Source of the DNA: Chrysopilus asiliformis
Lineage: Eukaryota; Arthropoda; Insecta; Diptera; Rhagionidae
Reading direction: 5' to 3'
Assembly (NCBI GenBank): GCA_964034945.1
Contig: OZ035961.1
Location: 46,488,184-46,552,183, forward strand
Length of the DNA stretch: 64,000 bases
Part shown: positions 1 through 64,000 of the stretch, piece by piece
Position numbering within the stretch: the stretch's first letter is position 1
How the letters are laid out: each line of letters opens with the position of its first letter
Notes under the pieces: generated by a model
What the model was told of the DNA's origin: nothing
The model's input: the letters and a program-made list of their open reading frames with translations, nothing else
Databases searched by the model: none
Program-made: the position numbers and the translations under genes

Positions 1-581
1 ATCCAGAACGGGAAACGTAGCAGAGAAAGAACATCAGCAGCAGACAGATATCGGACTCAGCAGCAGAAAGTTCTAAATCAACGATAAAACAATAAGCAGA
101 AAAGCGATCAGAAGCAGCAACAGCAGATCAGAAAGTCAATTTTAATTTCAACTACGAAGAATCATCAGTTGAATCACTTTACAAGTCAAATAAAGTGCAA
201 AGCAACGAAAAATTGAAACGAAGAAGAAGCAGCAAAGCAGCCAACATAGAAAGCAGTTTGGAGGAATAGAATCAGCGAACAAGGGAAAACCGCACCAAGT
301 AAACAACAAATACGTGTAAGAAGTGTGCTAAGAACGAGATCACCATTGGAATCATCTTTCAAGTGTCGTTTGAAGGCGGAAAAGCAGCTTTAAAATTAGC
401 GTGGAAAATTTTCATCAACTGAAAGTCGAGATTGTCAAAGGTCAGGAGCGCTGCAACACATTGCATGTAAAAATTTTGGGAGGTAAGAAGTAGTATAGAG
501 AATTTAAAAAATTGTGTCTGGTAATTTAAGATTTCAAATTTTTAAATATCCGTGAAAATATATTGTTGTGAATTATTGTAA
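1..581 (+). other. 5' leader of an LTR retrotransposon (family N), cut by the window edge
   Basis: This stretch has no open frame and is rich in A and AGC/CAG triplets, as expected of a retroelement leader between the primer binding site and gag. A good splice donor, AG|GTAAGA, lies at 482/483. The string ATCATCTTTCAAGTG at 351-365 recurs in the leader near 63132, and the gag that follows is homologous to the one starting at 63444, so both ends of the window hold the same element family. The LTR and primer site would lie left of position 1. Confidence 0.6.
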
Positions 582-1310
582 ATGAATAAAAGATAAGAAG
601 AGAACATTCTGACCAAAGAAGAGTTGGATCGATATAAAACAATAGAAGTAGAATTAGAACACGCAAAAAATCAAAAAGAACAGTTTAGACAAGTGATAAA
701 TAGACTTAAAGAAGATTTCGGTTACATTCAGGAAATATTATTAGGGGAATTAAAATTACTACTTAATAGTGAACAGGTGATAATTTTAGAACAATTAGTA
801 AAGGAAAATCCAGACAGGATATCGGCAAGTAGGATCACGGTAACATACATTGAAAAAAACATTGAAAACATACATTGAAAACATACATTGAAATCCAGAC
901 ATATATTGAAAAAGTGAAAGAAAAGAATATTGAGTTCGAGGACGAGATAAGAAAATTAAAAACTAAAGAAGCTACGTTAGAGGATAGGATTCAGGATCAT
1001 AAGGAATATTTAAAAGAGGCTGAAAGCACAAACGAGGAATTACTAGCCCAAATAAATAGGATAAATCATATAGTGAGAACCTGCTCAAATAACGAGCAAA
1101 GTAGTTTAGCGAAAAGTGTTAGCTAAGTTAGAAAAATCGCAAGTAGTGCAGGGTCTAGTAGTATTTTTGAGGAATTAACAAAAGCAAACAAACTTTCGGT
1201 ACTTACTTTGCCTATGCAGTATACCGATACTAGGATTATCCATCCTGCAAAATATGTAATGGGATTTTATATGACAGAGTCCATTCCCTCTCAATTTTCG
1301 CGTCAGCATT
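582..1310 (+). pseudogene. gag: Broken gag of family N LTR retrotransposon
   Basis: The frame starts with ATG at 582, meets a stop after four codons and then stays open to 878. It continues in another frame from 875 to 1126, and recognisable sequence extends to about 1310. The protein is Glu/Lys-rich and predicted coiled coil. It aligns by eye with the intact gag at 63444: TKEEL/TKEEV start, GYIQEILLGELK versus GYFQELLLSELK, ENPDRIS versus ENPHEVS, and SSIFE near the end. There is at least one early stop and one frameshift, so it is a relic. A Helitron fragment follows. Confidence 0.65.
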
Positions 1311-1438
1311 TTACTTTCATTTTATAGAATATTATTAATTTTATAGAAAAAAAATCAGATTGATGAATTCTAAATTTGATTATTGAGCGCGTGTTGCTTA
1401 CACCTGCATTTTACAAAATTCCAATATTTTTTAATGGG

Positions 1439-2749
1439 TCAGCATATTAAGTTTGCAAATATGGGAAGTCCTAACAGAGTCGTAGCAGCTTCCAGTGCTC
1501 CACATTCTCGATGGGTCAAACTTTGTAGAGCGGCAGACCACAACCGAGTAGCAAGAGATTTGGAGGAATCTATCCCTTTCAACGCGTTATCCAAATGGCT
1601 TTTCTCTCCAGCCTTAGTTTGGTATTTTGTGATATAATGCGCCGCAGTCATAGATTTTTCTCCAACATATTGTATATCCATGTTGCCCTCCCAGACTGAC
1701 AATATTATTGGATTAAAATCATTGATACTCTCCTCTGCCTTTGATCTGGGTAGATCGTACAATCTACAATTTTTCTTGTTTGATTTCCGACCAGCTGTAG
1801 CGGTTACAATGTCTCGTAGAATCAAATTTTCCGTAACTTTTCGAGGAAAATTAAATCTGCAAACTTTGTAAAAACCTTTCTTGGAGTGTTTCGCTCTCAA
1901 ACAATATCCGTTGTGCGTGTGTTTTTGGTGTGTAGATACACGGTCGCAAAGCGTGGGTGAAATGTTTTTGTCCGGAATTCTGCAAGTGCAATATTTCAAT
2001 ATGAATTGCGATACCTCCTCGTTGGTTGCGATACCTAATACAGGCGCATTTTCGACCCACAGCAAGATATGCCAGTGCGGGGCACCTCGAGTTTGGTACT
2101 CTTCACGCCAACCCCAATGAATAACTTTACCCAACGGAGCATCTTCAGAACATATGAAAGTAAGCATGGCTTGAAATTTATGTCTGAAAAATCGTACAGC
2201 TGAAACTGGATCACTGCAAGGCAACTCCCCAGATAATATTTTGTCGAAATCAGGTGCATTTACCTTACGACTGTAATCGTGCAAGTCCCCCCATAACCAA
2301 TCCGCAGGACTGATGGTCAGAAACCAGGTTGCTGGGCCATAATGTGCAAGCATGCACTGCAGATCATTTCGTGGTTTTTTCAAAAACTCTTTGGTGTTAC
2401 GAATACTTGCAAATATTGTGTTTATACATGCCTGAATTTCTCGTTCTTTCGATAATTGCAAAACATTTTTAACCGTATACTTCCTATGTGGATCAGATAC
2501 GTTGAGCGCGTGATAAATACCAAACTTTATTTGCCGAATAGTTGTATCATTTAACAAATAAAAAAGGTATTGTACGTTGCGCCGAAATTGTGAATGTTTT
2601 GACATAATTCTGACTTTAATATATTCATGATCGATAAGGCGCACGGGCCGAACTGCATGTTGTCCGTTTCTCCCGCAAGAATCACCCCGATTATGATTGT
2701 CGTGTCGAAAGCTAAACGTTCCGAAGTTCCGTTGTCGTGTCGATAGCAT
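1439..2749 (-). pseudogene. Helentron/Helitron-type Rep protein fragment
   Basis: A 436-residue minus-strand frame carries the rolling-circle Rep nuclease region of Helitron-like elements. Visible marks are the GPATWFLTISPADW segment and the metal-binding HUH-type motif in RGAPHWHILLW, followed by a Cys/His-bearing stretch, YITKYQTKAGEK and RECGALEAATTLLGLP. The SPADW wording is closer to the Helentron/Helitron2 branch than to canonical Helitrons. The tyrosine region and helicase are missing, so the element is truncated at its 3' end near 1439. Long plus-strand frames here are shadows. Confidence 0.8.
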
Positions 2750-3088
2750 TTTGGTATTATGTAGGAGACTCGAGACGACTAAAAAGCATTGCCATGTTAT
2801 CCTAGTTGAAAAGTGTGTTTAAAGTGATCCTTTTTATGTCACTCATATAAAATAGTTGTCAATTTGTGTTTTCAAAAATTTAATTTCAAACCGATTTTTT
2901 TTTAATTGTGGAAAAATGAATTCGTTTGACTTGTTTTTTGCGAATGATGATGGAGAAGAACAAATTGATATGCTGCAACGAAGAAAAGAGCTTCATGATA
3001 ACTCTAACCCTCTGGAACTGGACAATAAAACGTATGTTATTATTTAGCTACATCTAATATCAGAGAATACGAAGACTTATTGGAACTA

Positions 3089-4020
3089 AAGGGTGGTTAA
3101 ATTTTAAGGGCCGATGTTGAATGTGAACCACACCTAAACGTCAAGTTTTTTTCTGCATTTCATTTGACATTTCTCAATTTCAGACTAACTCAATTTGAAC
3201 CATGGAAAGATACACAATCGAATGGCCGCCGCGACCTCGGCGGCACACCTCCATCCGATGGTCCAAATTTTCGATGACGCTGAGGCATAATTGAGGTTCT
3301 ATGCCGTTAATGTGCCGAATTATCTCATCCTTTAGCTCTTGAATTGTTGCTGGCTTATCGACGTACACCTTTTCTTTCAAATAACCCCAAAGAAAGAAGT
3401 CCAACGGTGTCAAATCACATGATCTTGGCGGCCAATTGACATCGCCACCACGTGAGATAACACGGCCATTAAATTTGTCGCGCAAAAGAGCGATTGTTTC
3501 GGTAGCTGTGTGGCAAGTGGCACCGTCCTGTTGAAACCACATATCGTCCACATCCATATCTTCCAATTCGGGCCATAACAAGTTCGTTATCATCTCACGA
3601 TAGCGAACACCATTCACAGTAACTGCCTGACCGGCCTCATTTTGGAAAAAATACACCCCGATGATGCCGCCAGCCCATAAACCGCACCAAACAGTCACTC
3701 TTTGTGGGTGCATTGGTTTTTCGATAATCACTCTTGAATTATCATTCGCCCAAATGCGGCTGTTCTGCTTATTGACGAATCCACTGAGGTGAAAATGTGC
3801 CTCATCACTGAAGATGATTTTCTTCGAAAATTGATCATCCACTGTTGCCATTTCTTGCCACCATTCTGACCATTGACGACGCGTTGCTCGATTGTGTATC
3901 TTTCCATGGTTCAAATTGAGTTAGTCTGAAATTGAGAAATGTCAAATGAAATGCAGAAAAAAACTTGACGTTTAGGTGTGGTTCGCATTCAACATCGGCC
4001 CTTAAAATTTAACCACCCTT
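3089..4020 (-). mobile_element. Mariner-like element, 932 bp, 133-bp inverted repeats
   Basis: Termini AAGGGTGGTTAAATTTTAAG and its inverse are flanked by TA at 3087-3088 and 4021-4022. The inverted arms run 3089-3221 and 3888-4020 with one mismatch seen (T/C in the TTGAATG[T/C]GAACC segment). The arms are unusually long because the right arm is an inverted copy of the left end including the last transposase codons. It replaces the original 5' end and the DNA-binding domain. Confidence 0.9.
3180..3914 (-). pseudogene. Truncated mariner-like transposase (catalytic half)
   Basis: The 244-residue frame has the DDE core of a Tc1/mariner-superfamily transposase: IFSDEAHF (first Asp), WFQQDGATCHTA (second Asp) and WPPRSCDLTPLDFFLWGYLK (third Asp, 36 residues after the second). 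The helix-turn-helix N-terminal half is missing, and the apparent start lies inside the inverted repeat. The C-terminal end also overlaps the other repeat. The protein could not bind its ends by itself, so this is a non-autonomous copy. Confidence 0.85.
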
Positions 4021-4308
4021 TAGATGACGGAACTCTTGGTTTTCCAAACAACGCACATTTGACCGATCTTGAACCAAATGAAGAAGCAAGAATAATTAGA
4101 GACAGAATTGCTCATTCCCTACAATAAAAAAAATCGTGTTTTTTTTTTTTTGAATAAATACAGTCTTTTAATTCTCCCTAAAATCTATGAATAAATAGTT
4201 AAAAAATACAAAATTTACGAATATTTAAGTTTCTTATGTTTTCGACATGTTTTTAAGTCAACTCATCAGCTGTCGTTACCTAAAAAGCTGACGACAGAAA
4301 TCATCGCA

Positions 4309-4684
4309 TTGAAACGAAAAATGTCGTATTCAAACGCGATTGTCGTTTCTCGTGTCGTGAAATCAGTCCTAGCAGACCCCATCATCTATTGGAGGCAAAG
4401 GACCACTAGAAGAATAGCAGAAAGGGAAATCAAAGAAGCAGCCAGGAGACAGAAAGGAACCAAGATGGATCAGGCCATAGACCATATGTTTACATCAGCG
4501 GAAGACTTCCTGAAAACCAACAGAAACATCATCATGGTGGAAGCAGACAAGGCCAACCAGACTTGCATAATCACAAACAAACTTATGCATACCAAAATGG
4601 AACAATACATTAAACAAAAAATGGAAGAAGGCATCCTTAGCAAAGCTACCAAAGAAACGGCAGAAAAGGTGATAAGGATGCGCA
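4309..4684 (+). pseudogene. Penelope-like element, N-terminal part of the polyprotein
   Basis: The frame contains ADKANQTCIITNKLMHTKMEQ, the counterpart of the conserved ADKG..TVV segment just ahead of the reverse transcriptase in Penelope-like elements. It stops at 4695. The palm region resumes in a different frame at about 4685 (codons DICEMYTNIP, holding the motif A Asp). The fingers region normally found between is missing, so a deletion of roughly 100-150 codons with a frame change separates the two parts. Confidence 0.6.
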
Positions 4685-5596
4685 GACATATGTGAAATGT
4701 ATACCAATATTCCACTACGACAAGCCAGGGACATCATTAAAAAGAAGTTCGCGGAACACATCATAGACAAAACGCAGATGACATGGAATGATGTCAACAA
4801 TATCATGATATACATGACCCAAGCGGCAGCCTTCATTAAGGTAGACACAGAAAGAGGGGAAGAGATATACAAACAACAAAAAGGACTAAGAATGGGCCAC
4901 AAAATCTCGGGCATGATAGCCAAAATATACGTTCAGCAAAAAACGGAGGAATGGGTACAACAGGAAGGAGCCGTACTATGGGCCAAACTATATGTAGACG
5001 ATATTATATATGTCACAACAGAAGGCGCAGAAACCAACGCACTAAAGGACCTAGAAGACAGGCTAGGAATCCCTATTAAAAAGGGAGAAAAGGATGGCAA
5101 AGGGAAAATCACTTTCCTCAACATGAAGATAGGAAAAGAAAAAAACGGAACAATAGGGACGGAATATTGGAAACCCGAATATAAATCCAATAGAACCATA
5201 AATTGGAGATCAGGACATCCCAAGACCACCAAAATAAATATCATGGTGGAAGAACTAAGAAGGATTCACGACCTTACTACAGGGGAGGGAAGAAACAACA
5301 TAGGCAGGCACGTTGAGAGAACCAGCAACAAGTACATCAACAACGGTTATCCGGTGGGATTAGTTAGGAGGCATGCTATGCTTACAAGCAAATTCTACAA
5401 CAAAAAAGATAGGGGAGCAGGAGATGACCTCAACAAAGGAAGGCACAAAAGAAGATGGGACAAAATCCCAGTAGTGATATACAACTACAACCACAAACTA
5501 ACCAAAAAAATCAGAAAAATAGCAAAAAATAGACTGGGGATAAAAAATATAGGGTACAAAAACAGCAGGAAAGGTAAAGGGGAAAAGAAGAAGTAG
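4685..5596 (+). pseudogene. Penelope-like reverse transcriptase, palm and thumb
   Basis: Key marks in order: MYTNIP (motif A, catalytic Asp just upstream), GLRMGHKISGMIAKIYV (motif B), AKLYVDDIIYV (motif C, catalytic DD), FLNMKIG (motif D region) and GHPKTTKINIMVEELRRIH, matching the post-RT HP..K segment of Penelope elements. The lysine-rich tail ends at 5596 with no visible GIY-YIG endonuclease, so the copy is endonuclease-less or truncated. Base use is extremely poor in T, like the 2.7 kb that follow. Confidence 0.75.
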
Positions 5597-8345
5597 ACAA
5601 GAAGACACAAAGCACAGAAAACAGCACACACAACCAAGCACAATAGAACCAAACAAAAAATCAAACACCACCGAAAAAACAAAACAAACACAGCCAGAAA
5701 AACCCACGTTTAAACCCAAGCAACTCAAGTAAAGGCAGAATACGACAGATTAAAACAGCAAAGAAGAATGCCATCACCTACAAACATTAATTTTTACAGA
5801 CATAACCCACAAGAAAACAAACAGCAAAAACACATATATGCAGGCAACAACCGAACAACTCCACAGGGCCCTGCAGCACGCGCAACCTAGGGCAAAAAAA
5901 CGGGAAATAAACCGTACAATCCAGACAAACAACGAGGACCCCGGATTACAAAAACGCAAAAATACGGCATACAGGACCCAACAAATACAGAGCAAACCCC
6001 ATCAACTATAAACCAATGTACACTATATAAAAAACAAAAAATAAAGACAAAACAAAGTAACAAAAAGCGCTTTTAAAAAAAACACCCATAACACATCCCC
6101 CTATTTCCCAAAAAACCCCCTAATCAATTAGCATAAAAACCCCCTGATCAAGTAGCATATCGCCCCAACCAGGTAAAAGCCAAAAAACCACCGAAATAAA
6201 CCGGCACATAACAAAGTAGGCCAATAAAAACAAACCCATTCTGCCCATAAAATAATATACCAAAAAAGCATCATAAAAATAAGACACACATTAAAAGGCC
6301 CATACGACTACACCGCCCAATAGGGGGGCGCACACATGCGCAGAGCCCAAACAAACCTTATCCCGCAAAATCCTCATACCAAGGGGCAACCGGACCCACA
6401 GTTCCACGGGCACACACGGCCAGTCGAACAACGCCACCCCCACAACATAATAAACCATAGATGCAATCCAGCATTTGTAACGCGGGCATAATACACACGT
6501 ATGCCCGTATCCCGCCAAGCGCAAAGTCCCATTGGAGAAAAGCAGCACCAAGCAAATAAAGAGGGAAACGGGATAACGTTCAAGGGCGCTATCGAACCTA
6601 AGGGATCTAGTCTGGGGGTGGGAAGGGAGAAAAGAACAAGAACACCCCTGCAGTATATCGTATACCATAACTGCCAAACAACCCCAATAATGAGGGACGA
6701 TAATATACATACCTTTATACTTAAAACCAGACAGGGAGGGAGAAAAGAAGAAGAAAAGGAAAACAGAAAAGAAAAACAAAAAGGAAATAGTAAAAAGAGG
6801 GCAGAAGAAGAGGAACAAGTATAACAACAAAAACAACCATCAAAGGGAACAGCCAGGTTTGGGATGCAGAGGCGGTAGGGCATGGAGTAGCAACAGGGAG
6901 TGGTAGGGAGGGTTAAAAAAAGGCCAAAAAAGGGGGGATGCCGAGGTTGGACAGCGGACGCGGACAAAAACACGGGCACGGAGGCAGAGGGGCTGGGCGG
7001 GAGAGGAGCAAAAATTGGGGACTGGTTGAAAAATTATGGGGTGGGCGGGGCAAAAGGCGGAAAGCAAATATATAGGGGGATTGGATCGCACTTGGAAGAA
7101 GGGAGGGGACTGGGAGAAAAACAGATATACAAATGTGCATGCATATATGCACGTGCATTGGAGCCCGGGCACACAACACGCCAAGGAAGCCAAGCATGGG
7201 CGAAGGGCACAACATGAAAGACCACAGGAACGGCGGCGTACATGGAAGGCGCGCAGGGGAGCAAAAAAGGCCGAGCAAATAGATACAAATTGACACAAAA
7301 GACCCAAGTAGTCAAAGAAACAAAGAATATCCAAACGGTAAAGAAGAACAACAACGAATAACGGGGCCTAAACACACACACGAAAAAAGCACAACCAGCT
7401 GACAAAGATAAAGGGCCAAAAAAAAAACACCGAGAACCAATAAATCAAAAATAATCAAAAATAGCCAAAACTATAAGGCCAAAACAAATGGCCAAGGGCC
7501 AAAAAAAGGGGGGACGACAGAAGCAAAACATAAAAAAGACAAAGACAGAAAGGGCAAATAAACATAATGCCCAAATAGCCACAAGCACAGCGAAAAACCA
7601 CACACCAACACACACCAACACAGGCATGCACAACGTAAAAGGAAAGGCACATGGACAGACCAGCCAGACGACATCGGAAGCTTGAAAGAGCAACACAGTG
7701 AAAGAGCAACACAGTGAGGTATAAAGTTACTTAGGAAATCGAAATACAGGCAGTGAATCAAATACAGTGCGTCACAGAATCAGGTGCAAACACGAAAGCA
7801 ATTTGTAGAGGACTTAGTAACATTTTTACAAAAAGAAAGACAATACAAAGCAGTCTCCAGACACACCAAGTGGGAGATCAGACGGCCACCAAGCACCAGA
7901 AAGGGAAGACTGGAAGCAAGGGAGGAAAAGACGTCCAAAAAACAAGGCCACAAAAGGTAAAGTACCTCAAATATCGTTTTTGTGAACCGTGTGAGTGTAA
8001 AAGCGAGGGTAGAAAAAAGGGGGAGGGACATCGAAAACTAGCGAAACACAGCAAATGGAGATATGGCGAGGAAAACATATCAGAAAGGGCGAAACCAAGG
8101 GAAACCCACCAATGAGACACGCATAATCGCAAAAACAAATGATGCGCATTAACAAAAAAATGGGGGTTGACAGCACAATACTTCAGGCAAATAGCGCAGC
8201 GCCAAGAATATGGGAAAACAAACAGGATATAGTGTAAAATAACCAAAAATATACAAATTCTCGAAATTTGTGCTTGGCATGCCAATACAATATACACAGT
8301 GGAAAGATACAGAATACAGCCGAACGGAATTGAAGGGGGACGGGA
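5597..8345 (+). other. T-depleted, A-rich 3' tract of the Penelope-like element (no gene seen)
   Basis: The plus strand is dominated by A with C or G, and T is rare over about 2.7 kb, continuing the bias of the upstream reverse transcriptase. Sub-blocks are AC-rich (5600-6300), then AG-rich (6500-7300), then mixed. A plus frame at 7753-8115 (120 residues, Lys-rich) has no recognised motif. The long minus-strand frames full of Phe, Leu and Cys are what a purine-rich complement always gives and are not genes. It may be the unconserved 3' region of the element. Confidence 0.45.
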
Positions 8346-9784
8346 GTGAGTATATATATGTGTAAGTGTGTGTACATATAGGGAACGGGAACGGGAGCCA
8401 CAGTGGCGAAGCCCACAACAACGGCCCAACCGCCGGGAGATGAATCTCCCCATAAACAAGGGTATTAAATATAACCTAAGCAAAGCCGTTTTTATGGCTA
8501 TGAGAGTTAACCACATGGGCTATTTTCATGGCCATGAATCACAGGGCATATATACACGCACATACCTGAAAAATGCCTGAAAAACATGAAAATCTCTGAA
8601 AAACTCGCAAATTCTTGATACGAATCTTCCACATAGTTGGATACTTACCTTTAAAGCACTCAACGTGCCCCCTTAACCAAACAAGGCTCTGATGAGACGA
8701 GTAGTACTCGATTCTTAGTGCTCGAGTTGCCCATCACAACTAAACTGACAAGCCAGTGAGTCGACCGATCGAGAACAGAACGAACGTGTGATAAAGTTAT
8801 ATTTTAAATATATCGTGTTTAATTTAGAGTTTTTCTGGGTCCGAAGAGATCATCCCCTACCATTCCTGACAGATCAGAAGCGGGATTTTCGGGACACGTC
8901 CAGAAACGTTTAGCGCGGGCAACGTCGAAGAAGTGCATCATTTTTTCTACTCCGATCAAATAAGTAGAAACGTGCCGAAACGGGGAAAAAATCGGAAATT
9001 TCCTTTGCCCTAACATAAATGCTTCGTTGCAGTGAAGATCGTCACGGGAAAAAAACGTTTTCCCAAAACGCGATTCATTTGTTTCTCCGTAGTAGCAAAC
9101 AAAACGTATTGAATCGCCGAAGGGTTTTCGTCGGAAAAATACGTTTTCCAAAAACCTGAAATTTTCGAATCGTCGAAGGTTTTTCTCGGAAAAATACGCT
9201 TTCCAAAAACCTGAAATTTCGTGTTTTAAGAACAAGAAAGAAACGCATCGATTTTTATTCTGCTGAAGTGAACAAACTCATCAAATCATTCGAAACGTTT
9301 TCCAAAAGCTTGATTTTTGTTCCACTGGAGTGAATTAAACTTCTCGAATTAATTAGAATCGTTTCAAGAAAAGACACGTTTTACAAAATTTGATTTTCTT
9401 GGATTTTGTACGGTGTGTGTGTAGTGTGTTAAAATTCGCATACACGAACTTTCGCCGAAATTCCGTTACGTCGTGTTAGTATTGTCTCATAGCACACGCA
9501 TTAAGAAAACGACACTATCATTAAACGATAAAATGTGTGGCTGTATTGTAGTTGTGTGCAGCAATTAAATTCGAAAAAAAAACCATTGACTTGACTATCG
9601 TAATTCGTCATTCGATTTCGGGAAAATAAAAGCAACATTTCCGTGTTGTCGTTTAATTGAAATATTTTTCAACTATTACGTTTCAATTTTTTTATCTTGT
9701 TCGTGCCGTAGACGTGGATATATTTCACAACGCCAGTAAAAAGGTTTGTCTCGTTAACGAAAAGACAATTAAAACAAATCTGCG
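8346..9784 (+). other. Non-coding block: end of T-poor tract, then probable LTR end and leader of gypsy D
   Basis: No gene is seen. A short GT/TA microsatellite-like run lies near 8350. From about 8600 base use becomes normal. Between 9050 and 9400 a motif close to GGAAAAATACGTTTTCCAAAAA recurs about five times with spacing of roughly 55-100 bases. A 138-residue minus frame at 8819-9235 arises from that repeat and is not believed. The block precedes a gag relic, so it is probably its LTR end and leader; no LTR boundary was found. Confidence 0.35.
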
Positions 9785-10448
9785 AGGATGAAATTTGGAC
9801 ACTGATGGTTACAGGGCAGATTTAATAAAGCGATTGACTGATTATTTCGGTAAGAATGAAATTGAGTCAAATAACGAACAGGACGGTTGTGACAATCAAA
9901 ACTCAGATATGTGCGTGGCCATTACGTTGCTAACCGAGCTAATTTATCGAAAATTGTGATGAGTATGCAACAGTCAACTTCCTCTTCCATGCCGGAAATG
10001 TCGCGCCAATTCGCCACCAACAAGCACCGAAACACCTGTGATTACGTCCGTACGACAGGTGCCTGTTAGCTTTGCAGCTGAGGGACCTGTATCGCTGAGC
10101 AATCAACCTAGAGACATAATGGAAATTTTACTAGACTTCAACTTCGTCGAAGAAACATCTTTTTCTTCATAACAATTTATGCGACGTGTCGAGAACTTAT
10201 TAGGTATTTATAAATTTTATGAGCAACTATTATTATTTGCAGTCCAAGCCAAAATGAAAGGACCGGCAAAACTGTGGTTCGACGCTTCACAAGATGTCTT
10301 CGGTACGTGGGAAATGTTCAAAACCAGTTTTCTCCAAGATTTTCCGCCTCGTTCAAACGAAGCTGAGATTCACCTGAAACTTATGAAAAGTCATCGAGAC
10401 TCTGCAGAAGATCCAGAGAAGTATTATTTCTATCGAATGCGCGAGTAA
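9785..10448 (+). pseudogene. gag: Gypsy-type gag relic (element D)
   Basis: The best-preserved part is 10179-10448, which reads VQAKMKGPAKLWFD...GTWEMFKTSFLQDFP, the retrotransposon gag (capsid) signature seen also in elements M, F and E of this window. Upstream, 10090-10178 continues the same protein through one stop, and earlier sequence is Ser/Pro-rich and frameshifted. The gag stops exactly where the LTR of element A begins, so insertion of A cut it off. Confidence 0.65.
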
Positions 10449-10449
10449 C

Positions 10450-10836
10450 AGTTCCGTCACCCGATTCACCTACAAACACGCTAACAACTAGCAACATAGT
10501 TGCATCAAACCAAACGCTAACAACTAGCAACATAGTTGCATCAAACCAAAACATCTCTCACGACAACAATTGACAACATTACAATCAAATATCAGCAGTT
10601 CTAGGAACATCTCTCACGACAACAATTGACAACATTACAATCAAATATCAGCAGTTCTAGGAAAACCGTCTAGAAGATTTTTCTCATCAAAATTAAATTA
10701 ACACTTTAGACAAATAAATTCATTTTTTATATTCAGTTGTAAGTTGGCAATCAAACAATAAAGTTCATTTTTAAATCATCCGGTGTTTTAATTAGTTGTT
10801 TTTCTTTTGTTATCAACCCAAATAACAAACGTAACT
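10450..10836 (+). repeat. LTR of gypsy element A (17.6/297-like)
   Basis: The LTR begins AGTTCC and ends GTAACT directly at the primer site, giving AGTT...AACT ends. It carries two tandem duplications: a 36-bp unit twice (about 10472-10543) and a unit of about 56-63 bp twice (about 10544-10662). AATAAA signals lie at about 10713 and 10758. The same end pattern and leader wording occur in LTR B at 25461. Confidence 0.65.
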
Positions 10837-10853
10837 GGCGCAGTTGGTAGGAT
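10836..10853 (+). promoter_or_regulatory. Primer binding site of element A (tRNA-Ser type)
   Basis: TGGCGCAGTTGGTAGGAT follows the LTR directly. The TGGCGCAG core complements the 3' end of insect tRNA-Ser (CUGCGCCA), as in 17.6, 297 and ZAM. Confidence 0.7.
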
Positions 10854-11089
10854 AAAGTTGTCCAATTAATCGTTGAACCAGTGTAGTGTAACTTCGATTA
10901 AGTTTTTGTGTCGTGCTAAATAATTGTTCGAGGGTACACCGAAAACTTAAATTAGCAATATCGATAGGACATCGATATAAAGTGACAAAAAAAAGTGACA
11001 ACTGGAGCACAACATTATAGTTGGCGAGTTTCAACTCATTAGCTCATCGAGAACCTGCAAAAGAACCTGGAAGGGATCTTAGAATAACA

Positions 11090-11118
11090 ATGCTGTTTGC
11101 TGCTGCTACCTTATGCAT
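11090..11118 (+). other. Candidate env leader exon of element A
   Basis: An ATG followed by eight further codons of small and hydrophobic residues, then two bases, ends at the splice donor GTAAGT (11119). It lies in the leader before gag and cannot be part of gag. The same arrangement and codon phase are found at 26081, 39563 and 63262. It would provide the start of a spliced Env signal peptide; the env gene of this copy is gone. Confidence 0.55.
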
Positions 11119-11146
11119 GTAAGTCGAATTCCATTTCATATTTTCC

Positions 11147-12000
11147 ATGCCGAAAATTCTCAAATTTTTTAACCAGCACAAAGTAGCACCTTACAATTCA
11201 AATAATTCTGATAGTAATAACGCCGCGGTATACGGAAACACTTTCGGTAATAGTTCGAATTTAGAATATTTAAATTTAGAGTGTTTGTATAGTGATAATA
11301 ATAGAATAAATAAGTTTAAACTTAAGAAAAGTGAAAGTTTATCAAATCTTTCTAATCCCGACGTTGAAAACATAAGTTTATCGAATCTTTCTAATCCCGA
11401 CGTTGAAAACATATATTTAGATCAAGTAAACATGACTAACGACACAGTCCCAATACTAATTAGTGCAGCCACTATTTCTAACGTACTACAAAATTTAAAA
11501 ATTCCTGACGCAGTTAAAGACCTGCAAAAATTCGATGGTAATCCTAGATTACTTTATGATTTTATTAGTAATGTGGAAGAAATTTTAAGTTTAGTAGGTG
11601 ATATAGGTCAATCAAGCAATGCTAGAATTTTGCTTAGGGCTATAAGGAATAAAATTGAAGGTCCTGCCAATGAGGTACTTAATATGTATGGAACCGCACT
11701 TGTATGGGAATAAATCAAACAAAATCTAATAGTGCATTATTCCGATAAACGCAACATATAAACTAGATAAGGAATTAACTTTATCAAATTTCATCGAATT
11801 CAACCAATTAGGGCGAACGAGATTCTTGATATTTAAATTTCACAATTATTTGGATGGTTTATTAGGTTTAGATACATTAAAACTGTTGAAAGCAAAAGTT
11901 GACCTTCATAATAAAACACTTATGACGAAAAATGTGACGTTGCCGCTTCTCTTTAAACCAAACCGAAAAGTGAATCGTTCCTTCAAATTCGAAGATCGTA
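11147..12000 (+). pseudogene. gag: Gag of gypsy element A (17.6/297-like)
   Basis: The open frame 11147-11713 (188 residues) has an Asn/Ser-rich N-terminus with a 15-residue direct duplication (LSNLSNPDVENI twice). A capsid-like part follows: LQKFDGNPRLLYDFISNVEEIL and RAIRNKIEGPANEVL. After the stop, recognisable capsid sequence continues with stops and shifts to about 12000, where the truncated mariner begins. It is probably from the same element as the reverse transcriptase at 13279-14147. Confidence 0.65.
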
Positions 12001-12020
12001 GTTAGAGTCCCGGTAGATAT

Positions 12021-13067
12021 ATGGTTAATTTGACGCAAAATTTTTCAAGTTTGGAAACAAAAAGAAGTCGCACGGGGCCAAATCTGGAGAATACGGTGGA
12101 AAGGGCAGCAGTTCGTAGCCCAATTCGACCATTTTGGCCGTGGCGACGGCGGAGGTGTGAGCCGGTGCGTTGTCATGGTGGAAGAGCACTTTTTTCTTCG
12201 CCAAATGGTGCCGTTTTTTCTGCAATTCGGCGTCGAATCGGCCCAATAATTCGGTATAGTAGAGCCCTGTGATCGTTTTGCCCTTCTCCAGGTAGTCGAT
12301 GTAGATCACATCTTGTGAATCCCAGAAAACGGTGGTCATCACCTTTCTGGCAGATAGGACAGTCTTCGCCTTCTTCGGAGCACGTTCGCCGGGTAAAGTC
12401 CACTGTTTCGACTGTTCCTTAGTCTCTGGTGTGTACCAGTGGATCCATGTTTCGTCGACGGTCACGAAACGACGCAGAAACTCCTTCGGATTGCGCTTAA
12501 ACAGCGTCAAACACTGCTGTGAAGTGGTTTCACGGTTGCGCTTGTTGTCCGGAGTGAGCAAACGCGGCACCCATCGCGCCGACAGCTTTCTCATGCCCAA
12601 AATTTCATGCAGGATATGACCCACGCGGTCTTTTGAGATGCCTACTGTCTCAGCTATCTCGCGCACCTTCAATCGGCGGTCTGCCAATACGAGATCGTGG
12701 ATTTTTGTTATGTTATCCTCCGTGGTAGCCGTTTTCGTAGCACCTGGGCGTGGCTCATCAAAAACCGACGTACGACCACGTTGAAACTCGTTACACCAAT
12801 TTTTGGCGGTCGCGCTCTTTGATTTCGCTGCGCGATTTCCCTTCCAGAAACAAGAATCGAATCACCGACCGATATTGCTCTTTTTCCATTTTTCTGAAAT
12901 CCGCAGACACGCCCGCTTCCATACGCGGTCAAAACAAAACTACGAGTTCGATTCGGCTGAAATTTTGACTGTAGCCGTCTATGAGAATGTACTACACGAT
13001 AGTAAATTTCTCCTGCGACAGTGGCGCCATCGGGCGGTGAGGATAAGTACTTATCGGACTGCCCTCG
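12021..13067 (-). mobile_element. Truncated mariner (mauritiana-type, DD34D)
   Basis: The right terminus ends ...GGACTGCCCTCG at 13067 with TA at 13068-13069, a typical mariner end (CGAGGGCAGTCC inward). No matching inverted repeat exists at the left; the element stops inside the transposase near 12021, so it is truncated on that side. It sits inside the gag-pol region of gypsy A. Confidence 0.8.
12025..12889 (-). pseudogene. Mariner transposase, frameshifted and C-terminally truncated
   Basis: The start codon at 12889 opens MEKEQYRSVIRFLF, the first helix-turn-helix. That part has a deletion and stops, then from 12687 a 220-residue frame reads cleanly. Catalytic residues are visible in FVTVDETWIHW, FHHDNAPAHTS and YSPDLAPCDFFLFP, the DD34D pattern. 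The usual 30-40 C-terminal residues after FLFPNLK are lost. It cannot be active. Confidence 0.85.
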
Positions 13068-13278
13068 TATATATCTGAAGGAATTTGCAAGGCTAAAGCA
13101 TAGCATAGTCTAATCGAAATTGTCAACCAATCCGATTCAGACCAACAATTTTTCCTTGAACAACCACTAAAGGTTCAAAAATTTGATTCAAAGAATTACA
13201 TCGAATTCAACAATTTTAATCTCCACCATACAAACGACAATTTAGGCCATTGAAAAACCATAAAAAAATATATTCGAA

Positions 13279-13625
13279 CTTCACATCTTAACGATGAAGA
13301 AAGGAAATTTGTTCTGCAACTATGCGCACAATATGAAAACATATTTTGCCGAAAAGAACAAGAACTGACTTTTAAGAACAAAATTAAACATTCAATTAGG
13401 ACTACAGACGATGTTCCAATCTACACCAAATCCTATCGTTATCCATATGTCCACAAGGAAGAGATAAAAAATCAAATTTCCGAAATGTTGAAACAGGGAA
13501 TAATTAGACCTAGTTACTCTCCATGGAGTTCTCCGGTATGGATTGTCCCGAAGAAACGAGATGCCAGTGGGAAACAGAAATGGCGCCTGGTTATAGACTT
13601 CCGCAAACTAAATGAAGAACAATAA
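13279..13625 (+). pseudogene. pol: Gypsy A pol: N-terminal reverse transcriptase (fingers)
   Basis: Coding sequence with no long start-to-stop frame reads HLNDEERKFVLQLCAQYENIF, then KSYRYPYVHKEEIKNQISEML, SPWSSPVWIVPKKRDASG and KWRLVIDFRKLNEE. These are the fingers motifs of 17.6/297-type reverse transcriptase. A frame break at about 13625 separates it from the palm at 13682. The 210 bases before it (13068-13278) hold only degraded sequence with no recognisable domain. Confidence 0.75.
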
Positions 13626-13681
13626 ACGATCGATATCCAGTTCCTAATATTACTGAAATATTAGACAAATTGGGTAAATGA

Positions 13682-14147
13682 TTGTATTTCACTACATTAG
13701 ACCTTACAAGCGGATTTCACCAAATTGAGATGAATCCCACCGATATCGAAACGACAGCATTTACAGTTGATGGGGGACATTTCGGATTCTTGCGTATGCC
13801 ATTCGGTTTAAAAAACGCACCATCGACATTTCAAAGAGCCATAGAAAATGTCCTTAAAGACTACATTGGAAAGATTTGCCTTGTTTACTTAGACGATATA
13901 ATCGTTGCGTCCACTTCTCTACAAGAACATATCGAAAACATGACGAAGATATTTGACCGATTACGCGAAGCTAACTTAAAAGTCCAACTAGATAAATCAG
14001 AGTTTTTACACAAAGAAATTTCCTATTTAGGTCACATAGTGACAAACTAAGGAGTAAAGCCTAACCCAGAAAAAATTGAAGCTATAAAAGCGTTCCCAAT
14101 ACCCCGAACACAAAAAGAAATTAAATCTTTTCTTGGATTATTAGGGT
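13682..14147 (+). pseudogene. pol: Gypsy A pol: reverse transcriptase palm
   Basis: The 122-residue frame reads FTTLDLTSGFHQIEM (motif A), RMPFGLKNAPSTFQ (motif B), CLVYLDDIIV (motif C, catalytic YLDD) and SYLGHIV. After a stop at 14050 the same protein continues to 14147 (KSFLGLLG), where a terminal-inverted-repeat element interrupts it. It resumes at 17491 with YRKFIKDFAKQTKPLT. Confidence 0.85.
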
Positions 14148-15683
14148 GGAGTAAGTTCGGGTATTGTGGTACACCTTCTTCTATTTTTATAATAAATCAC
14201 TAGTTTTAAAAGTATGTTAGAATTTCGTTTACGATATCTCCAAAGGCTTGCCTACAGGGCCGTACCGACTGGGGGGGATGGGGGGGAGGCTCCCCCCCCC
14301 CCCCAATAAGTCTTCAGTTGGGAATTTGACCTTTAGAAGTTGGGAAATCTCACTTCTTAACACTAGATTGCCCAAGGAAGTCAAGCAGTCAAGATGACTT
14401 GCTTGAACAATCTAGTGTTAAAGATGTGAGATTTCCCAAGTTGGGAAATCTCTTTAGTTGATTTTCCAAAATCCCAACTTGTCTTTTTCTACCTCACATT
14501 TTCTATTAGTGAACATACGCCTGTTTTATGACTTGTTTCTTTTTTACACATACCATTCTGCTTTGGCAACAGCGTCACAGCGAGTTGGGAGAGAATGAAT
14601 AAAAGGCTTTGAAAGAGTAGACACTCGACCGTGGGAGGAGTATAATGTTCTCATCAGTTTATGGCACAGAACTATATAACATAGAACAACTGTCACCATA
14701 CAAAGCTCTGGGGCTTTATCATGTATCTCGAATCGAAAATCAAATCGACTCGAACACCGCACTTGAAAACGGATTTCATTGGTATCATGTAAAACTTTCG
14801 TTTCGAGTAAAATGTATTGCCATAAATTAATCGAAAACAAGGAACCTGCTGGTAACTTGGAAATTTCGTGTTTATATTTAGTGTCATTATTGAATAGTTT
14901 TATATAATTTGTTGTTAGTTTTTGTGTTTTATTTTTTGTGAAATTAATGCCGGCTGTTTAAAAAAAATTGAAATAAGAACCGGATAAAAGTGAATGTGAA
15001 AAAAGTGCCAGAAAAAAGTGACGAAAGTGATGATGGCGGTTTCAACCCAAGAATTCATACGGAATGGACTTCGTTTAAAATCGTGATTAACTAAATATTA
15101 TATGTTAGAGGCCACTTTTCCTTATTTTTTATAGATTTTTCAAGGAATTTAAATATGTTTTGCTAGAAATAAAGTTCTCACATAAAAAACAAACATTGAA
15201 ATGACTTAAATTTTCTTTTCGAGTTTCATTTCCGGCAACTGAAAAGTGTTCGAGTAAATTTCCGAAAATGAATGACAAATATTTGATCGAATTCGAGTTA
15301 GCTGATACCGTTTCAAACATTTCCGTGCATTTCATTTTCGATTCGAGTTCCCTGATAAGGCCCCTGCTGAAAAATTGTCCCTCTTTATCATAGTTAAACG
15401 CATCCACTGAACTGTATAATCTCGCGAAATTCAAATTTCGTCTGCCGCGAAAATCAAATTTCACAAGTTTGAGACTAACTTTAGGCGCCAACACCATTCC
15501 TAAAGTCTATTTTCCTTTGATAGCTCACGGTTTAAACCAGATGACTATATTTATTTTCATACGGTTATCTCGCTCTTACTTAACTCGTTTTGATCCATTG
15601 AACTGTATTGAAATGGGACCATTTGAGACAGCAAATCGAGCGATCTAGTATATTCGTGCTGAAACGGTGAGTTTTGAAAATAT

Positions 15684-16364
15684 CGGCCCGATTCCAGAAT
15701 CCGTCGTAGCTTTATTACGAAGAACTAACTACGCTACGAATACGAAGAAATCAGTATTCCACGATCCGAACGGAATTGAACTTAGTGGTGCCTGATTAAA
15801 ATCTAATTTCGAAAAATAAATGTCTTTGTAAAAAGGTCCCTATGCAAAACTCATAAGGAATAGATTTCTGACATGCAATAGTTTCGTGAAAAATGTAACT
15901 TTCTTGACTTAAAACGAAAATTGTTATCAATAATGGATTCTGCAGCGTTTGCAACTTTGTGTCTGGAAGAAGATTTATCGAAGTGAAGGACTTTAATAGT
16001 GGAATGAAAACGACAACAAATAACGGATACTTAGGAATACTCACATTGCTCTTTTTTCTAAAATATTTCCTCTTAATGTGTTAAAAGTTACACTAATACT
16101 AAATAAACAAATAAAAATGTTAAAATTGCTGTTTGTTGTACAATTCAGGCCATATATTGAGCTAAAATCATAAGAAAATGAAGTTACGAAGCAAAAATTT
16201 TTCGTAGGTTTAGGTGTCAAAAGATCAATTGCGTCGGATTCTATGATACCAGATATTCCGATTCGTAATGTTTTCGAAATTAATTTAATTCCTTCGGATC
16301 GTGGAATACCATCTTCACGAATTCTCCGAAAATCGTAGCTACGACGGATCCTGGAATAGGGCCG
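15684..16364. mobile_element. MITE inside the hAT, 681 bp
   Basis: Ends CGGCCCGATTCCAGAATCCG and the inverse of CGGCCCTATTCCAGGATCCG, continuing into GTCGTAGCT, are about 29 bp with a few mismatches. The flanks share TAT (15681-15683 and 16365-16367), a 3-bp duplication. No coding sequence was recognised. Superfamily is uncertain; 3-bp duplications occur in PIF/Harbinger elements. Confidence 0.65.
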
Positions 16365-16423
16365 TATATGTGTAATTGTTTTACCATCGGTGTTCGGATT
16401 TTTTAAACAAATGAATAGCTACG

Positions 16424-16606
16424 AATGAGCGCAAATTCAGCCAGCTAAAACTGGTGAAAAACGTTCTAAGGGTGACTATGGGAGACGAAAGACTGAGTTC
16501 TTTAATGATACTACACAGCGAAAAAGACCTAACTGATACAATTGACCTTACGAAATTTGTTTCGGCATGGGCAAAGTTAAAGGAAAGACGAATCCATGTA
16601 CTATAA
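16424..16606 (+). pseudogene. hAT transposase C-terminal dimerisation fragment
   Basis: A 60-residue frame ending in a stop reads ERKFSQLKLVKNVLRVTMG, then DERLSSLMIL, DLTKFVSAWAKLKERR. This is the hAT C-terminal dimerisation region (usual form FSKLKLIKN.LRS.M...RL..L). It identifies the surrounding 14255-16897 element as a hAT that has lost most of its transposase. Confidence 0.75.
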
Positions 16607-17490
16607 TATAGATATGTACAGACTCTAGTTGAAGTCATCTTCAACGGTTATCTTTTCTCTCAAGGGTCGCATAAGATTATTAGTGTTTACCCTTTATTTA
16701 ATTGTATGTGAAAAATAAAAAAAAATTACAATATGTTAACATAACCATTATTCTTTATTATAATTTCTGGTCAGAGATTCTGGGCAAGGAAAAGGAATTT
16801 TTATTAGGTACATCCTAGTTAGGAAAAATCAGATGTTCGAGTTGGGAAAATTGAGATGTCTCCCCCCCCCCAATCCAGAGCCTTCGATACGGCCCTGCTT
16901 GCCTATAATATTCCACAGCAATGTTGACAATCATAAACATACAAACAAAAATATGATCAAAAAAGTACACTATTAGAAAAAGTAGTACTTAAAAAAATTG
17001 CCGGGTAATGTGGTATACTGTTCTTTCCATACAAAAATTTAAGGTGGGTAATGTGGAATACTGTTTCTTCCATTCAAATATTAAATATTTGTATGGAAGA
17101 AATAGTATGCCACATTAGCCGTTTTCACCATGACAAACCAAAAAAAATGATTTCTTAGTTAATTTCGCCTCAATCCAAAAATGTTCCTTTCAAAAATCAA
17201 ATGTGTTGTCTAAATAATCGTTCACTGTGTCGCAGTTAAAAAACTACTTTAAATTCGCTTTTAAAATTCACTTTGAAAGTGAAGACAATTAAATTTTGAT
17301 TGCGCTCTAAAATGTCTTTAAGAAAATTACGATATAGCTTGATAAAACATGGACTTGTCAACACCAACAATGGTTGCAGAATTTCAAAAAAAAAAGTTTT
17401 GTATGTTTGATCTTACGATGCGACATCTCATATGCGAGAAATGATGGTATACCACATTACCCGCCTATACCACAATACCCGAACTTACTC

Positions 17491-17594
17491 TACTATCGAA
17501 AATTTATAAAAGATTTTGCGAAACAAACCAAACCTTTAACCGAATGTTTGAAAAAAGGAAAAAACATTGAAATCAATCAACGTTACACCGATTG
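17491..17594 (+). pseudogene. pol: Gypsy A pol continuation (end of reverse transcriptase)
   Basis: Reading resumes with YRKFIKDFAKQTKPLTECLKKGKNIEIN, the segment between reverse transcriptase and RNase H in 17.6-like elements. It is cut after YTDC by the LTR of element M beginning TGTTAGCC. RNase H, integrase and env of element A are absent from the window. Confidence 0.75.
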
Positions 17595-18318
17595 TGTTAG
17601 CCGAAGGTAATTTTTTGATCGTTATTGGTAATACTTTTTGTAGAATTGACCAATAGTTAGTAAAACCACTATGGTAACCCTCATTTAGTTAGTTCTCAGA
17701 GTTGACGTTAGAATGTTGTTATTGTTTAATGTGTTGTGGAAAATCCCGGGTAAGTTGGCATTTGTTGCCCCTTTGTAGCGTGTTTTCGGTTAGTTAGTGG
17801 TCGGGTTTGGCCCGGAATGGAGAGTGATTGGTATGAACGGGATCAGACGAGAGTCCCTCGAATTAAATATCCTCGTGCAGTTAGAAAGTTCCCGATTCCC
17901 TTTGGGGGTGAGATGGTGTTTGTGCCCCAACCGGGCGCATTGCGAAATTGTCAGTGAAAGACCTGTGTGTTCGATCTTTCACGTATTGAGAGATCGATGT
18001 GTTCGCTCTCTCACACTTGAGGAAAGATCTGTGTGTTCGTTCTTCCTCACCGCCGATGGGGAGATACTGTGTGTTCGTTCTCCCTTCTGGAAACCTATCA
18101 TCTTTAGGTCGTAGTTAACCGTCTCTTTTACTCCACTATAGATGCAACTTACTGAGTATATTTATACTCACAAAATGCTATTTTATTTATTTACAGTGAG
18201 ACCGAAGAGAGACGGACGTTGATGCCGAATGGACACGCCGTGAGACGGATAAAGAAAGATTAGCATATATTAGTGTTAATGATTTTTGTATGTGTGTATT
18301 TCAATAAAAGCGCTAATA
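17595..18318 (+). repeat. LTR of gypsy element M
   Basis: The block starts TGTTAGCC at the break in element A and ends just before TTCAGAAGTGG, the same primer-site-like string that follows the LTR of element F. AATAAA lies at 18304. It contains the tandem hairpin array (17954-18084) and a palindrome, TGAGTATA-TT-TATACTCA, at about 18152-18169. No second copy is present, so the boundaries are approximate. Confidence 0.5.
17954..18084 (+). repeat. Tandem array of four hairpins with conserved loop
   Basis: Four adjacent stem-loops: arms GTGAAAGA (17954), TGAGAGA (17987), TGAGGAAAGA (18018, one-base bulge) and GGGAGA (18059). Each is followed by a 13-14 base loop ending TGTGTTCG plus one base, and then the complementary pyrimidine arm (17975, 18007, 18041, 18079). 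Loop cores are identical, while stem sequences differ yet remain paired. The order purine arm, loop, pyrimidine arm is the same in every unit. Confidence 0.85.
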
Positions 18319-18502
18319 ACTTCAGAAGTGGAATAAAGATACTTTGGAACCAGCGCTTGTCTCTTTCCGATCCTCGAATAAAACGCAATTTTCAATCACT
18401 TGTTTGTTGGTTGTGGGATGGAAAAGTTCTTTTGTTATAAATTCATTAAAAATTGCTAGTTCAATTTTGTTCAGTAAAAACATATTAGGCAAAAATGAAA
18501 AT

Positions 18503-19250
18503 ATGGCCTCCACAAGTGAGTTTAAGGTTAAATCTACGCGCAGTGCAACAAAACGACGTGTAAATAACTGCGATTGCCCTGACGAGTCGATATCCAACAT
18601 TAGGCAAATGGCGGAGATAATGGCGTCCCTCGCAGACAAAGTTAGTCGAATAAATTGGACGTCCACTATGAGCAAAGCCGGCGCAGATACAATTCCTCCG
18701 TTTTATCCAGATGACAGGGCGACAGACATGAAACGTTGGCTAGGTAAGATAGAGGAACTTCGCGAAATTCACAATTGGGACGAAGATACGACAATTTATT
18801 ATTCCACAAGTCGGTTGAAAGGTTATGCTCGTACTTGGTATAACAGCTTGCCGAGTGTAAAGTTTTCATGGATCGAATGGAAGGGGAAACTTTTGGACGC
18901 ATTTCCTTCGGAAGTCAACTACGCTAGCCTCTTACAAGAAATGATTAAACGTGAAAAGAGGCCCAGGGAAACGATTCTAGAATACTTTTACAGTAAATTA
19001 AGCCTATTAAATATCTGTGAAATCTTTGGCAAAAAACCCTTTCGTGCATAATTGCTGGAATCCCGAATCAAAGTATTCAAGCAGCGGCTAAGGTTGGAGA
19101 TTATGACCACCCCGATAAATTGTTAAAATTTCTGAAAACATTGGATGAAAAGCACTCTGTCGAGCGACCTGCCAAATTGTTAAAGAAATCATCTGAAAAA
19201 CCAGCAAAATTCGTTAGCCAGACTCCGAATACTTCGACATTTGGAAGGTG
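18503..19250 (+). pseudogene. gag: Gag of gypsy element M
   Basis: The likely start is ATG at 18503 (MASTSEFK). The upstream part of the long frame is leader. The capsid signature is IPPFYPDDRATDMKRWL, YYSTSRLKGYARTWY and FSWIEWKGKLLDAFP. A one-base frameshift near 19035 ends the frame at 19051, after which the protein continues (IIAGIPNQSIQAAAKVGDYD) to about 19250. No zinc knuckle is preserved. The same capsid family recurs in D, F and E. Confidence 0.8.
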
Positions 19251-19253
19251 AGT

Positions 19254-19345
19254 TACATTTAGCTACTCTGGACCCTATACCATTTAGAAGTCTTCATGTC
19301 GATCATCTTGGTCCATTCATCAAAAGTCGACAAGGGATTACGCAT
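19254..19345 (+). pseudogene. pol: Integrase scrap of element M
   Basis: A short in-frame run, LDPIPFRSLHVDHLGPFIKSRQGI, matches the start of the Gypsy integrase catalytic core (first Asp in VDHLGPF). It directly follows gag, so protease, reverse transcriptase and RNase H were lost in one internal deletion. Confidence 0.6.
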
Positions 19346-19705
19346 GTTCAATGACAGCAAATATATTCTAAATTATCTTTCATTTCAGTTAAATTTATAT
19401 TTCGTTCAATTTTATTTCAATTGCATTATCAGCAACAATCATGTACCCGTGAGTTTTTCATATGCAAAGAAATCATAATTTCAGTCGGATGAATTTGACA
19501 CCGATCAAGTTTCCTTGCATTTGATAACGAACGAATCTTCTTTAAATTTGGAATTATATTTACATTCGCTCAAAACTTTTATCGCGGTAATCATTCACAG
19601 TACAGCGAATAATCAATAAATCAAAAGGTGCGCAGATTCCTTCGAAAAGTAACAACGCGAACGGGCGACAGTTTCGATATAAACCATTTTAGTGATTGCC
19701 AGCCT
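19346..19705 (+). other. AT-rich spacer, probable 5' region of the BEL element
   Basis: No gene is seen. The last 150 bases, which precede the BEL gag ATG at 19706, are probably its leader. No LTR or primer site could be identified. Confidence 0.3.
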
Positions 19706-20540
19706 CATGAGCATCGAACAAGCATTTAGCCAACAGGCTACTACAGGAGATGAGATCCAGAGACTCATCACCAACTACAAGAAGGATTCCATCAGCAGGA
19801 AGGACGCTACATATTTAATTGATAAATCAAAGGCCCTGGCTATTCTGTGGGGCACTTTCGAGTCGACGGACTACGATCTTAAGATCAAATGCGATGATCA
19901 AACGAAACATGAATACTTCAGGAAGGATTATTTCAATAAGATTGGAAAGCTTCACCGATGACGTAAAGCGAATTCAGCAACAGTTTGATTCAGACGCTAG
20001 CGCTCAACAAAACCCAGCAACAAACAACGAATCAGATTCAAAGGAATCATCTAATGAGCTATTCGAAGTTAATCAATTGAGTGAGTCTACATCAATGGAA
20101 GAAATAAAATCATCTGCAACTGATCCGATAACTCTCGCCGTAATTCGGAAACTAAAGTTATCAACAACGTCACTAGAACGGTTTGTAAGCGCATTAGAAG
20201 ACATCAGTGATATCCAATCAACCGCATTCTATCAAGTGAAATTACGTACAATTGAGCGGGATTGGTCAAATATTGAGCAGCTTCACGAAACTTTGTGGGC
20301 GAATACAGACGATCCAGCAACAGCTGGATTCAATATGGAAGAATATTACGCGCTCGAAGATAAAGCAGAACGAGCAATCATAGATCTTTCCGAAAAATGC
20401 AACTCCAACATAGCAACATAGATCTCATCAAAAGAAACTCTACTGACAATGCGCCACAAATATGACTTCCAAAAATTACGTTGCCAAAATTTGATGGCAA
20501 TTACTTAAATTGGAGGCAATTTCACAATTTATTTGAAAAG
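19706..20540 (+). pseudogene. gag: BEL/Pao gag (element I)
   Basis: The first frame starts MSIEQAFSQQ at 19706 and ends at 19961. The protein shifts frame near 19955 and continues TDDVKRIQQQFDSDASAQ to 20421, then LPKFDGNYLNWRQFHNLFEK at about 20474-20540. The layout, a helical N-terminus then LPKFDGN..NW..F...F, is that of BEL/Pao Gag (DUF1759 type). At least two frame changes or stops are present, and the zinc-knuckle region is missing. Confidence 0.75.
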
Positions 20541-21420
20541 ATGGTTCATCAGCAATAATGCAAATCAAACAACATCTCTTAGTGCTATACAAAAAACAGA
20601 CTCTTATGTATTGTTGAGCACTGCAATCATAAGAATCTGTGACAAGTGGGGAAATAGCGTTGAGTCCAGAGCAGTGTTGGACTCTGGTTGCCAATTAAGT
20701 TTCGTTACAGAAGGCCTTGTCAACAAACTCGGCCTTCGACATACTAAACACAATATCTGCATGGAAGGCATTGAGCAACGAAGACAGGGCGCGCAAAGGC
20801 GGGTAAATCTGGAAATACAATCCACCGTTACCGGTTTCCGTACACATATTGAAGCCAAACATCATCTGGCCAAAAATCATTTCTCAGCAGCCCACTCAAC
20901 AATTCAAAATTTTTTCATGGTCAATTCCAAACAATATTCGATTGGCTGATCCACAATTCGATAAAACCGGACCAATCGATATGTTAATCTGAGCCGAGCT
21001 TTTCTATGAAACATTAGCAGTCGGGCAAATCAAATTGGGAAATCAACTGCCCGTATTACAAAACACAGTGTTTGGCGGACTGTCTTAGGTCGAACTCAAA
21101 CTTCCTACGCATCTCTAAATTCAGTATATTGTGGAATATGCAGCGAAGATGAATCGTTAAGCGCACACATTCAACGTTTTTGGGAACTGGAAGAAACAGA
21201 TCCACAGCTCAATAATTATACAACAGCTGAGAACAAATGCGAGAACCTTTTCGTTCAAACCACAAAAAGAGATATCTCTGGTCGCTTTGTGGTTAAATTA
21301 CCGTTCAGGCCCAACCCAACTGAACTAGGTGAGTCTAGTAATACTGCTCTTCGGCGTTTTTATTCATTGGAAAGGTTTTCTAAACATCTGGAAATCAAGC
21401 AGCAGTATGTTAACTTATGT
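20541..21420 (+). pseudogene. pol: BEL/Pao protease and start of reverse transcriptase (element I)
   Basis: The frame 20533-20949 has LLSTAIIRICDKWGNSV and the protease active site AVLDSGCQLSFVTEGLVNKLGL (DUF1758 type). It continues past 20949 through stops as LADPQFDKTGPIDMLI..ELFYETL. The region at about 21170-21420 reads FWELEETDP, GRFVVKLPFRPNP, ALRRFYSLER, the beginning of BEL reverse transcriptase. It is cut at about 21420 by LTR-like sequence. Confidence 0.75.
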
Positions 21421-21429
21421 TAACTAACC

Positions 21430-22146
21430 ACATTGTAAATGAAATCAACCACGATTTTAAAGAAAGATGCTAAATCGTTTTGCCTACTCGGCAATCAAAG
21501 AAAATGAATCCGAATGTTGTGGAATGAAAATTCCACATATTAATTAAAGTCAACAACGATTTCCGGCCAAGTGTTCGTCGTATCAGATGACACACTGAGT
21601 CACACAAAGCTCTTCAATCAATTTCGCCAATTCAGCAATTCGGGACCACCGCGAATGATCGACAAGAAATTAGCGATCAGCGCGTGGGGGATTGAAGTGA
21701 TCGAAGCATGCGAGAGGTCAAGTTAGTTGGAGTCTGGAGCTAAGGGAGTCGAATGAAGCGATTGAACAGAAGCAGACGTGCCTGGTAATAAGGAAAACAC
21801 TCTAGCCACTGATTAACACCAAAGTAAAAGCGTTTTGTACCAAAGATTCTTTGATTGTCGGAGTTAATTTATATATTAAAAAATAAATATAACACTAAGA
21901 ACCTGTATGAATAGTGAATCGTTTTGTCAAGGAGATTGTGCTGGAAATAGTAAATAATACAGTAAAACAATTAGAAACAAATATAACACTAAGAACGTGT
22001 ATGAATATGGAATCGTTTTGTCAAGGAAATTATGTTGAAAATAGAAAATAAATAAAGTATAACATTTGGCCCAAAGTAAAAGTGTTTAGTACTAAAAGTT
22101 CGTTGATTGTCGGAGTTAATTTATATAGTGAAAAAATGATATAACA
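21430..22146 (+). repeat. LTR-like insertion with internal duplications
   Basis: The interval separates the two halves of the BEL reverse transcriptase. It ends ATATAACA at 22146 and holds a duplicated unit of about 96 bp (AATATAACACTAAGAAC..GTATGAATA) near 21885 and 21980. It also repeats GATTGTCGGAGTTAATTTATAT at about 21855 and 22108. A short palindrome, TGTGGAATgaaaATTCCACA, lies near 21519. AATAAA signals are present. It is probably a solo LTR, but the palm region of the reverse transcriptase is also missing and no target duplication is visible. Confidence 0.45.
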
Positions 22147-22464
22147 GGCGCCCTAAAAACTGCTGGCATAAAAATCCGAAAATGGTGTTCCAACAGTCCT
22201 CAGCTACTCAAAAACATACCGCAAAATGAGCAAGAAATTGAGCTGGATTTTACGAATCCGTCAAACAACAATGTAAAAACCATGGGTCTGACTTGGCACC
22301 CTAAAATGGATTCATTTTCTATAAGATGCAATTCGCCAGATATCCAGCGAGTTACAAAAAGGACTGTTTCTTCGGACATAGCTCACATTTTCGATCCACT
22401 TGGAATATTGGCACCAGTGGTGGTAACGGCAAAATTGTTCCGTCAAAAACTGTGGAATGGCTAA
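22147..22464 (+). pseudogene. pol: BEL/Pao reverse transcriptase C-terminal part (element I)
   Basis: The sequence reads ALKTAGIKIRKWCSNSPQLLKNIP, then MGLTWHPKMDSFSI, RVTKRTVSSDIAHIFDPLGILAPVVVTAKLFRQKLW. These are the thumb and connection motifs of BEL/Pao polymerases. It is interrupted after LWNG by a 2.1-kb non-LTR insertion, and the pol resumes as integrase at about 24558. RNase H is missing. Confidence 0.75.
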
Positions 22465-23080
22465 ATAAGCTAAATAACAATCATGGCTAAATAACAATCT
22501 TCAACTTATTGGAAAAGTAAAAAAAAAACCTGTGACCTCGGCTGGTCGGTAACAACCGGAATTTCATGTTAAAAACCTGGAATAAAGTTTTTCGTCTTGA
22601 TTTCTGAATTTCTCAGACGAGGTGTGCCAAAAAACGTGGGAAAGTGAGGTGGCTCCGTATTCATTTACAAGTTTTAATTGAAATTATAAATATCCAAAAG
22701 AAAATTCTTTCAAAAAATAAAGATTTTACAATTTAGTTATCGAAAAAGTCAAGTGTATCATCATAATCAATTTAAAAAGTGAAAAAATAAAGAAATTATT
22801 TTGTGTTGAACACATAACCTAACTTTGTGTGCCACAGTATAAATTCCATTAATCACCATGGAGTAAAAATCATTTAAACGAATAATATGCCAAACAACAC
22901 CAAGAATAATTACACCAAACAAAATTCCAGTGAGCAACACCAAACAAGATCATCATCAAAATCCCGTTTGTTAGATCGACATCAAAACATTGACAACAAA
23001 TCATCAACAACAACAAAGAAACGAAAAATTAGAGAATCAAGTTTAATTTACCAGTAGCAAAAAAAACATCACATTCGAAC
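22465..23080 (+). other. 5' untranslated part of the inserted non-LTR element
   Basis: No gene is seen. GGCTAAATAA occurs twice (22458 and 22484) at the insertion point. The 200 bases before the ATG at 23081 are A-rich with AAC/CAA runs, as in a LINE 5' untranslated region. Confidence 0.4.
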
Positions 23081-24391
23081 ATGTCAACAGTAACATTGGA
23101 AGATTTAACACGGCTTCTTCAGCAACAAACAGAATCAATAAAAAATGATATGCAAAATGAATTAAAAGCAATGAGTGATGATTTGAAAGCCAGTTTTCAT
23201 AGTGAACTAGCAAAACTAAGTGAACGAGTCGATGCCATTGAATCGAATGTATCGTACCAATTTTCGAATTTAAAGAGTGACATTGACAATTGTGTTCATC
23301 GGTTGAATAGTACAGATGACGATTTTGCCCGTATCGCTAAACTCAATGAATTGAAAATATCTGGAATCGCTCACTCCCAAAATGAAAATTTACACGAAAT
23401 TTTTTGTTCGATCGCAAAAATTATTGGTTATGACGTCACAAAATCCATCGAATGTACCAGACATTGTACGCATGCAAAAAAGAAACCAACAATCAAATGA
23501 TTTTGTTACATGGCCACAAATCATAGTGAAATTCATCGCTCCACACATTCGTAATAAATTTAATTGATTATATTTATCAAGACCATCTAAACAACCGATT
23601 CTCACCAAGCTTACCACAAGGCAGCACCGTTCGTATTGGAGAAATGTTGACACCACACAACCAATCGATTTTTACCGACGCATTAAAATTAAAGCGAGAC
23701 AAAAAATTACACAAAGTCAATACAGTTGATGGTCTTATGCGTGTTAAAACTGTGGAAACAGAGCGATTCGTAACCATCAAATCAAAGCGTGATCATAGTT
23801 TAACTAGTTAGGAAACCTTGGGCTTTTTCCGTGTACCTACGTTGGAGTAAAGATAACCGATATACTCGTGGACGCGCTTTTCTTTCTTTCCTATGCTTAA
23901 ATTACCAACAAAACACAACACATGTAAAACCTAGCCACATTTTAATACACCACCAACACATGCAATCTCCCGCTGGTGTATAAAAATGTGGCTAGGTTTT
24001 ACATGTGTTGTGTTTTGTTGGTAATTTACGCATAGGAAAGAAAGAAAAGCCCGTCCACGAGTATATCGGTTATGTTTACTCCAACGTAGGTACACGGAAA
24101 AAGCCCAAGGTTTCCTAACTAGTTAAACTATGGCGTGATCTTGAGGTGTACGTATCATCGAGAGTGGGAACAACATTGTCATCATCATCAGCACCACTAC
24201 CAGCAAATACAACAACAGCAACAAACAATTCAGCAGTAATCAATGGCACAATGGCAACAACATCTTCATCATCATCGGCATCAAAACCGAATTCAGTGTC
24301 AACGCCGACTGTATCATCAGCCGCTTCTGTGCAATCACAACAACCGTCAATCCAAGCAAATAACCCACTATCAGCTCAAATGGATCATTAA
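23081..24391 (+). pseudogene. Non-LTR retrotransposon ORF1 (coiled coil plus nucleic-acid binding part)
   Basis: The frame 23081-23500 starts MSTVTLEDLTRLLQQQ and forms a coiled coil, then ELKISGIAHSQNENLHEIF. After a shift, 23600-23790 reads LPQGSTVRIGEMLTPHNQSIFTDAL and LHKVNTVDGLMRVKT, the C-terminal pattern of insect LINE ORF1 proteins. A 339-bp fold-back element interrupts it at KSKRD. The frame then continues LEVYVSSRVG into a Ser/Thr/Asn/Gln-rich tail ending at 24391. No ORF2 follows. Confidence 0.65.
23794..24132. mobile_element. Fold-back (hairpin) element, 339 bp
   Basis: The two arms, about 160 bp each (23794-23953 and 23973-24132), are inverted copies with only about four mismatches. 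The spacer is about 20 bases. Termini are CATAGTTTAACTAGTTAGG. GCGTGAT flanks both sides (23787-23793, 24133-24139), a probable 7-bp target duplication. Excision restores the ORF1 frame. There is no coding sequence. Confidence 0.85.
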
Positions 24392-24557
24392 CCAGCAAAA
24401 CTCCAGAAAATTTTATTTATTTAAATCCATTAAAAAAGCCACAAGGCATTTATATTCGTTTTTTTTTCATGATCATTAATTAAACCTAAACTTTTATTTT
24501 CAACAATAATACTAATACACTATTTTTTTTCTCTTTCTTTCTTTATGCGCTAAAACG
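24392..24557 (+). other. 3' untranslated part of the non-LTR insertion
   Basis: T/A-rich sequence with CTTTCTTTCTTT just before the BEL integrase resumes at about 24558. No poly(A) tail or clear target duplication was found. Confidence 0.35.
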
Positions 24558-25460
24558 AAAGTGGCTCCAACTGACCAAACCACAATACCATATTTAGAGC
24601 TCAATAAGTTCATCAATAAGATTAGACGCCTCCCTAACTCCAATTCAAATTCAGCATTAAGTGTTCAAGAACTAGATGACTCTCAAATGGTCATATGCAA
24701 TGTCTGGAATTTTCTGATGACATCAAACATTTACAAATATATAAGGAACTTTCAAGGGGAAGTTCAATCAACAGCCTAGCACCATTCTTGGATCACAAGG
24801 GGCTATTGAGAGTGGGAGGACGCTTTAATTCATCAACGTTGAGCTACAATGCTCAGCATCCTATGCTCCTACCATACTCTCATCCTCTAAGCAAACTAAT
24901 TCTCAACGATATTCACAAAGAAAATATGCATTCTGGACCACAAACTTTAATATCCATCACTCGGCAAACATTCTGGCCAATAATGGGCAAAGATTTGGCT
25001 CGCTCTATCGTTCAACACTCTGTCAGATGTGCTAAGGCGAAACCAAAACTCCTATCTCAACTCATGAGTGATTTACCAGCAGATCGTGTACAACCAGCTC
25101 GTCCGTTCATAAATTCCGGAGTTGACTTCTGCGGTCCAGTCTTCACGCATTTTAAAATCAGAGGAAAGCGACCTCAAAAGGCATACATCGCCGTATTTTG
25201 CTGTTTCGCTACGAAGGCTGTTCATCTAGAATTATTGAGTGACCTATCAACAGAAGGTTTTCTCGGAGCATTACGGCGATTCATCTTCAGGCGACGATAC
25301 TGCCAAAAAATTTATTGCGACAACGCAACAAATTTTGATTGGCGCTCGTAATCAACTTATTGAACTAAAAGATGTCATTCACAAAGATAATTTCAAGCAG
25401 AAGATTACAACTGAATGCAGTTCGAAGGGAATCGATTTTCACTTTATCCCGCCTCGCGAT
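24558..25460 (+). pseudogene. pol: BEL/Pao integrase (element I)
   Basis: The N-terminal part (24561-24780) leads in another frame to 24695-25351. That frame shows the zinc-binding region (LLRVGGRFNSSTL, HPLSKLILNDIHKENMHSG, SVRCAKAKP) and the catalytic core: SGVDFCGPVF (first Asp), KAVHLELLSDLSTEGFLGALRRFIFRR and IYCDNATNF (second Asp). A frame change near 25340 leads to ARNQLIELKDVIHKDNF and IDFHFIPPR, where LTR B begins. There are at least two shifts. Confidence 0.85.
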
Positions 25461-25777
25461 AGTTACGATTCCCACATCCCAGTCTTCTGACACACAGTTA
25501 TGATTCCCACATCTTAGATGCAACACCCAATTCTACGAATGGTTCCCACAGCTGCAGTTCAACATGGATACACCTGAAGACCCAATCTGTTTCTCACCGT
25601 AAAATTCATTAGAAATTTATAATCATATTGCAATTCTTTTCTCATGACAATAAATTGTACAACAGAACTTTAAAACTAATTGTAGATCAGTTGTAAGTAA
25701 GCAGTCGACCAATAAACAACTGAAAAGGTTATTATCGTTTGATTTATTTTTTTTTTATCACGGGAGGTAACTTAACT
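25461..25777 (+). repeat. LTR of gypsy element B (17.6/297-like)
   Basis: Starts AGTTACGATTCCC inside the BEL integrase and ends TTAACT at the primer site, giving AGTT...AACT ends like LTR A. GTTATGATTCCCACAT-like wording is duplicated near its start (25461 and 25496). The leader after it repeats wording of element A (GGAGCACAAC, GGCGAGTTTCAACTC, TCGAGAACCTGC), so A and B are one family. Confidence 0.65.
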
Positions 25778-25794
25778 GGCGCAGTTGGTAGGAT
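25777..25794 (+). promoter_or_regulatory. Primer binding site of element B (tRNA-Ser type)
   Basis: TGGCGCAGTTGGTAGGAT is identical over 18 bases to the site of element A at 10836. Confidence 0.7.
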
Positions 25795-26080
25795 ACACAA
25801 GCTGTCCTTTTTAATTAGTGTTGTGTTAAGTAAATTCGACGGTTTATCGAAAATATTTAACAGTGCCGAGAGCATATCGGTATAAAGTGACATTAATAAA
25901 GTGTTAAAACCCTCTTTGTTTCGGAAGATATTAGAGTGAATATAACATAATACAGTGATTATCGAACGAATATCGATTCACTATAGTGATACAAATTGAC
26001 AACTTGGAGCACAACAAGTTTGGCGAGTTTCAACTCTTCAGCTCCTCGAGAACCTGCTCATCACGGATAAATTAACAAAG

Positions 26081-26106
26081 ATGCTGTTGGCTGTAGTTGC
26101 TTGGTT
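26081..26106 (+). other. Candidate env leader exon of element B
   Basis: An ATG plus seven further codons of hydrophobic residues and two extra bases ends at the donor GTAAGT (26107). It parallels 11090, 39563 and 63262 in position and codon phase. No gag or env of element B follows; sequence after about 26130 is unrelated. Confidence 0.55.
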
Positions 26107-26384
26107 GTAAGTCGAATTTTCCTTTTTTTTACTTTTCCCCCATGCGTATTAAAGAGTAATTGAGTGTTTAAGTTTACTTTCCGTCCGTCGGATTGATATA
26201 GTGTTGGGCTAGATGACGAAACAGGGAAGGTGAACGTGTGTCGTTTGCCTGTGCGTGTGTCGCTTGTCCGCGTGTGTCGCCGACTACCATTTGGGCTAAA
26301 CTTAGTCGTAGCAAACTTAGTCGTAGCAAGCACGTTCGAAAGCCACCTCAAAATCAAAAGTGTTTCTAAAGTACGTTTTGCATC

Positions 26385-26540
26385 ATGAAGAGTGAATATA
26401 CAGACCCATTTCTAACACTTTTGAATTCGATTCACCCAAATACAAAATTCACTATGGAATCGGAGTCCGAAGGCTCTTTAGAATTTCTGGATGTGCGAAT
26501 TATTAGGAAAAGTGACGGTAAACTCGCACACAAATTATAG
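26385..26540 (+). pseudogene. Penelope-like reverse transcriptase scrap
   Basis: A short frame reads SEYTDPFLTLLNSIHPNTKFTMESE and SLEFLDVRIIRKSDGKLAHKL. This matches the region just after the catalytic motif of Penelope-like enzymes (LN..HP.I.FT.E, FLD..I). It is distinct in base use from the T-poor copy at 4309, so it is a separate element. Confidence 0.6.
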
Positions 26541-27029
26541 GAAACACATAAAAATTATTGAAAACATATTTATATAGACAACCTTATGAAATACATATGA
26601 TTTTAATTCCCCCAAGAAACAACAACATTTCTTACTTCGCAGGAAGTGGTAATATTTTTATTTCACAGGAAATGGTTTTAATTTTCACACGAAAAAATGG
26701 GGAATAGAAGAACTTGAAAAATTTCATATAAAAGCAGGTCTTTACTTTTATGAATATCAATATGAAAAATTCAGCTAACTAGATTCTTTGAATTCAAAAA
26801 TCTAAAATGACAAAAAAAAATAATATTTTAAATAAAATTAATAAAATTGGATTAAAAAATATCAGTTGTGGTCAACACAAAACTTTCTTCTACAAAATCT
26901 ACGACCCTGTGCAATTTACGCTAGAGCCCTGTCGCGTTGTCAACCTAAGACGACCTCCCAATAAATTCTTGGTTTATTCAAAAATATCAAAAACGTACAA
27001 AATTTGAGATAACTTGAGAACTGTAAAAG
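26541..27029. other. AT-rich stretch without recognised gene
   Basis: The stretch contains ACAGGAAATGG/GCAGGAAGTGG wording twice and a 66-codon frame at 26807 with no recognisable motif. Nothing further can be assigned. Confidence 0.3.
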
Positions 27030-27576
27030 ATATCAATTTACGGTAAATGGCAAAAATGTAGAAAATGTTAACATCTTTAATTATTCTTTTAACTGATTTG
27101 TCGAAAAACCGTTAGTTTGCAAATTATTCGCAAACATATGATTTTTTACATATTAATGAAAATATCTCAATAACGGTAAAACATAACGGATAACAGTGAA
27201 AGACAAAATTGTGCAGAATGCCATTCTCATTAATTCACTTCATACATTCAGTCAGCAAAAACCCGTTAGTTTTCGAGATAATCGCAAAAAACTGTTTTTT
27301 TGGAAATAACGATTTATCTCGATAACAGGTGGAGATATCGAGTTATAGCTAAAGACAAAAGTGTGGGAAATTTTATTTTCTCCAAGTTTTGTCATACTTA
27401 AGGCCACTAAAAAATGCGTAGTTTGGGAGTAAATCGAGAAAAACGAAATTGCGATTTTTGAAAAACCGCCATTTTGGATACTTCCGGTTAACGGATTTCC
27501 ACCAAAAGTTGATAGGATCGTCCCATTTCAGGACCCAACATGCCTATAAAATTTCATGGCGCTAGCTCTATTAGGT
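27030..27576 (+). repeat. Divergent tandem repeat (about 150-bp period), related to 34610-34905
   Basis: The wording AAAGACAAAA.TGT.G.AAAT recurs at about 27047, 27201 and 27352, each followed by a CCGTTAGTTT..GA.A..TCGCAAA segment, giving a period near 152 bases. The last part (CCGCCATTTTGG, TACTTCCGGTTAACGGATTTCCAC, AAATTTCATGGC) recurs inside the hAT element at about 34800-34905. No coding capacity is seen. Confidence 0.6.
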
Positions 27577-27676
27577 CCTAAGTTTCAGCGGCTTTTCAGC
27601 GCGGGGGCACGACGGCGGGTTAGTTAAATAAATCGGCAGGCTGGGGGTTAATCCAAATTCAAGTTCAGTCTTATAA
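27577..27676 (+). repeat. LTR fragment of gypsy element F (left copy)
   Basis: The 100 bases from CCTAAGTTTCAGCGG to CAGTCTTATA recur at 32219-32315 with few differences, one being a small indel near GGCAGGCTGG. On the left copy it is followed by TTCAGAAGTGGGAT, a candidate primer site. The two copies bracket the F coding remnants, so they look like truncated 5' and 3' LTRs. Confidence 0.6.
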
Positions 27677-28335
27677 ATTCAGAAGTGGGATTTACCCGAA
27701 TCGCCTGGATGGAAAAAATTGTTCGGGAATTCAAAACCGGCTATTTATATTAGTGTAAATGCGAAGTGAATTGTAAGACGTATTTCGTTTCTTGCGGCGA
27801 AATTCCCATAACCGGTTTGAGTTCAATTCAAATGGCGATGAATCGTGTCGGCTTTGACCGGGTTGTGTGTTTCTGTTGTGAAACGGAAAAGAAAGAAAAA
27901 CAGTAGAAATTTTGAGTTTTGGCCGCGTTTAAAGTTACAAGCGATTCTATTCAATAATTGTGGGTTTAAGTGCAATTTTTGTCAATTTGTGGACTTTGTG
28001 AAACTTTGATGGGATTTGGATTTTTTTTTATTTTCGCTTGATGGCGCGAGCGAGAAAACGATTGTAGTTCCGAGAATCAACGGGATTGACTTTACAGCTA
28101 GTTAGGGGCGGCGCTGCATTAGCTGTGTGTGTTGTTATTGCTGCATTTGCTGTTTGCTGTTTTTTGGTTCCTGTGTTGGCGGTTTACCATAGAATTTCGA
28201 GAAGACGTGTATGCAGAAATTGACTGATGCTATACGCGGTGTTGCCACTGTTGTTTCCAGTTGTGTTAAATTCAGTCAACGTTGGATCACAAGCAAGATA
28301 AGTTCTTTTTAAAATAAATTTAAAAAATTATCATT
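27677..28335 (+). other. Leader of gypsy element F
   Basis: No gene is seen. It begins TTCAGAAGTGGGATTTACCC, matching the complement of the 3' arm of tRNA-Leu (CAATCCCACTTCTGA form) but lacking the usual TGG of the CCA end. GTG-rich leader sequence leads to the gag ATG at 28336. Confidence 0.45.
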
Positions 28336-29200
28336 ATGGGAGATCGGGTTCCGTCACGTCCAAAAAGGGTGCGCCCGAATACCGAAGTTTCACCTACGCC
28401 CCAGCGAGAGTCGATGGAGCGGCCTTCGACAACAGTGACATCACACTTGAGATTGGGAATGGAAGAGGTTAAAAATCTGATTCCAGAACTGAATCCTGGA
28501 TCGAAAGAGGGTTTGGGAGTGACTCAGTGGATTACCCATGTGGATCGGTTAAAATACGTATACGGTTGGAATGACCACCTGACGCTATTTTACGCATCAT
28601 TGAGACTCACGGGAACTGCGAAATTTTGGTGGCAGACCAGAATGGAAACTTTAGATCTTTGGGAACCGTTTAAGAGCCAGCTAATTCAAAGTTTTCCCTG
28701 CATGGACGATGAGGCATCGGTGCATGCTCGATTATCGGCCTGGAAGCGAAAGCCGGGGGAATCGATAGAAAATTATTTTTACGAAAAAACTGCTTTGGCG
28801 AAAACCATTAATCTAAACGAGACCACACTGTCACATATATTATTGCAGGGCTCAGGGATAAGGACCTACAAAACATCTTAAACCTAACCTGCTAATATTT
28901 ATTGGTAATATTTCACAACCCTTAGTCCCGGGCAGAGAAAGGTCCAGGTTTTACGACGTAGATAGGATTCCAGCAAGACGAGATAATCCTAAATTCCCGC
29001 CTCAAACACCAGGGAAACCGGTCAATCCATATAGCGCCAAACCATCTGAAAAATCTCGTTTTGCCGGCAGATGTTTCAAATGTGGGCAGATTGGTCATAG
29101 AGAAGCCCATTGTAGGGTCAGAATTGACCAAAGTTCTAACAAGCCAAGTCAAAATGATAAGAAAGTTCGAAAAGTGGGAACTAACTCCATCAAAAGGTTA
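28336..29200 (+). pseudogene. gag: Gag of gypsy element F
   Basis: The frame 28336-28881 starts MGDRVPSRPKRVRP and has the capsid signature VTQWITHVDRLKYVYGWNDH, LRLTGTAKFWWQTR, LWEPFKSQLIQSFP and ENYFYEKTALAK. After a frame change, about 28935-29130 contains a CCHC zinc knuckle in GRCFKCGQIGHREAHC. The whole gag is thus about 280 residues, split by one or two shifts. It is homologous to the gag of E at 57870. Confidence 0.85.
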
Positions 29201-29500
29201 AAATTGGGAATAGGATGTTAGATGCGTATATTGATTTGGGAAGTGAGGTCACAACAATCCGAAGAAGTGACTGCCGGGCCCAAGGTTGGACCATAAATCC
29301 AGACTCAGGGCGCATTCTTAGTGGCTTCGCCGGAGGAAGATGCCAATCGCTGAGAAAAATAACCAAGTTAATAACGATTGGAGATATAACCCTCGAGACA
29401 GACGTTGTGGTAGTGGATGGATGCTGCGCAAGACGTCCTAGTGCTGATTGGTCAAACTTTCACCAATAGACCGGGGGTTCAGGTTGTGAAACGGTGGAAA
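29201..29500 (+). pseudogene. pol: Protease of gypsy element F
   Basis: The frame 29215-29469 reads LDAYIDLGSEVTTIRRSDC, with DLGSE in place of the usual D[TS]G active site, then GRILSGFAGG and ITLETDVVVVDG. The end of the domain, DVLVLIGQTFTNRPGV, lies in the overlapping frame from 29417, so a frameshift lies near 29430. The Thr/Ser of the active-site triad is replaced by Leu, with Gly retained. Confidence 0.65.
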
Positions 29501-30080
29501 AGAATTGACATCTTAAAGGATACCACGAGCGCTGAGGTCAATAACGTACCAAGAAATCTACGACATCCTAAGCAGATGCGCATAACTTACCGACCTATTT
29601 CCGAAAACGACTTGATTTTGGAGGCAACGGTTGCGCCTCAAGATGTCAAACGCCTAGTCGTATTAGCCATATATGAACCAGATGCTGCTCACGAACTACA
29701 CACGGACGCTAGCTCCAGAGGACTTGCAGGGATCCTATTGCAAATGGCAAAAATAATAGAATTCGAAATCCAGTGTCCTATTTTATTCGGCCACCACAGA
29801 CGCAGAACAAAAGAGCTTGAGGCTCTCGCAGTTGTTGAAAGCTTGGAGCGCTTTAAATTTTATCTTTTGGGGAAACATTTTGTCACCGTTACTGACTGCA
29901 CTGCCCTGAGAGCTACCCAATAACAAAAAAAACCTTATTCCCAGAATTGCCCGTTGGTGGCTGAAAATACAGCAACTCAAAGCAATATCGTCCGGGCATA
30001 AAAATGAGTCACGTAGATGCTCTAAGTCGAGCTACCTGCAGTACCAGTGTGGAACCAGAGGAAATTGGAAATTAAGTCTT
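29501..30080 (+). pseudogene. pol: RNase H region of gypsy element F
   Basis: The frame 29417-29923 passes directly from the protease to YEPDAAHELHTDASSRGLAGILLQ, ELEALAVVESLERFKFYLLGKHFVTVTDC. This is the RNase H domain (catalytic Asp in HTDAS, Glu in ELEAL, Asp in VTDC). The reverse transcriptase proper is deleted. Beyond the stop, IPRIARWWLKIQ and SHVDALSR-like wording continues to about 30050. Confidence 0.8.
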
Positions 30081-30169
30081 TATTGTCTCGATAACCGAAC
30101 CAGACATAAAAAAAATACATCAATAATTGTATCCAATGCGCGTACAACAGACAAAAATGAGACGCGATA

Positions 30170-30479
30170 CCAATTAAATACGTTTAAAACGGAACAAATT
30201 CCATATCATACCGTTCATATTGACCATTTGGGTACCTACCCGAAAAGTACCTGCCAAGTAATAATCGATTCGTTCACTAAATTCATTGTCTTGCGTCCAG
30301 TACGAAATACCAGCACCAAACCTGTATTGAAAATCTTAGAGGAGTTGTCTCAATTTTTTGGGGTGCCGATCCAAATTGTAAGTGACCGTGAATCGGCCTT
30401 CACCTCTAAAGTTTTTAATGAATAATGCGATGAAAACAGAATAAAGCTCACTCTTAATGCCGTGCAGAATCCGCGTGCC
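30170..30479 (+). pseudogene. pol: Integrase core of gypsy element F
   Basis: The frame 30228-30425 and its flanks read IPYHTVHIDHLGTYPKS, IIDSFTKFIVLRPVRNTSTKPV, SQFFGVPIQIVSDRESAFTS. They hold the first two catalytic Asp residues (HIDHLG, VSDRE). After one stop it continues CDENRIKLTLNAVQNPRAN and is cut at 30480 by an LTR-like block before the catalytic Glu. Confidence 0.8.
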
Positions 30480-30878
30480 AATTGTCGAGGCCAGCGGAAA
30501 TATCTCAGTCATAGGTCGGATATCCCGTTTCTAAGAGACAGATATCCGAACCGTCTTGTAAGTACGGCGCGACAGCGAAACCGTTGACTCGACATATGGT
30601 AACACAACGTGACCTCAAAGTCTCACGGTGGAATAGATATGAAGATGCTCACCGTGAGACACAAAAAGTGCGGACTCGACATTCCTCACCAGCTATAACC
30701 TAAGCTAGCAGTAAGTAATTGAGTATTGTTTGAGGAGTCTAAGTAATAAGTCGTAGAAGAGTACTGTTTTTAACGTTAAAGTGAAAAGTCGTCCAATAAA
30801 GTTTAAGTGAAGTGAAGTAATTCGTTTTTATTTTGTTGCTCCCCAAAAAACCCTTTTCAGCATTCGGACCACAACACA
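30480..30878 (+). repeat. LTR-like insertion with strong hairpins
   Basis: Starts TGTCGAGGCC inside the F integrase. It contains two exact inverted repeats: CGGATATC/GATATCCG (30508-30550) and GTCTCACGGTG/CACCGTGAGAC (about 30621-30659). AATAAAG lies near 30797 and the block ends near the ATG at 30879. The right boundary and superfamily are unknown. Confidence 0.5.
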
Positions 30879-31034
30879 ATGGACAATTTGAGCGGTACTT
30901 CCGAACAATTGCCGCCGCTATCACTAGTACAACAGTACGAGCGGACGGACGAGATCGGGATTCCCAGTTGGTCAAAATTCAGTGGAGACTTAATTATATA
31001 CCACTGTGATGAATTGCATTTCAACTTTTCCTGA
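30879..31034 (+). CDS. Short frame after the LTR-like block, possible gag start
   Basis: A 51-residue frame, MDNLSGTSEQLPPLSLVQQYERTD..., begins 40 bases after the LTR-like block, where a gag start would be expected. It ends in an inverted repeat (ATTGCATT...AATGCAAT, 31014-31050). It is not recognised as any family; it may be a truncated gag N-terminus. Confidence 0.3.
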   Translation: MDNLSGTSEQLPPLSLVQQYERTDEIGIPSWSKFSGDLIIYHCDELHFNFS

Positions 31035-31399
31035 ATGCAATACATCACTTTACCTAAAACAACAGGTACAAAGTTTTAAGTCAGAACATTGACCCATTCT
31101 TTAAGCAACATACGCAATTCTTATTACTTTCATATGCAGCCCGGTTATTGCACCTTTCATATGCCATGTTTATACGCATTATGCAAAATCATCAAAATGT
31201 CGATCAGCGAAAACGAAGCACGCGACAAGCGCGCTCATATTCCATAACAAATGTTTCGATCTTATTTCACAACAAGAGTGAAATACGCGAATTAACACTT
31301 TTCATGACGATGCAATTCTTTCTTACTTCCGTCACCCAGAATTAGGGCAAATGTTTCATGCACCTATCCAGGCAACGTGACTAATATACCCACCATCAC
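31035..31399. other. Stretch without recognised gene
   Basis: AT-rich sequence with CATATGC-type wording repeated near 31130 and 31160. The 65-codon frame at 31148 shows no motif. The right part probably belongs to the U3 of the LTR whose TATA box is at 31422. Confidence 0.3.
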
Positions 31400-31968
31400 T
31401 GAATTGAGCTGGCGTCTTGCCTATAAAAGAAGGTGTTAAGACCTGACTCAAAGAGTTTAAGAGTGAGAGTTTTTAAAAATAACCTTTGATAGAAGTTATC
31501 GAGGAAGTTGAATTACGGAGTTCAAGAGTTTTTAGAGTTTTGTTTAAATTACCGTTGATAGAAGCTATCAAAAAATCCGTTCGATTAAGCAGTTTGAGTT
31601 TTCCCTAAGAATTTTTGAGAATATTGTTTAAAAAAATATTAATTTTAAAGTTTTAGAGATTTTTAAAGTTTGTGTTGGAGATGTTTTAAATGGGTTTAAG
31701 AACAAAAACATTGTGATCTAAAAATTATAAAACGTAGATTTAATAACTTTGTAATACAAATAAATAATTCTTAAATTTGTGAATTTAGTGAAATTAATGA
31801 AAAAGCTTGGTGATTAAAAAATTGTAAAACAAGATCTAATCCTAAGAAGTTTGTAATACAAAAACTGTGAAGAGTTAAGAAAGCTAAATAAATAAAAAAC
31901 CAAGAAAAAACAAAGTGAGCGTTTCAATCACAATTTCAGAATCAGTTAATAGTGAGTGTCACACCACA
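31400..31968 (+). repeat. LTR (R-U5 and part of U3) resembling family N
   Basis: TATAAAAG at 31422-31429 is followed by AT-rich sequence containing divergent duplications (GATAGAAG[T/C]TATC at about 31485 and 31557; TTTGTAATACAAA at about 31750 and 31849). Two AATAAA signals are present, and the end is ACCACATAA. The family N LTR at 62330-62606 has the same TATAAAAGAA start and ACCACATAAT end. Here no primer site follows, so this is probably a solo LTR in element F. Confidence 0.5.
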
Positions 31969-32218
31969 TAAAGTCACAACAATTAATGTTGGGCTATTTG
32001 CCAAAGGGACTTCTACAAAATCGACTTACTGCGGTCATTTATGGAGAAATCACCAATCAAAATAAAGACAACGAGGATGATATTCCTCTGGCTGAACTTC
32101 GAGAACGAGCGTCTGAGAAAATATATTCCAATCGGGTACAACAAGCTCAGAGGATAAATAATCAATATTGCCGGCCCGAAACATACGGCAAAGGAGACTT
32201 GGTCTTAATAAAGTCGGC
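31969..32218 (+). pseudogene. pol: Integrase C-terminal region of gypsy element F
   Basis: The frame 31956-32273 contains MLGYLPKGLLQNRLTAVIYG, LRERASEKIYSNRVQQAQRINNQY and YGKGDLVLIKSA, the conserved C-terminal end of this Gypsy clade (FG.LPKG..., GDLVL). It lies after two LTR insertions and in the expected order for F. It then runs into the right LTR remnant. Confidence 0.7.
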
Positions 32219-32315
32219 CCTAAGTTTCAGCGGCTTATCAGCGCGGGGGCACGACGGCGGGTTAGTTAAATAAATCGGCAGGCTGGATGAATCCAAATTC
32301 AAGTTCAGTCTTATA
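32219..32315 (+). repeat. LTR fragment of gypsy element F (right copy)
   Basis: Near-identical to 27577-27676. Here it is preceded by the integrase end and followed by the truncated copia LTR. Confidence 0.6.
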
Positions 32316-32407
32316 CATTGTGTTTCTTTTATATTCTTTAGTCTTAAGTCAACCTTCACTAAATAAAGATCTATCGATAAATTCCCGGGTTTCATTTCAC
32401 GATAACA
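32316..32407 (+). repeat. Truncated copia-type LTR end
   Basis: The sequence ends ATAACA at 32407, directly before a copia-type primer site, with AATAAAG at 32363. Only about 90 bases remain; the upstream part is lost at the junction with element F. Confidence 0.55.
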
Positions 32408-32418
32408 GGTTATGAGCC
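32408..32418 (+). promoter_or_regulatory. Copia-type primer binding site (initiator tRNA-Met, internal)
   Basis: GGTTATGAGCC right after the LTR end matches the copia/1731-type site, which pairs with an internal initiator tRNA-Met fragment instead of the tRNA 3' end. Confidence 0.65.
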
Positions 32419-32503
32419 TAGAGACCCTGTTACCCATAATTCATTGATATCGTTTTCCTTTTGCAACGTGACGGGTAATAGTTTTTTCTTCTCTTTTGCG
32501 AAA

Positions 32504-32870
32504 ATGAGTTCGTTTACAATATCGAAAAACTCGATGGGGAAAACTTTAGCGCGTGGTGTATTCAGATGAGAAGCGTTCTCATTCATTGTGATCTGTGGCG
32601 AGAAGGTTTTCGAAAGCGACGCAACAACGGAAGAGGTTGCCTCGTGGAACGCGGCTGACCGAAAGGCTTTGGCTACCATCTCGCTGTGCATCAAGGCGTC
32701 TGAGTTATTGCACACTAAGCACTGAAAAACCACAAAGGAGGCATGGAAAAAGTTTAGCGAAATTCACTACCCAAAGGGACCCCCGCGGAAGGTTTCGCTT
32801 TTTAAGCAATTGGATCAATTCAAGATAAAAAGAGGTCAAGGAATGTCGGACTAACTAAATGTATTTGGTG
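32504..32870 (+). pseudogene. gag: Copia gag
   Basis: In shifting frames the sequence reads KLDGENFSAWCIQMRSVLIHCDLW, then ATTEEVASWNAADRKALATI, SLCIKASELLHTKH, TTKEAWKKFSEIHYPKGPPRK and SLFKQLDQFKIKRGQGMSD. This is the copia gag capsid family (UBN2 type). There are at least two frameshifts and a stop after HTKH; the zinc knuckle is missing. Confidence 0.75.
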
Positions 32871-33477
32871 ACATTTGGTGACAAACACAAGAATTGTGCC
32901 TGCACACATGTGTTGCGATAAAGCTCTGTTTGCCGAACTTCAAACCAACGAAAGCCAACGGATACAACTAGCAAGTGATTCTGTGTGTATGTCACAAGGT
33001 TTAGGAACTGTTGTAATGGAAACATCTACAAGCACAATTACTTTTATAAGTGTACTAGCCATATCTCAAAGGTAATTATATGTCCGTTGGAAAAATTATC
33101 CAAAAGGAATATTCGGTAAACTGTTTATTGTAAAACTCGATGCAAGTGAACAAATAAACTGTGTTTCGAATAGTGATTCGTCGGTTATGTGGCACGAACG
33201 ATATGGCCATTTAAATTTAAAACAGATTAAAAAATGGTCGTCGGTCTCGATGCGAAAAATATTCCCTCGAAATTTGAACGCATTGTGTACGCAAAGGGAA
33301 AAATATCCGTCAAACCGTTTCCGAGCCGATCGAACAGCCATAGTGAAAGTGTTTTGGACGTGATATACACGGATGTTTGCGGTCCGTTTCGCATAACGTC
33401 AATGGAGGCTAGTTATTTCGGGACTTTCATAGACGACAAATCGTGAAGAATTTTTGTCTATTTTTTAAAAACGAGAG
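32871..33477 (+). pseudogene. pol: Copia protease tail and integrase N-terminal region
   Basis: From 32915, CCDKALFAELQTNESQRIQLASD..GLGTVVMETS resembles the region after the copia protease. From 33135, MWHERYGHLNLKQIKKW is the pre-integrase zinc-binding motif. The frame 33234-33446 then gives VLDVIYTDVCGPFRITSMEASYFGTFIDDKS, the start of the catalytic core with its first Asp. Several frame changes occur, and the second half of integrase and the reverse transcriptase are deleted. Confidence 0.8.
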
Positions 33478-34040
33478 ATGAAATTTTCATATTTGAGCGT
33501 TCTGGAGAAGTACAGCATGGTAGATTGCAAACTAGTTTACACACCGTTAGATCCGAGTTGCATTCTCGAAAAATGCAAAGATCCAAATTGTCAAAAGAGA
33601 GATATCATTGCGTATCAATCTCTAGTTGGGTCACTCATGTACACCGCAATATCGACTAGGCCAGATATTATGCATGCAGTGAGCAAGCTGTCCCAATTTC
33701 ATTCTGATCCTCTTTCACAACATTTCGCAGCGGCCAAATACTTGTTGAGGTGCTGAGCATATACGTCAGAAGCCCAGCTGTTTTTTTCGAGGGACGAAAA
33801 TCCCCTTTTTTTCTTGTTTTTCTTCTTGCTGAAGGTTCCGTGTCCTGGCAGTCTCAAAAACAACCAACGGTAGCAGTACGGATGCAGAATACATGGTCAT
33901 TACTCAAGCTGCAAAGAAAGCAGTCTATTTACGGAATTTGATGACTCAACTAGGTTTTTTTCCTAATTTATAAAGGACACAATCAGCATCACCCAGGGAC
34001 CACAGGAGGACCAAACACATCGATATCCGCCACCATTATA
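33478..34040 (+). pseudogene. pol: Copia reverse transcriptase end and RNase H
   Basis: The frame 33478-33756 reads YSMVDCKLVYTPLDPSC, YQSLVGSLMYTAISTRPDIMHAVSKLSQF and HFAAAKYLLRC, the hallmark end of copia polymerase. After a shift, GSVSWQSQKQPTVA and STDAEYMVITQAAKKAVYLRNLMTQLG give the RNase H part, then HIDIRHHYI at about 34018-34044, where a hAT inserts. The protein resumes at 35731. Confidence 0.85.
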
Positions 34041-34048
34041 TTCTAGAG

Positions 34049-35722
34049 CAGTGGTTCCCAAACTATTTTGGCCCACGGACCCCTTTTCATAGTCAAAACT
34101 TGCCCACGGACCCCTTTTCATAGTCAAAACTTGCCCACGGACCCTGGGTGAAAAACTACATAAATGCATAATAGAAAAATTACAAATTTAACTTTAATGT
34201 CTTGAATGGTAAATGATGATGTAAAAATAAAATATAAATAAAACATTTTCTTGAAGAAGTGTTTATTGAATCTCCGCCGAAGACGCGGCATTTTATATTC
34301 GCGGCTCGTTTGCCAACGTTCCTGTATGTTCGGTCGAGGTCTCTAACGTTCTCGTGTGCAGATCTCAAACATTCTCGAAGCGTTCACGCCAGATCTCGAA
34401 TAGGGATGCAACATCGTTCATAAAACCTCGATATATCGAAAATCGACGTTTTTTTTAAGGCGACATCGATGTCAAAAAACATCGTCCTGAAAACATTGTT
34501 TTTCCGATGTTTTGAAAAAGTTAAATTTAATAAATAATTTAGCCACCTGGCGGATGCTCTACTGTGGGTGGAGTGCACTCAGGTAGAATTAACACGGTTT
34601 TAATTCTTCTTATAAGTTGAACCACCAAAAACCCATTAGTTTTCGAGATATTCGCAAAAAAAATAATTTTTTTGAAATACCTGCATATCTTTATAACGGA
34701 GTTCTAGTAAAAGACATAAATGTAGCAAATTTTATTGTCTGCAAGTTTTGTAATACATAAGACTACTGGAAAATGGTTAGTTTCGGAATAAATCGCAAAA
34801 AACCGCATAGTTTTTAAAAAGCCGCCGTTTTGGTTACTTCCGGTTAACGGATTTCCACATCAGGACCAAACTTCTCTGTAAAATTTCATGGCTAGCTCTG
34901 GTATTTTTTGTGAAATCTTGTAGAAAGATGGAACCGAAAATTGATACCAAAGAAAATTTAAACAAATCTTTGAGTGGCTATATTAAATCTATCTAAAAAC
35001 TAGTCCCTCTAGTCCTAAAATTAGTTTCTCTACTAATTTTATAAAGAGTAGTGTTCTAACATCGTAGATAACAACATCGATACCTCGATATATCGGTCTG
35101 TTCAACATCGAGGTTAAAACTCGATATTTTTCAACGTTGGCATCCCTAATCTCGAATGTCCTTGCAACTTCTTACCCGTGGACCGTTACAATATCAAAAA
35201 TTTTATTTGCAACAAACCACTGTTAATTATAATAAAAATTGAATGCTGCAATGTAACGCTCTCTTGAATTAATTATTTGAGATGTGAGGATAAAATTTCA
35301 TGTAAATGTCACATATTGTGTAGGTACTCATTTTGTACCAATTAATTCACAACAGAATATAATAATACAGTAATGTACAGTAATTCCAAACATTCGCGGA
35401 TTTGGTTATTCGCAGAAGTAAACAAATTAAACAAAAATATAAAATAGTAAGCTATAACTTTTAGGGTGCATTATATTAAATAATAAAACCCAATATGTCT
35501 AACTATAAATATTTTAATTAGGACGTAAAATTTATTCATTGTTATTTATTTTAACTTCCATATTAATAAAAATGTGTCACAATTTTTTTATTTCATATTA
35601 AACCTTGCGCGGACCCCCTGACGTTGTTCAGGGACCCCCAAATCAATTTTAATTTTCCACGGACCCCCTGAATGATCCCGGGGACCCCTGGGGGTCCGTA
35701 GGGACCACTTTGGGAACCACTG
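34049..35722. mobile_element. Non-autonomous hAT element, 1674 bp
   Basis: Ends CAGTGGTTCCCAAA and its inverse are flanked by exact 8-bp duplications TTCTAGAG (34041-34048, 35723-35730). Near the left end a unit of about 31 bp (CCCACGGACCCCTTTTCATA...) is repeated, and the right end is rich in GGACCCCCTG wording. There is no transposase. It contains a second hAT at 34401-35148. Excision restores the copia RNase H frame. Confidence 0.9.
34401..35148. mobile_element. Second hAT-type MITE nested in the first, 748 bp
   Basis: Ends TAGGGATGCAAC and the inverse of TAGGGATGCCAAC are flanked by exact 8-bp duplications ATCTCGAA (34393-34400, 35149-35156). Both sub-ends are rich in CGATATATCG and TCGATG wording. 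The centre (34610-34905) is related to the repeat at 27240-27570. There is no coding sequence. Confidence 0.88.
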
Positions 35723-35730
35723 TTCTAGAG

Positions 35731-35830
35731 GTATGCGACCAAGGGTGATTAAACTGAAAATCCTACACAGCGAACAGATGATAGCAGATATCCTGACCAA
35801 AACGCTAGTAAAACGCTAGTTTAAAATTTC
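35731..35830 (+). pseudogene. pol: Copia RNase H end
   Basis: After the hAT the reading continues LEVCDQG, stop, IKLKILHSEQMIADILTKTLV, the conserved last motif of copia polyproteins (ADI.TK.L). The Polinton fragment starts about 40 bases later; no 3' LTR of copia is recognised. Confidence 0.75.
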
Positions 35831-35866
35831 AAAATAAGAAAATAAAGGATTGAAACGTTTATCCTG

Positions 35867-37508
35867 GTGATTCAGGACGAAGGACATTTATCACCAGATG
35901 ATTTTTTAAATCAGTCAAAAAGTCGAATTGTAAGACTTTTAATTGATTCATTGAATAAACATTTAAACTACAAAGCAAACTTCGAACTATTTTGCGAGTA
36001 TGGAAAGTTTCGTAAATCGACTATTGATGGTGAAAATGATGATATGACTATTTCAATAAAATCATTCCAAACAAAAATGAGTAGAATTACTGGAGAACTA
36101 GAAATTCAACAATTTTTTCAGGTTATGACTGCCATTTATTTGTTAAAGCATGGGGTGATTTTCCCGGAAAAGTCGATCTTATCCGATTAAATAAAGAATT
36201 ATATATATCACTAACTAAACGGATTCCACTAAACGATATTGAAGCAGTTGAATCATTTTCTCTAAGATTCTTAGACTATTTTAGATTCATGACGTCTAGT
36301 ATTGAAGCTCTAGCAAACAATTTATCAGCAGAAGATTTTAAAATTGTTAGATCTCATTTTCCCAATGATGAGCTATTTCAATTAATTAAAAAGAGTGGTG
36401 TTTTTCCATACGATTATTTAAATAGTTGGGAGAAACTACGAAACCCCATTACCTCCTCAAAAAGCATTTAGAAAGAAATTTTCCAATACAGAGTGCTCTG
36501 ATCAAGATTTTGCACATGCTAAAATGGATCTAGAACTTTACCTTAACCCTCTAGCCGGAATGCCCGCCTTAAGGCGGGCTTCAAGGAATTCGCTTGTTTA
36601 TAACGGGTAACAATTTTAATCGCCGGAAATCGCCGGAACGTCTTACACTGACTTTTGTAAGTTATCGCTTTGCATGCTGGAAAAAATTTAGCCCTGTACG
36701 TTGTCTTGGTTACGGTCTGTCGCAAGTTGAAAGTCATATTTTAGTGAATTTTTCTCGGAAATATTCCGGTTAGAGGGTTAAAACATATGTATTATTTCTT
36801 GCAGATATATTTCAAAATTTTAGAGGTGTTTGCCTAGAAAAATATTCTTTAGATCTATGTCAATATTATACAGCTCCAGGTCTTTCTTGGGATGCAATGT
36901 TACAATAAACGGATGTTTAATTGGAGTTGTTGCAATATATCAACATGTATAACTTTTTCCAAAAAGGAATTAGAGGAGGTCTAACACAATGTTCCCAAAG
37001 GCAATGTTCCAAAAATAACAAGTACATGAGTGATTATGATCCTAATAAACCACCACAATATTTAGTATATTTAGATGCTAATAATTTATATGGATGGACT
37101 ATGTCTCAACCGTTACCATACGGTAAGTTCAAGTGGGTAGAGAATTTCAATAAAGATGTAGTGTCTATAGAGCTAGACTCAGATATTGGATATGTTTTGG
37201 AAGTAGATCTTAAATACCCAGTTTCACTACATGATGATCATAACGATCTACCCTTTTGTTCACAAAATAAAACAATCACGAAAACTAAGAAATTAATAGC
37301 TGATGTAATGGATAAAGAGCGTTATATTATCCATTATAGGAATTTACAGCAATGTTTAAGAAATGGATTGAAACTAAAAAAAATTCATCGTGTTTTACAG
37401 TTTAAACAGAGTCCGTGGTTGAAACCATATATTGATTTAAATAATTCTCATCGCAACAAGGCAAAAAATGATTTTGATAAGAATTTCTTTAACAATGTGG
37501 TTTATCAC
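35867..37508 (+). pseudogene. Polinton/Maverick DNA polymerase B
   Basis: Sequential pieces fit the protein-primed type B polymerase of Polintons. 35867-36190: N-terminal part. 36289-36470: SSIEALANNLSAEDF and SGVFPYDYLNSWEKL. About 36435-36546 and 36782-36907: LPPQKAFRKKF, AHAKMDLELYL, then TYVLFLADIFQNFRG and YYTAPGLSWDAML. 36921-37508: GIRGGLTQCSQRQ, NKPPQYLVYLDANNLYGWTMSQPLP (polymerase motif A) and NSHRNKAKNDFDKNFFNN (motif B region). It has two or more frameshifts, a piggyBac MITE and a 3' truncation before motif C. Confidence 0.85.
36547..36777. mobile_element. piggyBac-type MITE, 231 bp, in Polinton polymerase
   Basis: Inverted ends CCCTCTAGCCGGAAT and CCCTCTAACCGGAAT are flanked by TTAA on both sides (36543-36546, 36778-36781), the piggyBac signature. 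Near the left end CCCGCCTTAAGGCGGG forms a perfect palindrome. Removing the element and one TTAA makes the polymerase frame continuous across the exonuclease motif. Confidence 0.92.
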
Positions 37509-37799
37509 TAGAACGACCAATGCCGTCAATTTGACGGCTGGGCAATGAAAAATGAAAATTACTTTTTTTCTATGCTTTCTACAGGCCCAATACTTATTGA
37601 CTTTTCATGTTCTGGGGTTTTATTTCCTCTACTGCAAATTTTAGTAACATATATTTATTTTTCGCTATCTATTAACTGATACCTAAAAGGGCCATCGCCG
37701 TCAAATTGACGGTCAGCTTGGTACTTGGGGAAACTTGTTTACTTTTGCATTGTTTTTTGAATAACAGTCTAGCAGTGCTTCAGTTATTTTTGTTTATCT
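37509..37799 (+). mobile_element. Probable 5' end of a piggyBac-like element
   Basis: The Polinton frame breaks at TTTATCACTAGAACGACC. CACTAG-type ends are common in piggyBac-like elements. The segment holds palindromic copies of CCGTCAA..TTGACGG at 37522 and 37696. It continues on the far side of the errantivirus at 52444 with a piggyBac-like transposase. The expected TTAA is not perfect here (TTAT), so the outer boundary is inferred. Confidence 0.5.
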
Positions 37800-38798
37800 T
37801 GTCATAACTGACCACCCATATGACTGTTGTAAATCACTTCATAGGGAATATCCTTTCAAATCTAATGAAATAGGAGATATTCCCTATGAGACAAAGAGCA
37901 ATTAGAAACATTCATAATTCACATGAATTATGAATGTTTCCAAGAAAGTACATTTACGCAACCCGGAAAAGCAACGAGCAATAACCCCGGGGTACGTAAA
38001 TGACAAGCGCATCGAATTAAATTCAATATTGGTCAACATATGTGGGCCACCAAAGTGCAAAGACGCACATTTATTAAATACCAATTCGATGTAGCAAGTA
38101 TTGACCAACATATGTCGGTCACATAAAGTGCAAAGATGCACATAAATTATCCAAACACAATGTGCGCTTGGAATTGCCCAACGTAAACAAACTGCGAGGT
38201 GGCTCACGTTACCTCGCAATGTGATTTACGCTGTGGCCTAAATAAACAAGTCGCACATGTGCAATGCACTCAAGCCGATGGAAGGTAATGTTGGAAGCCA
38301 ACTGCGACCAATCAACCTCCAAGTGAAAACTTAACGAAGTTTTCGATTGGCTGAGAACAAAATAGACGAGGTGCTTCCAAAAGAAGGGAGTAGCCAATAA
38401 AAGGGCCTTCACGGCCAATAGCAAGGGCAGTTGATAATAAGAGTTGATAATAAGAGTTGATAATAAGAGTTGATAATGAGAGTCGAAGATACGAAATCAA
38501 TCAGTCGGTCGATCAGTCAGTCAAAGGTCAGAAAATAACCTAAGTGTTTTGATTCCGATAAAACTAACTAAAATAAAGTTATGTAAAAGAATATAATAAG
38601 AACGTTAAGTTGAACGAATAAGTGTTTTCATTGCGATAAAGTTAATTAAAGTTTAATTATGTAAAAGAACGTAATAATAATGTTCAGTTAAACGAATAAG
38701 TGTTTTCATTGAGATAAAGAAATAAAAGTAAGATATGTAAAAGAACGTTATAATAAAGTTATGTTAAGAGAATAAGTGTTTCATTTCGCGACATAACA
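37800..38798 (+). repeat. 5' LTR of the errantivirus, 999 bp
   Basis: Contains an inverted pair CATAGGGAATATC/GATATTCCCTATG, a 36-bp near-perfect palindrome at 37905-37940 and TATA-like AATAAAAGG near 38395. The unit GTTGATAATAAGA is present four times near 38430-38480. Three or more copies of a unit of about 78 bp start AAGTGTTTT at about 38542, 38620 and 38698. The LTR minus-strand frames at 37902-38219 and 38209-38500 recur in each LTR copy and are not genes. Confidence 0.95.
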
Positions 38799-38802
38799 AA
38801 TT

Positions 38803-38820
38803 TGGTGGCAGCGGTGGGAT
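38803..38820 (+). promoter_or_regulatory. Primer binding site of the errantivirus (tRNA-Leu)
   Basis: TGGTGGCAGCGGTGGGAT, four bases after the LTR, is the complement of the 3' end of eukaryotic tRNA-Leu with the AAG/TAG anticodon (...ATCCCACCGCTGCCACCA). The match appears complete over 18 bases. Confidence 0.85.
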
Positions 38821-39934
38821 CTGCGTGACCAATTTACGCAAATCCCCTACCAACATCTTGAAAAACTAATAGTGAGAAAATGTGCAAAATTTCTTTTTAA
38901 GTATTAACAATAATGGACGTTGTGGACATTGACATTAACGACGAAATCTTCGAGGCACTAATAGCAATAGGGGACCAGATTAGGCGACAACACAAATAAA
39001 AAAAAAAAAAAAAAAAAAAAAAATTTTTTGTGTGTGAACAATTACTGAATGGAGAGGGTTCCGAGCGACAATGAATTCGATGAAGCCATCCCGGACTGCC
39101 CCTTTCTCGATGTGCTAATCGTGAAAATCAACATAATATTAGATCCGGCCGAGAAAAACAGCAGGAAGAAGAAGGCGAAAGCAACATTTAACAAAGTGCT
39201 CAGGAAAATACAGGGAAAACCAGTGCCGGCAAAACAAAATCGGAAATGAATAATTTGGACCAAACAAGTGGAAAAAAAAAAAAAAAAAAACATCGAGTTA
39301 AATAAGTAAACAATTAACTGAAAAGAATAGAAGTATATAAATAAAATTTAGTACTATAAAACTAGTGCATTATAACAAATTATAACGAAGTATAGTGCGT
39401 GCAACTGCCGAGGCAGTATAAATGGAACGTCGAAACTGGCAGTATAAAATAGAGCGTCGGAAAGAAACAGCAGCAGATACAACAACAGCTACTACAGAAT
39501 CATCAAACACAACGACATCAGCAACAACAACAACAACGGCAACAATAGCTACATCAGGAAAAATGAAGAAAAATGTTATGTAAGTCTAGTAAATAAGCAC
39601 ATAAAAGCATAGGTTATAAGCCTTTACAAGTAAAAAACAAAAAAAAGTAATAATAGAAGAAATTTTTTTTTTGAGAGAGAAATTAATTAAATTAAATTAA
39701 CGTAAACATAGAAATGTTGAAATTAAAATAAATGGGGCTCCCCTTCACAAAAAAAAAAAAAAGTATATTTTTAAAGTAAAAGCAGAAAGAAAAGATAAAT
39801 AATATGTGCAAAGAATTTTAAAAAGAAAATACGTGGAAGTTGTGTCAGTAAACTCATAAGGTTAATTTCTCTCCTTGGTTATTTTTCTTTTATCCGCAAT
39901 CATTCCCCTACGTTCGGGAACCGAGTACGCAATA
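38821..39934 (+). other. Leader of the errantivirus with two short frames
   Basis: The leader is about 1.1 kb long. It contains a 28-codon frame at 38913-38999 (acidic, MDVVDIDINDE...), a poly(A) run of about 25 at 38999-39023, and a 66-codon frame at 39049-39249 (acidic start, basic end). Further A-runs, a CAGCAA-rich part and the leader exon at 39563-39579 follow. The short frames are unrelated to known Gag parts as far as can be seen; they may be relics of an N-terminal Gag region or uORFs. Confidence 0.5.
39563..39579 (+). other. Candidate env leader exon of the errantivirus
   Basis: An ATG followed by four codons with two or three basic residues and two extra bases ends at the donor GTAAGT (39580). 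The env frame begins right after an acceptor, TTTTTACAG, at 49140-49148. The phases match, so splicing would place a basic n-region in front of the hydrophobic start of Env. The joining is inferred, not observed. Confidence 0.65.
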
Positions 39935-41032
39935 ATGCCGGAGACTAACGAGTTACGAATATCTAAGCTGTCTGGTCCGGCCTATGACCTGGTCAAATTC
40001 GAGGAATTTGCCTCATGGACAGACTTAAAAAAAGAATTGGAGGAACAATTTCTAGATCGGCGTGAACCCGCGGACATACAGTCGGAGATATGTAAGCTCC
40101 GACAAGGTCCAAAGGAAGAGGTAAAGGATTTCGTAAGTAGGTCACGAAACCTTTTGGCGCTACTAAATAGTGCCACACGCACAGGGGACGCCGACAACGC
40201 GGTAGGGAAGCTAGAAAATGAAAAACTAGCGATCCGAGCGTTCGAAGACGGAATCCGAAATGATGGGCTCCGCATATTGGCAAAAACGGCTCGAAAGGCC
40301 ACCCTCAAGGAGTTGACAAATTACGTCATAGAGGAAGCCATCAGAATTCGTCCGATAGAGACAAACAGCAAGCCATCCGTCACAAAATGTGAGTTTTGTG
40401 GAAAAAACGGACATGGAATAGATCAGTGTTATCGGAAAAATCAACTCCCAAGTTTCAAGCCTGGAATACAGCAACCGGCAATAAAACGGGAAGTAAATAG
40501 CGTATTCTGTGGGTACTGCAGTCGCCCAAATCACGTTATTCGCGATTGCAGGACTCGCATGAGGGACGAGCAATTCAGGCAGCCACCCTTTCAAGGCAAC
40601 ACGGGGGGCCGAAACCAAAACCCAAATCAAATGCCCTACAGTCAAGCGCCGCAAACCCAGGGATACGAAATAAACCAAAGACCCACTTCGGGGTACCAGG
40701 GAAACAATAACCCGAGTCAGCGACAGGGATTCCCGAATAACAATCAGCGGCAGGGTTACCAGAATAACCAAAGCCAGCGGCAAGGTTATCAAAATAACCA
40801 AAACCAGCGGCAAGGTTATCAAAATAACCAGAACCAGCGACAGGGTATGATAAATAATAACCCGAGTAATAATTTTAATAGAGCTCCAAATCATGGAAGA
40901 AATCCGCACGTCAACATGCTGAACGCAGATGACGACTCGGAAAACTCCAGCGAGCGGGGTGGAATCATCGGAAGCCAGCCCCGCTGGAACCAACTCCGAG
41001 TAGAAGCAGATGTCCATCGCGATTCAGAGTAA
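39935..41032 (+). CDS. gag: Gag of the errantivirus
   Basis: The start chosen is ATG at 39935; the frame extends upstream only through a TTG. About 365 residues: capsid C-terminal-like part (LVKFEEFASWTDLKKELEEQF, KEEVKDFVSRSRNLL), then two CCHC zinc knuckles (CEFCGKNGHGIDQC, CGYCSRPNHVIRDC). After these comes a Gln/Asn/Arg-rich tail with four QRQGYQNNQ-type repeats. The N-terminal half of a usual capsid is not seen, so Gag may be short or its start misplaced. The next frame (pol) overlaps in the -1 frame. Confidence 0.85.
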   Translation: MPETNELRISKLSGPAYDLVKFEEFASWTDLKKELEEQFLDRREPADIQSEICKLRQGPKEEVKDFVSRSRNLLALLNSATRTGDADNAVGKLENEKLAIRAFEDGIRNDGLRILAKTARKATLKELTNYVIEEAIRIRPIETNSKPSVTKCEFCGKNGHGIDQCYRKNQLPSFKPGIQQPAIKREVNSVFCGYCSRPNHVIRDCRTRMRDEQFRQPPFQGNTGGRNQNPNQMPYSQAPQTQGYEINQRPTSGYQGNNNPSQRQGFPNNNQRQGYQNNQSQRQGYQNNQNQRQGYQNNQNQRQGMINNNPSNNFNRAPNHGRNPHVNMLNADDDSENSSERGGIIGSQPRWNQLRVEADVHRDSE

Positions 41033-41040
41033 CCATCCCG

Positions 41041-42334
41041 TTGATGGTTACCAAACGCAGTGTCATTGCCAAGATCCCTTTCGCCTCTACCAAACAAACA
41101 GAGTTAATATGTTTGGTGGATACAGGCGCCGAAATTAGTTTGATGCAAGCAACCGCATTAAAAGACGAGTGTGCTCCACAAACTAACGAACAAATAAAAC
41201 TAACAAGTATATTCGGAAATGACACGGAGACAAAGGGGATTCTAAATGAAACAATTCCAATATCTACGGGAGATTTGGATTTAAAAATTAAACACCCGTT
41301 CCATATTGTGGGACCGGAAGTTCAAATGCACTATGATGCATTAGTGGGAAACGATTTTCTTTTCCGATACAACGGAAAATTAAATTATTTAGAACAAACG
41401 TTGACAATATCAGTGCAACATTTACAGAAAGAGAGACCAGAGTATTCAAATGACGCAGAGGTATTCTCTAATGTAGAAATAGATATTGCAACTAGTCATG
41501 AAAAAGTGCCAAGGAAATCCATTGCCAATACTGAACAATATATAAATAAAAATTTAGTAAGCCCATCAGAGAATGGCAGTATCAATAAAAATGTAGTAAG
41601 ACCATCAGAGAATGGCAGCATAAATAAAAATGTAGTAAGACCATCAGAGAATGGCAGCATAAATAAAAATGTAGTAAGACCATCAGAGAATGGCAGCATA
41701 AATAAAAATGTAGTAAGACCATCAGAGAATGGCAGTATCAATAAAAATGTAGTAAGACCATCAGAAAATGGCAGCATAAATAAAAATGTAGTAAGACCAT
41801 CAGAGAATGGCAGCATAAATAAAAATGTAGTAAGCCCATCAGAGAATGGCAGCATAATTACGCAAAGGCAAATGGAAAAACCTGGTAACCGTAATCAAAT
41901 TAAATTAAATCCAAGAGACATCCTTACAGAAAAGGATCAAGAAATTATGACCGAAGAGGAATACGAACAAAGTCTGAGAACGGACGTTCCCACAAGGTCG
42001 CGAAAGATTATTCTTCCAGCTAGATCCAAGGTGGACACTCAGATTACAACCTCAATAAAAGGTGAAGCCTTATGCACGAAACAGGAAATTATTCCGGGAG
42101 TTTTCGTGGGCGACACTATAGTTCAGGCACGATCACATGCAGGCATTGCGTCGCAAGGTAAGGGAGCCGTTCCCGTTTACACCGTGACAGTGGCAATGTT
42201 GAACCTGAATGATCACGAAGTGACCATGGACGAAGGGGAAGTAAGGCTGAAATTTGAGAACCTTGAGGATTTTAATCACCTGGGAGAAGCGTCAAATCAG
42301 GATCAAATATGCGGGCGTCTACGCACACTCAGAC
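41041..42334 (+). CDS. pol: Pol part 1: protease and repeat linker of the errantivirus
   Basis: The frame is -1 relative to gag and open upstream into the gag end, fitting -1 ribosomal frameshifting. The protease active site is ICLVDTGAEISLM (about residue 25), followed by IKHPFHIVGPEVQMHYDALVGNDFL. Between protease and reverse transcriptase is a 13-residue unit (NKNVVRPSENGSI) repeated about eight times (about 41544-41860). The real reading ends at the BEL insertion (42334) and continues at 46154; the last codons to 42372 are LTR sequence. Confidence 0.9.
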
Positions 42335-43297
42335 TGTTTACGCACGGGTGTGGTAAACTGATAATCGAATAGAAAACAAATAAAAAACTAGCAAGTTTAA
42401 TTAAATAATATATTAACTTTATATTTTTAATTTATAATATAAATCTATAATCGAATCAATTCTGAAAGTCGTAAATGTGCTTTAAACTAAGCTGTTTATA
42501 AATAATTCAATTCGTATGACAAATAAATTTCAATTCTGATGATAATTCAATCTAATTCATTCCAATGTGGTTCCAATGTGATGATGATTCCACGCGTAGT
42601 GATGCTCTCTAGTTTGATGAGGCTGCGTTTATTGTAAATTGTTTGACCAGACAAGGCTGGTAGGTTGACCAGACAAAGCTGGTTGGTTGGCTGCGAAAAC
42701 AGCGATTGACCAGGCAAAGCTGGTAGGTTGACCAGACACGGCTGGTTGGTTGGCTGCGAAAACAGCGATTGACCAGGCAAAGCTGGTAGGTTGACCAGAC
42801 ACGGCTGGTGGATTGACCAGATAAAGCTGGTGGGTTGACCAGACAAAGCTGGTGGGTTGACCAGACAAAGCTGGTAGGTTGGCTGCAATAACAGCGGTTG
42901 ACCAGTCAAGGCTGGTAGTTCCGAACTCGTCCACGTCTGGATGAATTCTGGTCTCGCTAAGTGTCTTGCTCGGTTTTTATAGGCACTCTAGCGGAAGTCG
43001 TTTATTTTCTCGAACATTCTGCCATGGATCAAACCTCACAAATGTTCGTTTTTGGTTGGCAGGGTTTGATTTTGACATTTTAGTTTGTTTATGTTGTGAT
43101 AAAAAACGATGTTGATCGAGGATTAACAGGTAATTCTTTTATGTTATTTCGTTTTATATCTCTTTTGATTCTTTCAGGTGCATGAAGTGTTGATCCCTTA
43201 ATTTGGTAAGTTTGTTTTATCTTCGGATGTTTGTTGTTTTATTGATTTTTTCTATTTTGTTTAATTTTAGGTTAAGATCTTCCGGCGGTACGGAACA
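42335..43297 (-). repeat. BEL 3' LTR (left copy) with ten-unit palindromic minisatellite
   Basis: At 42643-42917 a unit of about 22 bp built on ACCAG-N6-CTGGT occurs ten times, interspersed with GCTGCGAAAACAGC. The paired arms are kept while the six loop bases vary (ACAAAG, GCAAAG, ACACGG, ATAAAG, TCAAGG). The frames at 42547-42934 are produced by this array and repeated in the other LTR; they are not genes. Confidence 0.92.
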
Positions 43298-43311
43298 TAC
43301 TCCCCGCCTTG
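43298..43311 (-). promoter_or_regulatory. BEL polypurine tract
   Basis: Read on the minus strand, AAGGCGGGGAGTA lies directly before the 3' LTR, the expected site of plus-strand priming. Confidence 0.6.
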
Positions 43312-43355
43312 AAATATCGAAGAATTTCAATGAACACATATGCTATAGGTTGCTA

Positions 43356-45092
43356 TTAGTTATGTTGATTAATATGAATTAATTTGTTATTCATTAATTT
43401 TAATTTTATTACTCCGAACGGAGTTTTGAATTTGAAGTTAATTCGTTTTAATTGTAGGACTTTCTTGCTGTCGAAATGGACAACGGCCTGGATGACTTCT
43501 GATGGTTCAGCTGCTGGGATTCTTGGAGTCTCTGGAACGGGTCTTATTATTGCTGACCTTATGGACGGTGTTGAAGATGATGGCTTTCCTAGTTCCGAAT
43601 TTGGATTTTCCTGGATTTTCCGTTTTGCTGCGTCTACCAGTCGTTGGTTTACCGGCGCGATTTTTCCTTTTCGTTTATTGACGAATTTGTCGCGGATATT
43701 TTCGTCTTCGGATGTAACATTACTGATATTTGGGATTTTTTTTGAATTGCAACTTCGTTTTGATTTGTCATCAATGTTACAATGAAGTGCTTGGAACTGA
43801 TATCGTTCGTTTACGGAATTTGTATCGGAATTGGTTTCTACATTGACCGTGAGTGCGGTGACTTCACTAGTTGATGGCGTGGACTCTTGGTTAGAAGCAT
43901 CAGATGCATTTATGTGTATGAGTGTATGATGGCGTTTGTTACAAATAAAGCATCTTTTGTTGTTAGAGCAATTATCCAAGTGATGGTTATTTGATAAGCA
44001 ATTTTGGCACAATTTCAATTTTTCAACCTCTTCCCATCGCCTTTTGGAGTTTAATTGTTTGAATCTAACACACTGATTCGAAAAATGGGTACCTCGACAA
44101 AACACGCATTTATAATTTTGTTTGACGGATATGAATGACTGTTTAAAATCGCCTTTGGATACCGGAGCCTTTCGATTCTCAACTGCTTCCAATGTTCTGA
44201 ATCTAGTTTCTAGAAATGTTTTGAGTTCATTGAAACTTGGGAGCGTTGTTTGTTGTGTTAATGATTGTTCCCATAACACAAGAGAATCAGGATGTAACTT
44301 TTGAGTGATAAAGTATATTAATATTGGATCCCAATCTGTCATGCTCACACCAAGGTTTTTTAACGCTTCTAAGCTCTTAGTTGTTGTATCCAAAAGTTTT
44401 TTATTATTTTCTGCAGTGTCAGCGGAATTATTTGGCTGGGAAAATATTCTCTTCAATTCAGTAGAAACCAAAACTCTTTTGTTATCGTATCTAGATTGTA
44501 ATAAGTTCCAGGCTATCATATAATTTGCATCCGTGGTTTGATATCGGCTTATTAAATTGGCTGCTTCTCCGCGTACACTAGTCTTTAAATAGTGTAATTT
44601 TTCCACATTGCTGAGTTTACTTGTGTGGATGAGCGATTGAAATAGATCATGAAATGTTGCCCAATCGGAATAATTGCCAGAAAAATTTGGTAAGCAAATT
44701 CTAGGAAGTTTGATTGCGTTGGAGCTTGAATTTGTATTTTCTCCGATAGATTGGTTAATGATCTCAGGCGTCATTAATGGTATTTTAAGCTCTTCTAATT
44801 CAGAGCAGAATGATATGTATAATTCTTCAATGGTAAAATAAATATCTTTTTTAAAATATTCATCTTCTTTAAAGTTTTTTGGACGACAAGTGTAGAGTTT
44901 CCGGTTATTTGCCTTGAAATCGTTCCAGTATTCATTTAGACAGGAAATTTTTTTAGTAATATACGTGAGAGACTTGCGTGTAGCGGAATCCTTTTTAAAA
45001 TTTCGTTTGAGATTTGTGATCTGTTCAGCGAGCATGTCCTGCTGGACTAAAATCTCTTCGTATGGAGTGAGAGTAGTTTCTTCGTCACTCAT
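43356..45092 (-). CDS. gag: BEL/Pao Gag, intact, 578 residues
   Basis: Starts MSDEETTLTPYEEILVQQD, a helical N-terminus. DUF1759-type capsid follows at residues 150-330 (LPRICLPNFSGNYSDWATFHDLF, LKTSVRGEAANLIS, YDNKRVLVSTELKRIF). Zinc-binding repeats (CVFCRGTHFSNQC, CQNCLSNNHHLDNC, CFICNKRHHTLIH) lie near residues 350-425. A basic, Pro/Ser-rich tail follows. The frame is uninterrupted and ends about 60 bases before the LTR. No protease, reverse transcriptase or integrase follows, which is abnormal for an autonomous BEL. Confidence 0.92.
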   Translation of the reverse strand: MSDEETTLTPYEEILVQQDMLAEQITNLKRNFKKDSATRKSLTYITKKISCLNEYWNDFKANNRKLYTCRPKNFKEDEYFKKDIYFTIEELYISFCSELEELKIPLMTPEIINQSIGENTNSSSNAIKLPRICLPNFSGNYSDWATFHDLFQSLIHTSKLSNVEKLHYLKTSVRGEAANLISRYQTTDANYMIAWNLLQSRYDNKRVLVSTELKRIFSQPNNSADTAENNKKLLDTTTKSLEALKNLGVSMTDWDPILIYFITQKLHPDSLVLWEQSLTQQTTLPSFNELKTFLETRFRTLEAVENRKAPVSKGDFKQSFISVKQNYKCVFCRGTHFSNQCVRFKQLNSKRRWEEVEKLKLCQNCLSNNHHLDNCSNNKRCFICNKRHHTLIHINASDASNQESTPSTSEVTALTVNVETNSDTNSVNERYQFQALHCNIDDKSKRSCNSKKIPNISNVTSEDENIRDKFVNKRKGKIAPVNQRLVDAAKRKIQENPNSELGKPSSSTPSIRSAIIRPVPETPRIPAAEPSEVIQAVVHFDSKKVLQLKRINFKFKTPFGVIKLKLMNNKLIHINQHN

Positions 45093-45165
45093 GGCTACAA
45101 ATTTGATTTTAAATTGTAGATTGAATTGATTTGATACTTGACTACGTTTGTCTTATTTGTTTCTA

Positions 45166-45182
45166 TCCGGCTCGAAGGACCA
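45166..45182 (-). promoter_or_regulatory. BEL primer binding site (tRNA-Tyr)
   Basis: Read on the minus strand, TGGTCCTTCGAGCCGGA lies three bases inside the 5' LTR. It complements the 3' end of eukaryotic tRNA-Tyr (TCCGGCTCGAAGGA plus CCA). Confidence 0.85.
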
Positions 45183-45185
45183 AAA

Positions 45186-46148
45186 TGTTTACGCACGGGT
45201 GTGGTAAACTGATAATCGAATAGAAAACAAATAAAAAACTAGCAAGTTTAATTAAATAATATATTAACTTTATATTTTTAATTTATAATATAAATCTATA
45301 ATCGAATCAATTCTGAAAGTCGTAAATGTGCTTTAAACTAAGCTGTTTATAAATAATTCAATTCGTATGACAAATAAATTTCAATTCTGATGATAATTCA
45401 ATCTAATTCATTCCAATGTGGTTCCAATGTGATGATGATTCCACGCGTACTGATGCTCTCTAGTTTGATGAGGCTGCGTTTATTGTAAATTGTTTGACCA
45501 GACAAGGCTGGTAGGTTGACCAGACAAAGCTGGTTGGTTGGCTGCGAAAACAGGGATTGACCAGGCAAAGCTGGTAGGTTGACCAGACACGGCTGGTTGG
45601 TTGGCTGCGAAAACAGCGATTGACCAGGCAAAGCTGGTAGGTTGACCAGACACGGCTGGTGGATTGACCAGATAAAGCTGGTGGGTTGACCAGACAAAGC
45701 TGGTGGGTTGACCAGACAAAGCTGGTAGGTTGGCTGCAATAACAGCGGTTGACCAGTCAAGGCTGGTAGTTCCGAACTCGTCCACGTCTGGATGAATTCT
45801 GGTCTCGCTAAGTGTCTTGCTCGGTTTTTATAGGCACTCTAGCGGAAGTCGTTTATTTTCTCGAACATTCCGCCATGGATCAAACCTCACAAATGTTCGT
45901 TTTTGGTTGGCAGGATTTGATTTTGACATTTTAGTTTGTTTATGTTGTGATAAAAAACGATGTTGATCGAGGATTAACAGGTAATTCTTTTATGTTATTT
46001 CGTTTTATATCTCTTTTGATTCTTTCAGGTGCATGAAGTGTTGATCCCTTAATTTGGTAAGTTTGTTTTATCTTCGGATGTTTGTTGTTTTATTGATTTT
46101 TTCTATTTTGTTTAATTTTAGGTTAAGATCTTCCGGCGGTACGGAACA
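45186..46148 (-). repeat. BEL 5' LTR (right copy)
   Basis: 963 bp, matching the left copy with about four substitutions seen (for example GTAGTGATG/GTACTGATG, CATTCTGCC/CATTCCGCC, GCAGGGTTT/GCAGGATTT). The ten-unit ACCAG-N6-CTGGT array is at 45494-45768. Confidence 0.92.
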
Positions 46149-46153
46149 CAGAC

Positions 46154-49116
46154 AAGCATTGAAATTAGAGCACTGCAATAGTGAAGAGCGTGATTCAATC
46201 GTAGAGTTGTGTGAAGAGTACAACGACTTATTTTTTCTAGAAGGTGATCAACTCACTTACACCCATGCAACATTACATGACATTCCGACCAAATCTGGGC
46301 AACCCCCAATACATACAAAACCATACAGGTTACCCCAATCGCAAAAGGCGGAAATCAATCGACAGGTAGAGCAGATGCTCGCCGACGGGCTAATTGAAGA
46401 AAGTCAGAGTCCCTGGAATTCACCACTACTACTGGTACCTAAGAAACCAGATAGCCAAGGAAATAAAAAATGGCGGGTAGTTGTGGATTACAGGAAGTTA
46501 AATAACATTACCGAGGGGGATGCTTTTCCCCTACCCAACATAACGGAAATTTTAGATCAGTTGGGTAGAGCAAAAGTTTTTACTACCTTAGATTTGGCAA
46601 GTGGGTATCATCAGATACAAGTTAACCCGAGTGATCGAGAAAAAACGGCATTTAGTACTCCGTACGGTCACTACCATTACAACCGCATGCCATTTGGATT
46701 GAAACGGGCCCCGGCAACGTTCCAACGCCTGATGAATACAGTTTTGGCAGGATTGCAGGGTATAGAATGTTTCGTCTACTTGGATGATATTGTAGTATAC
46801 GGTTATTCTCTACACGAGCATAATCAAAAGTTGAGGACAGTATTTGAACGACTACGCCAAAATAACCTTAAGTTACAACCAGATAAATGTCATTTCATGG
46901 GAAAACAAATAGCCTACCTGGGTCATGTAGTCGACGAATCCGGAGTACACCCAGACCCAGCAAAGTTAGAGGCCGTAAAAAATTTTCCGGTACCAAAAAC
47001 TCAAAAGGATATAAAAAGCTTTTTGGGATTCGTTGGATATTACCGGAGATTCATAGAAAATTTCGCTAAAATAGCAAAGCCTCTCACTAAACTTCTTAAG
47101 AAAGACGTTCCATTTAAATGGGACGCGTTCTGTGACGAGTCATTCGAAACTTTAAAAGAAAAGTTAATATCTGAACCTGTATTAGCGTACCCAAACTTCG
47201 AGGAACCTTTCCTCATCACAACTGACGCTAGTAACTTCGCAATGGGAGCTGTGCTTTCCCAAGGTCCAATTGGAAAAGATCGACCCATTAGTTTCGCCAG
47301 TCGTTCACTGAATACAGCAGAGTGTAATTACTCTACTATAGAGAAAGAATTGTTAGCCATATTGTATGGAGTGGAGCAATTCCGACCCTACGTGTACGGT
47401 AATAAATTTTCGATAGTTACCGATCATAAGCCTCTAGTGTGGTTAATGAGTATTAAGGATCCCTCATCCAGACTAATGCGCTGGAGAATAAAATTAGAGG
47501 AATACGACTATACAATAATACACAAATCAGGGAAATATAACACCAACGCTGACGCTCTTAGTCGCGTTAGAAGGGAAGATTTGGCCAAAGAAGTGTCAAC
47601 GGTAAAAACTCGAGGTCAAGCACAACGCGAGGTAGAAAGATGTGAAAATAACCTGACAGGCCCAAATGAGAACAATCGGACACAAGTTTCGATTACAAAT
47701 GAAAAACTTGTGGACAACAAGCAACACAGAGTAAAATTTTTCATGGTGACAAGCCCAGAAGAATTACCAAAAGGCGTGGGAAACACGGTACCAAAAATAG
47801 GAGAGATTAATGAGACAAAAATAAAAAATGGGAAATTTATAGTGGCAACAGTCGTAATGCCTTTACGAACCCGAAGAGATGAGGAACTCTTTGAAAAAAC
47901 CATAAACACGTTCAAGGAGATAGCCGTCAAGAAGAAATTGCCAGAACTACCCATCGCCTTACAAATAAAAGACAAGGAAAGTTTAAACCGTACCGTGGAA
48001 ATCATTAAACATACCATATCGGCAAATGAAATTGAAATCGTTCGATTATTCCTAAATCGGGTTATAACATTGGAAACTCAGGAAGAAATAGAGCAGGTAA
48101 TAAGAGAATACCACGATTCCCCAATCAGTGGTCACCAAGGTGTAAACCGAACCATTAAAAGATTAAGGCGTGCGTACCACTGGTCAACGATTGCTCGAGA
48201 TGTACGAGGTTATATAAGTAAATGCGTATCGTGTCAAACAAACAAAGTAGTCCGACAACATCAAATACCACTGAAGATTACGAGTACAGCCAAACGCCCT
48301 TTTGAAAAAGTATTTCTGGACTTAGTTGGTCCCTTACCCCAAAGTTACACGGGAAACAAATACATTCTCACTTTTCAAGATGACTTAACAAAGTTTTCCG
48401 AAGCAATGCCTGTAGCAAATATGGAAGCCAGAACGGTAGCAGAGAATTTTGTGACAAATATAGTTTGTCGACACGGTATCCCAGAAACCATACTGACGGA
48501 TCAGGGAGCAAATTTCCTCAGCGAAATCTCTACAGAGACTTGTAAACTTCTCAAGGCTCGTAAAGTGCAAACGACTCCTTATCACCCTCAAACCAACGGA
48601 GCTTTAGAACGTAGCCATAGAACTCTTACCGAGTATCTCCGTCACTACGTAAATAAAGATCAACAAAGTTGGGATAGTTGGTTGCCATACGCTATGTTTA
48701 TGTACAACACAACACCCCATAGTAGCACCAACCATACACCATATGAGTTACTGTACGGGTATGAAGCAGAGCTTCCGGGAAAATTAAAGTCTAAACCGAC
48801 CACAAATTATAACTACGAGAATTACGTAAATGAATTAAGAGCACGATTACAATACGCACACGAAATAGCACGGGAAAGTATACAAAAGAGCAAAAATACC
48901 TCTAAATTGTACTACGATAAAGGTACCAGGCCAGCGACTTTTAACGTTGGAGAACAGGTATTAATCAAAAATTTTGCCCGACCAAATAAGTTCGCATCAC
49001 TTTGGTCCGGTCCACATGAGGTTATCCATATAAACTCGCCTGACAACACTACGGTTAAGATTAAGAATCGCGAAAAGGTGATTCATAACAATAATCTAAG
49101 GCATTTCATCGACTAG
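46154..49116 (+). CDS. pol: Pol part 2: reverse transcriptase, RNase H and integrase of the errantivirus
   Basis: After the target duplication the frame is open to 49116, in phase with 41041-42334. Reverse transcriptase: PWNSPLLLVPKKPDSQGN, FTTLDLASGYHQIQV, MPFGLKRAPATFQR, CFVYLDDIVVY (about 46770). RNase H: LITTDASNFAMGAVLSQ, YSTIEKELLAILYGV, IVTDHKPLVWL. Integrase: HHCC zinc finger in SGHQGVNRTIKRL..CVSCQTNK, then LDLVGPLPQ, LTDQGANF and NGALERSHRTLTE (DDE triad). The 100 bases of open frame before 46154 are BEL LTR. All catalytic residues look intact. Confidence 0.95.
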
Positions 49117-49139
49117 CAAATGTACTAAACGTACCCTTA

Positions 49140-49149
49140 TTTTTACAGG
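49140..49149 (+). promoter_or_regulatory. Candidate splice acceptor of env
   Basis: TTTTTACAG|G just after the pol stop and directly before the env ATG. The pyrimidine-rich run and AG fit an acceptor that pairs with the donor at 39580. Confidence 0.65.
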
Positions 49150-49605
49150 ATGGTAATAATAATGGCGCTTTTCCTAGCCGTAGGCGTAGGGGGCAGTGAA
49201 GTAAAGGTGCAAAGATTTCAAACAAATCCCGGAATTTATTTCGAGGAAATCAGTAATGTAGGACTATACAGCAATGAGTGGACCCTCGTCACATACGTGC
49301 AGTTGAGTATGTTCAAAATTGAATTTAAGAAAATAATAGAGTACGAAAATGAACTACAAAAATTATGTAAAGATCTAATGACTACAAGCAGTGAAAAGGA
49401 ATGGTGTAATACCACTGTTCACGAGTATTCGCTAGTAGTTAGCAATATACGCGAAAAGAATAAATTGATAGTACCACAAACGTTACGACGGAAAAGGGGT
49501 GCGTTAAATATAATCGGTACCCTTGGGAAAAGTTTGTTCGGGGTGTTGAACGAAGACGACGCGAAGTACTACGACGACGAAATTAATAAAGTTCACAACA
49601 TTTGA
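49150..49605 (+). pseudogene. env: Env of the errantivirus, N-terminal part (frameshifted)
   Basis: The protein begins with a hydrophobic, signal-like stretch. An ectodomain with Cys pairs (LCKDLM, EWCNTT) and a furin-type cleavage site, RRKR, followed by a fusion-peptide-like stretch (GALNIIGTLGKSLFGVL, then NEDDAKYY) come next. This is the F-protein type fusion glycoprotein shared by errantiviruses and baculoviruses. The frame ends at 49603-49605, and the protein continues in the next frame from about 49602. One base is therefore missing or two are extra near 49596-49604, and the copy cannot make full Env without recoding. Confidence 0.85.
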
Positions 49606-50957
49606 TGAATTTATTGAAAAATCAAACCCTTTTAATAGAGACTACCCATAACTTATATAACAAGACAAGAGTTCAGGTAGAGGCCCAGTTTAACGCAATC
49701 GACGTAAGACTCCAACACATAAGGAGCGACATTAACGTTGTGGGGGGTAGTTTAAGACAAGCCCTATTGCACAAATCCGAGCTGTTATTAGCAAATCTGC
49801 AGTTAGTGGCGACCAGGTACGAAAACTACCAGGATGTAATCATCAATTTGATTACGAGCATTCGACACGGGAAATTACACCCCTCGCTCATTACCCCTTC
49901 TCAGTTACACGAGGCGTTAATGAAAATACAGAAGAATCTACCAACTTCTGTGCGGCTTCCAATACCGGATGGAACACTTTTACAAGTATATAGGTTAGGG
50001 CAATTAAGCACCACGATACAAAATGACCGAATATTATTTGAGCTAAAACTCCCACTACCTTCTCGCGAGGAATATAAACTCTTTCGAGTAGTACCCCTGC
50101 CTACACGGCACGAACATAAATTTATTTTCATCCGTCCATCAGTTAAATATTTGGTAGTCGATCTGAGCAAGGAACATTATTACACCTTGACAGAAGGCGA
50201 TTTCGCAAACTGTATGTTTCAAGAAGAGAACATGTTTCTGTGTAGAATCGTACACCCTATATTCAATACAAATTCCGAAAATAACTTATGCGAAATCGAA
50301 TTACTCCGACATGCCAGAGAGGTACCTGCCACATGTAAGATCAAGGAGATACCACCAACAAACTTCTACGTGCAACTCGCACAACCGAACAAATGGCTAT
50401 ACTCATTAAAAGAAAAAAATATTCTAGATGCGGTGTGCGGAAATCAAGTCACCCCAGTAGAACTGGAGGAAGTAGGACTTTTTGAGCTACCAACAGGATG
50501 CTATCTGCGCAGTAACGAGCTTATTATTCAAGCGCACAACACAGTTAAATCAACCCTAAACGCATTCTATATTCCTAGCTTCAATCTGTCAAGAGACTTA
50601 TCGAGTAGAGTTGAGTCTTTTCCCACAAAGTCCGCAAAAACCATTCTTCTGAAATACACCAGCGATCAGGAATACGCAAATTTAGGAACAGAAATCCAAT
50701 CACAGAAACGAGCCGAACACGAGCCGTTACAAACAATTCGGCAGCACGACATTCACCATTACTCTGTAGGATATGGTTGCGTGGCTGTTATCCTCATTAT
50801 GGTAATAGTATATACGATTCACAAACGTGGTTGTAGCGTAAAGTCAAAACGTTTCCGATTAAAGCATAATAACGAAAATAAGAATGAAATAGAGTTTACG
50901 GAACAAATGACAACTAAAGAAGAGGGGGGTCCCATTCCATTGTGTAGATCAACGTAA
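49602..50957 (+). pseudogene. env: Env of the errantivirus, C-terminal part
   Basis: About 450 residues continue the F-type glycoprotein. A heptad-like helical part follows the fusion peptide, and a Cys-bearing ectodomain spans residues 190-310. A membrane segment near residue 395 (YGCVAVILIMVIVYTIHKRG) is followed by a short basic cytoplasmic tail. The apparent start is a TTG, so the real reading enters from the upstream frame. Apart from the frame break at about 49600, no other stop is seen. Confidence 0.85.
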
Positions 50958-50995
50958 AAAAAATAAATGAATAAAGAAATGTATATTTTTATTGG

Positions 50996-51044
<49 letters not shown>

Positions 51045-51442
51045 ATATATATATAATAATAATAATAATTACATATAAAAAAAAAAAGATATATATATAC
51101 ATAACAGTAAGAAAATATGGGAAGAAATATAGCAAGAAAATATATAGAAATAACTAAAAGACAGAAAATAAAAAATAAAAAAAATTTTGTCCATAAAATT
51201 GTAAAAAAAAAAAAAGAGAAAGAAAAAGAAAAAGGAAAAGAGGAAATTTTTTTTTTAAGCATTTAAGATAGGTAAATCCAATATATGCAACAAATAAGTA
51301 ATTGAGCTTACTGTATGGCTTATAGTATATCAATAAATAAATAATTAATAAATATAAAATTTTTTTTTTCTCAACTCACTGAACTGATTCGAAATCATCT
51401 AAGAAAGTCAAACTGCATTTCATTTGTTCAACTTTCTTTTTT
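50958..51442 (+). other. 3' untranslated stretch of the errantivirus
   Basis: No gene is seen. A poly(A) run of about 38 at 51000-51038, TA and AAT microsatellites at 51044-51100 and more A-runs fill it. The minus-strand frame at 50819-51262 is a product of these runs. Confidence 0.7.
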
Positions 51443-51453
51443 AAGGGGAAAGG
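51443..51453 (+). promoter_or_regulatory. Polypurine tract of the errantivirus
   Basis: AAGGGGAAAGG directly precedes the 3' LTR, the expected plus-strand primer. Confidence 0.8.
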
Positions 51454-52439
51454 TGTCATAACTGACCACCCATATGACTGTTGTAAATCACTTCATAGGG
51501 AATATCCTTTCAAATCTAATGAAATAGGAGATATTCCCTATGAGACAAAGAACAATTAGAAACATTCATAATTCACATGAATTATGAATGTTTCCAAGAA
51601 AGTACATTTACGCAACCCGGAGAAGCAACGAGCAATAACCCCGGGGTACGTAAATGACAAGCGCATCGAATTAAATTCAATATTGGTCAACATATGTGGG
51701 CCACCAAAGTGCAAAGACGCACATTTATTAAATACCAATTCGATGTAGCAAGTATTGACCAACATATGTCGGTCACATAATGTGCAAAGATGCACATAAA
51801 TTATCCAAACACAATGTGCGCTTGGAATTGCCCAACGTAAACAAACTGCGAGGTGGCTCACGTTACCTCGCAATGTGATTTACGCTGTGGCCTAAATAAA
51901 CAAGTCGCACATGTGCAATGCACTCAAGCCGATGGAAGGTAATGTTGGAAGCCAACTGCGACCAATCAACCTCCAAGTGAAAACTTAACGAAGTTTTCGA
52001 TTGGCTGAGAACAAAATAGACGAGGTGCTTCCAAAAGAAGGGAGTAGCCAATAAAAGGGCCTTCACGGCCAATAGCAAGGGCAGTTGATAATAAGAGTTG
52101 ATAATAAGAGTTGATAATGAGAGTCGAAGATACGAAATCAATCAGTCGGTCGATCAGTCAGTCAAAGGTCAGAAAATAACCTAAGTGTTTTGATTCCGAT
52201 AAAACTAACTAAAATAAAGTTATGTAAAAGAATATAATAAGAACGTTAAGTTGAAAGAATAAGTGTTTTCATTGCGATAAAGTTAATTAAAGTTTAATTA
52301 TGTAAAAGAACGTAATAATAATGTTCAGTTAAACGAATAAGTGTTTTCATTGAGATAAAGAAATAAAAGTAAGATATGTAAAAGAACGTTATAATAAAGT
52401 TATGTTAAGAGAATAAGTGTTTCATTTCGCGACATAACA
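51454..52439 (+). repeat. 3' LTR of the errantivirus, 986 bp
   Basis: Matches the 5' LTR except for about four substitutions and one fewer GTTGATAATAAGA unit (three instead of four), which accounts for the whole 13-bp length difference. Confidence 0.95.
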
Positions 52440-52443
52440 ATCT

Positions 52444-53025
52444 AATCTTTTTTATTGGTGTAACAAGTCTTGATATGAGTGCACGTAAAGGCCTAAGTGA
52501 CATTGAAATAATAGAGGAATTATCTCGACTCTAAAATATGTAAGATGTATCAGGTGAGGAAAGTGATGATGATGTAGCGGCAGAAAACCTGAACAGCTCA
52601 ACTCTTCATCAGACGAGTCGGAATCAGATGAAGAGTTTCAAATAGAATTGCCAATAAGATCTCGTAATGTATTAGAAGTAATTGAACAAAGTCTTGGAAG
52701 ACGTGGTAGCGCGGGCGGTTCCGACAACCTTCACGCACATCTTCGGTTCCAGCTATGGGAGATGTCCAAGTTGCTAGTGACGGTACAGAATGGACTTGTA
52801 TATCAAGTAGGCAAAATATCAGCCGGGTTGGACGGCGCAGGCACGAAGTTCCAGGACCCACTCCATATGCAAACCGGCATGTTGAAGACAATATAGTTTC
52901 GACTGCTTGGCGCTTATTCATCAATGAACAAATTCTCCGACACATAAAATTATGTACTGAAACAGAAGCTCGCCGGCGAAAAAATGATGATAGTTGGAGT
53001 ATTTCAGCACCGAAGAATTTCTAAG
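52444..53025 (+). pseudogene. piggyBac-like transposase, N-terminal part
   Basis: ATG at 52474 opens MSARKGLSDIEIIEELSRL. An acidic region (SGEESDDD; SDESESDEEF in a second frame) follows, then RSRNVLEVIEQSLGRRGS. In a third frame (52755-53024) come SDGTEWTCISSRQ, GPTPYA, NIVSTAWRLFINEQILRHIKLCTETEARRR and DDSWSIS. This order is the N-terminal half of a piggyBac transposase. There are at least three frame changes or stops. The DDD catalytic part is absent; a gypsy fragment follows from about 53030. Confidence 0.7.
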
Positions 53026-53029
53026 AGCA

Positions 53030-53865
53030 ATGTCAAAGCTGAACCTGAAACATTTTCAGGATTACAGAAGCCAGACTTTGACGAGGAAATCTACAACCCC
53101 ACAAGGTAATTTAGGAGTGTCGGGTCTGACGTCGAAGAAGTGTTAGAACCATATTTCGTTAGAACCATAGGCAGAGATTTCTTGAATATTTTGAATATGA
53201 AGCTTGTAATTGATGATTATTTAAATGAATTAAATTTTGATGAAGAAATACTTAATATTAACATAGATAATAAGTTTGATTTTTCTGATTTATGTGTTGG
53301 TAATGAAGTTTATTATAATACTAAAGTCGAAATTTTAGAAATGTACAAAAACTATAAAAGAAATGCGAGATTGAGAGGTAACCCAACGATTAAAACGGAA
53401 ATGAAAATTTGTCTGCAGAAAGATGAAATGTTTAATTTTAAGCCAAGACGAATTTCTTTTTATGAACGCGAGGTGTTGTCAAAAATCTTAAGTGACCTTC
53501 TCGAAAACGGATTCATAAGGGAGATCGAATCTCCGTACGTGTCGTCGATTGTTCTTATCCCCAAGAAGAAATCGAGCGAGTACAGATTGTGCATAGATTA
53601 TCGTAGTTTAAATAAGTTGACGTTACGCAACAATTACTAAATACCCGATATTGTAGATTTAATCGACCGATTTGAAGGAAAAAAGGTTTTTTTCAATTTT
53701 GGACTTGAAAAACGACTTTCATCATGTCTACATGGAGCGTGAGTCTATTAGATTTACGAGCTTTACAACTCCATTAGGGCAATACAAGTGGGTTAGAATG
53801 CCGTTTGGACTTAAGACTGTCCCTCCTGAATTTCAGAGGTTTGTTGAAAAAGCATTCCGTCGGTT
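53030..53865 (+). pseudogene. pol: Gypsy reverse transcriptase fragment (element H)
   Basis: The frame 53140-53640 leads from a linker region into RRISFYEREVLSKILSDLLENGFIREIESPYVSSIVLIPKKKSSEYRLCIDYRSLN (fingers). 53672-53860 in another frame gives FSILDLKNDFHHVYME (motif A) and WVRMPFGLKTVPPEFQRF (motif B). It ends before the YxDD motif. It is a different lineage from elements A, F and the errantivirus. Confidence 0.8.
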
Positions 53866-54088
53866 AATTGAATCATCTGGCAGCACTGAAACCAGTTGGA
53901 AAAATTTACGCTTCACGAGTTTCTTTTTTATTTCATTTTCACTTCGTCAATAAAACCAGTAAATATTTCTGACATTCAAATTCCATTAAGTGGAATTATT
54001 ATCACGAAAAAATCGGGGAATTTCTTTTGCTATCGACAAAAACTTGGAACTTCGTACACTTCCATGTACATAACCTCAATTTTACATC
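53866..54088 (+). other. Junction sequence and 5' untranslated region of the CR1-like element
   Basis: No gene is recognised. After the gypsy homology ends near 53865 the sequence changes character, and the last 100 bases lead into the ORF1 ATG at 54089. Confidence 0.35.
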
Positions 54089-54878
54089 ATGCCGGAAAGT
54101 TCCAGAAAAGTAAACTCACAGGGAGGCTCATCTCATAAAGCGACTCATTGTTCCGATTGTACGCGTGAACTTGCGAAGGAGGCTTCGATTGAATGTACAA
54201 AATGCCGTACCTGGATTCATAACATTTGCTCAGGTTTGAATTATGTTGAATTTGAAGAGGCATCTAAGTCTCCGGATGTGGTTTGGCTTTGTAAAAAATG
54301 TGCCTCGTGTGCCACAAAAAAAAACCAAAAAAGATGATATGGCTTCTATCAATGAGAAACTAGCTCTCATTGTTTCAGAATTTGCCAATCTTAGGAAAGA
54401 ATTAGCCGACTTTAAAAAATAATTAACCGACTTTAATAAATCAATCTCCTTTCTTTCTGGGAAATATGATGATTTACTCAAATGTCAAGTAGAGCAAGGC
54501 AAACAGATATCCAGGGTATCTGCGTAAGTGAACTTAAAAAACGAAATTACAACGAAACTATCCAAAGATGTAGTTTACATCCAAAGAGTTGTAGCAAAAA
54601 ATGACGTTTGTGTGCAAAACCTAAGTGGAGAGACCAATATTAGAGATACTCGTCAAGCATTCAAATTACTACATGAGACGTGTGCATCCATCAACCTTGC
54701 AATTTCGGAGGGTGACATTGATGAGATTAGGATCAAATCTGGCCAGACAAACTCTACCAAATCTACAATATTTGTGAAATTTGTTAGTAACCTCAAAAAG
54801 AGAGAGCTGATGTCGCAGAAAAAAATTTTGATGAATACCATGGAGCTCAAAATCTTTACGTTTATGGTTTTTGATTAG
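54089..54878 (+). pseudogene. CR1-like non-LTR ORF1 with PHD-type zinc finger
   Basis: The frame 54089-54337 encodes a Cys/His zinc finger: CSDC..C..CRTWIHNICSG..YVEFEEASKSPDVVWLCKKC, the PHD-type pattern seen in ORF1 of insect CR1-related elements. After a shift a coiled-coil part (EKLALIVSEFANLRKELADF) follows. Then 54528-54878 reads VVYIQRVVAKNDVCVQNLSGET and FVKFVSNLKKRELM, an RRM-like region. It has one stop and two frame changes. Confidence 0.65.
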
Positions 54879-55089
54879 AGTTTTGAAACTAATTATTTAT
54901 TTTATCTTCATAATATTTTATGTTATGCAGATTAATTGCTCACATTTTAATTTAATTGATATAACTAGGATCGCGTGAAAAAAAAATCCTGTTTTTCTAC
55001 TCATAGATTTCTTAAATTATCAAATTGATTTGTACAAATAGTTACTTGAGCTCGGTTCAGGACTTTATTGACTGTAGATTGACTGATTT
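54879..55089 (+). other. Spacer between ORF1 and ORF2 of the CR1-like element
   Basis: AT-rich sequence with no recognised domain; the endonuclease begins near 55090. Confidence 0.3.
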
Positions 55090-55501
55090 AGAAAATCTTA
55101 GAATACTTTCTTGCGCAGCCTAGCAGCTATTAATAAATTCCTAAAATTTAAAGAACTCATTGCTCAAATCCCGCATTTACACGTAATAGTACTGCAAGAA
55201 ACATGGTTTTCTAAAGATAACACCCAATTATATCAGATACCTGGCTATAGAGCTATACATTCATGTCGTGATGATGACTATGGGGTCTTAGTCTATATGT
55301 TGTGGAAGAATTGTCATTTACTGCTTTTTATAATGATTCTACTAACTTCTGTAATTTTATTGGTATAAGTCTCAACAACACTAAATATAAAAGTAAGCCT
55401 TTGAACATTATAGGATTTTACCGCTCACAAAAATGCAAAGTTTATGACTTCCTCGATAATTTATCGAACCTATTAAATTTAAATAATAATTCACCTTGTT
55501 T

Positions 55502-55868
55502 CACGAGAAACTAAATTTGCCGGCAGGCTTAAATCAAACACGAATAAACGAAAGATAAAATTTATTAAACAATTACCACGACAGCGTTAGTGATTGCGAT
55601 GTGTCGCGCTTGAATTAGAAAAACGAACTCAAACTGCTTTTACAATTGTTGACTTGTTCTGATTTTAAATAATAATCGAAGCAAATGAAAAGAAATGGAA
55701 TACAATACAAAATCGAATATTGAATAAAGAATGTAGCGGATTACAATTGTTTTAAATGAACTTTAAATGAACAACTTATAGAAATTAACAAAGTATTGAT
55801 TTAAATGCAGTTTGAACAATATTGAAATTAAATAAAATCTACTGTACATTTAAACTGCCGTTCAAACA
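55502..55868. mobile_element. 367-bp insert of unknown type with 10-bp flanking repeat
   Basis: CACCTTGTTT occurs at 55492-55501 and 55869-55878, and removing the insert with one copy restores the endonuclease reading. Inner ends (CACGAGAAAC and ...GTTCAAACA) are not inverted repeats and there is no A-tail. It may be a SINE, a solo LTR of an unusual family or a MITE with decayed ends. Confidence 0.65.
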
Positions 55869-55991
55869 CACCTTGTTTTTTGCTAGGGTACTCAAATATC
55901 AATACTTTCAGTAGATGCCATTCTTCCCTAATATATATTGAGAATCTAAATTGTCACAACTTTGATATATGTAATACACTACCAACCAGAC

Positions 55992-56934
55992 TGTCATAAC
56001 TGACCACCCACACGACTGGGTATAAACCATTTCATAGGGAATATTCTTCAAAACTAATGTAACATGAGATATTCCCTATGAAATAAGGAACAAATAGAAA
56101 CATTCATAATCCGCATGAATTATGAATGTTTCCCACAAATACATTTACGCAAGTAATGATCAATAACCCCTGGGGTTACGTAAATGACAAGCGCATCGAA
56201 TTAAATTCAATATTGGCCAACATATGTGGGCCACCAAAGTGCGAAGACGCACATTTATTAAATACCAATTCGACGTAGCAAGTATTGACCAACATATGTC
56301 GGTCACATAAAGTGCAAAGATGCACATAAACTATCCAAACACAATGTGCGCTTGGAATTGCCCAACGTAAACAAACTACGAGGTAGCTCACGTTACCTCG
56401 CAATGTGATTTACGCTGTGGCCTAAATAAACAAGCCGCACATGTGCAATGCACTCAAGCTGATGGAAGGTAACGTTGGAAGTCCAACTGCGACCAATCAA
56501 CCTCCGAGTGAGAACTTAACGAAGTTTTCGATTGGCTGAGAACAAAGTAGACGAGGTGCTTCCAAAAGAAGGGAGTAGCCAATAAAAGGGCCTTCACGGC
56601 TAATACCAGGCAGTCAGATGATTTTCAAGAAAGCAGTAGTTAGGCCAGATAGTCAAGGCCAGTGGAGAGAAAGTAGAGTCAGTTCTAAAATTAGTGAGGT
56701 GCAGTGGGGTGAAATAGAGAATAAGTTTTTCTGTATAAGATAATATGTTAAAATCAATAAACTTAGATTAACAAAGTGAACAATAAATAGTTAATGCGAA
56801 TCATTTTCTTGTTTCCTTTAAATTGAACAATAAATGAATTATGTTAATAGTGATTAACAAGGTGAACAATAAATAGATAATGCGAATCAGTTTTTTGTTG
56901 AAGAAATTATAAATTACGTTAATAGAGATTAACA
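55992..56934 (+). repeat. Solo LTR related to the errantivirus, 943 bp
   Basis: Starts TGTCATAACTGACCACC like the errantivirus LTRs and ends AACA, flanked by AGAC on both sides (55988-55991, 56935-56938). It is clearly diverged from the 37800/51454 copies: different repeats at its 3' end, with GAACAATAAAT and GATTAACAA units. It keeps the palindrome (56097-56132). Removing it rejoins the endonuclease between PTR and SCIDHV. Confidence 0.93.
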
Positions 56935-57130
56935 AGACAAAGCTCGGAGAGTTGCATTGACCATGTTTGTATGAACCTAGAAGAGTCAGAATCTACTTTG
57001 GTTGATATAGTTAATGCTCCTATAAGTGATCATGACTTCCTCGTAGTGCATGTCAAGGGGATAGGCATCAAACTCAATAAGTTTAAAGTTATTACAAAAA
57101 CATTTATTGATTATGAATCGTTGAAGTAGG

Positions 57131-57869
57131 TCTTTGTTTGCTTCTGTTGGTTTTGTGTTTTCGGCGATTGCTTGCCTGTTTGTGTTGCGTGCGGGTCATA
57201 TTCCAATCTAATCCCTTCAACATAAATTAACTCTAAATTTTCCTAAGACAAGAACATTTTCATTCCCACAGTTTTCCACAACATTCTTGTCTTATCAGAG
57301 CCAGACGCTTCACACGAAATTAGATCTTAGATGTGCAGATCGAAAACGTGACTTTGAGCTTCGACCAACACTTCATGTAATTAGCCATTAAGTTTATTGT
57401 TCAGTTCCACTTTGATTTTCGACTAATAAAGTTCATTCATAAAAATAAAATTGTTTTTTTTATATTGATAATAATAATTCAATACAAAACTTTCGTGTGA
57501 CTTCGTTGTTCGCTGGTTGTAGAGAGTTGAAAGAAACTTAGCATATTCAGCGGGCGAGAAGAAGAAGACGAAACCTGCTTGTGTTGATCGATCGATTTTT
57601 CTTTTGTCACTCGAAAGCCATTACACAGCGTGAAAAGTCGTGTTTTGAAAAATAATAAGTTAATTCGTTAGTGATTGCGAACGGGACGGAGTTGTTGGGA
57701 GGTCGCCAAAAACTTGCGGAAAAAGAACAGCGGAGCATCGGAGGAAAGGTGTGTTCACCGAGGGACGGGTGGTCGAATTCCCTATCCATAAGATAACAAT
57801 TTGTGTTACTTCTGTTGATGGAAGCGAGAGTTGGATTTTGGTTGGGCGGCTATAATTCCATGAGAAATA
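57131..57869 (+). other. LTR end and leader of gypsy element E
   Basis: No gene is seen. ACAAGAATGT-type inverted wording (CTAAGACAAGAACATT and CATTCTTGTCTTA) forms a hairpin around 57242-57297. AATAAAG near 57424 suggests the LTR end. Purine-rich leader sequence leads to the gag ATG at 57870. Confidence 0.4.
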
Positions 57870-59195
57870 ATGTCATCCAGTTTTAATACCGGACGGAAGC
57901 GGTCCCATGTACATCGTCCAATGCTGGGAGGAGTGAGTCCATCGCATCGCCATCTTCTTCGATACCCCAGGTTCCCGTAGCGCCTTCAAATTTTCTTGAC
58001 CTGGAAATGGAGGAAATTCGGGGACTCATTCCGGAGTTCAGGCTGTGGTGAGGAGGTATTTTCATGTTTAAATAAGAATTATGTACTTTGCACCCTCGGT
58101 TAACTTGGGTTCATCGTACGAATAATGGAAAACATGAATATACGAACTTCCGCATGTCTTCAAAGTTCAATAAATTAATAATAATTGTATTTATGTAAGT
58201 TAAGCAATTATAAAAGTAGTGACACAAATCTTAAGCTGATATAGCTTGGTCACCAAATAATTGTTATTTCACAATAACTAAAAGATTTAATGTCAAACCA
58301 GAACATTGGACTTTGTAATGGTAATCGATCGGTGATCGATGCAGTCAGTTAACAACAGAGTTCTGAGTTGATCACGGAAGTAGCCGGACGTTCTTTTTAA
58401 GTAAATTATTAATTTTAATAAGTTAACCGAAAATTGTAATTCCAATCAAAAAGTGTTCGTTAAATAAATGAAGTAAAATTTATACAGTGTTTTCTTATGT
58501 GTAAAGTGTATATGTCCACTCGGCGTGTTTAGGAAAAACACAACACGACAAGGCCGGGCAAGGATCAGGGACTAAACACGAAACAATGGGTGGAACACGT
58601 CGACCGAATGCGGCTTACATACCTGTGGGCCGAGCGAACAACACTTATGTACGCGACAATACGCCTACGAGACGCTGCACAGTTTTGGTTACAGACACGC
58701 GACGGGGTTTTTGCGGACTGGGCAGCGTATAAAAACGATCTAATTCATAGTTTTCCTGAAGTGGTCGACGAAGCGAAGATTCATACGAAGCTTGCGTCAC
58801 ACCGACGCAAATGGAACGAGCCTATAGAAAGTTATTTCTACTAAATGGCCTCCCTGGCGAAGTCAGTAAAATTAACGAACGAGTGTACCATAAAATATCT
58901 TATCTCGGGTCTGGGCAATAAAGATTTACAAAATATCGTGATGGCACTTACCTACACCGACCCAGTGGAGTTGTTGAGCAGAATTAAAATATACGAGTCC
59001 ATGAGCCCGGAACCAGCGCATCACGATCACAATGAGACGAATGCTCGAAATTCGCGTATGCTTCGAGCAGAAGCAAATGCTTCGGCACAAAACAAGCATT
59101 TGCCACATCCCTCGCATCTGCGGAGAATTGAACCGACCCCGTATTCAAAACAAAACGCGTTTATACCGCGCTACCAACAGGCGGGAACAAACTAG
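57870..59195 (+). pseudogene. gag: Gag of gypsy element E, split by a solo LTR
   Basis: 57870-58043 encodes the N-terminus (MSSSFNTGRKRSHVH, frame change, EMEEIRGLIPEF). After the solo LTR, 58555-58844 gives WVEHVDRMRLTYLWAERTT, LRDAAQFWLQTRDG, DWAAYKNDLIHSFP and ESYFY. After a stop, 58845-59195 continues ASLAKSVKLTNECTIKYLISGLGNKDLQ to a Gln/His-rich tail. It aligns with F gag (28336) in every block. The zinc knuckle is not seen. Confidence 0.85.
58044..58550 (+). repeat. Solo LTR in E gag, 507 bp
   Basis: Starts TGTGGTGAGG, ends ACACGACA, flanked by AGGC on both sides (58040-58043, 58551-58554). TATAAAAG is at 58209-58216 and AATAAA near 58464, so it is oriented plus. Removing it restores gag between LIPEF and KDQGLNTKQW. 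No other copy of this LTR was found in the window. Confidence 0.9.
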
Positions 59196-59314
59196 TGTCC
59201 TGGAAAGTGTTTCCACCTCTTCGCGCCGTGCGGATTACAACAAGGACGACGTGCTTAACAATCTACGACACTTCCGAAAAACCACAGCAGGAATTATGTT
59301 GTTCCATCAAATAT

Positions 59315-59711
59315 AAAGTGGCAGATTGTGAGAACGTCTCATGCTGGTTTGGGACATCCAGGATTGGAGCGTACGGTAGATCACGTTCAACAGACGTATT
59401 GGTCGGCAAAAATGAGTTTTTATAAAAAACAAACGACTGTATGCAGTACGCATATAATATGCGAAGTACCGACTTAACGCTTTATCAGATACACACATAC
59501 CAAACTGATCCTGTCCCTTTTCAAACAATTCACTTCGACCATCTGCAGCCTTACCCCAGAAGTAGCCGGCAGAATGTTCATCTTTTGGGCATCATCGATG
59601 CATTCAGGAAGTTCATAATTTTAAAACCAGTTCAAAACACTAGCACGAATTCAGTAATTAAGGCGTTAATTGAACTATCACAATTTTTTGGCATTCCTTT
59701 ACAAATCGTAA
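59315..59711 (+). pseudogene. pol: Integrase fragment of gypsy element E
   Basis: The zinc-binding region is recognisable (VRTSHAGLGHPGLERTVDHVQQTYW). The frame 59441-59711 then gives PVPFQTIHFDHLQPYPRS, LLGIIDAFRKFIILKPVQNTSTNSV and ELSQFFGIPLQIV, the core up to just before the second Asp. Helitron sequence takes over at about 59712. Protease, reverse transcriptase and RNase H are deleted. Confidence 0.8.
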
Positions 59712-61125
59712 GATTCAACCAGGCAAAATTAAGGTCCGAAGAATACATACATTTACGCGATGTCATAAACAATAATGTGGATGGAAATGTAAACACTAAT
59801 GAAATTGGTCAAATGTGTATCCTGCCTTCGTCATATACTGGAAGTCCTCGGCATATGCAGCAATATATTCAAGATGCGATGGCCTATTTACGTGCTTACG
59901 GAAGATCTGATTTATTCATCACATTTACAAGTAATCCGCAATGGTACGAAATTAAAAAACATCTATTGCCAGGCCAATCACCTAATGATCGGCATGACAT
60001 AACGGCACGTATTTTTAAACAAAAACTAAAAGCTTTAATGGATTTCATAGCCAAACACCAGGAATTTGGAGAAACGCGATGCTGGATGTATTCAGTTGAA
60101 TGGCAAAAACGTGGATTGCCTCATGCCCATATTTTAATTTAGTTAATCAACAAAATTAGACCAGAAGAAATCGATCAGATTATATCGGCAAAAATTTCAG
60201 ATGAAACAGTAGATCCAGAATTGTTCCAGATTGTAACGACAAACATGATACATGGTCCATGTGGGGCCACATCAATTCTCCATGCATGGATAATGGTAAA
60301 TGCACTAAAAATTTTCCCAAGGACTTATTATCGAATACTATTACAGGAATTGATGGATACCCACTATATCGTCGCCGATCTACTGAAAATGGTGGCCATT
60401 CTTTTCAAATAAACACAAACAATAACCAGAATGGTATTGAAATTGATAATATATGGGTTGTACCTTATTGTCCTCTTTTATCGAAAACCTACAAAGCACA
60501 TATAAATGTAGAGTTTTGCAGCTCTGTTAAATCTATTAAATACATATTTAAATATGTGCATAAAGGCAGCGACATGGCCGTTTTTGCTGTCCAAAATATT
60601 AATGATAATGACGAAGTTGCGCGTTACCAAATGGGTAGGTATATAAGCAGTAATGAAGCAGTCTGACGAATTTTATGCTTTCCCATTCACGAAAGAGATC
60701 CAGCTGTCACTCATTTGGATGCAACGCGTTTACTTCACAGAACAAAATGCAGTTAGTCGAGCAGAAGCACCACCAAGAACCACGTTAATGGAATTTTTCA
60801 AATTATGTCAACATCGAAATAATTTTGGAAGTTTTGCAAAAACATTACTTTATTCAGATGTACCAACTTATTTTACATGGAATACGTCTAAAAAACGTGG
60901 GAACCCCATAAAATAGGTACAGCCCTCACCGAATATCCAGGCATTTTTTCTACGAATACATTAGGCAGGTTGTACACTGTACTGTACATCCAAGACATTG
61001 TGAATGTTTCTACTTACGATTGCTATTAATTAATGTTCGAGGAGCAACATCATTTAAATATTTAAAAACTGTCAACATATGCCACAAATCATTATGCATG
61101 TCGAGCATTGCAATTATTAGAATAC
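59712..61125 (+). pseudogene. Canonical Helitron Rep/helicase, N-terminal two thirds
   Basis: The Rep nuclease region reads LPSSYTGSPRHMQQYIQDAMAYLRAYGRSDLFITFTSNPQW, then VEWQKRGLPHAHILI, whose HAH is the two-histidine metal site. In shifting frames HSPCMDNGKCTKNFPKDL, WVVPYCPLLSKTYKAHINVE, SIKYIFKYVHKGSD, GRYISSNEA, LMEFFKLCQHR, DVPTYFTWN and LGRLYTV follow. Four or more stops or shifts are present. It ends before the helicase motifs. It belongs to a different branch from the copy at 1439. Confidence 0.85.
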
Positions 61126-61570
61126 ATTTATAGCAACTAGCAACTGATGGAAAAGACAGCTATCCCCGCGCAGCTCAGGTAATAGATAAAGACATTTATA
61201 TTGATGACATCCTTGCAGGTGCTGACGAGCTTCAAGCGGTCATTGAGTTGCAGACTGAAATAGTGAACATCCTGAAAATGGGCGGTTTTGAATTGAAGAA
61301 GTGGGCTACTAACTATGAGGAATTGCTGATTCATATTCCAATGGAAGATCGAGAATGTATATCTTCGCTTGATATCGACGAAGCAGAACAAACAATTAAA
61401 ACCCTAAGCGTCTATTGGAACTCGACCGCTGATACTTTCACTTTTAAGACTCAGCTAAGGCCGTTGGAAGCTGTCACTAAAAGAACAATATTGTCCGATA
61501 TTGCTCGACTCTACGACCCGTTAGGCTGGCTATCGCTACTGGCTAGATGTGTCTCGAATGTCGCAATAAT
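61126..61570 (+). pseudogene. pol: BEL/Pao reverse transcriptase fragment (element J2)
   Basis: Reads ATDGKDSYPRAAQVIDKDIYIDDILAGADEL, holding the catalytic YIDD. The frame 61248 onward then gives ILKMGGFELKKWATNYEELL, TLSVYWNSTADTF and AVTKRTILSDIARLYDPLGWLS. These are the same motifs as element I at 22147, but from the catalytic side. The end of the frame (to 61727) is not recognised. Confidence 0.8.
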
Positions 61571-61727
61571 GGATTCTTCATCGACAACAACCAAAATTTT
61601 CAATCGTGCATCAAATCCTCGGAGGATACAGAAGTCAATTCAGACCCAATTCCAATCAATGCGTGACATCATTACGGGTATGAAAATGAAAATATTAAAA
61701 GATACGAAACAAAATCACAGCTCATAA

Positions 61728-62329
61728 AGCCCATGTATAACACCCTTATTCATAATTTAAACCTTTTAGACAGAAAATTGATAGCCTGAATCTACATGTC
61801 ATACAAAAAAGAGGACTGATTAATTTGCAGGATTAAAGTTTATAGCGAGCACTATGGACTCTAATGATGAGAAAGAAATTGTTAGGATTCTAATGATCAT
61901 TCATAATGGTCATTGATAAAAACAATTAAGCTTCATTTCTTAGATATAATCCAGTCAACTAATTGAAAACAGATGTAATTGGACTTCCTACTTTGATTAT
62001 GAGCTATTTAAAAGATCGGTCAAATTTCCAAACACGGAACGACAGATGTTTAAACGCAAGAACTGAAATATGATAACATAAACAATTGTTGTATCATTAT
62101 CACAATTAAGTCACTCATGCAATTCAGTGAGGAAATCCAATGCACCTAGGTTTTTGTTGACACAGCAGAAAGTAGAATTCACGGTCATGAAATGAAATGA
62201 AGTGCTGATCGGAAATAAAACCATTAGGCTAGGAAAGACCTTGAAATGTTTTCATAATAAATGAATATGTTTTTAAGAATATCGTAACATTTATGTGAGC
62301 GGAAGAATTCAACTTCCGCCTAGAGTAGT
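61728..62329. other. Stretch without gene, probable U3 of the family N LTR
   Basis: No coding sequence is recognised. GCGGAAG..CTTCCGC forms a hairpin at about 62299-62319, just upstream of the TATA box. The LTR start could not be located. Confidence 0.35.
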
Positions 62330-62606
62330 TATAAAAGAAAGTAATTAAGTGTCAGTCAAAAAGAAGTGAGGAATAATTAGAGTCAGTAAGAATTGAGAAG
62401 TCAAGTCATGTAATAATCAAAGAGTCGGATTCGAGAATGTTGAGAGTTAAGAATTAGTTTAAGAAGAGCAGTTTTTTGAAAGTAAAGTTTTTAAAGTCGA
62501 GTTTACAAAGCAGAGTTGTTAAAGAAGAGTAAAAGAATTCAAGTGTTACAATAAAAGTGTTTTGTTTGTGTTCCCCATTACCTCCACCAACTACGCACCA
62601 CATAAT
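62330..62606 (+). repeat. LTR (R-U5) of the second family N element
   Basis: TATAAAAG at 62330-62337, AGAGTCAG/AAGTCGAG-type repeats, AATAAAAG at about 62550 and the end ACCACATAAT at the primer site. Wording resembles the LTR at 31400-31968. Confidence 0.6.
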
Positions 62607-62694
62607 TGGCGCAGCCGGTAGGATTAAGTTCAAGTTCAGTCTGAATCCAGAAAGTTTAGAGTTGATCAAGCCACCACATAATTGGCGCAGCCGG
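62607..62694 (+). promoter_or_regulatory. Duplicated primer binding site of family N (tRNA-Ser type)
   Basis: CCACATAATTGGCGCAGCCGG occurs at 62598-62618 and again at 62674-62694. Thus the LTR end plus the TGGCGCAG primer site (62607 and 62683) is present twice, 76 bases apart. The first is followed by TAGGATTAAG, the second by ACAGCG. Confidence 0.75.
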
Positions 62695-63261
62695 ACAGCG
62701 ATTTGTCAATTTTTTTTTTTTGACATTTTAAAACCGAACCTTAAACTTCCTTAAAGTGGTGTAAAAGAGTAGTGGCAGAACATTAAACGAGAAAATGGTG
62801 TAGTGAAATAACATTTGAAAATACGAAGCAGATGAATTAAAACAACAAAGATAAATAGATAAAATAGACAACGAGAAACAGAATGGTCACCAAATAAAGA
62901 AGCAGAATAAAAATTCGTGTAAAATCTACTTGCAAGAGGCAAAGGAGTATCATTACCAATTCAACTGTTAAGAGGCGTAAAAAAAATCAATTTTAAATCG
63001 GCAGAATACTGTGAAATATCACTAGAACGATTCTCACCAAATCCGTCATCTCTAGATCTACTTTCAAGAGGCGAGAAAAAAAATCAACGAAGGATCAGCT
63101 ATTTGAAAAGGCGCAGTAGAATCAGCTTTAAATCATCTTTCAAGTGGCAATAAGACCAGCAGACAGTGGAACCGTAAGATTGGAGCAGCTAATCACAAAC
63201 CAACAGAGGAAATCACCTAGTAGCAAACAGTTAAAAATTCAGGAGCCGACAACAATCAACA
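62695..63261 (+). other. Leader of the second family N element
   Basis: No gene is seen. Purine-rich sequence with three CTTTCAAGAGGC/CTTGCAAGAGGC/CTTTCAAGTGGC-type repeats at about 62929, 63061 and 63138. Shares ATCATCTTTCAAGTG with the leader at the start of the window. Confidence 0.55.
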
Positions 63262-63284
63262 ATGGAGATTTTGATTATTGGTAT
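63262..63284 (+). other. Candidate env leader exon of family N
   Basis: An ATG plus six hydrophobic codons and two bases ends at the donor GTAAGA (63285). Same phase as the exons at 11090, 26081 and 39563. Confidence 0.55.
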
Positions 63285-63443
63285 GTAAGAAAGTTATGTA
63301 AAACTATCCATTAGTATAAATTATGCATAAGTACAAAGAATTAAGCCGTATTTTGTTTTGAAAGTTGATTAAGCCACGCGGTTGTTCGAAAGTTTTATAA
63401 AAAAACGGGATTAGAGTAAAAATCGAGTTTTAGTGTATAGTAA
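63285..63443 (+). other. Spacer between the splice donor and gag of family N
   Basis: AT-rich, 159 bases, without open frame. Confidence 0.4.
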
Positions 63444-64000
63444 ATGCCGGGAAGACGCAGAGAAAACATATTTACAAAAGAAGAAGTTGAAGAAATTAAA
63501 AAACTGCAAACAGATATTGAAGTGTTCAGAGAATTTTACAAGAACGAGGCTAAGAAAATTACGGAAGAATTAGGGTATTTTCAAGAACTATTACTTTCAG
63601 AACTTAAGTCAAAAGTTACATCTCACGAGTACGATGAATTGAAAAAACAAATTACAGAAAATCCACACGAAGTATCAGTAGGTAGGTTAACTGAAAGTCT
63701 TTTTGATGTGTACATCGATTCAATAAATAAAACACAAGTACTGCTACATGAAGAAATAAATAATTTAAAGGAAAATAACGGTTTTTTGAATAGGGAATTG
63801 AAAAATAGCAAGGGTCTAATAGAAGAGGCAGAAGAAATAAATTCAAAATTGAATTCTCAAATTATAGAAGTAGGTGTAGAATTGAAGCTTTTAAAATCAA
63901 ACTTGCCACCAAATTCACAGCTAGAACACATAGAGAGTATATTAGGGTCAAGTATTTTTGAAGGTGTGATGGCCAACAAAAAGACCATCACATTCCTTTC
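63444..64000 (+). CDS. gag: Gag of family N, intact start, runs off the window
   Basis: The frame is open for 185 codons to the window edge. It begins MPGRRRENIFTKEEVEEIKK, is Glu/Lys-rich and predicted coiled coil, and includes GYFQELLLSELK, ENPHEVSVGRL, HEEINNLKENNGFLNRELKN, IESILGSSIFEG. It is homologous to the broken gag at 582-1310, which confirms the family. The ATG at 63444 fits as start because no in-frame start lies upstream. The minus-strand frames here are shadows. Confidence 0.75.
   Translation, partial: MPGRRRENIFTKEEVEEIKKLQTDIEVFREFYKNEAKKITEELGYFQELLLSELKSKVTSHEYDELKKQITENPHEVSVGRLTESLFDVYIDSINKTQVLLHEEINNLKENNGFLNRELKNSKGLIEEAEEINSKLNSQIIEVGVELKLLKSNLPPNSQLEHIESILGSSIFEGVMANKKTITFL

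Follow-up and report, generated by a model that had tools for sequence, protein, structure and literature searches.

Introduction

Flamenco and the flamenco-like (flam-like) piRNA clusters of Drosophila are the closest described systems. According to PMC10643416, loci syntenic with flam outside the melanogaster subgroup span 227-1,085 kb, and the strand bias of Drosophila flam-like clusters is described there as gypsy-only; a similar criterion to the one employed here (LTR strand bias in 100-kb windows) led in that study to one-strand piRNA loci in both drosophilids with public data. The false positives of FlaHMM in D. ficusphila fell mainly in centromeric regions (PMC11400887). Ovarian somatic uni-strand clusters are further described in PMC13172572 for a hoverfly, the Queensland fruit fly, mosquitoes, a stingless bee and crickets, one Anopheles cluster being located in the 3' UTR of a gene, and PMC13226689 reports that ERVs inserted in antisense within the 3' UTRs of host genes initiate piRNA production.

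Here we analyse a window of 64,000 nucleotides (the whole stretch of DNA under study; C2:46488184-46552183) in the 429 Mb genome of Chrysopilus asiliformis, which is the left portion of a gene-poor, uni-strand cluster of LTR elements of at least 267 kb. Like flamenco and the flam-like loci as described in PMC10643416, this cluster extends over hundreds of kilobases, is rich in gypsy remnants and carries most of these in a single orientation, against the direction of the inferred transcription. It differs from flamenco in that the bias also involves BEL and copia elements, in its border gene (FANCL) and in being known from sequence alone, whereas the clusters described in PMC13172572 were discovered by small RNA-seq. 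It resembles the latter in its antisense gypsy elements and in its BEL elements (BEL/pao is described in an Anopheles cluster), and it resembles the stingless bee cluster of about 200 kb, in which LINE and copia elements are described.

Results

Extent, borders and content of the locus

In window coordinates, which we use throughout unless a position on C1, C2 or C3 is given, the cluster runs from about -20 kb (a minimum for the left bound) to 246.7 kb, near which the final confirmed LTR-element piece on the right ends. The host gene at the right border is FANCL, found on the minus strand at 251.4-252.5 kb; the 11 named proteins among its 16 matches were all drosophilid, with identities of 30-34%. 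Rfam and tRNA scans of the whole window gave no matches, and matches to MADF at 241.1 kb and DUF4817 at 166.5 kb presumably represent transposon proteins.

Table 1. Retroelement features of the window, with the evidence for each.
Feature	Position	Strand	Evidence
Penelope-like reverse transcriptase fragment	4676..5593	+	RVT_1 E 1.1e-5, under family cut-off; Penelope class by eye
Gypsy gag fragment (D)	10113..10445	+	Arc capsid/Retrotrans_gag; gag family match
Gypsy element A, broken by minus mariner and another insert	11123..17604	+	RVT_1 2.4e-31; tblastn pieces 11754, 13053, 17380
Gypsy gag fragment (M)	18320..19248	+	gag family match
BEL element I	19701..25336	+	Peptidase_A17, integrase domains; tblastn
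Gypsy element F	27574..32319	+	gag, protease, RNaseH, rve; 106-nt direct repeat at both ends, 93%
LTR-like insert splitting F integrase	30478..30860	.	AATAAA on both strands; direct copies at 190.3 and 236.2 kb
LTR-like insert in F	31380..31930	+	TATA and AATAAA, plus only
Copia element, split by hAT-type MITE at 34046-35722	32512..35840	+	gag_pre-integrs; tblastn with flank copia
Errantivirus, gag + pol + env	37800..52440	+	Baculo_F 3e-33; LTR pair
Young BEL nested in errantivirus	42335..46148	-	LTRs 99.6% identical; DUF1759 1.8e-34
Gypsy RT fragment (H)	53110..53950	+	RVT_1 6.4e-11; tblastn
CR1-like LINE fragment	54074..55365	+	PHD finger 2.3e-6; Exo_endo_phos only 0.06; LINE class by eye
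Solo LTR, errantivirus family	55992..56614	+	91% to errantivirus LTR, direct
Gypsy element E (gag, integrase piece)	58533..59698	+	gag family; integrase tblastn 5.8e-4, one of 120 queries
BEL pol fragment	61134..61535	+	Peptidase_A17 2.6e-4; tblastn 1.4e-22

The env frame of the errantivirus is in two parts, and the BEL element nested within it, whose interior holds a gag-type frame only, is the sole minus LTR insertion of the window (Table 1). Integrase pieces of gypsy F were seen by eye to flank the 30.48-kb insert on both sides, and F was counted as a single insertion carrying nested LTR-like inserts. The ends of the hAT-type MITE and the copia tail beyond it were likewise recognised by eye. 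The CR1-like fragment possibly includes an endonuclease.

Strand orientation in the window and its flanks

The first-pass annotation had assigned 21 of 22 retroelement segments of the window to the plus strand, and its arithmetic for the two-sided chance of such a count is correct (1.1e-5). Near-uniform plus orientation is borne out, the exact tally only in part. Twelve of the 21 plus segments are confirmed (Penelope 1, D, A, M, BEL I, F, copia, the errantivirus, H, the 55992 solo LTR, E and the BEL fragment), as are the young nested BEL as the only minus segment and the mixed strands of DNA transposons. Support is weak for two more, namely the 31400 LTR (signals on the plus strand only) and the CR1-like piece (PHD matched, endonuclease at E 0.06). 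The other seven were not confirmed as plus-strand retroelements: N1 and N2 are related to each other and gave no retroelement match, LINE ORF1 showed a coiled coil only, B is a 69-nt direct repeat, Penelope 2 was classed by eye with no useful Pfam match, and the LTRs at 30480 and 58044 have signals on both strands.

Counted conservatively, 11 of the 12 LTR insertions in the window are plus (P 0.006). Since the window was chosen for its appearance, a fresh sample was needed, and this was provided by the flanks: over the 20 kb beyond the left end of the window and the 200 kb beyond its right end, both out of sample, 18 of 19 LTR insertions are plus (P 7.6e-5). The bias, whose loss in flanking sequence the first-pass annotation would have taken as a refutation, persists for at least 20 kb leftward and about 183 kb rightward. 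Window and flanks together contain 29 plus insertions out of 31 over 267 kb (two-sided P 4.6e-7), the LTRs at 30480 and 31400 being excluded from both the 12 and the 31. A strict count, from which pieces with gag alone, the env piece, the solo LTR and a weak gypsy piece on the minus strand (72.7 kb) are left out, gives 23/24; as it thereby loses that one minus insertion, we prefer 29/31, in which it is retained.

The tblastn footprints over 284 kb (with gypsy matches overlying BEL or copia bodies removed) amounted to 22,525 nt plus vs 132 minus for gypsy, 17,640 vs 1,794 for BEL, 6,732 vs 0 for copia and 4,515 vs 3,795 for LINEs, and the strand bias of LINEs was not significant (5/7). One gag family lies on the plus strand in all 9 of its places. 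Errantivirus and env-carrying pieces are all plus as well: the element at 37800-52440, a second copy of its family at 180.6-185.3 kb (gag and pol seen) and an env piece at 244.1-246.7 kb. In an annotation-free self-comparison, a recognised LTR pair was present in none of 26 inverted far pairs, which comprised 13 from one short MITE-like family, 10 from a palindrome (255-260 kb), one Tc-like pair and two short unclassified pairs.

Discussion

A probable flamenco-like piRNA cluster

LTR/gypsy elements at this locus mostly face the same way across 267 kb, well above the scale of about 100 kb looked for in a flamenco-like cluster, and the env-carrying gypsy elements (ERVs), being on the plus strand, would be antisense to leftward transcription; among LTR elements the bias is not confined to gypsy, as BEL and copia share it. 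We consider that the locus is probably a flamenco-like uni-strand piRNA cluster with leftward transcription from the FANCL side, and the flamenco-like reading first proposed for the window is partly supported. Pol II would enter the cluster at its right end and read the minus strand leftward, starting between 246.7 kb and FANCL, either at a promoter of the cluster's own or through run-on from FANCL. The resulting long RNA, complementary to the gypsy/errantivirus, BEL and copia sequences, would be processed into antisense piRNAs that silence their relatives elsewhere in the genome, and insertions of the useful orientation would be retained. Close family copies do occur elsewhere (among 86 scored places, the RT stretch of the errantivirus recurs at 13 others with 96-99% identity), and PIWI-domain exons gave 10 matches in the genome, this domain being common to AGO genes.

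The position of FANCL, on the minus strand at what would be the 5' end, provides a gene-bearing border that fits the need for a leftward-reading promoter, with 246.7-251.4 kb as the candidate promoter interval. A minus-strand TATA box scan of 245-251 kb returned three A/T-rich matches, which we do not count as evidence. Minus-strand AATAAA motifs were not depleted (330 observed vs 247 expected), so they do not point to selection that would keep a leftward transcript unbroken, and minus-strand poly(A)/splice-signal counts were set aside as uninformative on leftward transcription. Were FANCL to run on leftward, a host transcript would enter antisense ERV sequence, as in the cases described in PMC13226689; those are single insertions inside a UTR, whereas the present locus is a 267-kb array. 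A literature search on FANCL together with piRNA clusters turned up a single zebrafish paper. We offer tentatively, and as a doubtful extension, a fuller scenario in which a somatic cluster of at least 267 kb was seeded at the 3' end of FANCL, a DNA-repair gene, is fed by run-on or a new promoter there and captures every LTR superfamily (gypsy/ERV, BEL and copia) while leaving out LINEs; a second such cluster, oppositely oriented and on a different chromosome, would lie at C1:82.0-82.3 Mb.

Alternative explanations

The alternative that survives best, though we judge it unlikely, is that an ordinary gene on the minus strand is read leftward through the cluster, as a large intron or a long non-coding transcript and with no piRNA role, and that sense LTR insertions were purged as their poly(A)/splice signals damage the gene, leaving the antisense ones. 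PMC1794541 documents an antisense bias among ERVs in introns, and bias in gypsy, BEL and copia with much less in LINEs is what would be expected if LTR poly(A) signals do harm. Against this, no clear host exon was matched between -20 and 251 kb among the frames scanned (69 of the 171 window frames that reach 75 aa and 30 of the 114 flank frames that reach 140 aa; short exons would escape), and FANCL itself terminates at the right border (stop codon 251,448) and does not span the cluster. Antisense bias in introns is also not known to be as strong as 29/31.

Less likely still is a chance run, or an excess of one orientation produced by local duplication and nested insertion, in a pericentromere rich in LTR elements. 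On C1-C3 the LTR places crowd at roughly 44-73 Mb, a zone that may be pericentromeric, which weighs against the piRNA-cluster reading as well. Strand agreement does occur elsewhere: C1:82.0-82.3 Mb is a second one-strand region (7/7 minus), C2:44.77-44.97 Mb is all minus among the places seen and includes two RT-match pairs 53.8 kb apart, the pattern expected of tandem duplication, and a 50-kb control on C3, too small to judge but speaking against a unique layout, is minus throughout for its three gypsy clusters and its single env piece. Yet the best-scoring 186 LTR places genome-wide are mixed (85 plus, 101 minus). Among these, neighbours within 300 kb outside the locus agree in strand in 73 cases and differ in 47, and once C1:82.0-82.3 Mb is also set aside the figures are 52 and 47, which suggests that LTR elements in this genome do not usually show such a one-strand layout. 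Chance or duplication would moreover have to account for a P of 4.6e-7 against about 1,600 same-sized windows in the genome, for the out-of-sample result in the flanks and for elements of differing families and ages, each counted once.

Directional insertion, for example by the direction of replication or transcription at integration and with no later selection, is very improbable: young full-length elements are already 6/7 plus by measured LTR pairs (plus-strand identities of 100% for copia, 99.6% and 99.4% for BEL, 98.3% for the errantivirus LTRs at 37800-38799 and 51454-52440, and 97.5% for two gypsy elements, against a single minus BEL at 99.6%), but we know of no directional insertion bias for the three LTR superfamilies, and the lack of agreement in most neighbour pairs elsewhere would be left unexplained.

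Implications

Comparable clusters are already on record from several flies and mosquitoes as well as from a bee and crickets, and the present locus would be a further example. The strand count of one window gave here a prediction that was upheld on flanking sequence. If the piRNA-cluster reading is true, an anti-retrovirus piRNA locus will have been predicted from sequence in a dipteran outside Drosophila, with a FANCL border that would make it traceable across related species. It would then help to show whether such traps arise repeatedly next to genes, and whether selection acts by element class (LTR vs LINE) rather than on gypsy alone.

A one-strand cluster of LTR elements extends beyond the window

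We located the window at C2:46488184-46552183 (+) in a genome of 429,065,045 bases (42 contigs) and re-annotated it using stop-to-stop frames and Pfam (69 of 171 frames of at least 75 aa were searched in the main Pfam round), self-comparison and tblastn, for which 120 gypsy pol relatives served as queries (see table). All 9 gypsy pol clusters found by tblastn read on the plus strand, and the sole confirmed minus retroelement is the young nested BEL, which looks non-autonomous because a gag-type frame alone lies between its LTRs. The first-pass annotation had placed 21 of 22 retroelement segments on the plus strand and DNA transposons on both; the latter was borne out, as was the bias (11 plus and 1 minus LTR insertions). 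Most of its plus pieces were recovered, while seven segments stayed unconfirmed (N1, N2, LINE ORF1, B, Penelope 2 and the LTRs at 30480 and 58044).

Features of the window and its right flank (window coordinates, carried on rightward beyond 64 kb)
Feature	Position	Strand	Remarks
N1	597-1123	plus	coiled-coil-like; related to N2 (33% identical), one per window edge; no family match above cut-off
Helitron	1.4-2.8 kb	minus	Pfam
Tc-like transposase	3183	minus	by eye
A-rich stretch	4001-8000		plus strand very A-rich, AT skew 0.44-0.56, at/after Penelope-like RT
RT, Penelope type	4676	plus	class by eye
Gypsy gag D	10.1 kb	plus	
Gypsy A	11.1-17.6 kb	plus	broken by mariner and one further insert
Mariner	12.0 kb (12028-12861)	minus	in gypsy A; Pfam
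Gypsy gag M	18.3 kb	plus	
BEL I	19.7-25.3 kb	plus	
Inverted repeat	23794-24132		near-perfect; 159-nt arms, 97% complementary, 21-nt spacer
Gypsy F	27.6-32.3 kb	plus	apparently a single insertion, since integrase pieces flank the 30.48-30.86 kb insert on both sides (by eye)
Copia	32.5-35.8 kb	plus	
Polinton-type polymerase	35.8-37.5 kb	plus	by eye; no Pfam match
Errantivirus	37.8-52.4 kb	plus	LTRs 98.3% identical; Baculo_F env
39-nt tandem array	41542-41857		in errantivirus; 8.1 copies, 95% match; related stretch in second errantivirus copy, 183.6 kb
Young BEL	42335-46148	minus	nested in errantivirus; LTRs 99.6% identical
Gypsy RT H	53.1 kb	plus	
CR1-like piece	54.1 kb	plus	PHD finger match; LINE class by eye
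Solo errantivirus LTR	56.0 kb	plus	
Gypsy E	58.5 kb	plus	
Helitron	59.7-60.1 kb	plus	Pfam
BEL piece	61.1 kb	plus	
N2	63444-63998	plus	as N1
Gypsy piece	72.7 kb	minus	44 residues, E 2.8e-5; the minus LTR insertion of the right flank
Broken env	244.1-246.7 kb	plus	
FANCL exon	251448-252464	minus	FANCL_d3 2.5e-22
Palindrome	255290-260471		large, right of FANCL; repeated units of ~180 nt

The first-pass annotation had named loss of the bias in flanking sequence as evidence against its reading. We added 200 kb on the right and 20 kb on the left, and searched the joined 284 kb using gypsy, BEL, copia, LINE and Penelope proteins as queries. The gypsy queries came from the earlier pol relatives and the others were frames from the region itself (window and classed flank frames); gag, env and other frames of the window served as further queries. 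Some queries are the region's own elements and hence match themselves, which affects detection, not strand. Gypsy matches on BEL or copia bodies were handled as cross-hits, and pieces possibly of one element were merged by hand.

The bias was kept. LTR insertions numbered 1 plus in the left flank and 17 plus and 1 minus in the right, i.e., 18/19 plus for the flanks alone (two-sided P 7.6e-5) and 29/31 with the window (P 4.6e-7). The one-strand observation holds, and is stronger than first reported. One gag family was plus in all 9 places, and gypsy coding sequence occupied the plus strand only in 21 of 53 5-kb bins, the minus strand only in none and both in 1 (absent from 31). LINEs were plus in 5/7 cases (P 0.45), a tally that counts two window pieces only tentatively classed as LINEs. 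AT skew was positive in 45/50 5-kb bins from -20 to 230 kb, which is not independent evidence because skew tracks element orientation.

When the sequence was compared with itself, independently of annotation, 103 repeat pairs separated by more than 3 kb emerged (77 direct, 26 inverted). The inverted pairs comprised 13 from a short MITE-like family (which also accounts for 8 direct pairs), 10 from the 255-260 kb palindrome, 1 Tc-like and 2 short unclassified pairs; none was a recognised LTR pair.

Rightward, gypsy pol-type pieces are found as far as 231.1 kb, with the broken env and FANCL beyond. The FANCL exon has its stop codon at the left end and lacks ~40 N-terminal residues, presumably encoded on an exon farther right. 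The array continues through the 20 kb examined leftward, so its left extent is a minimum.

Strand agreement elsewhere in the genome

As a control we took the best-scoring gypsy RT places (150 of 2,169 and 86 of 3,128) and BEL places (27 of 2,445), which are not a random sample and include few of the locus's own elements. Thinned to one per 12 kb, these gave 186 places (85 plus, 101 minus). Neighbours up to 300 kb apart agreed in strand in 73 cases and differed in 47 with the locus excluded, and in 52 and 47 when C1:81.9-82.4 Mb was also left out; local strand agreement is therefore not the genome's rule.

Nor is the layout unique to this locus. At C1:82.00-82.29 Mb (82000971-82293930) all 7 deduplicated gypsy/BEL places are minus, as is a further LTR match at 82184879; a pure run of 7 arose in 1.85% of 2,000 shuffles. 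A small control of 50 kb on C3, picked by coordinates only, likewise counts against uniqueness: its gypsy clusters (three) and its one env piece were all minus, and one LINE was plus. Separately, every LTR/RT place seen in C2:44766200-44967817 is minus, and two RT pairs there lie 53.8 kb apart, the pattern expected of tandem duplication.

A flamenco-like locus as the favoured explanation

The locus type itself is already known. In Drosophila, LTR strand bias in 100-kb windows served to find flam-like clusters de novo, and these yielded one-strand piRNAs in both species with public data (PMC10643416); their bias is described there as gypsy-only, whereas here it spans gypsy, BEL and copia. FlaHMM is reported to take gypsy strand alone as input, with false positives in D. 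ficusphila mostly in centromeric regions (PMC11400887). Hoverfly, Queensland fruit fly and mosquitoes are reported to have somatic uni-strand clusters with antisense gypsy, an Anopheles cluster also containing BEL/pao and one of a bee containing LINE and copia (PMC13172572); transposon density appears lower in mosquito flamenco-like loci (PMC7919454).

The main rival is an antisense bias of the kind known for intronic ERVs (PMC1794541). The flamenco-like reading, proposed in the first-pass annotation, survived the sole test possible from sequence, namely the flank bias; it is the best-supported explanation and, as a prediction that extends to small-RNA steps, reasonably probable.

Because the elements lie plus, a leftward transcript would be antisense to them. 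FANCL points toward the array, in the direction of transcription needed for antisense RNA, and piRNA production can begin from antisense insertions in 3' UTRs (PMC13226689). A promoter or FANCL run-on within 246.7-251.4 kb would start transcription, and a long leftward precursor RNA across the array would be processed into antisense piRNAs targeting elements of the gypsy/errantivirus, BEL and copia groups. PIWI-domain exons gave 10 matches in the genome, a count in which AGO genes are not told apart. Candidate targets, which such piRNAs may recognise, are copies elsewhere: the errantivirus RT stretch recurs at 13 other places with 96-99% identity (among the 86 best-scoring of 3,128), and the BEL at 134.4-142.1 kb at three places with 99% (among the 27 best-scoring of 2,445).
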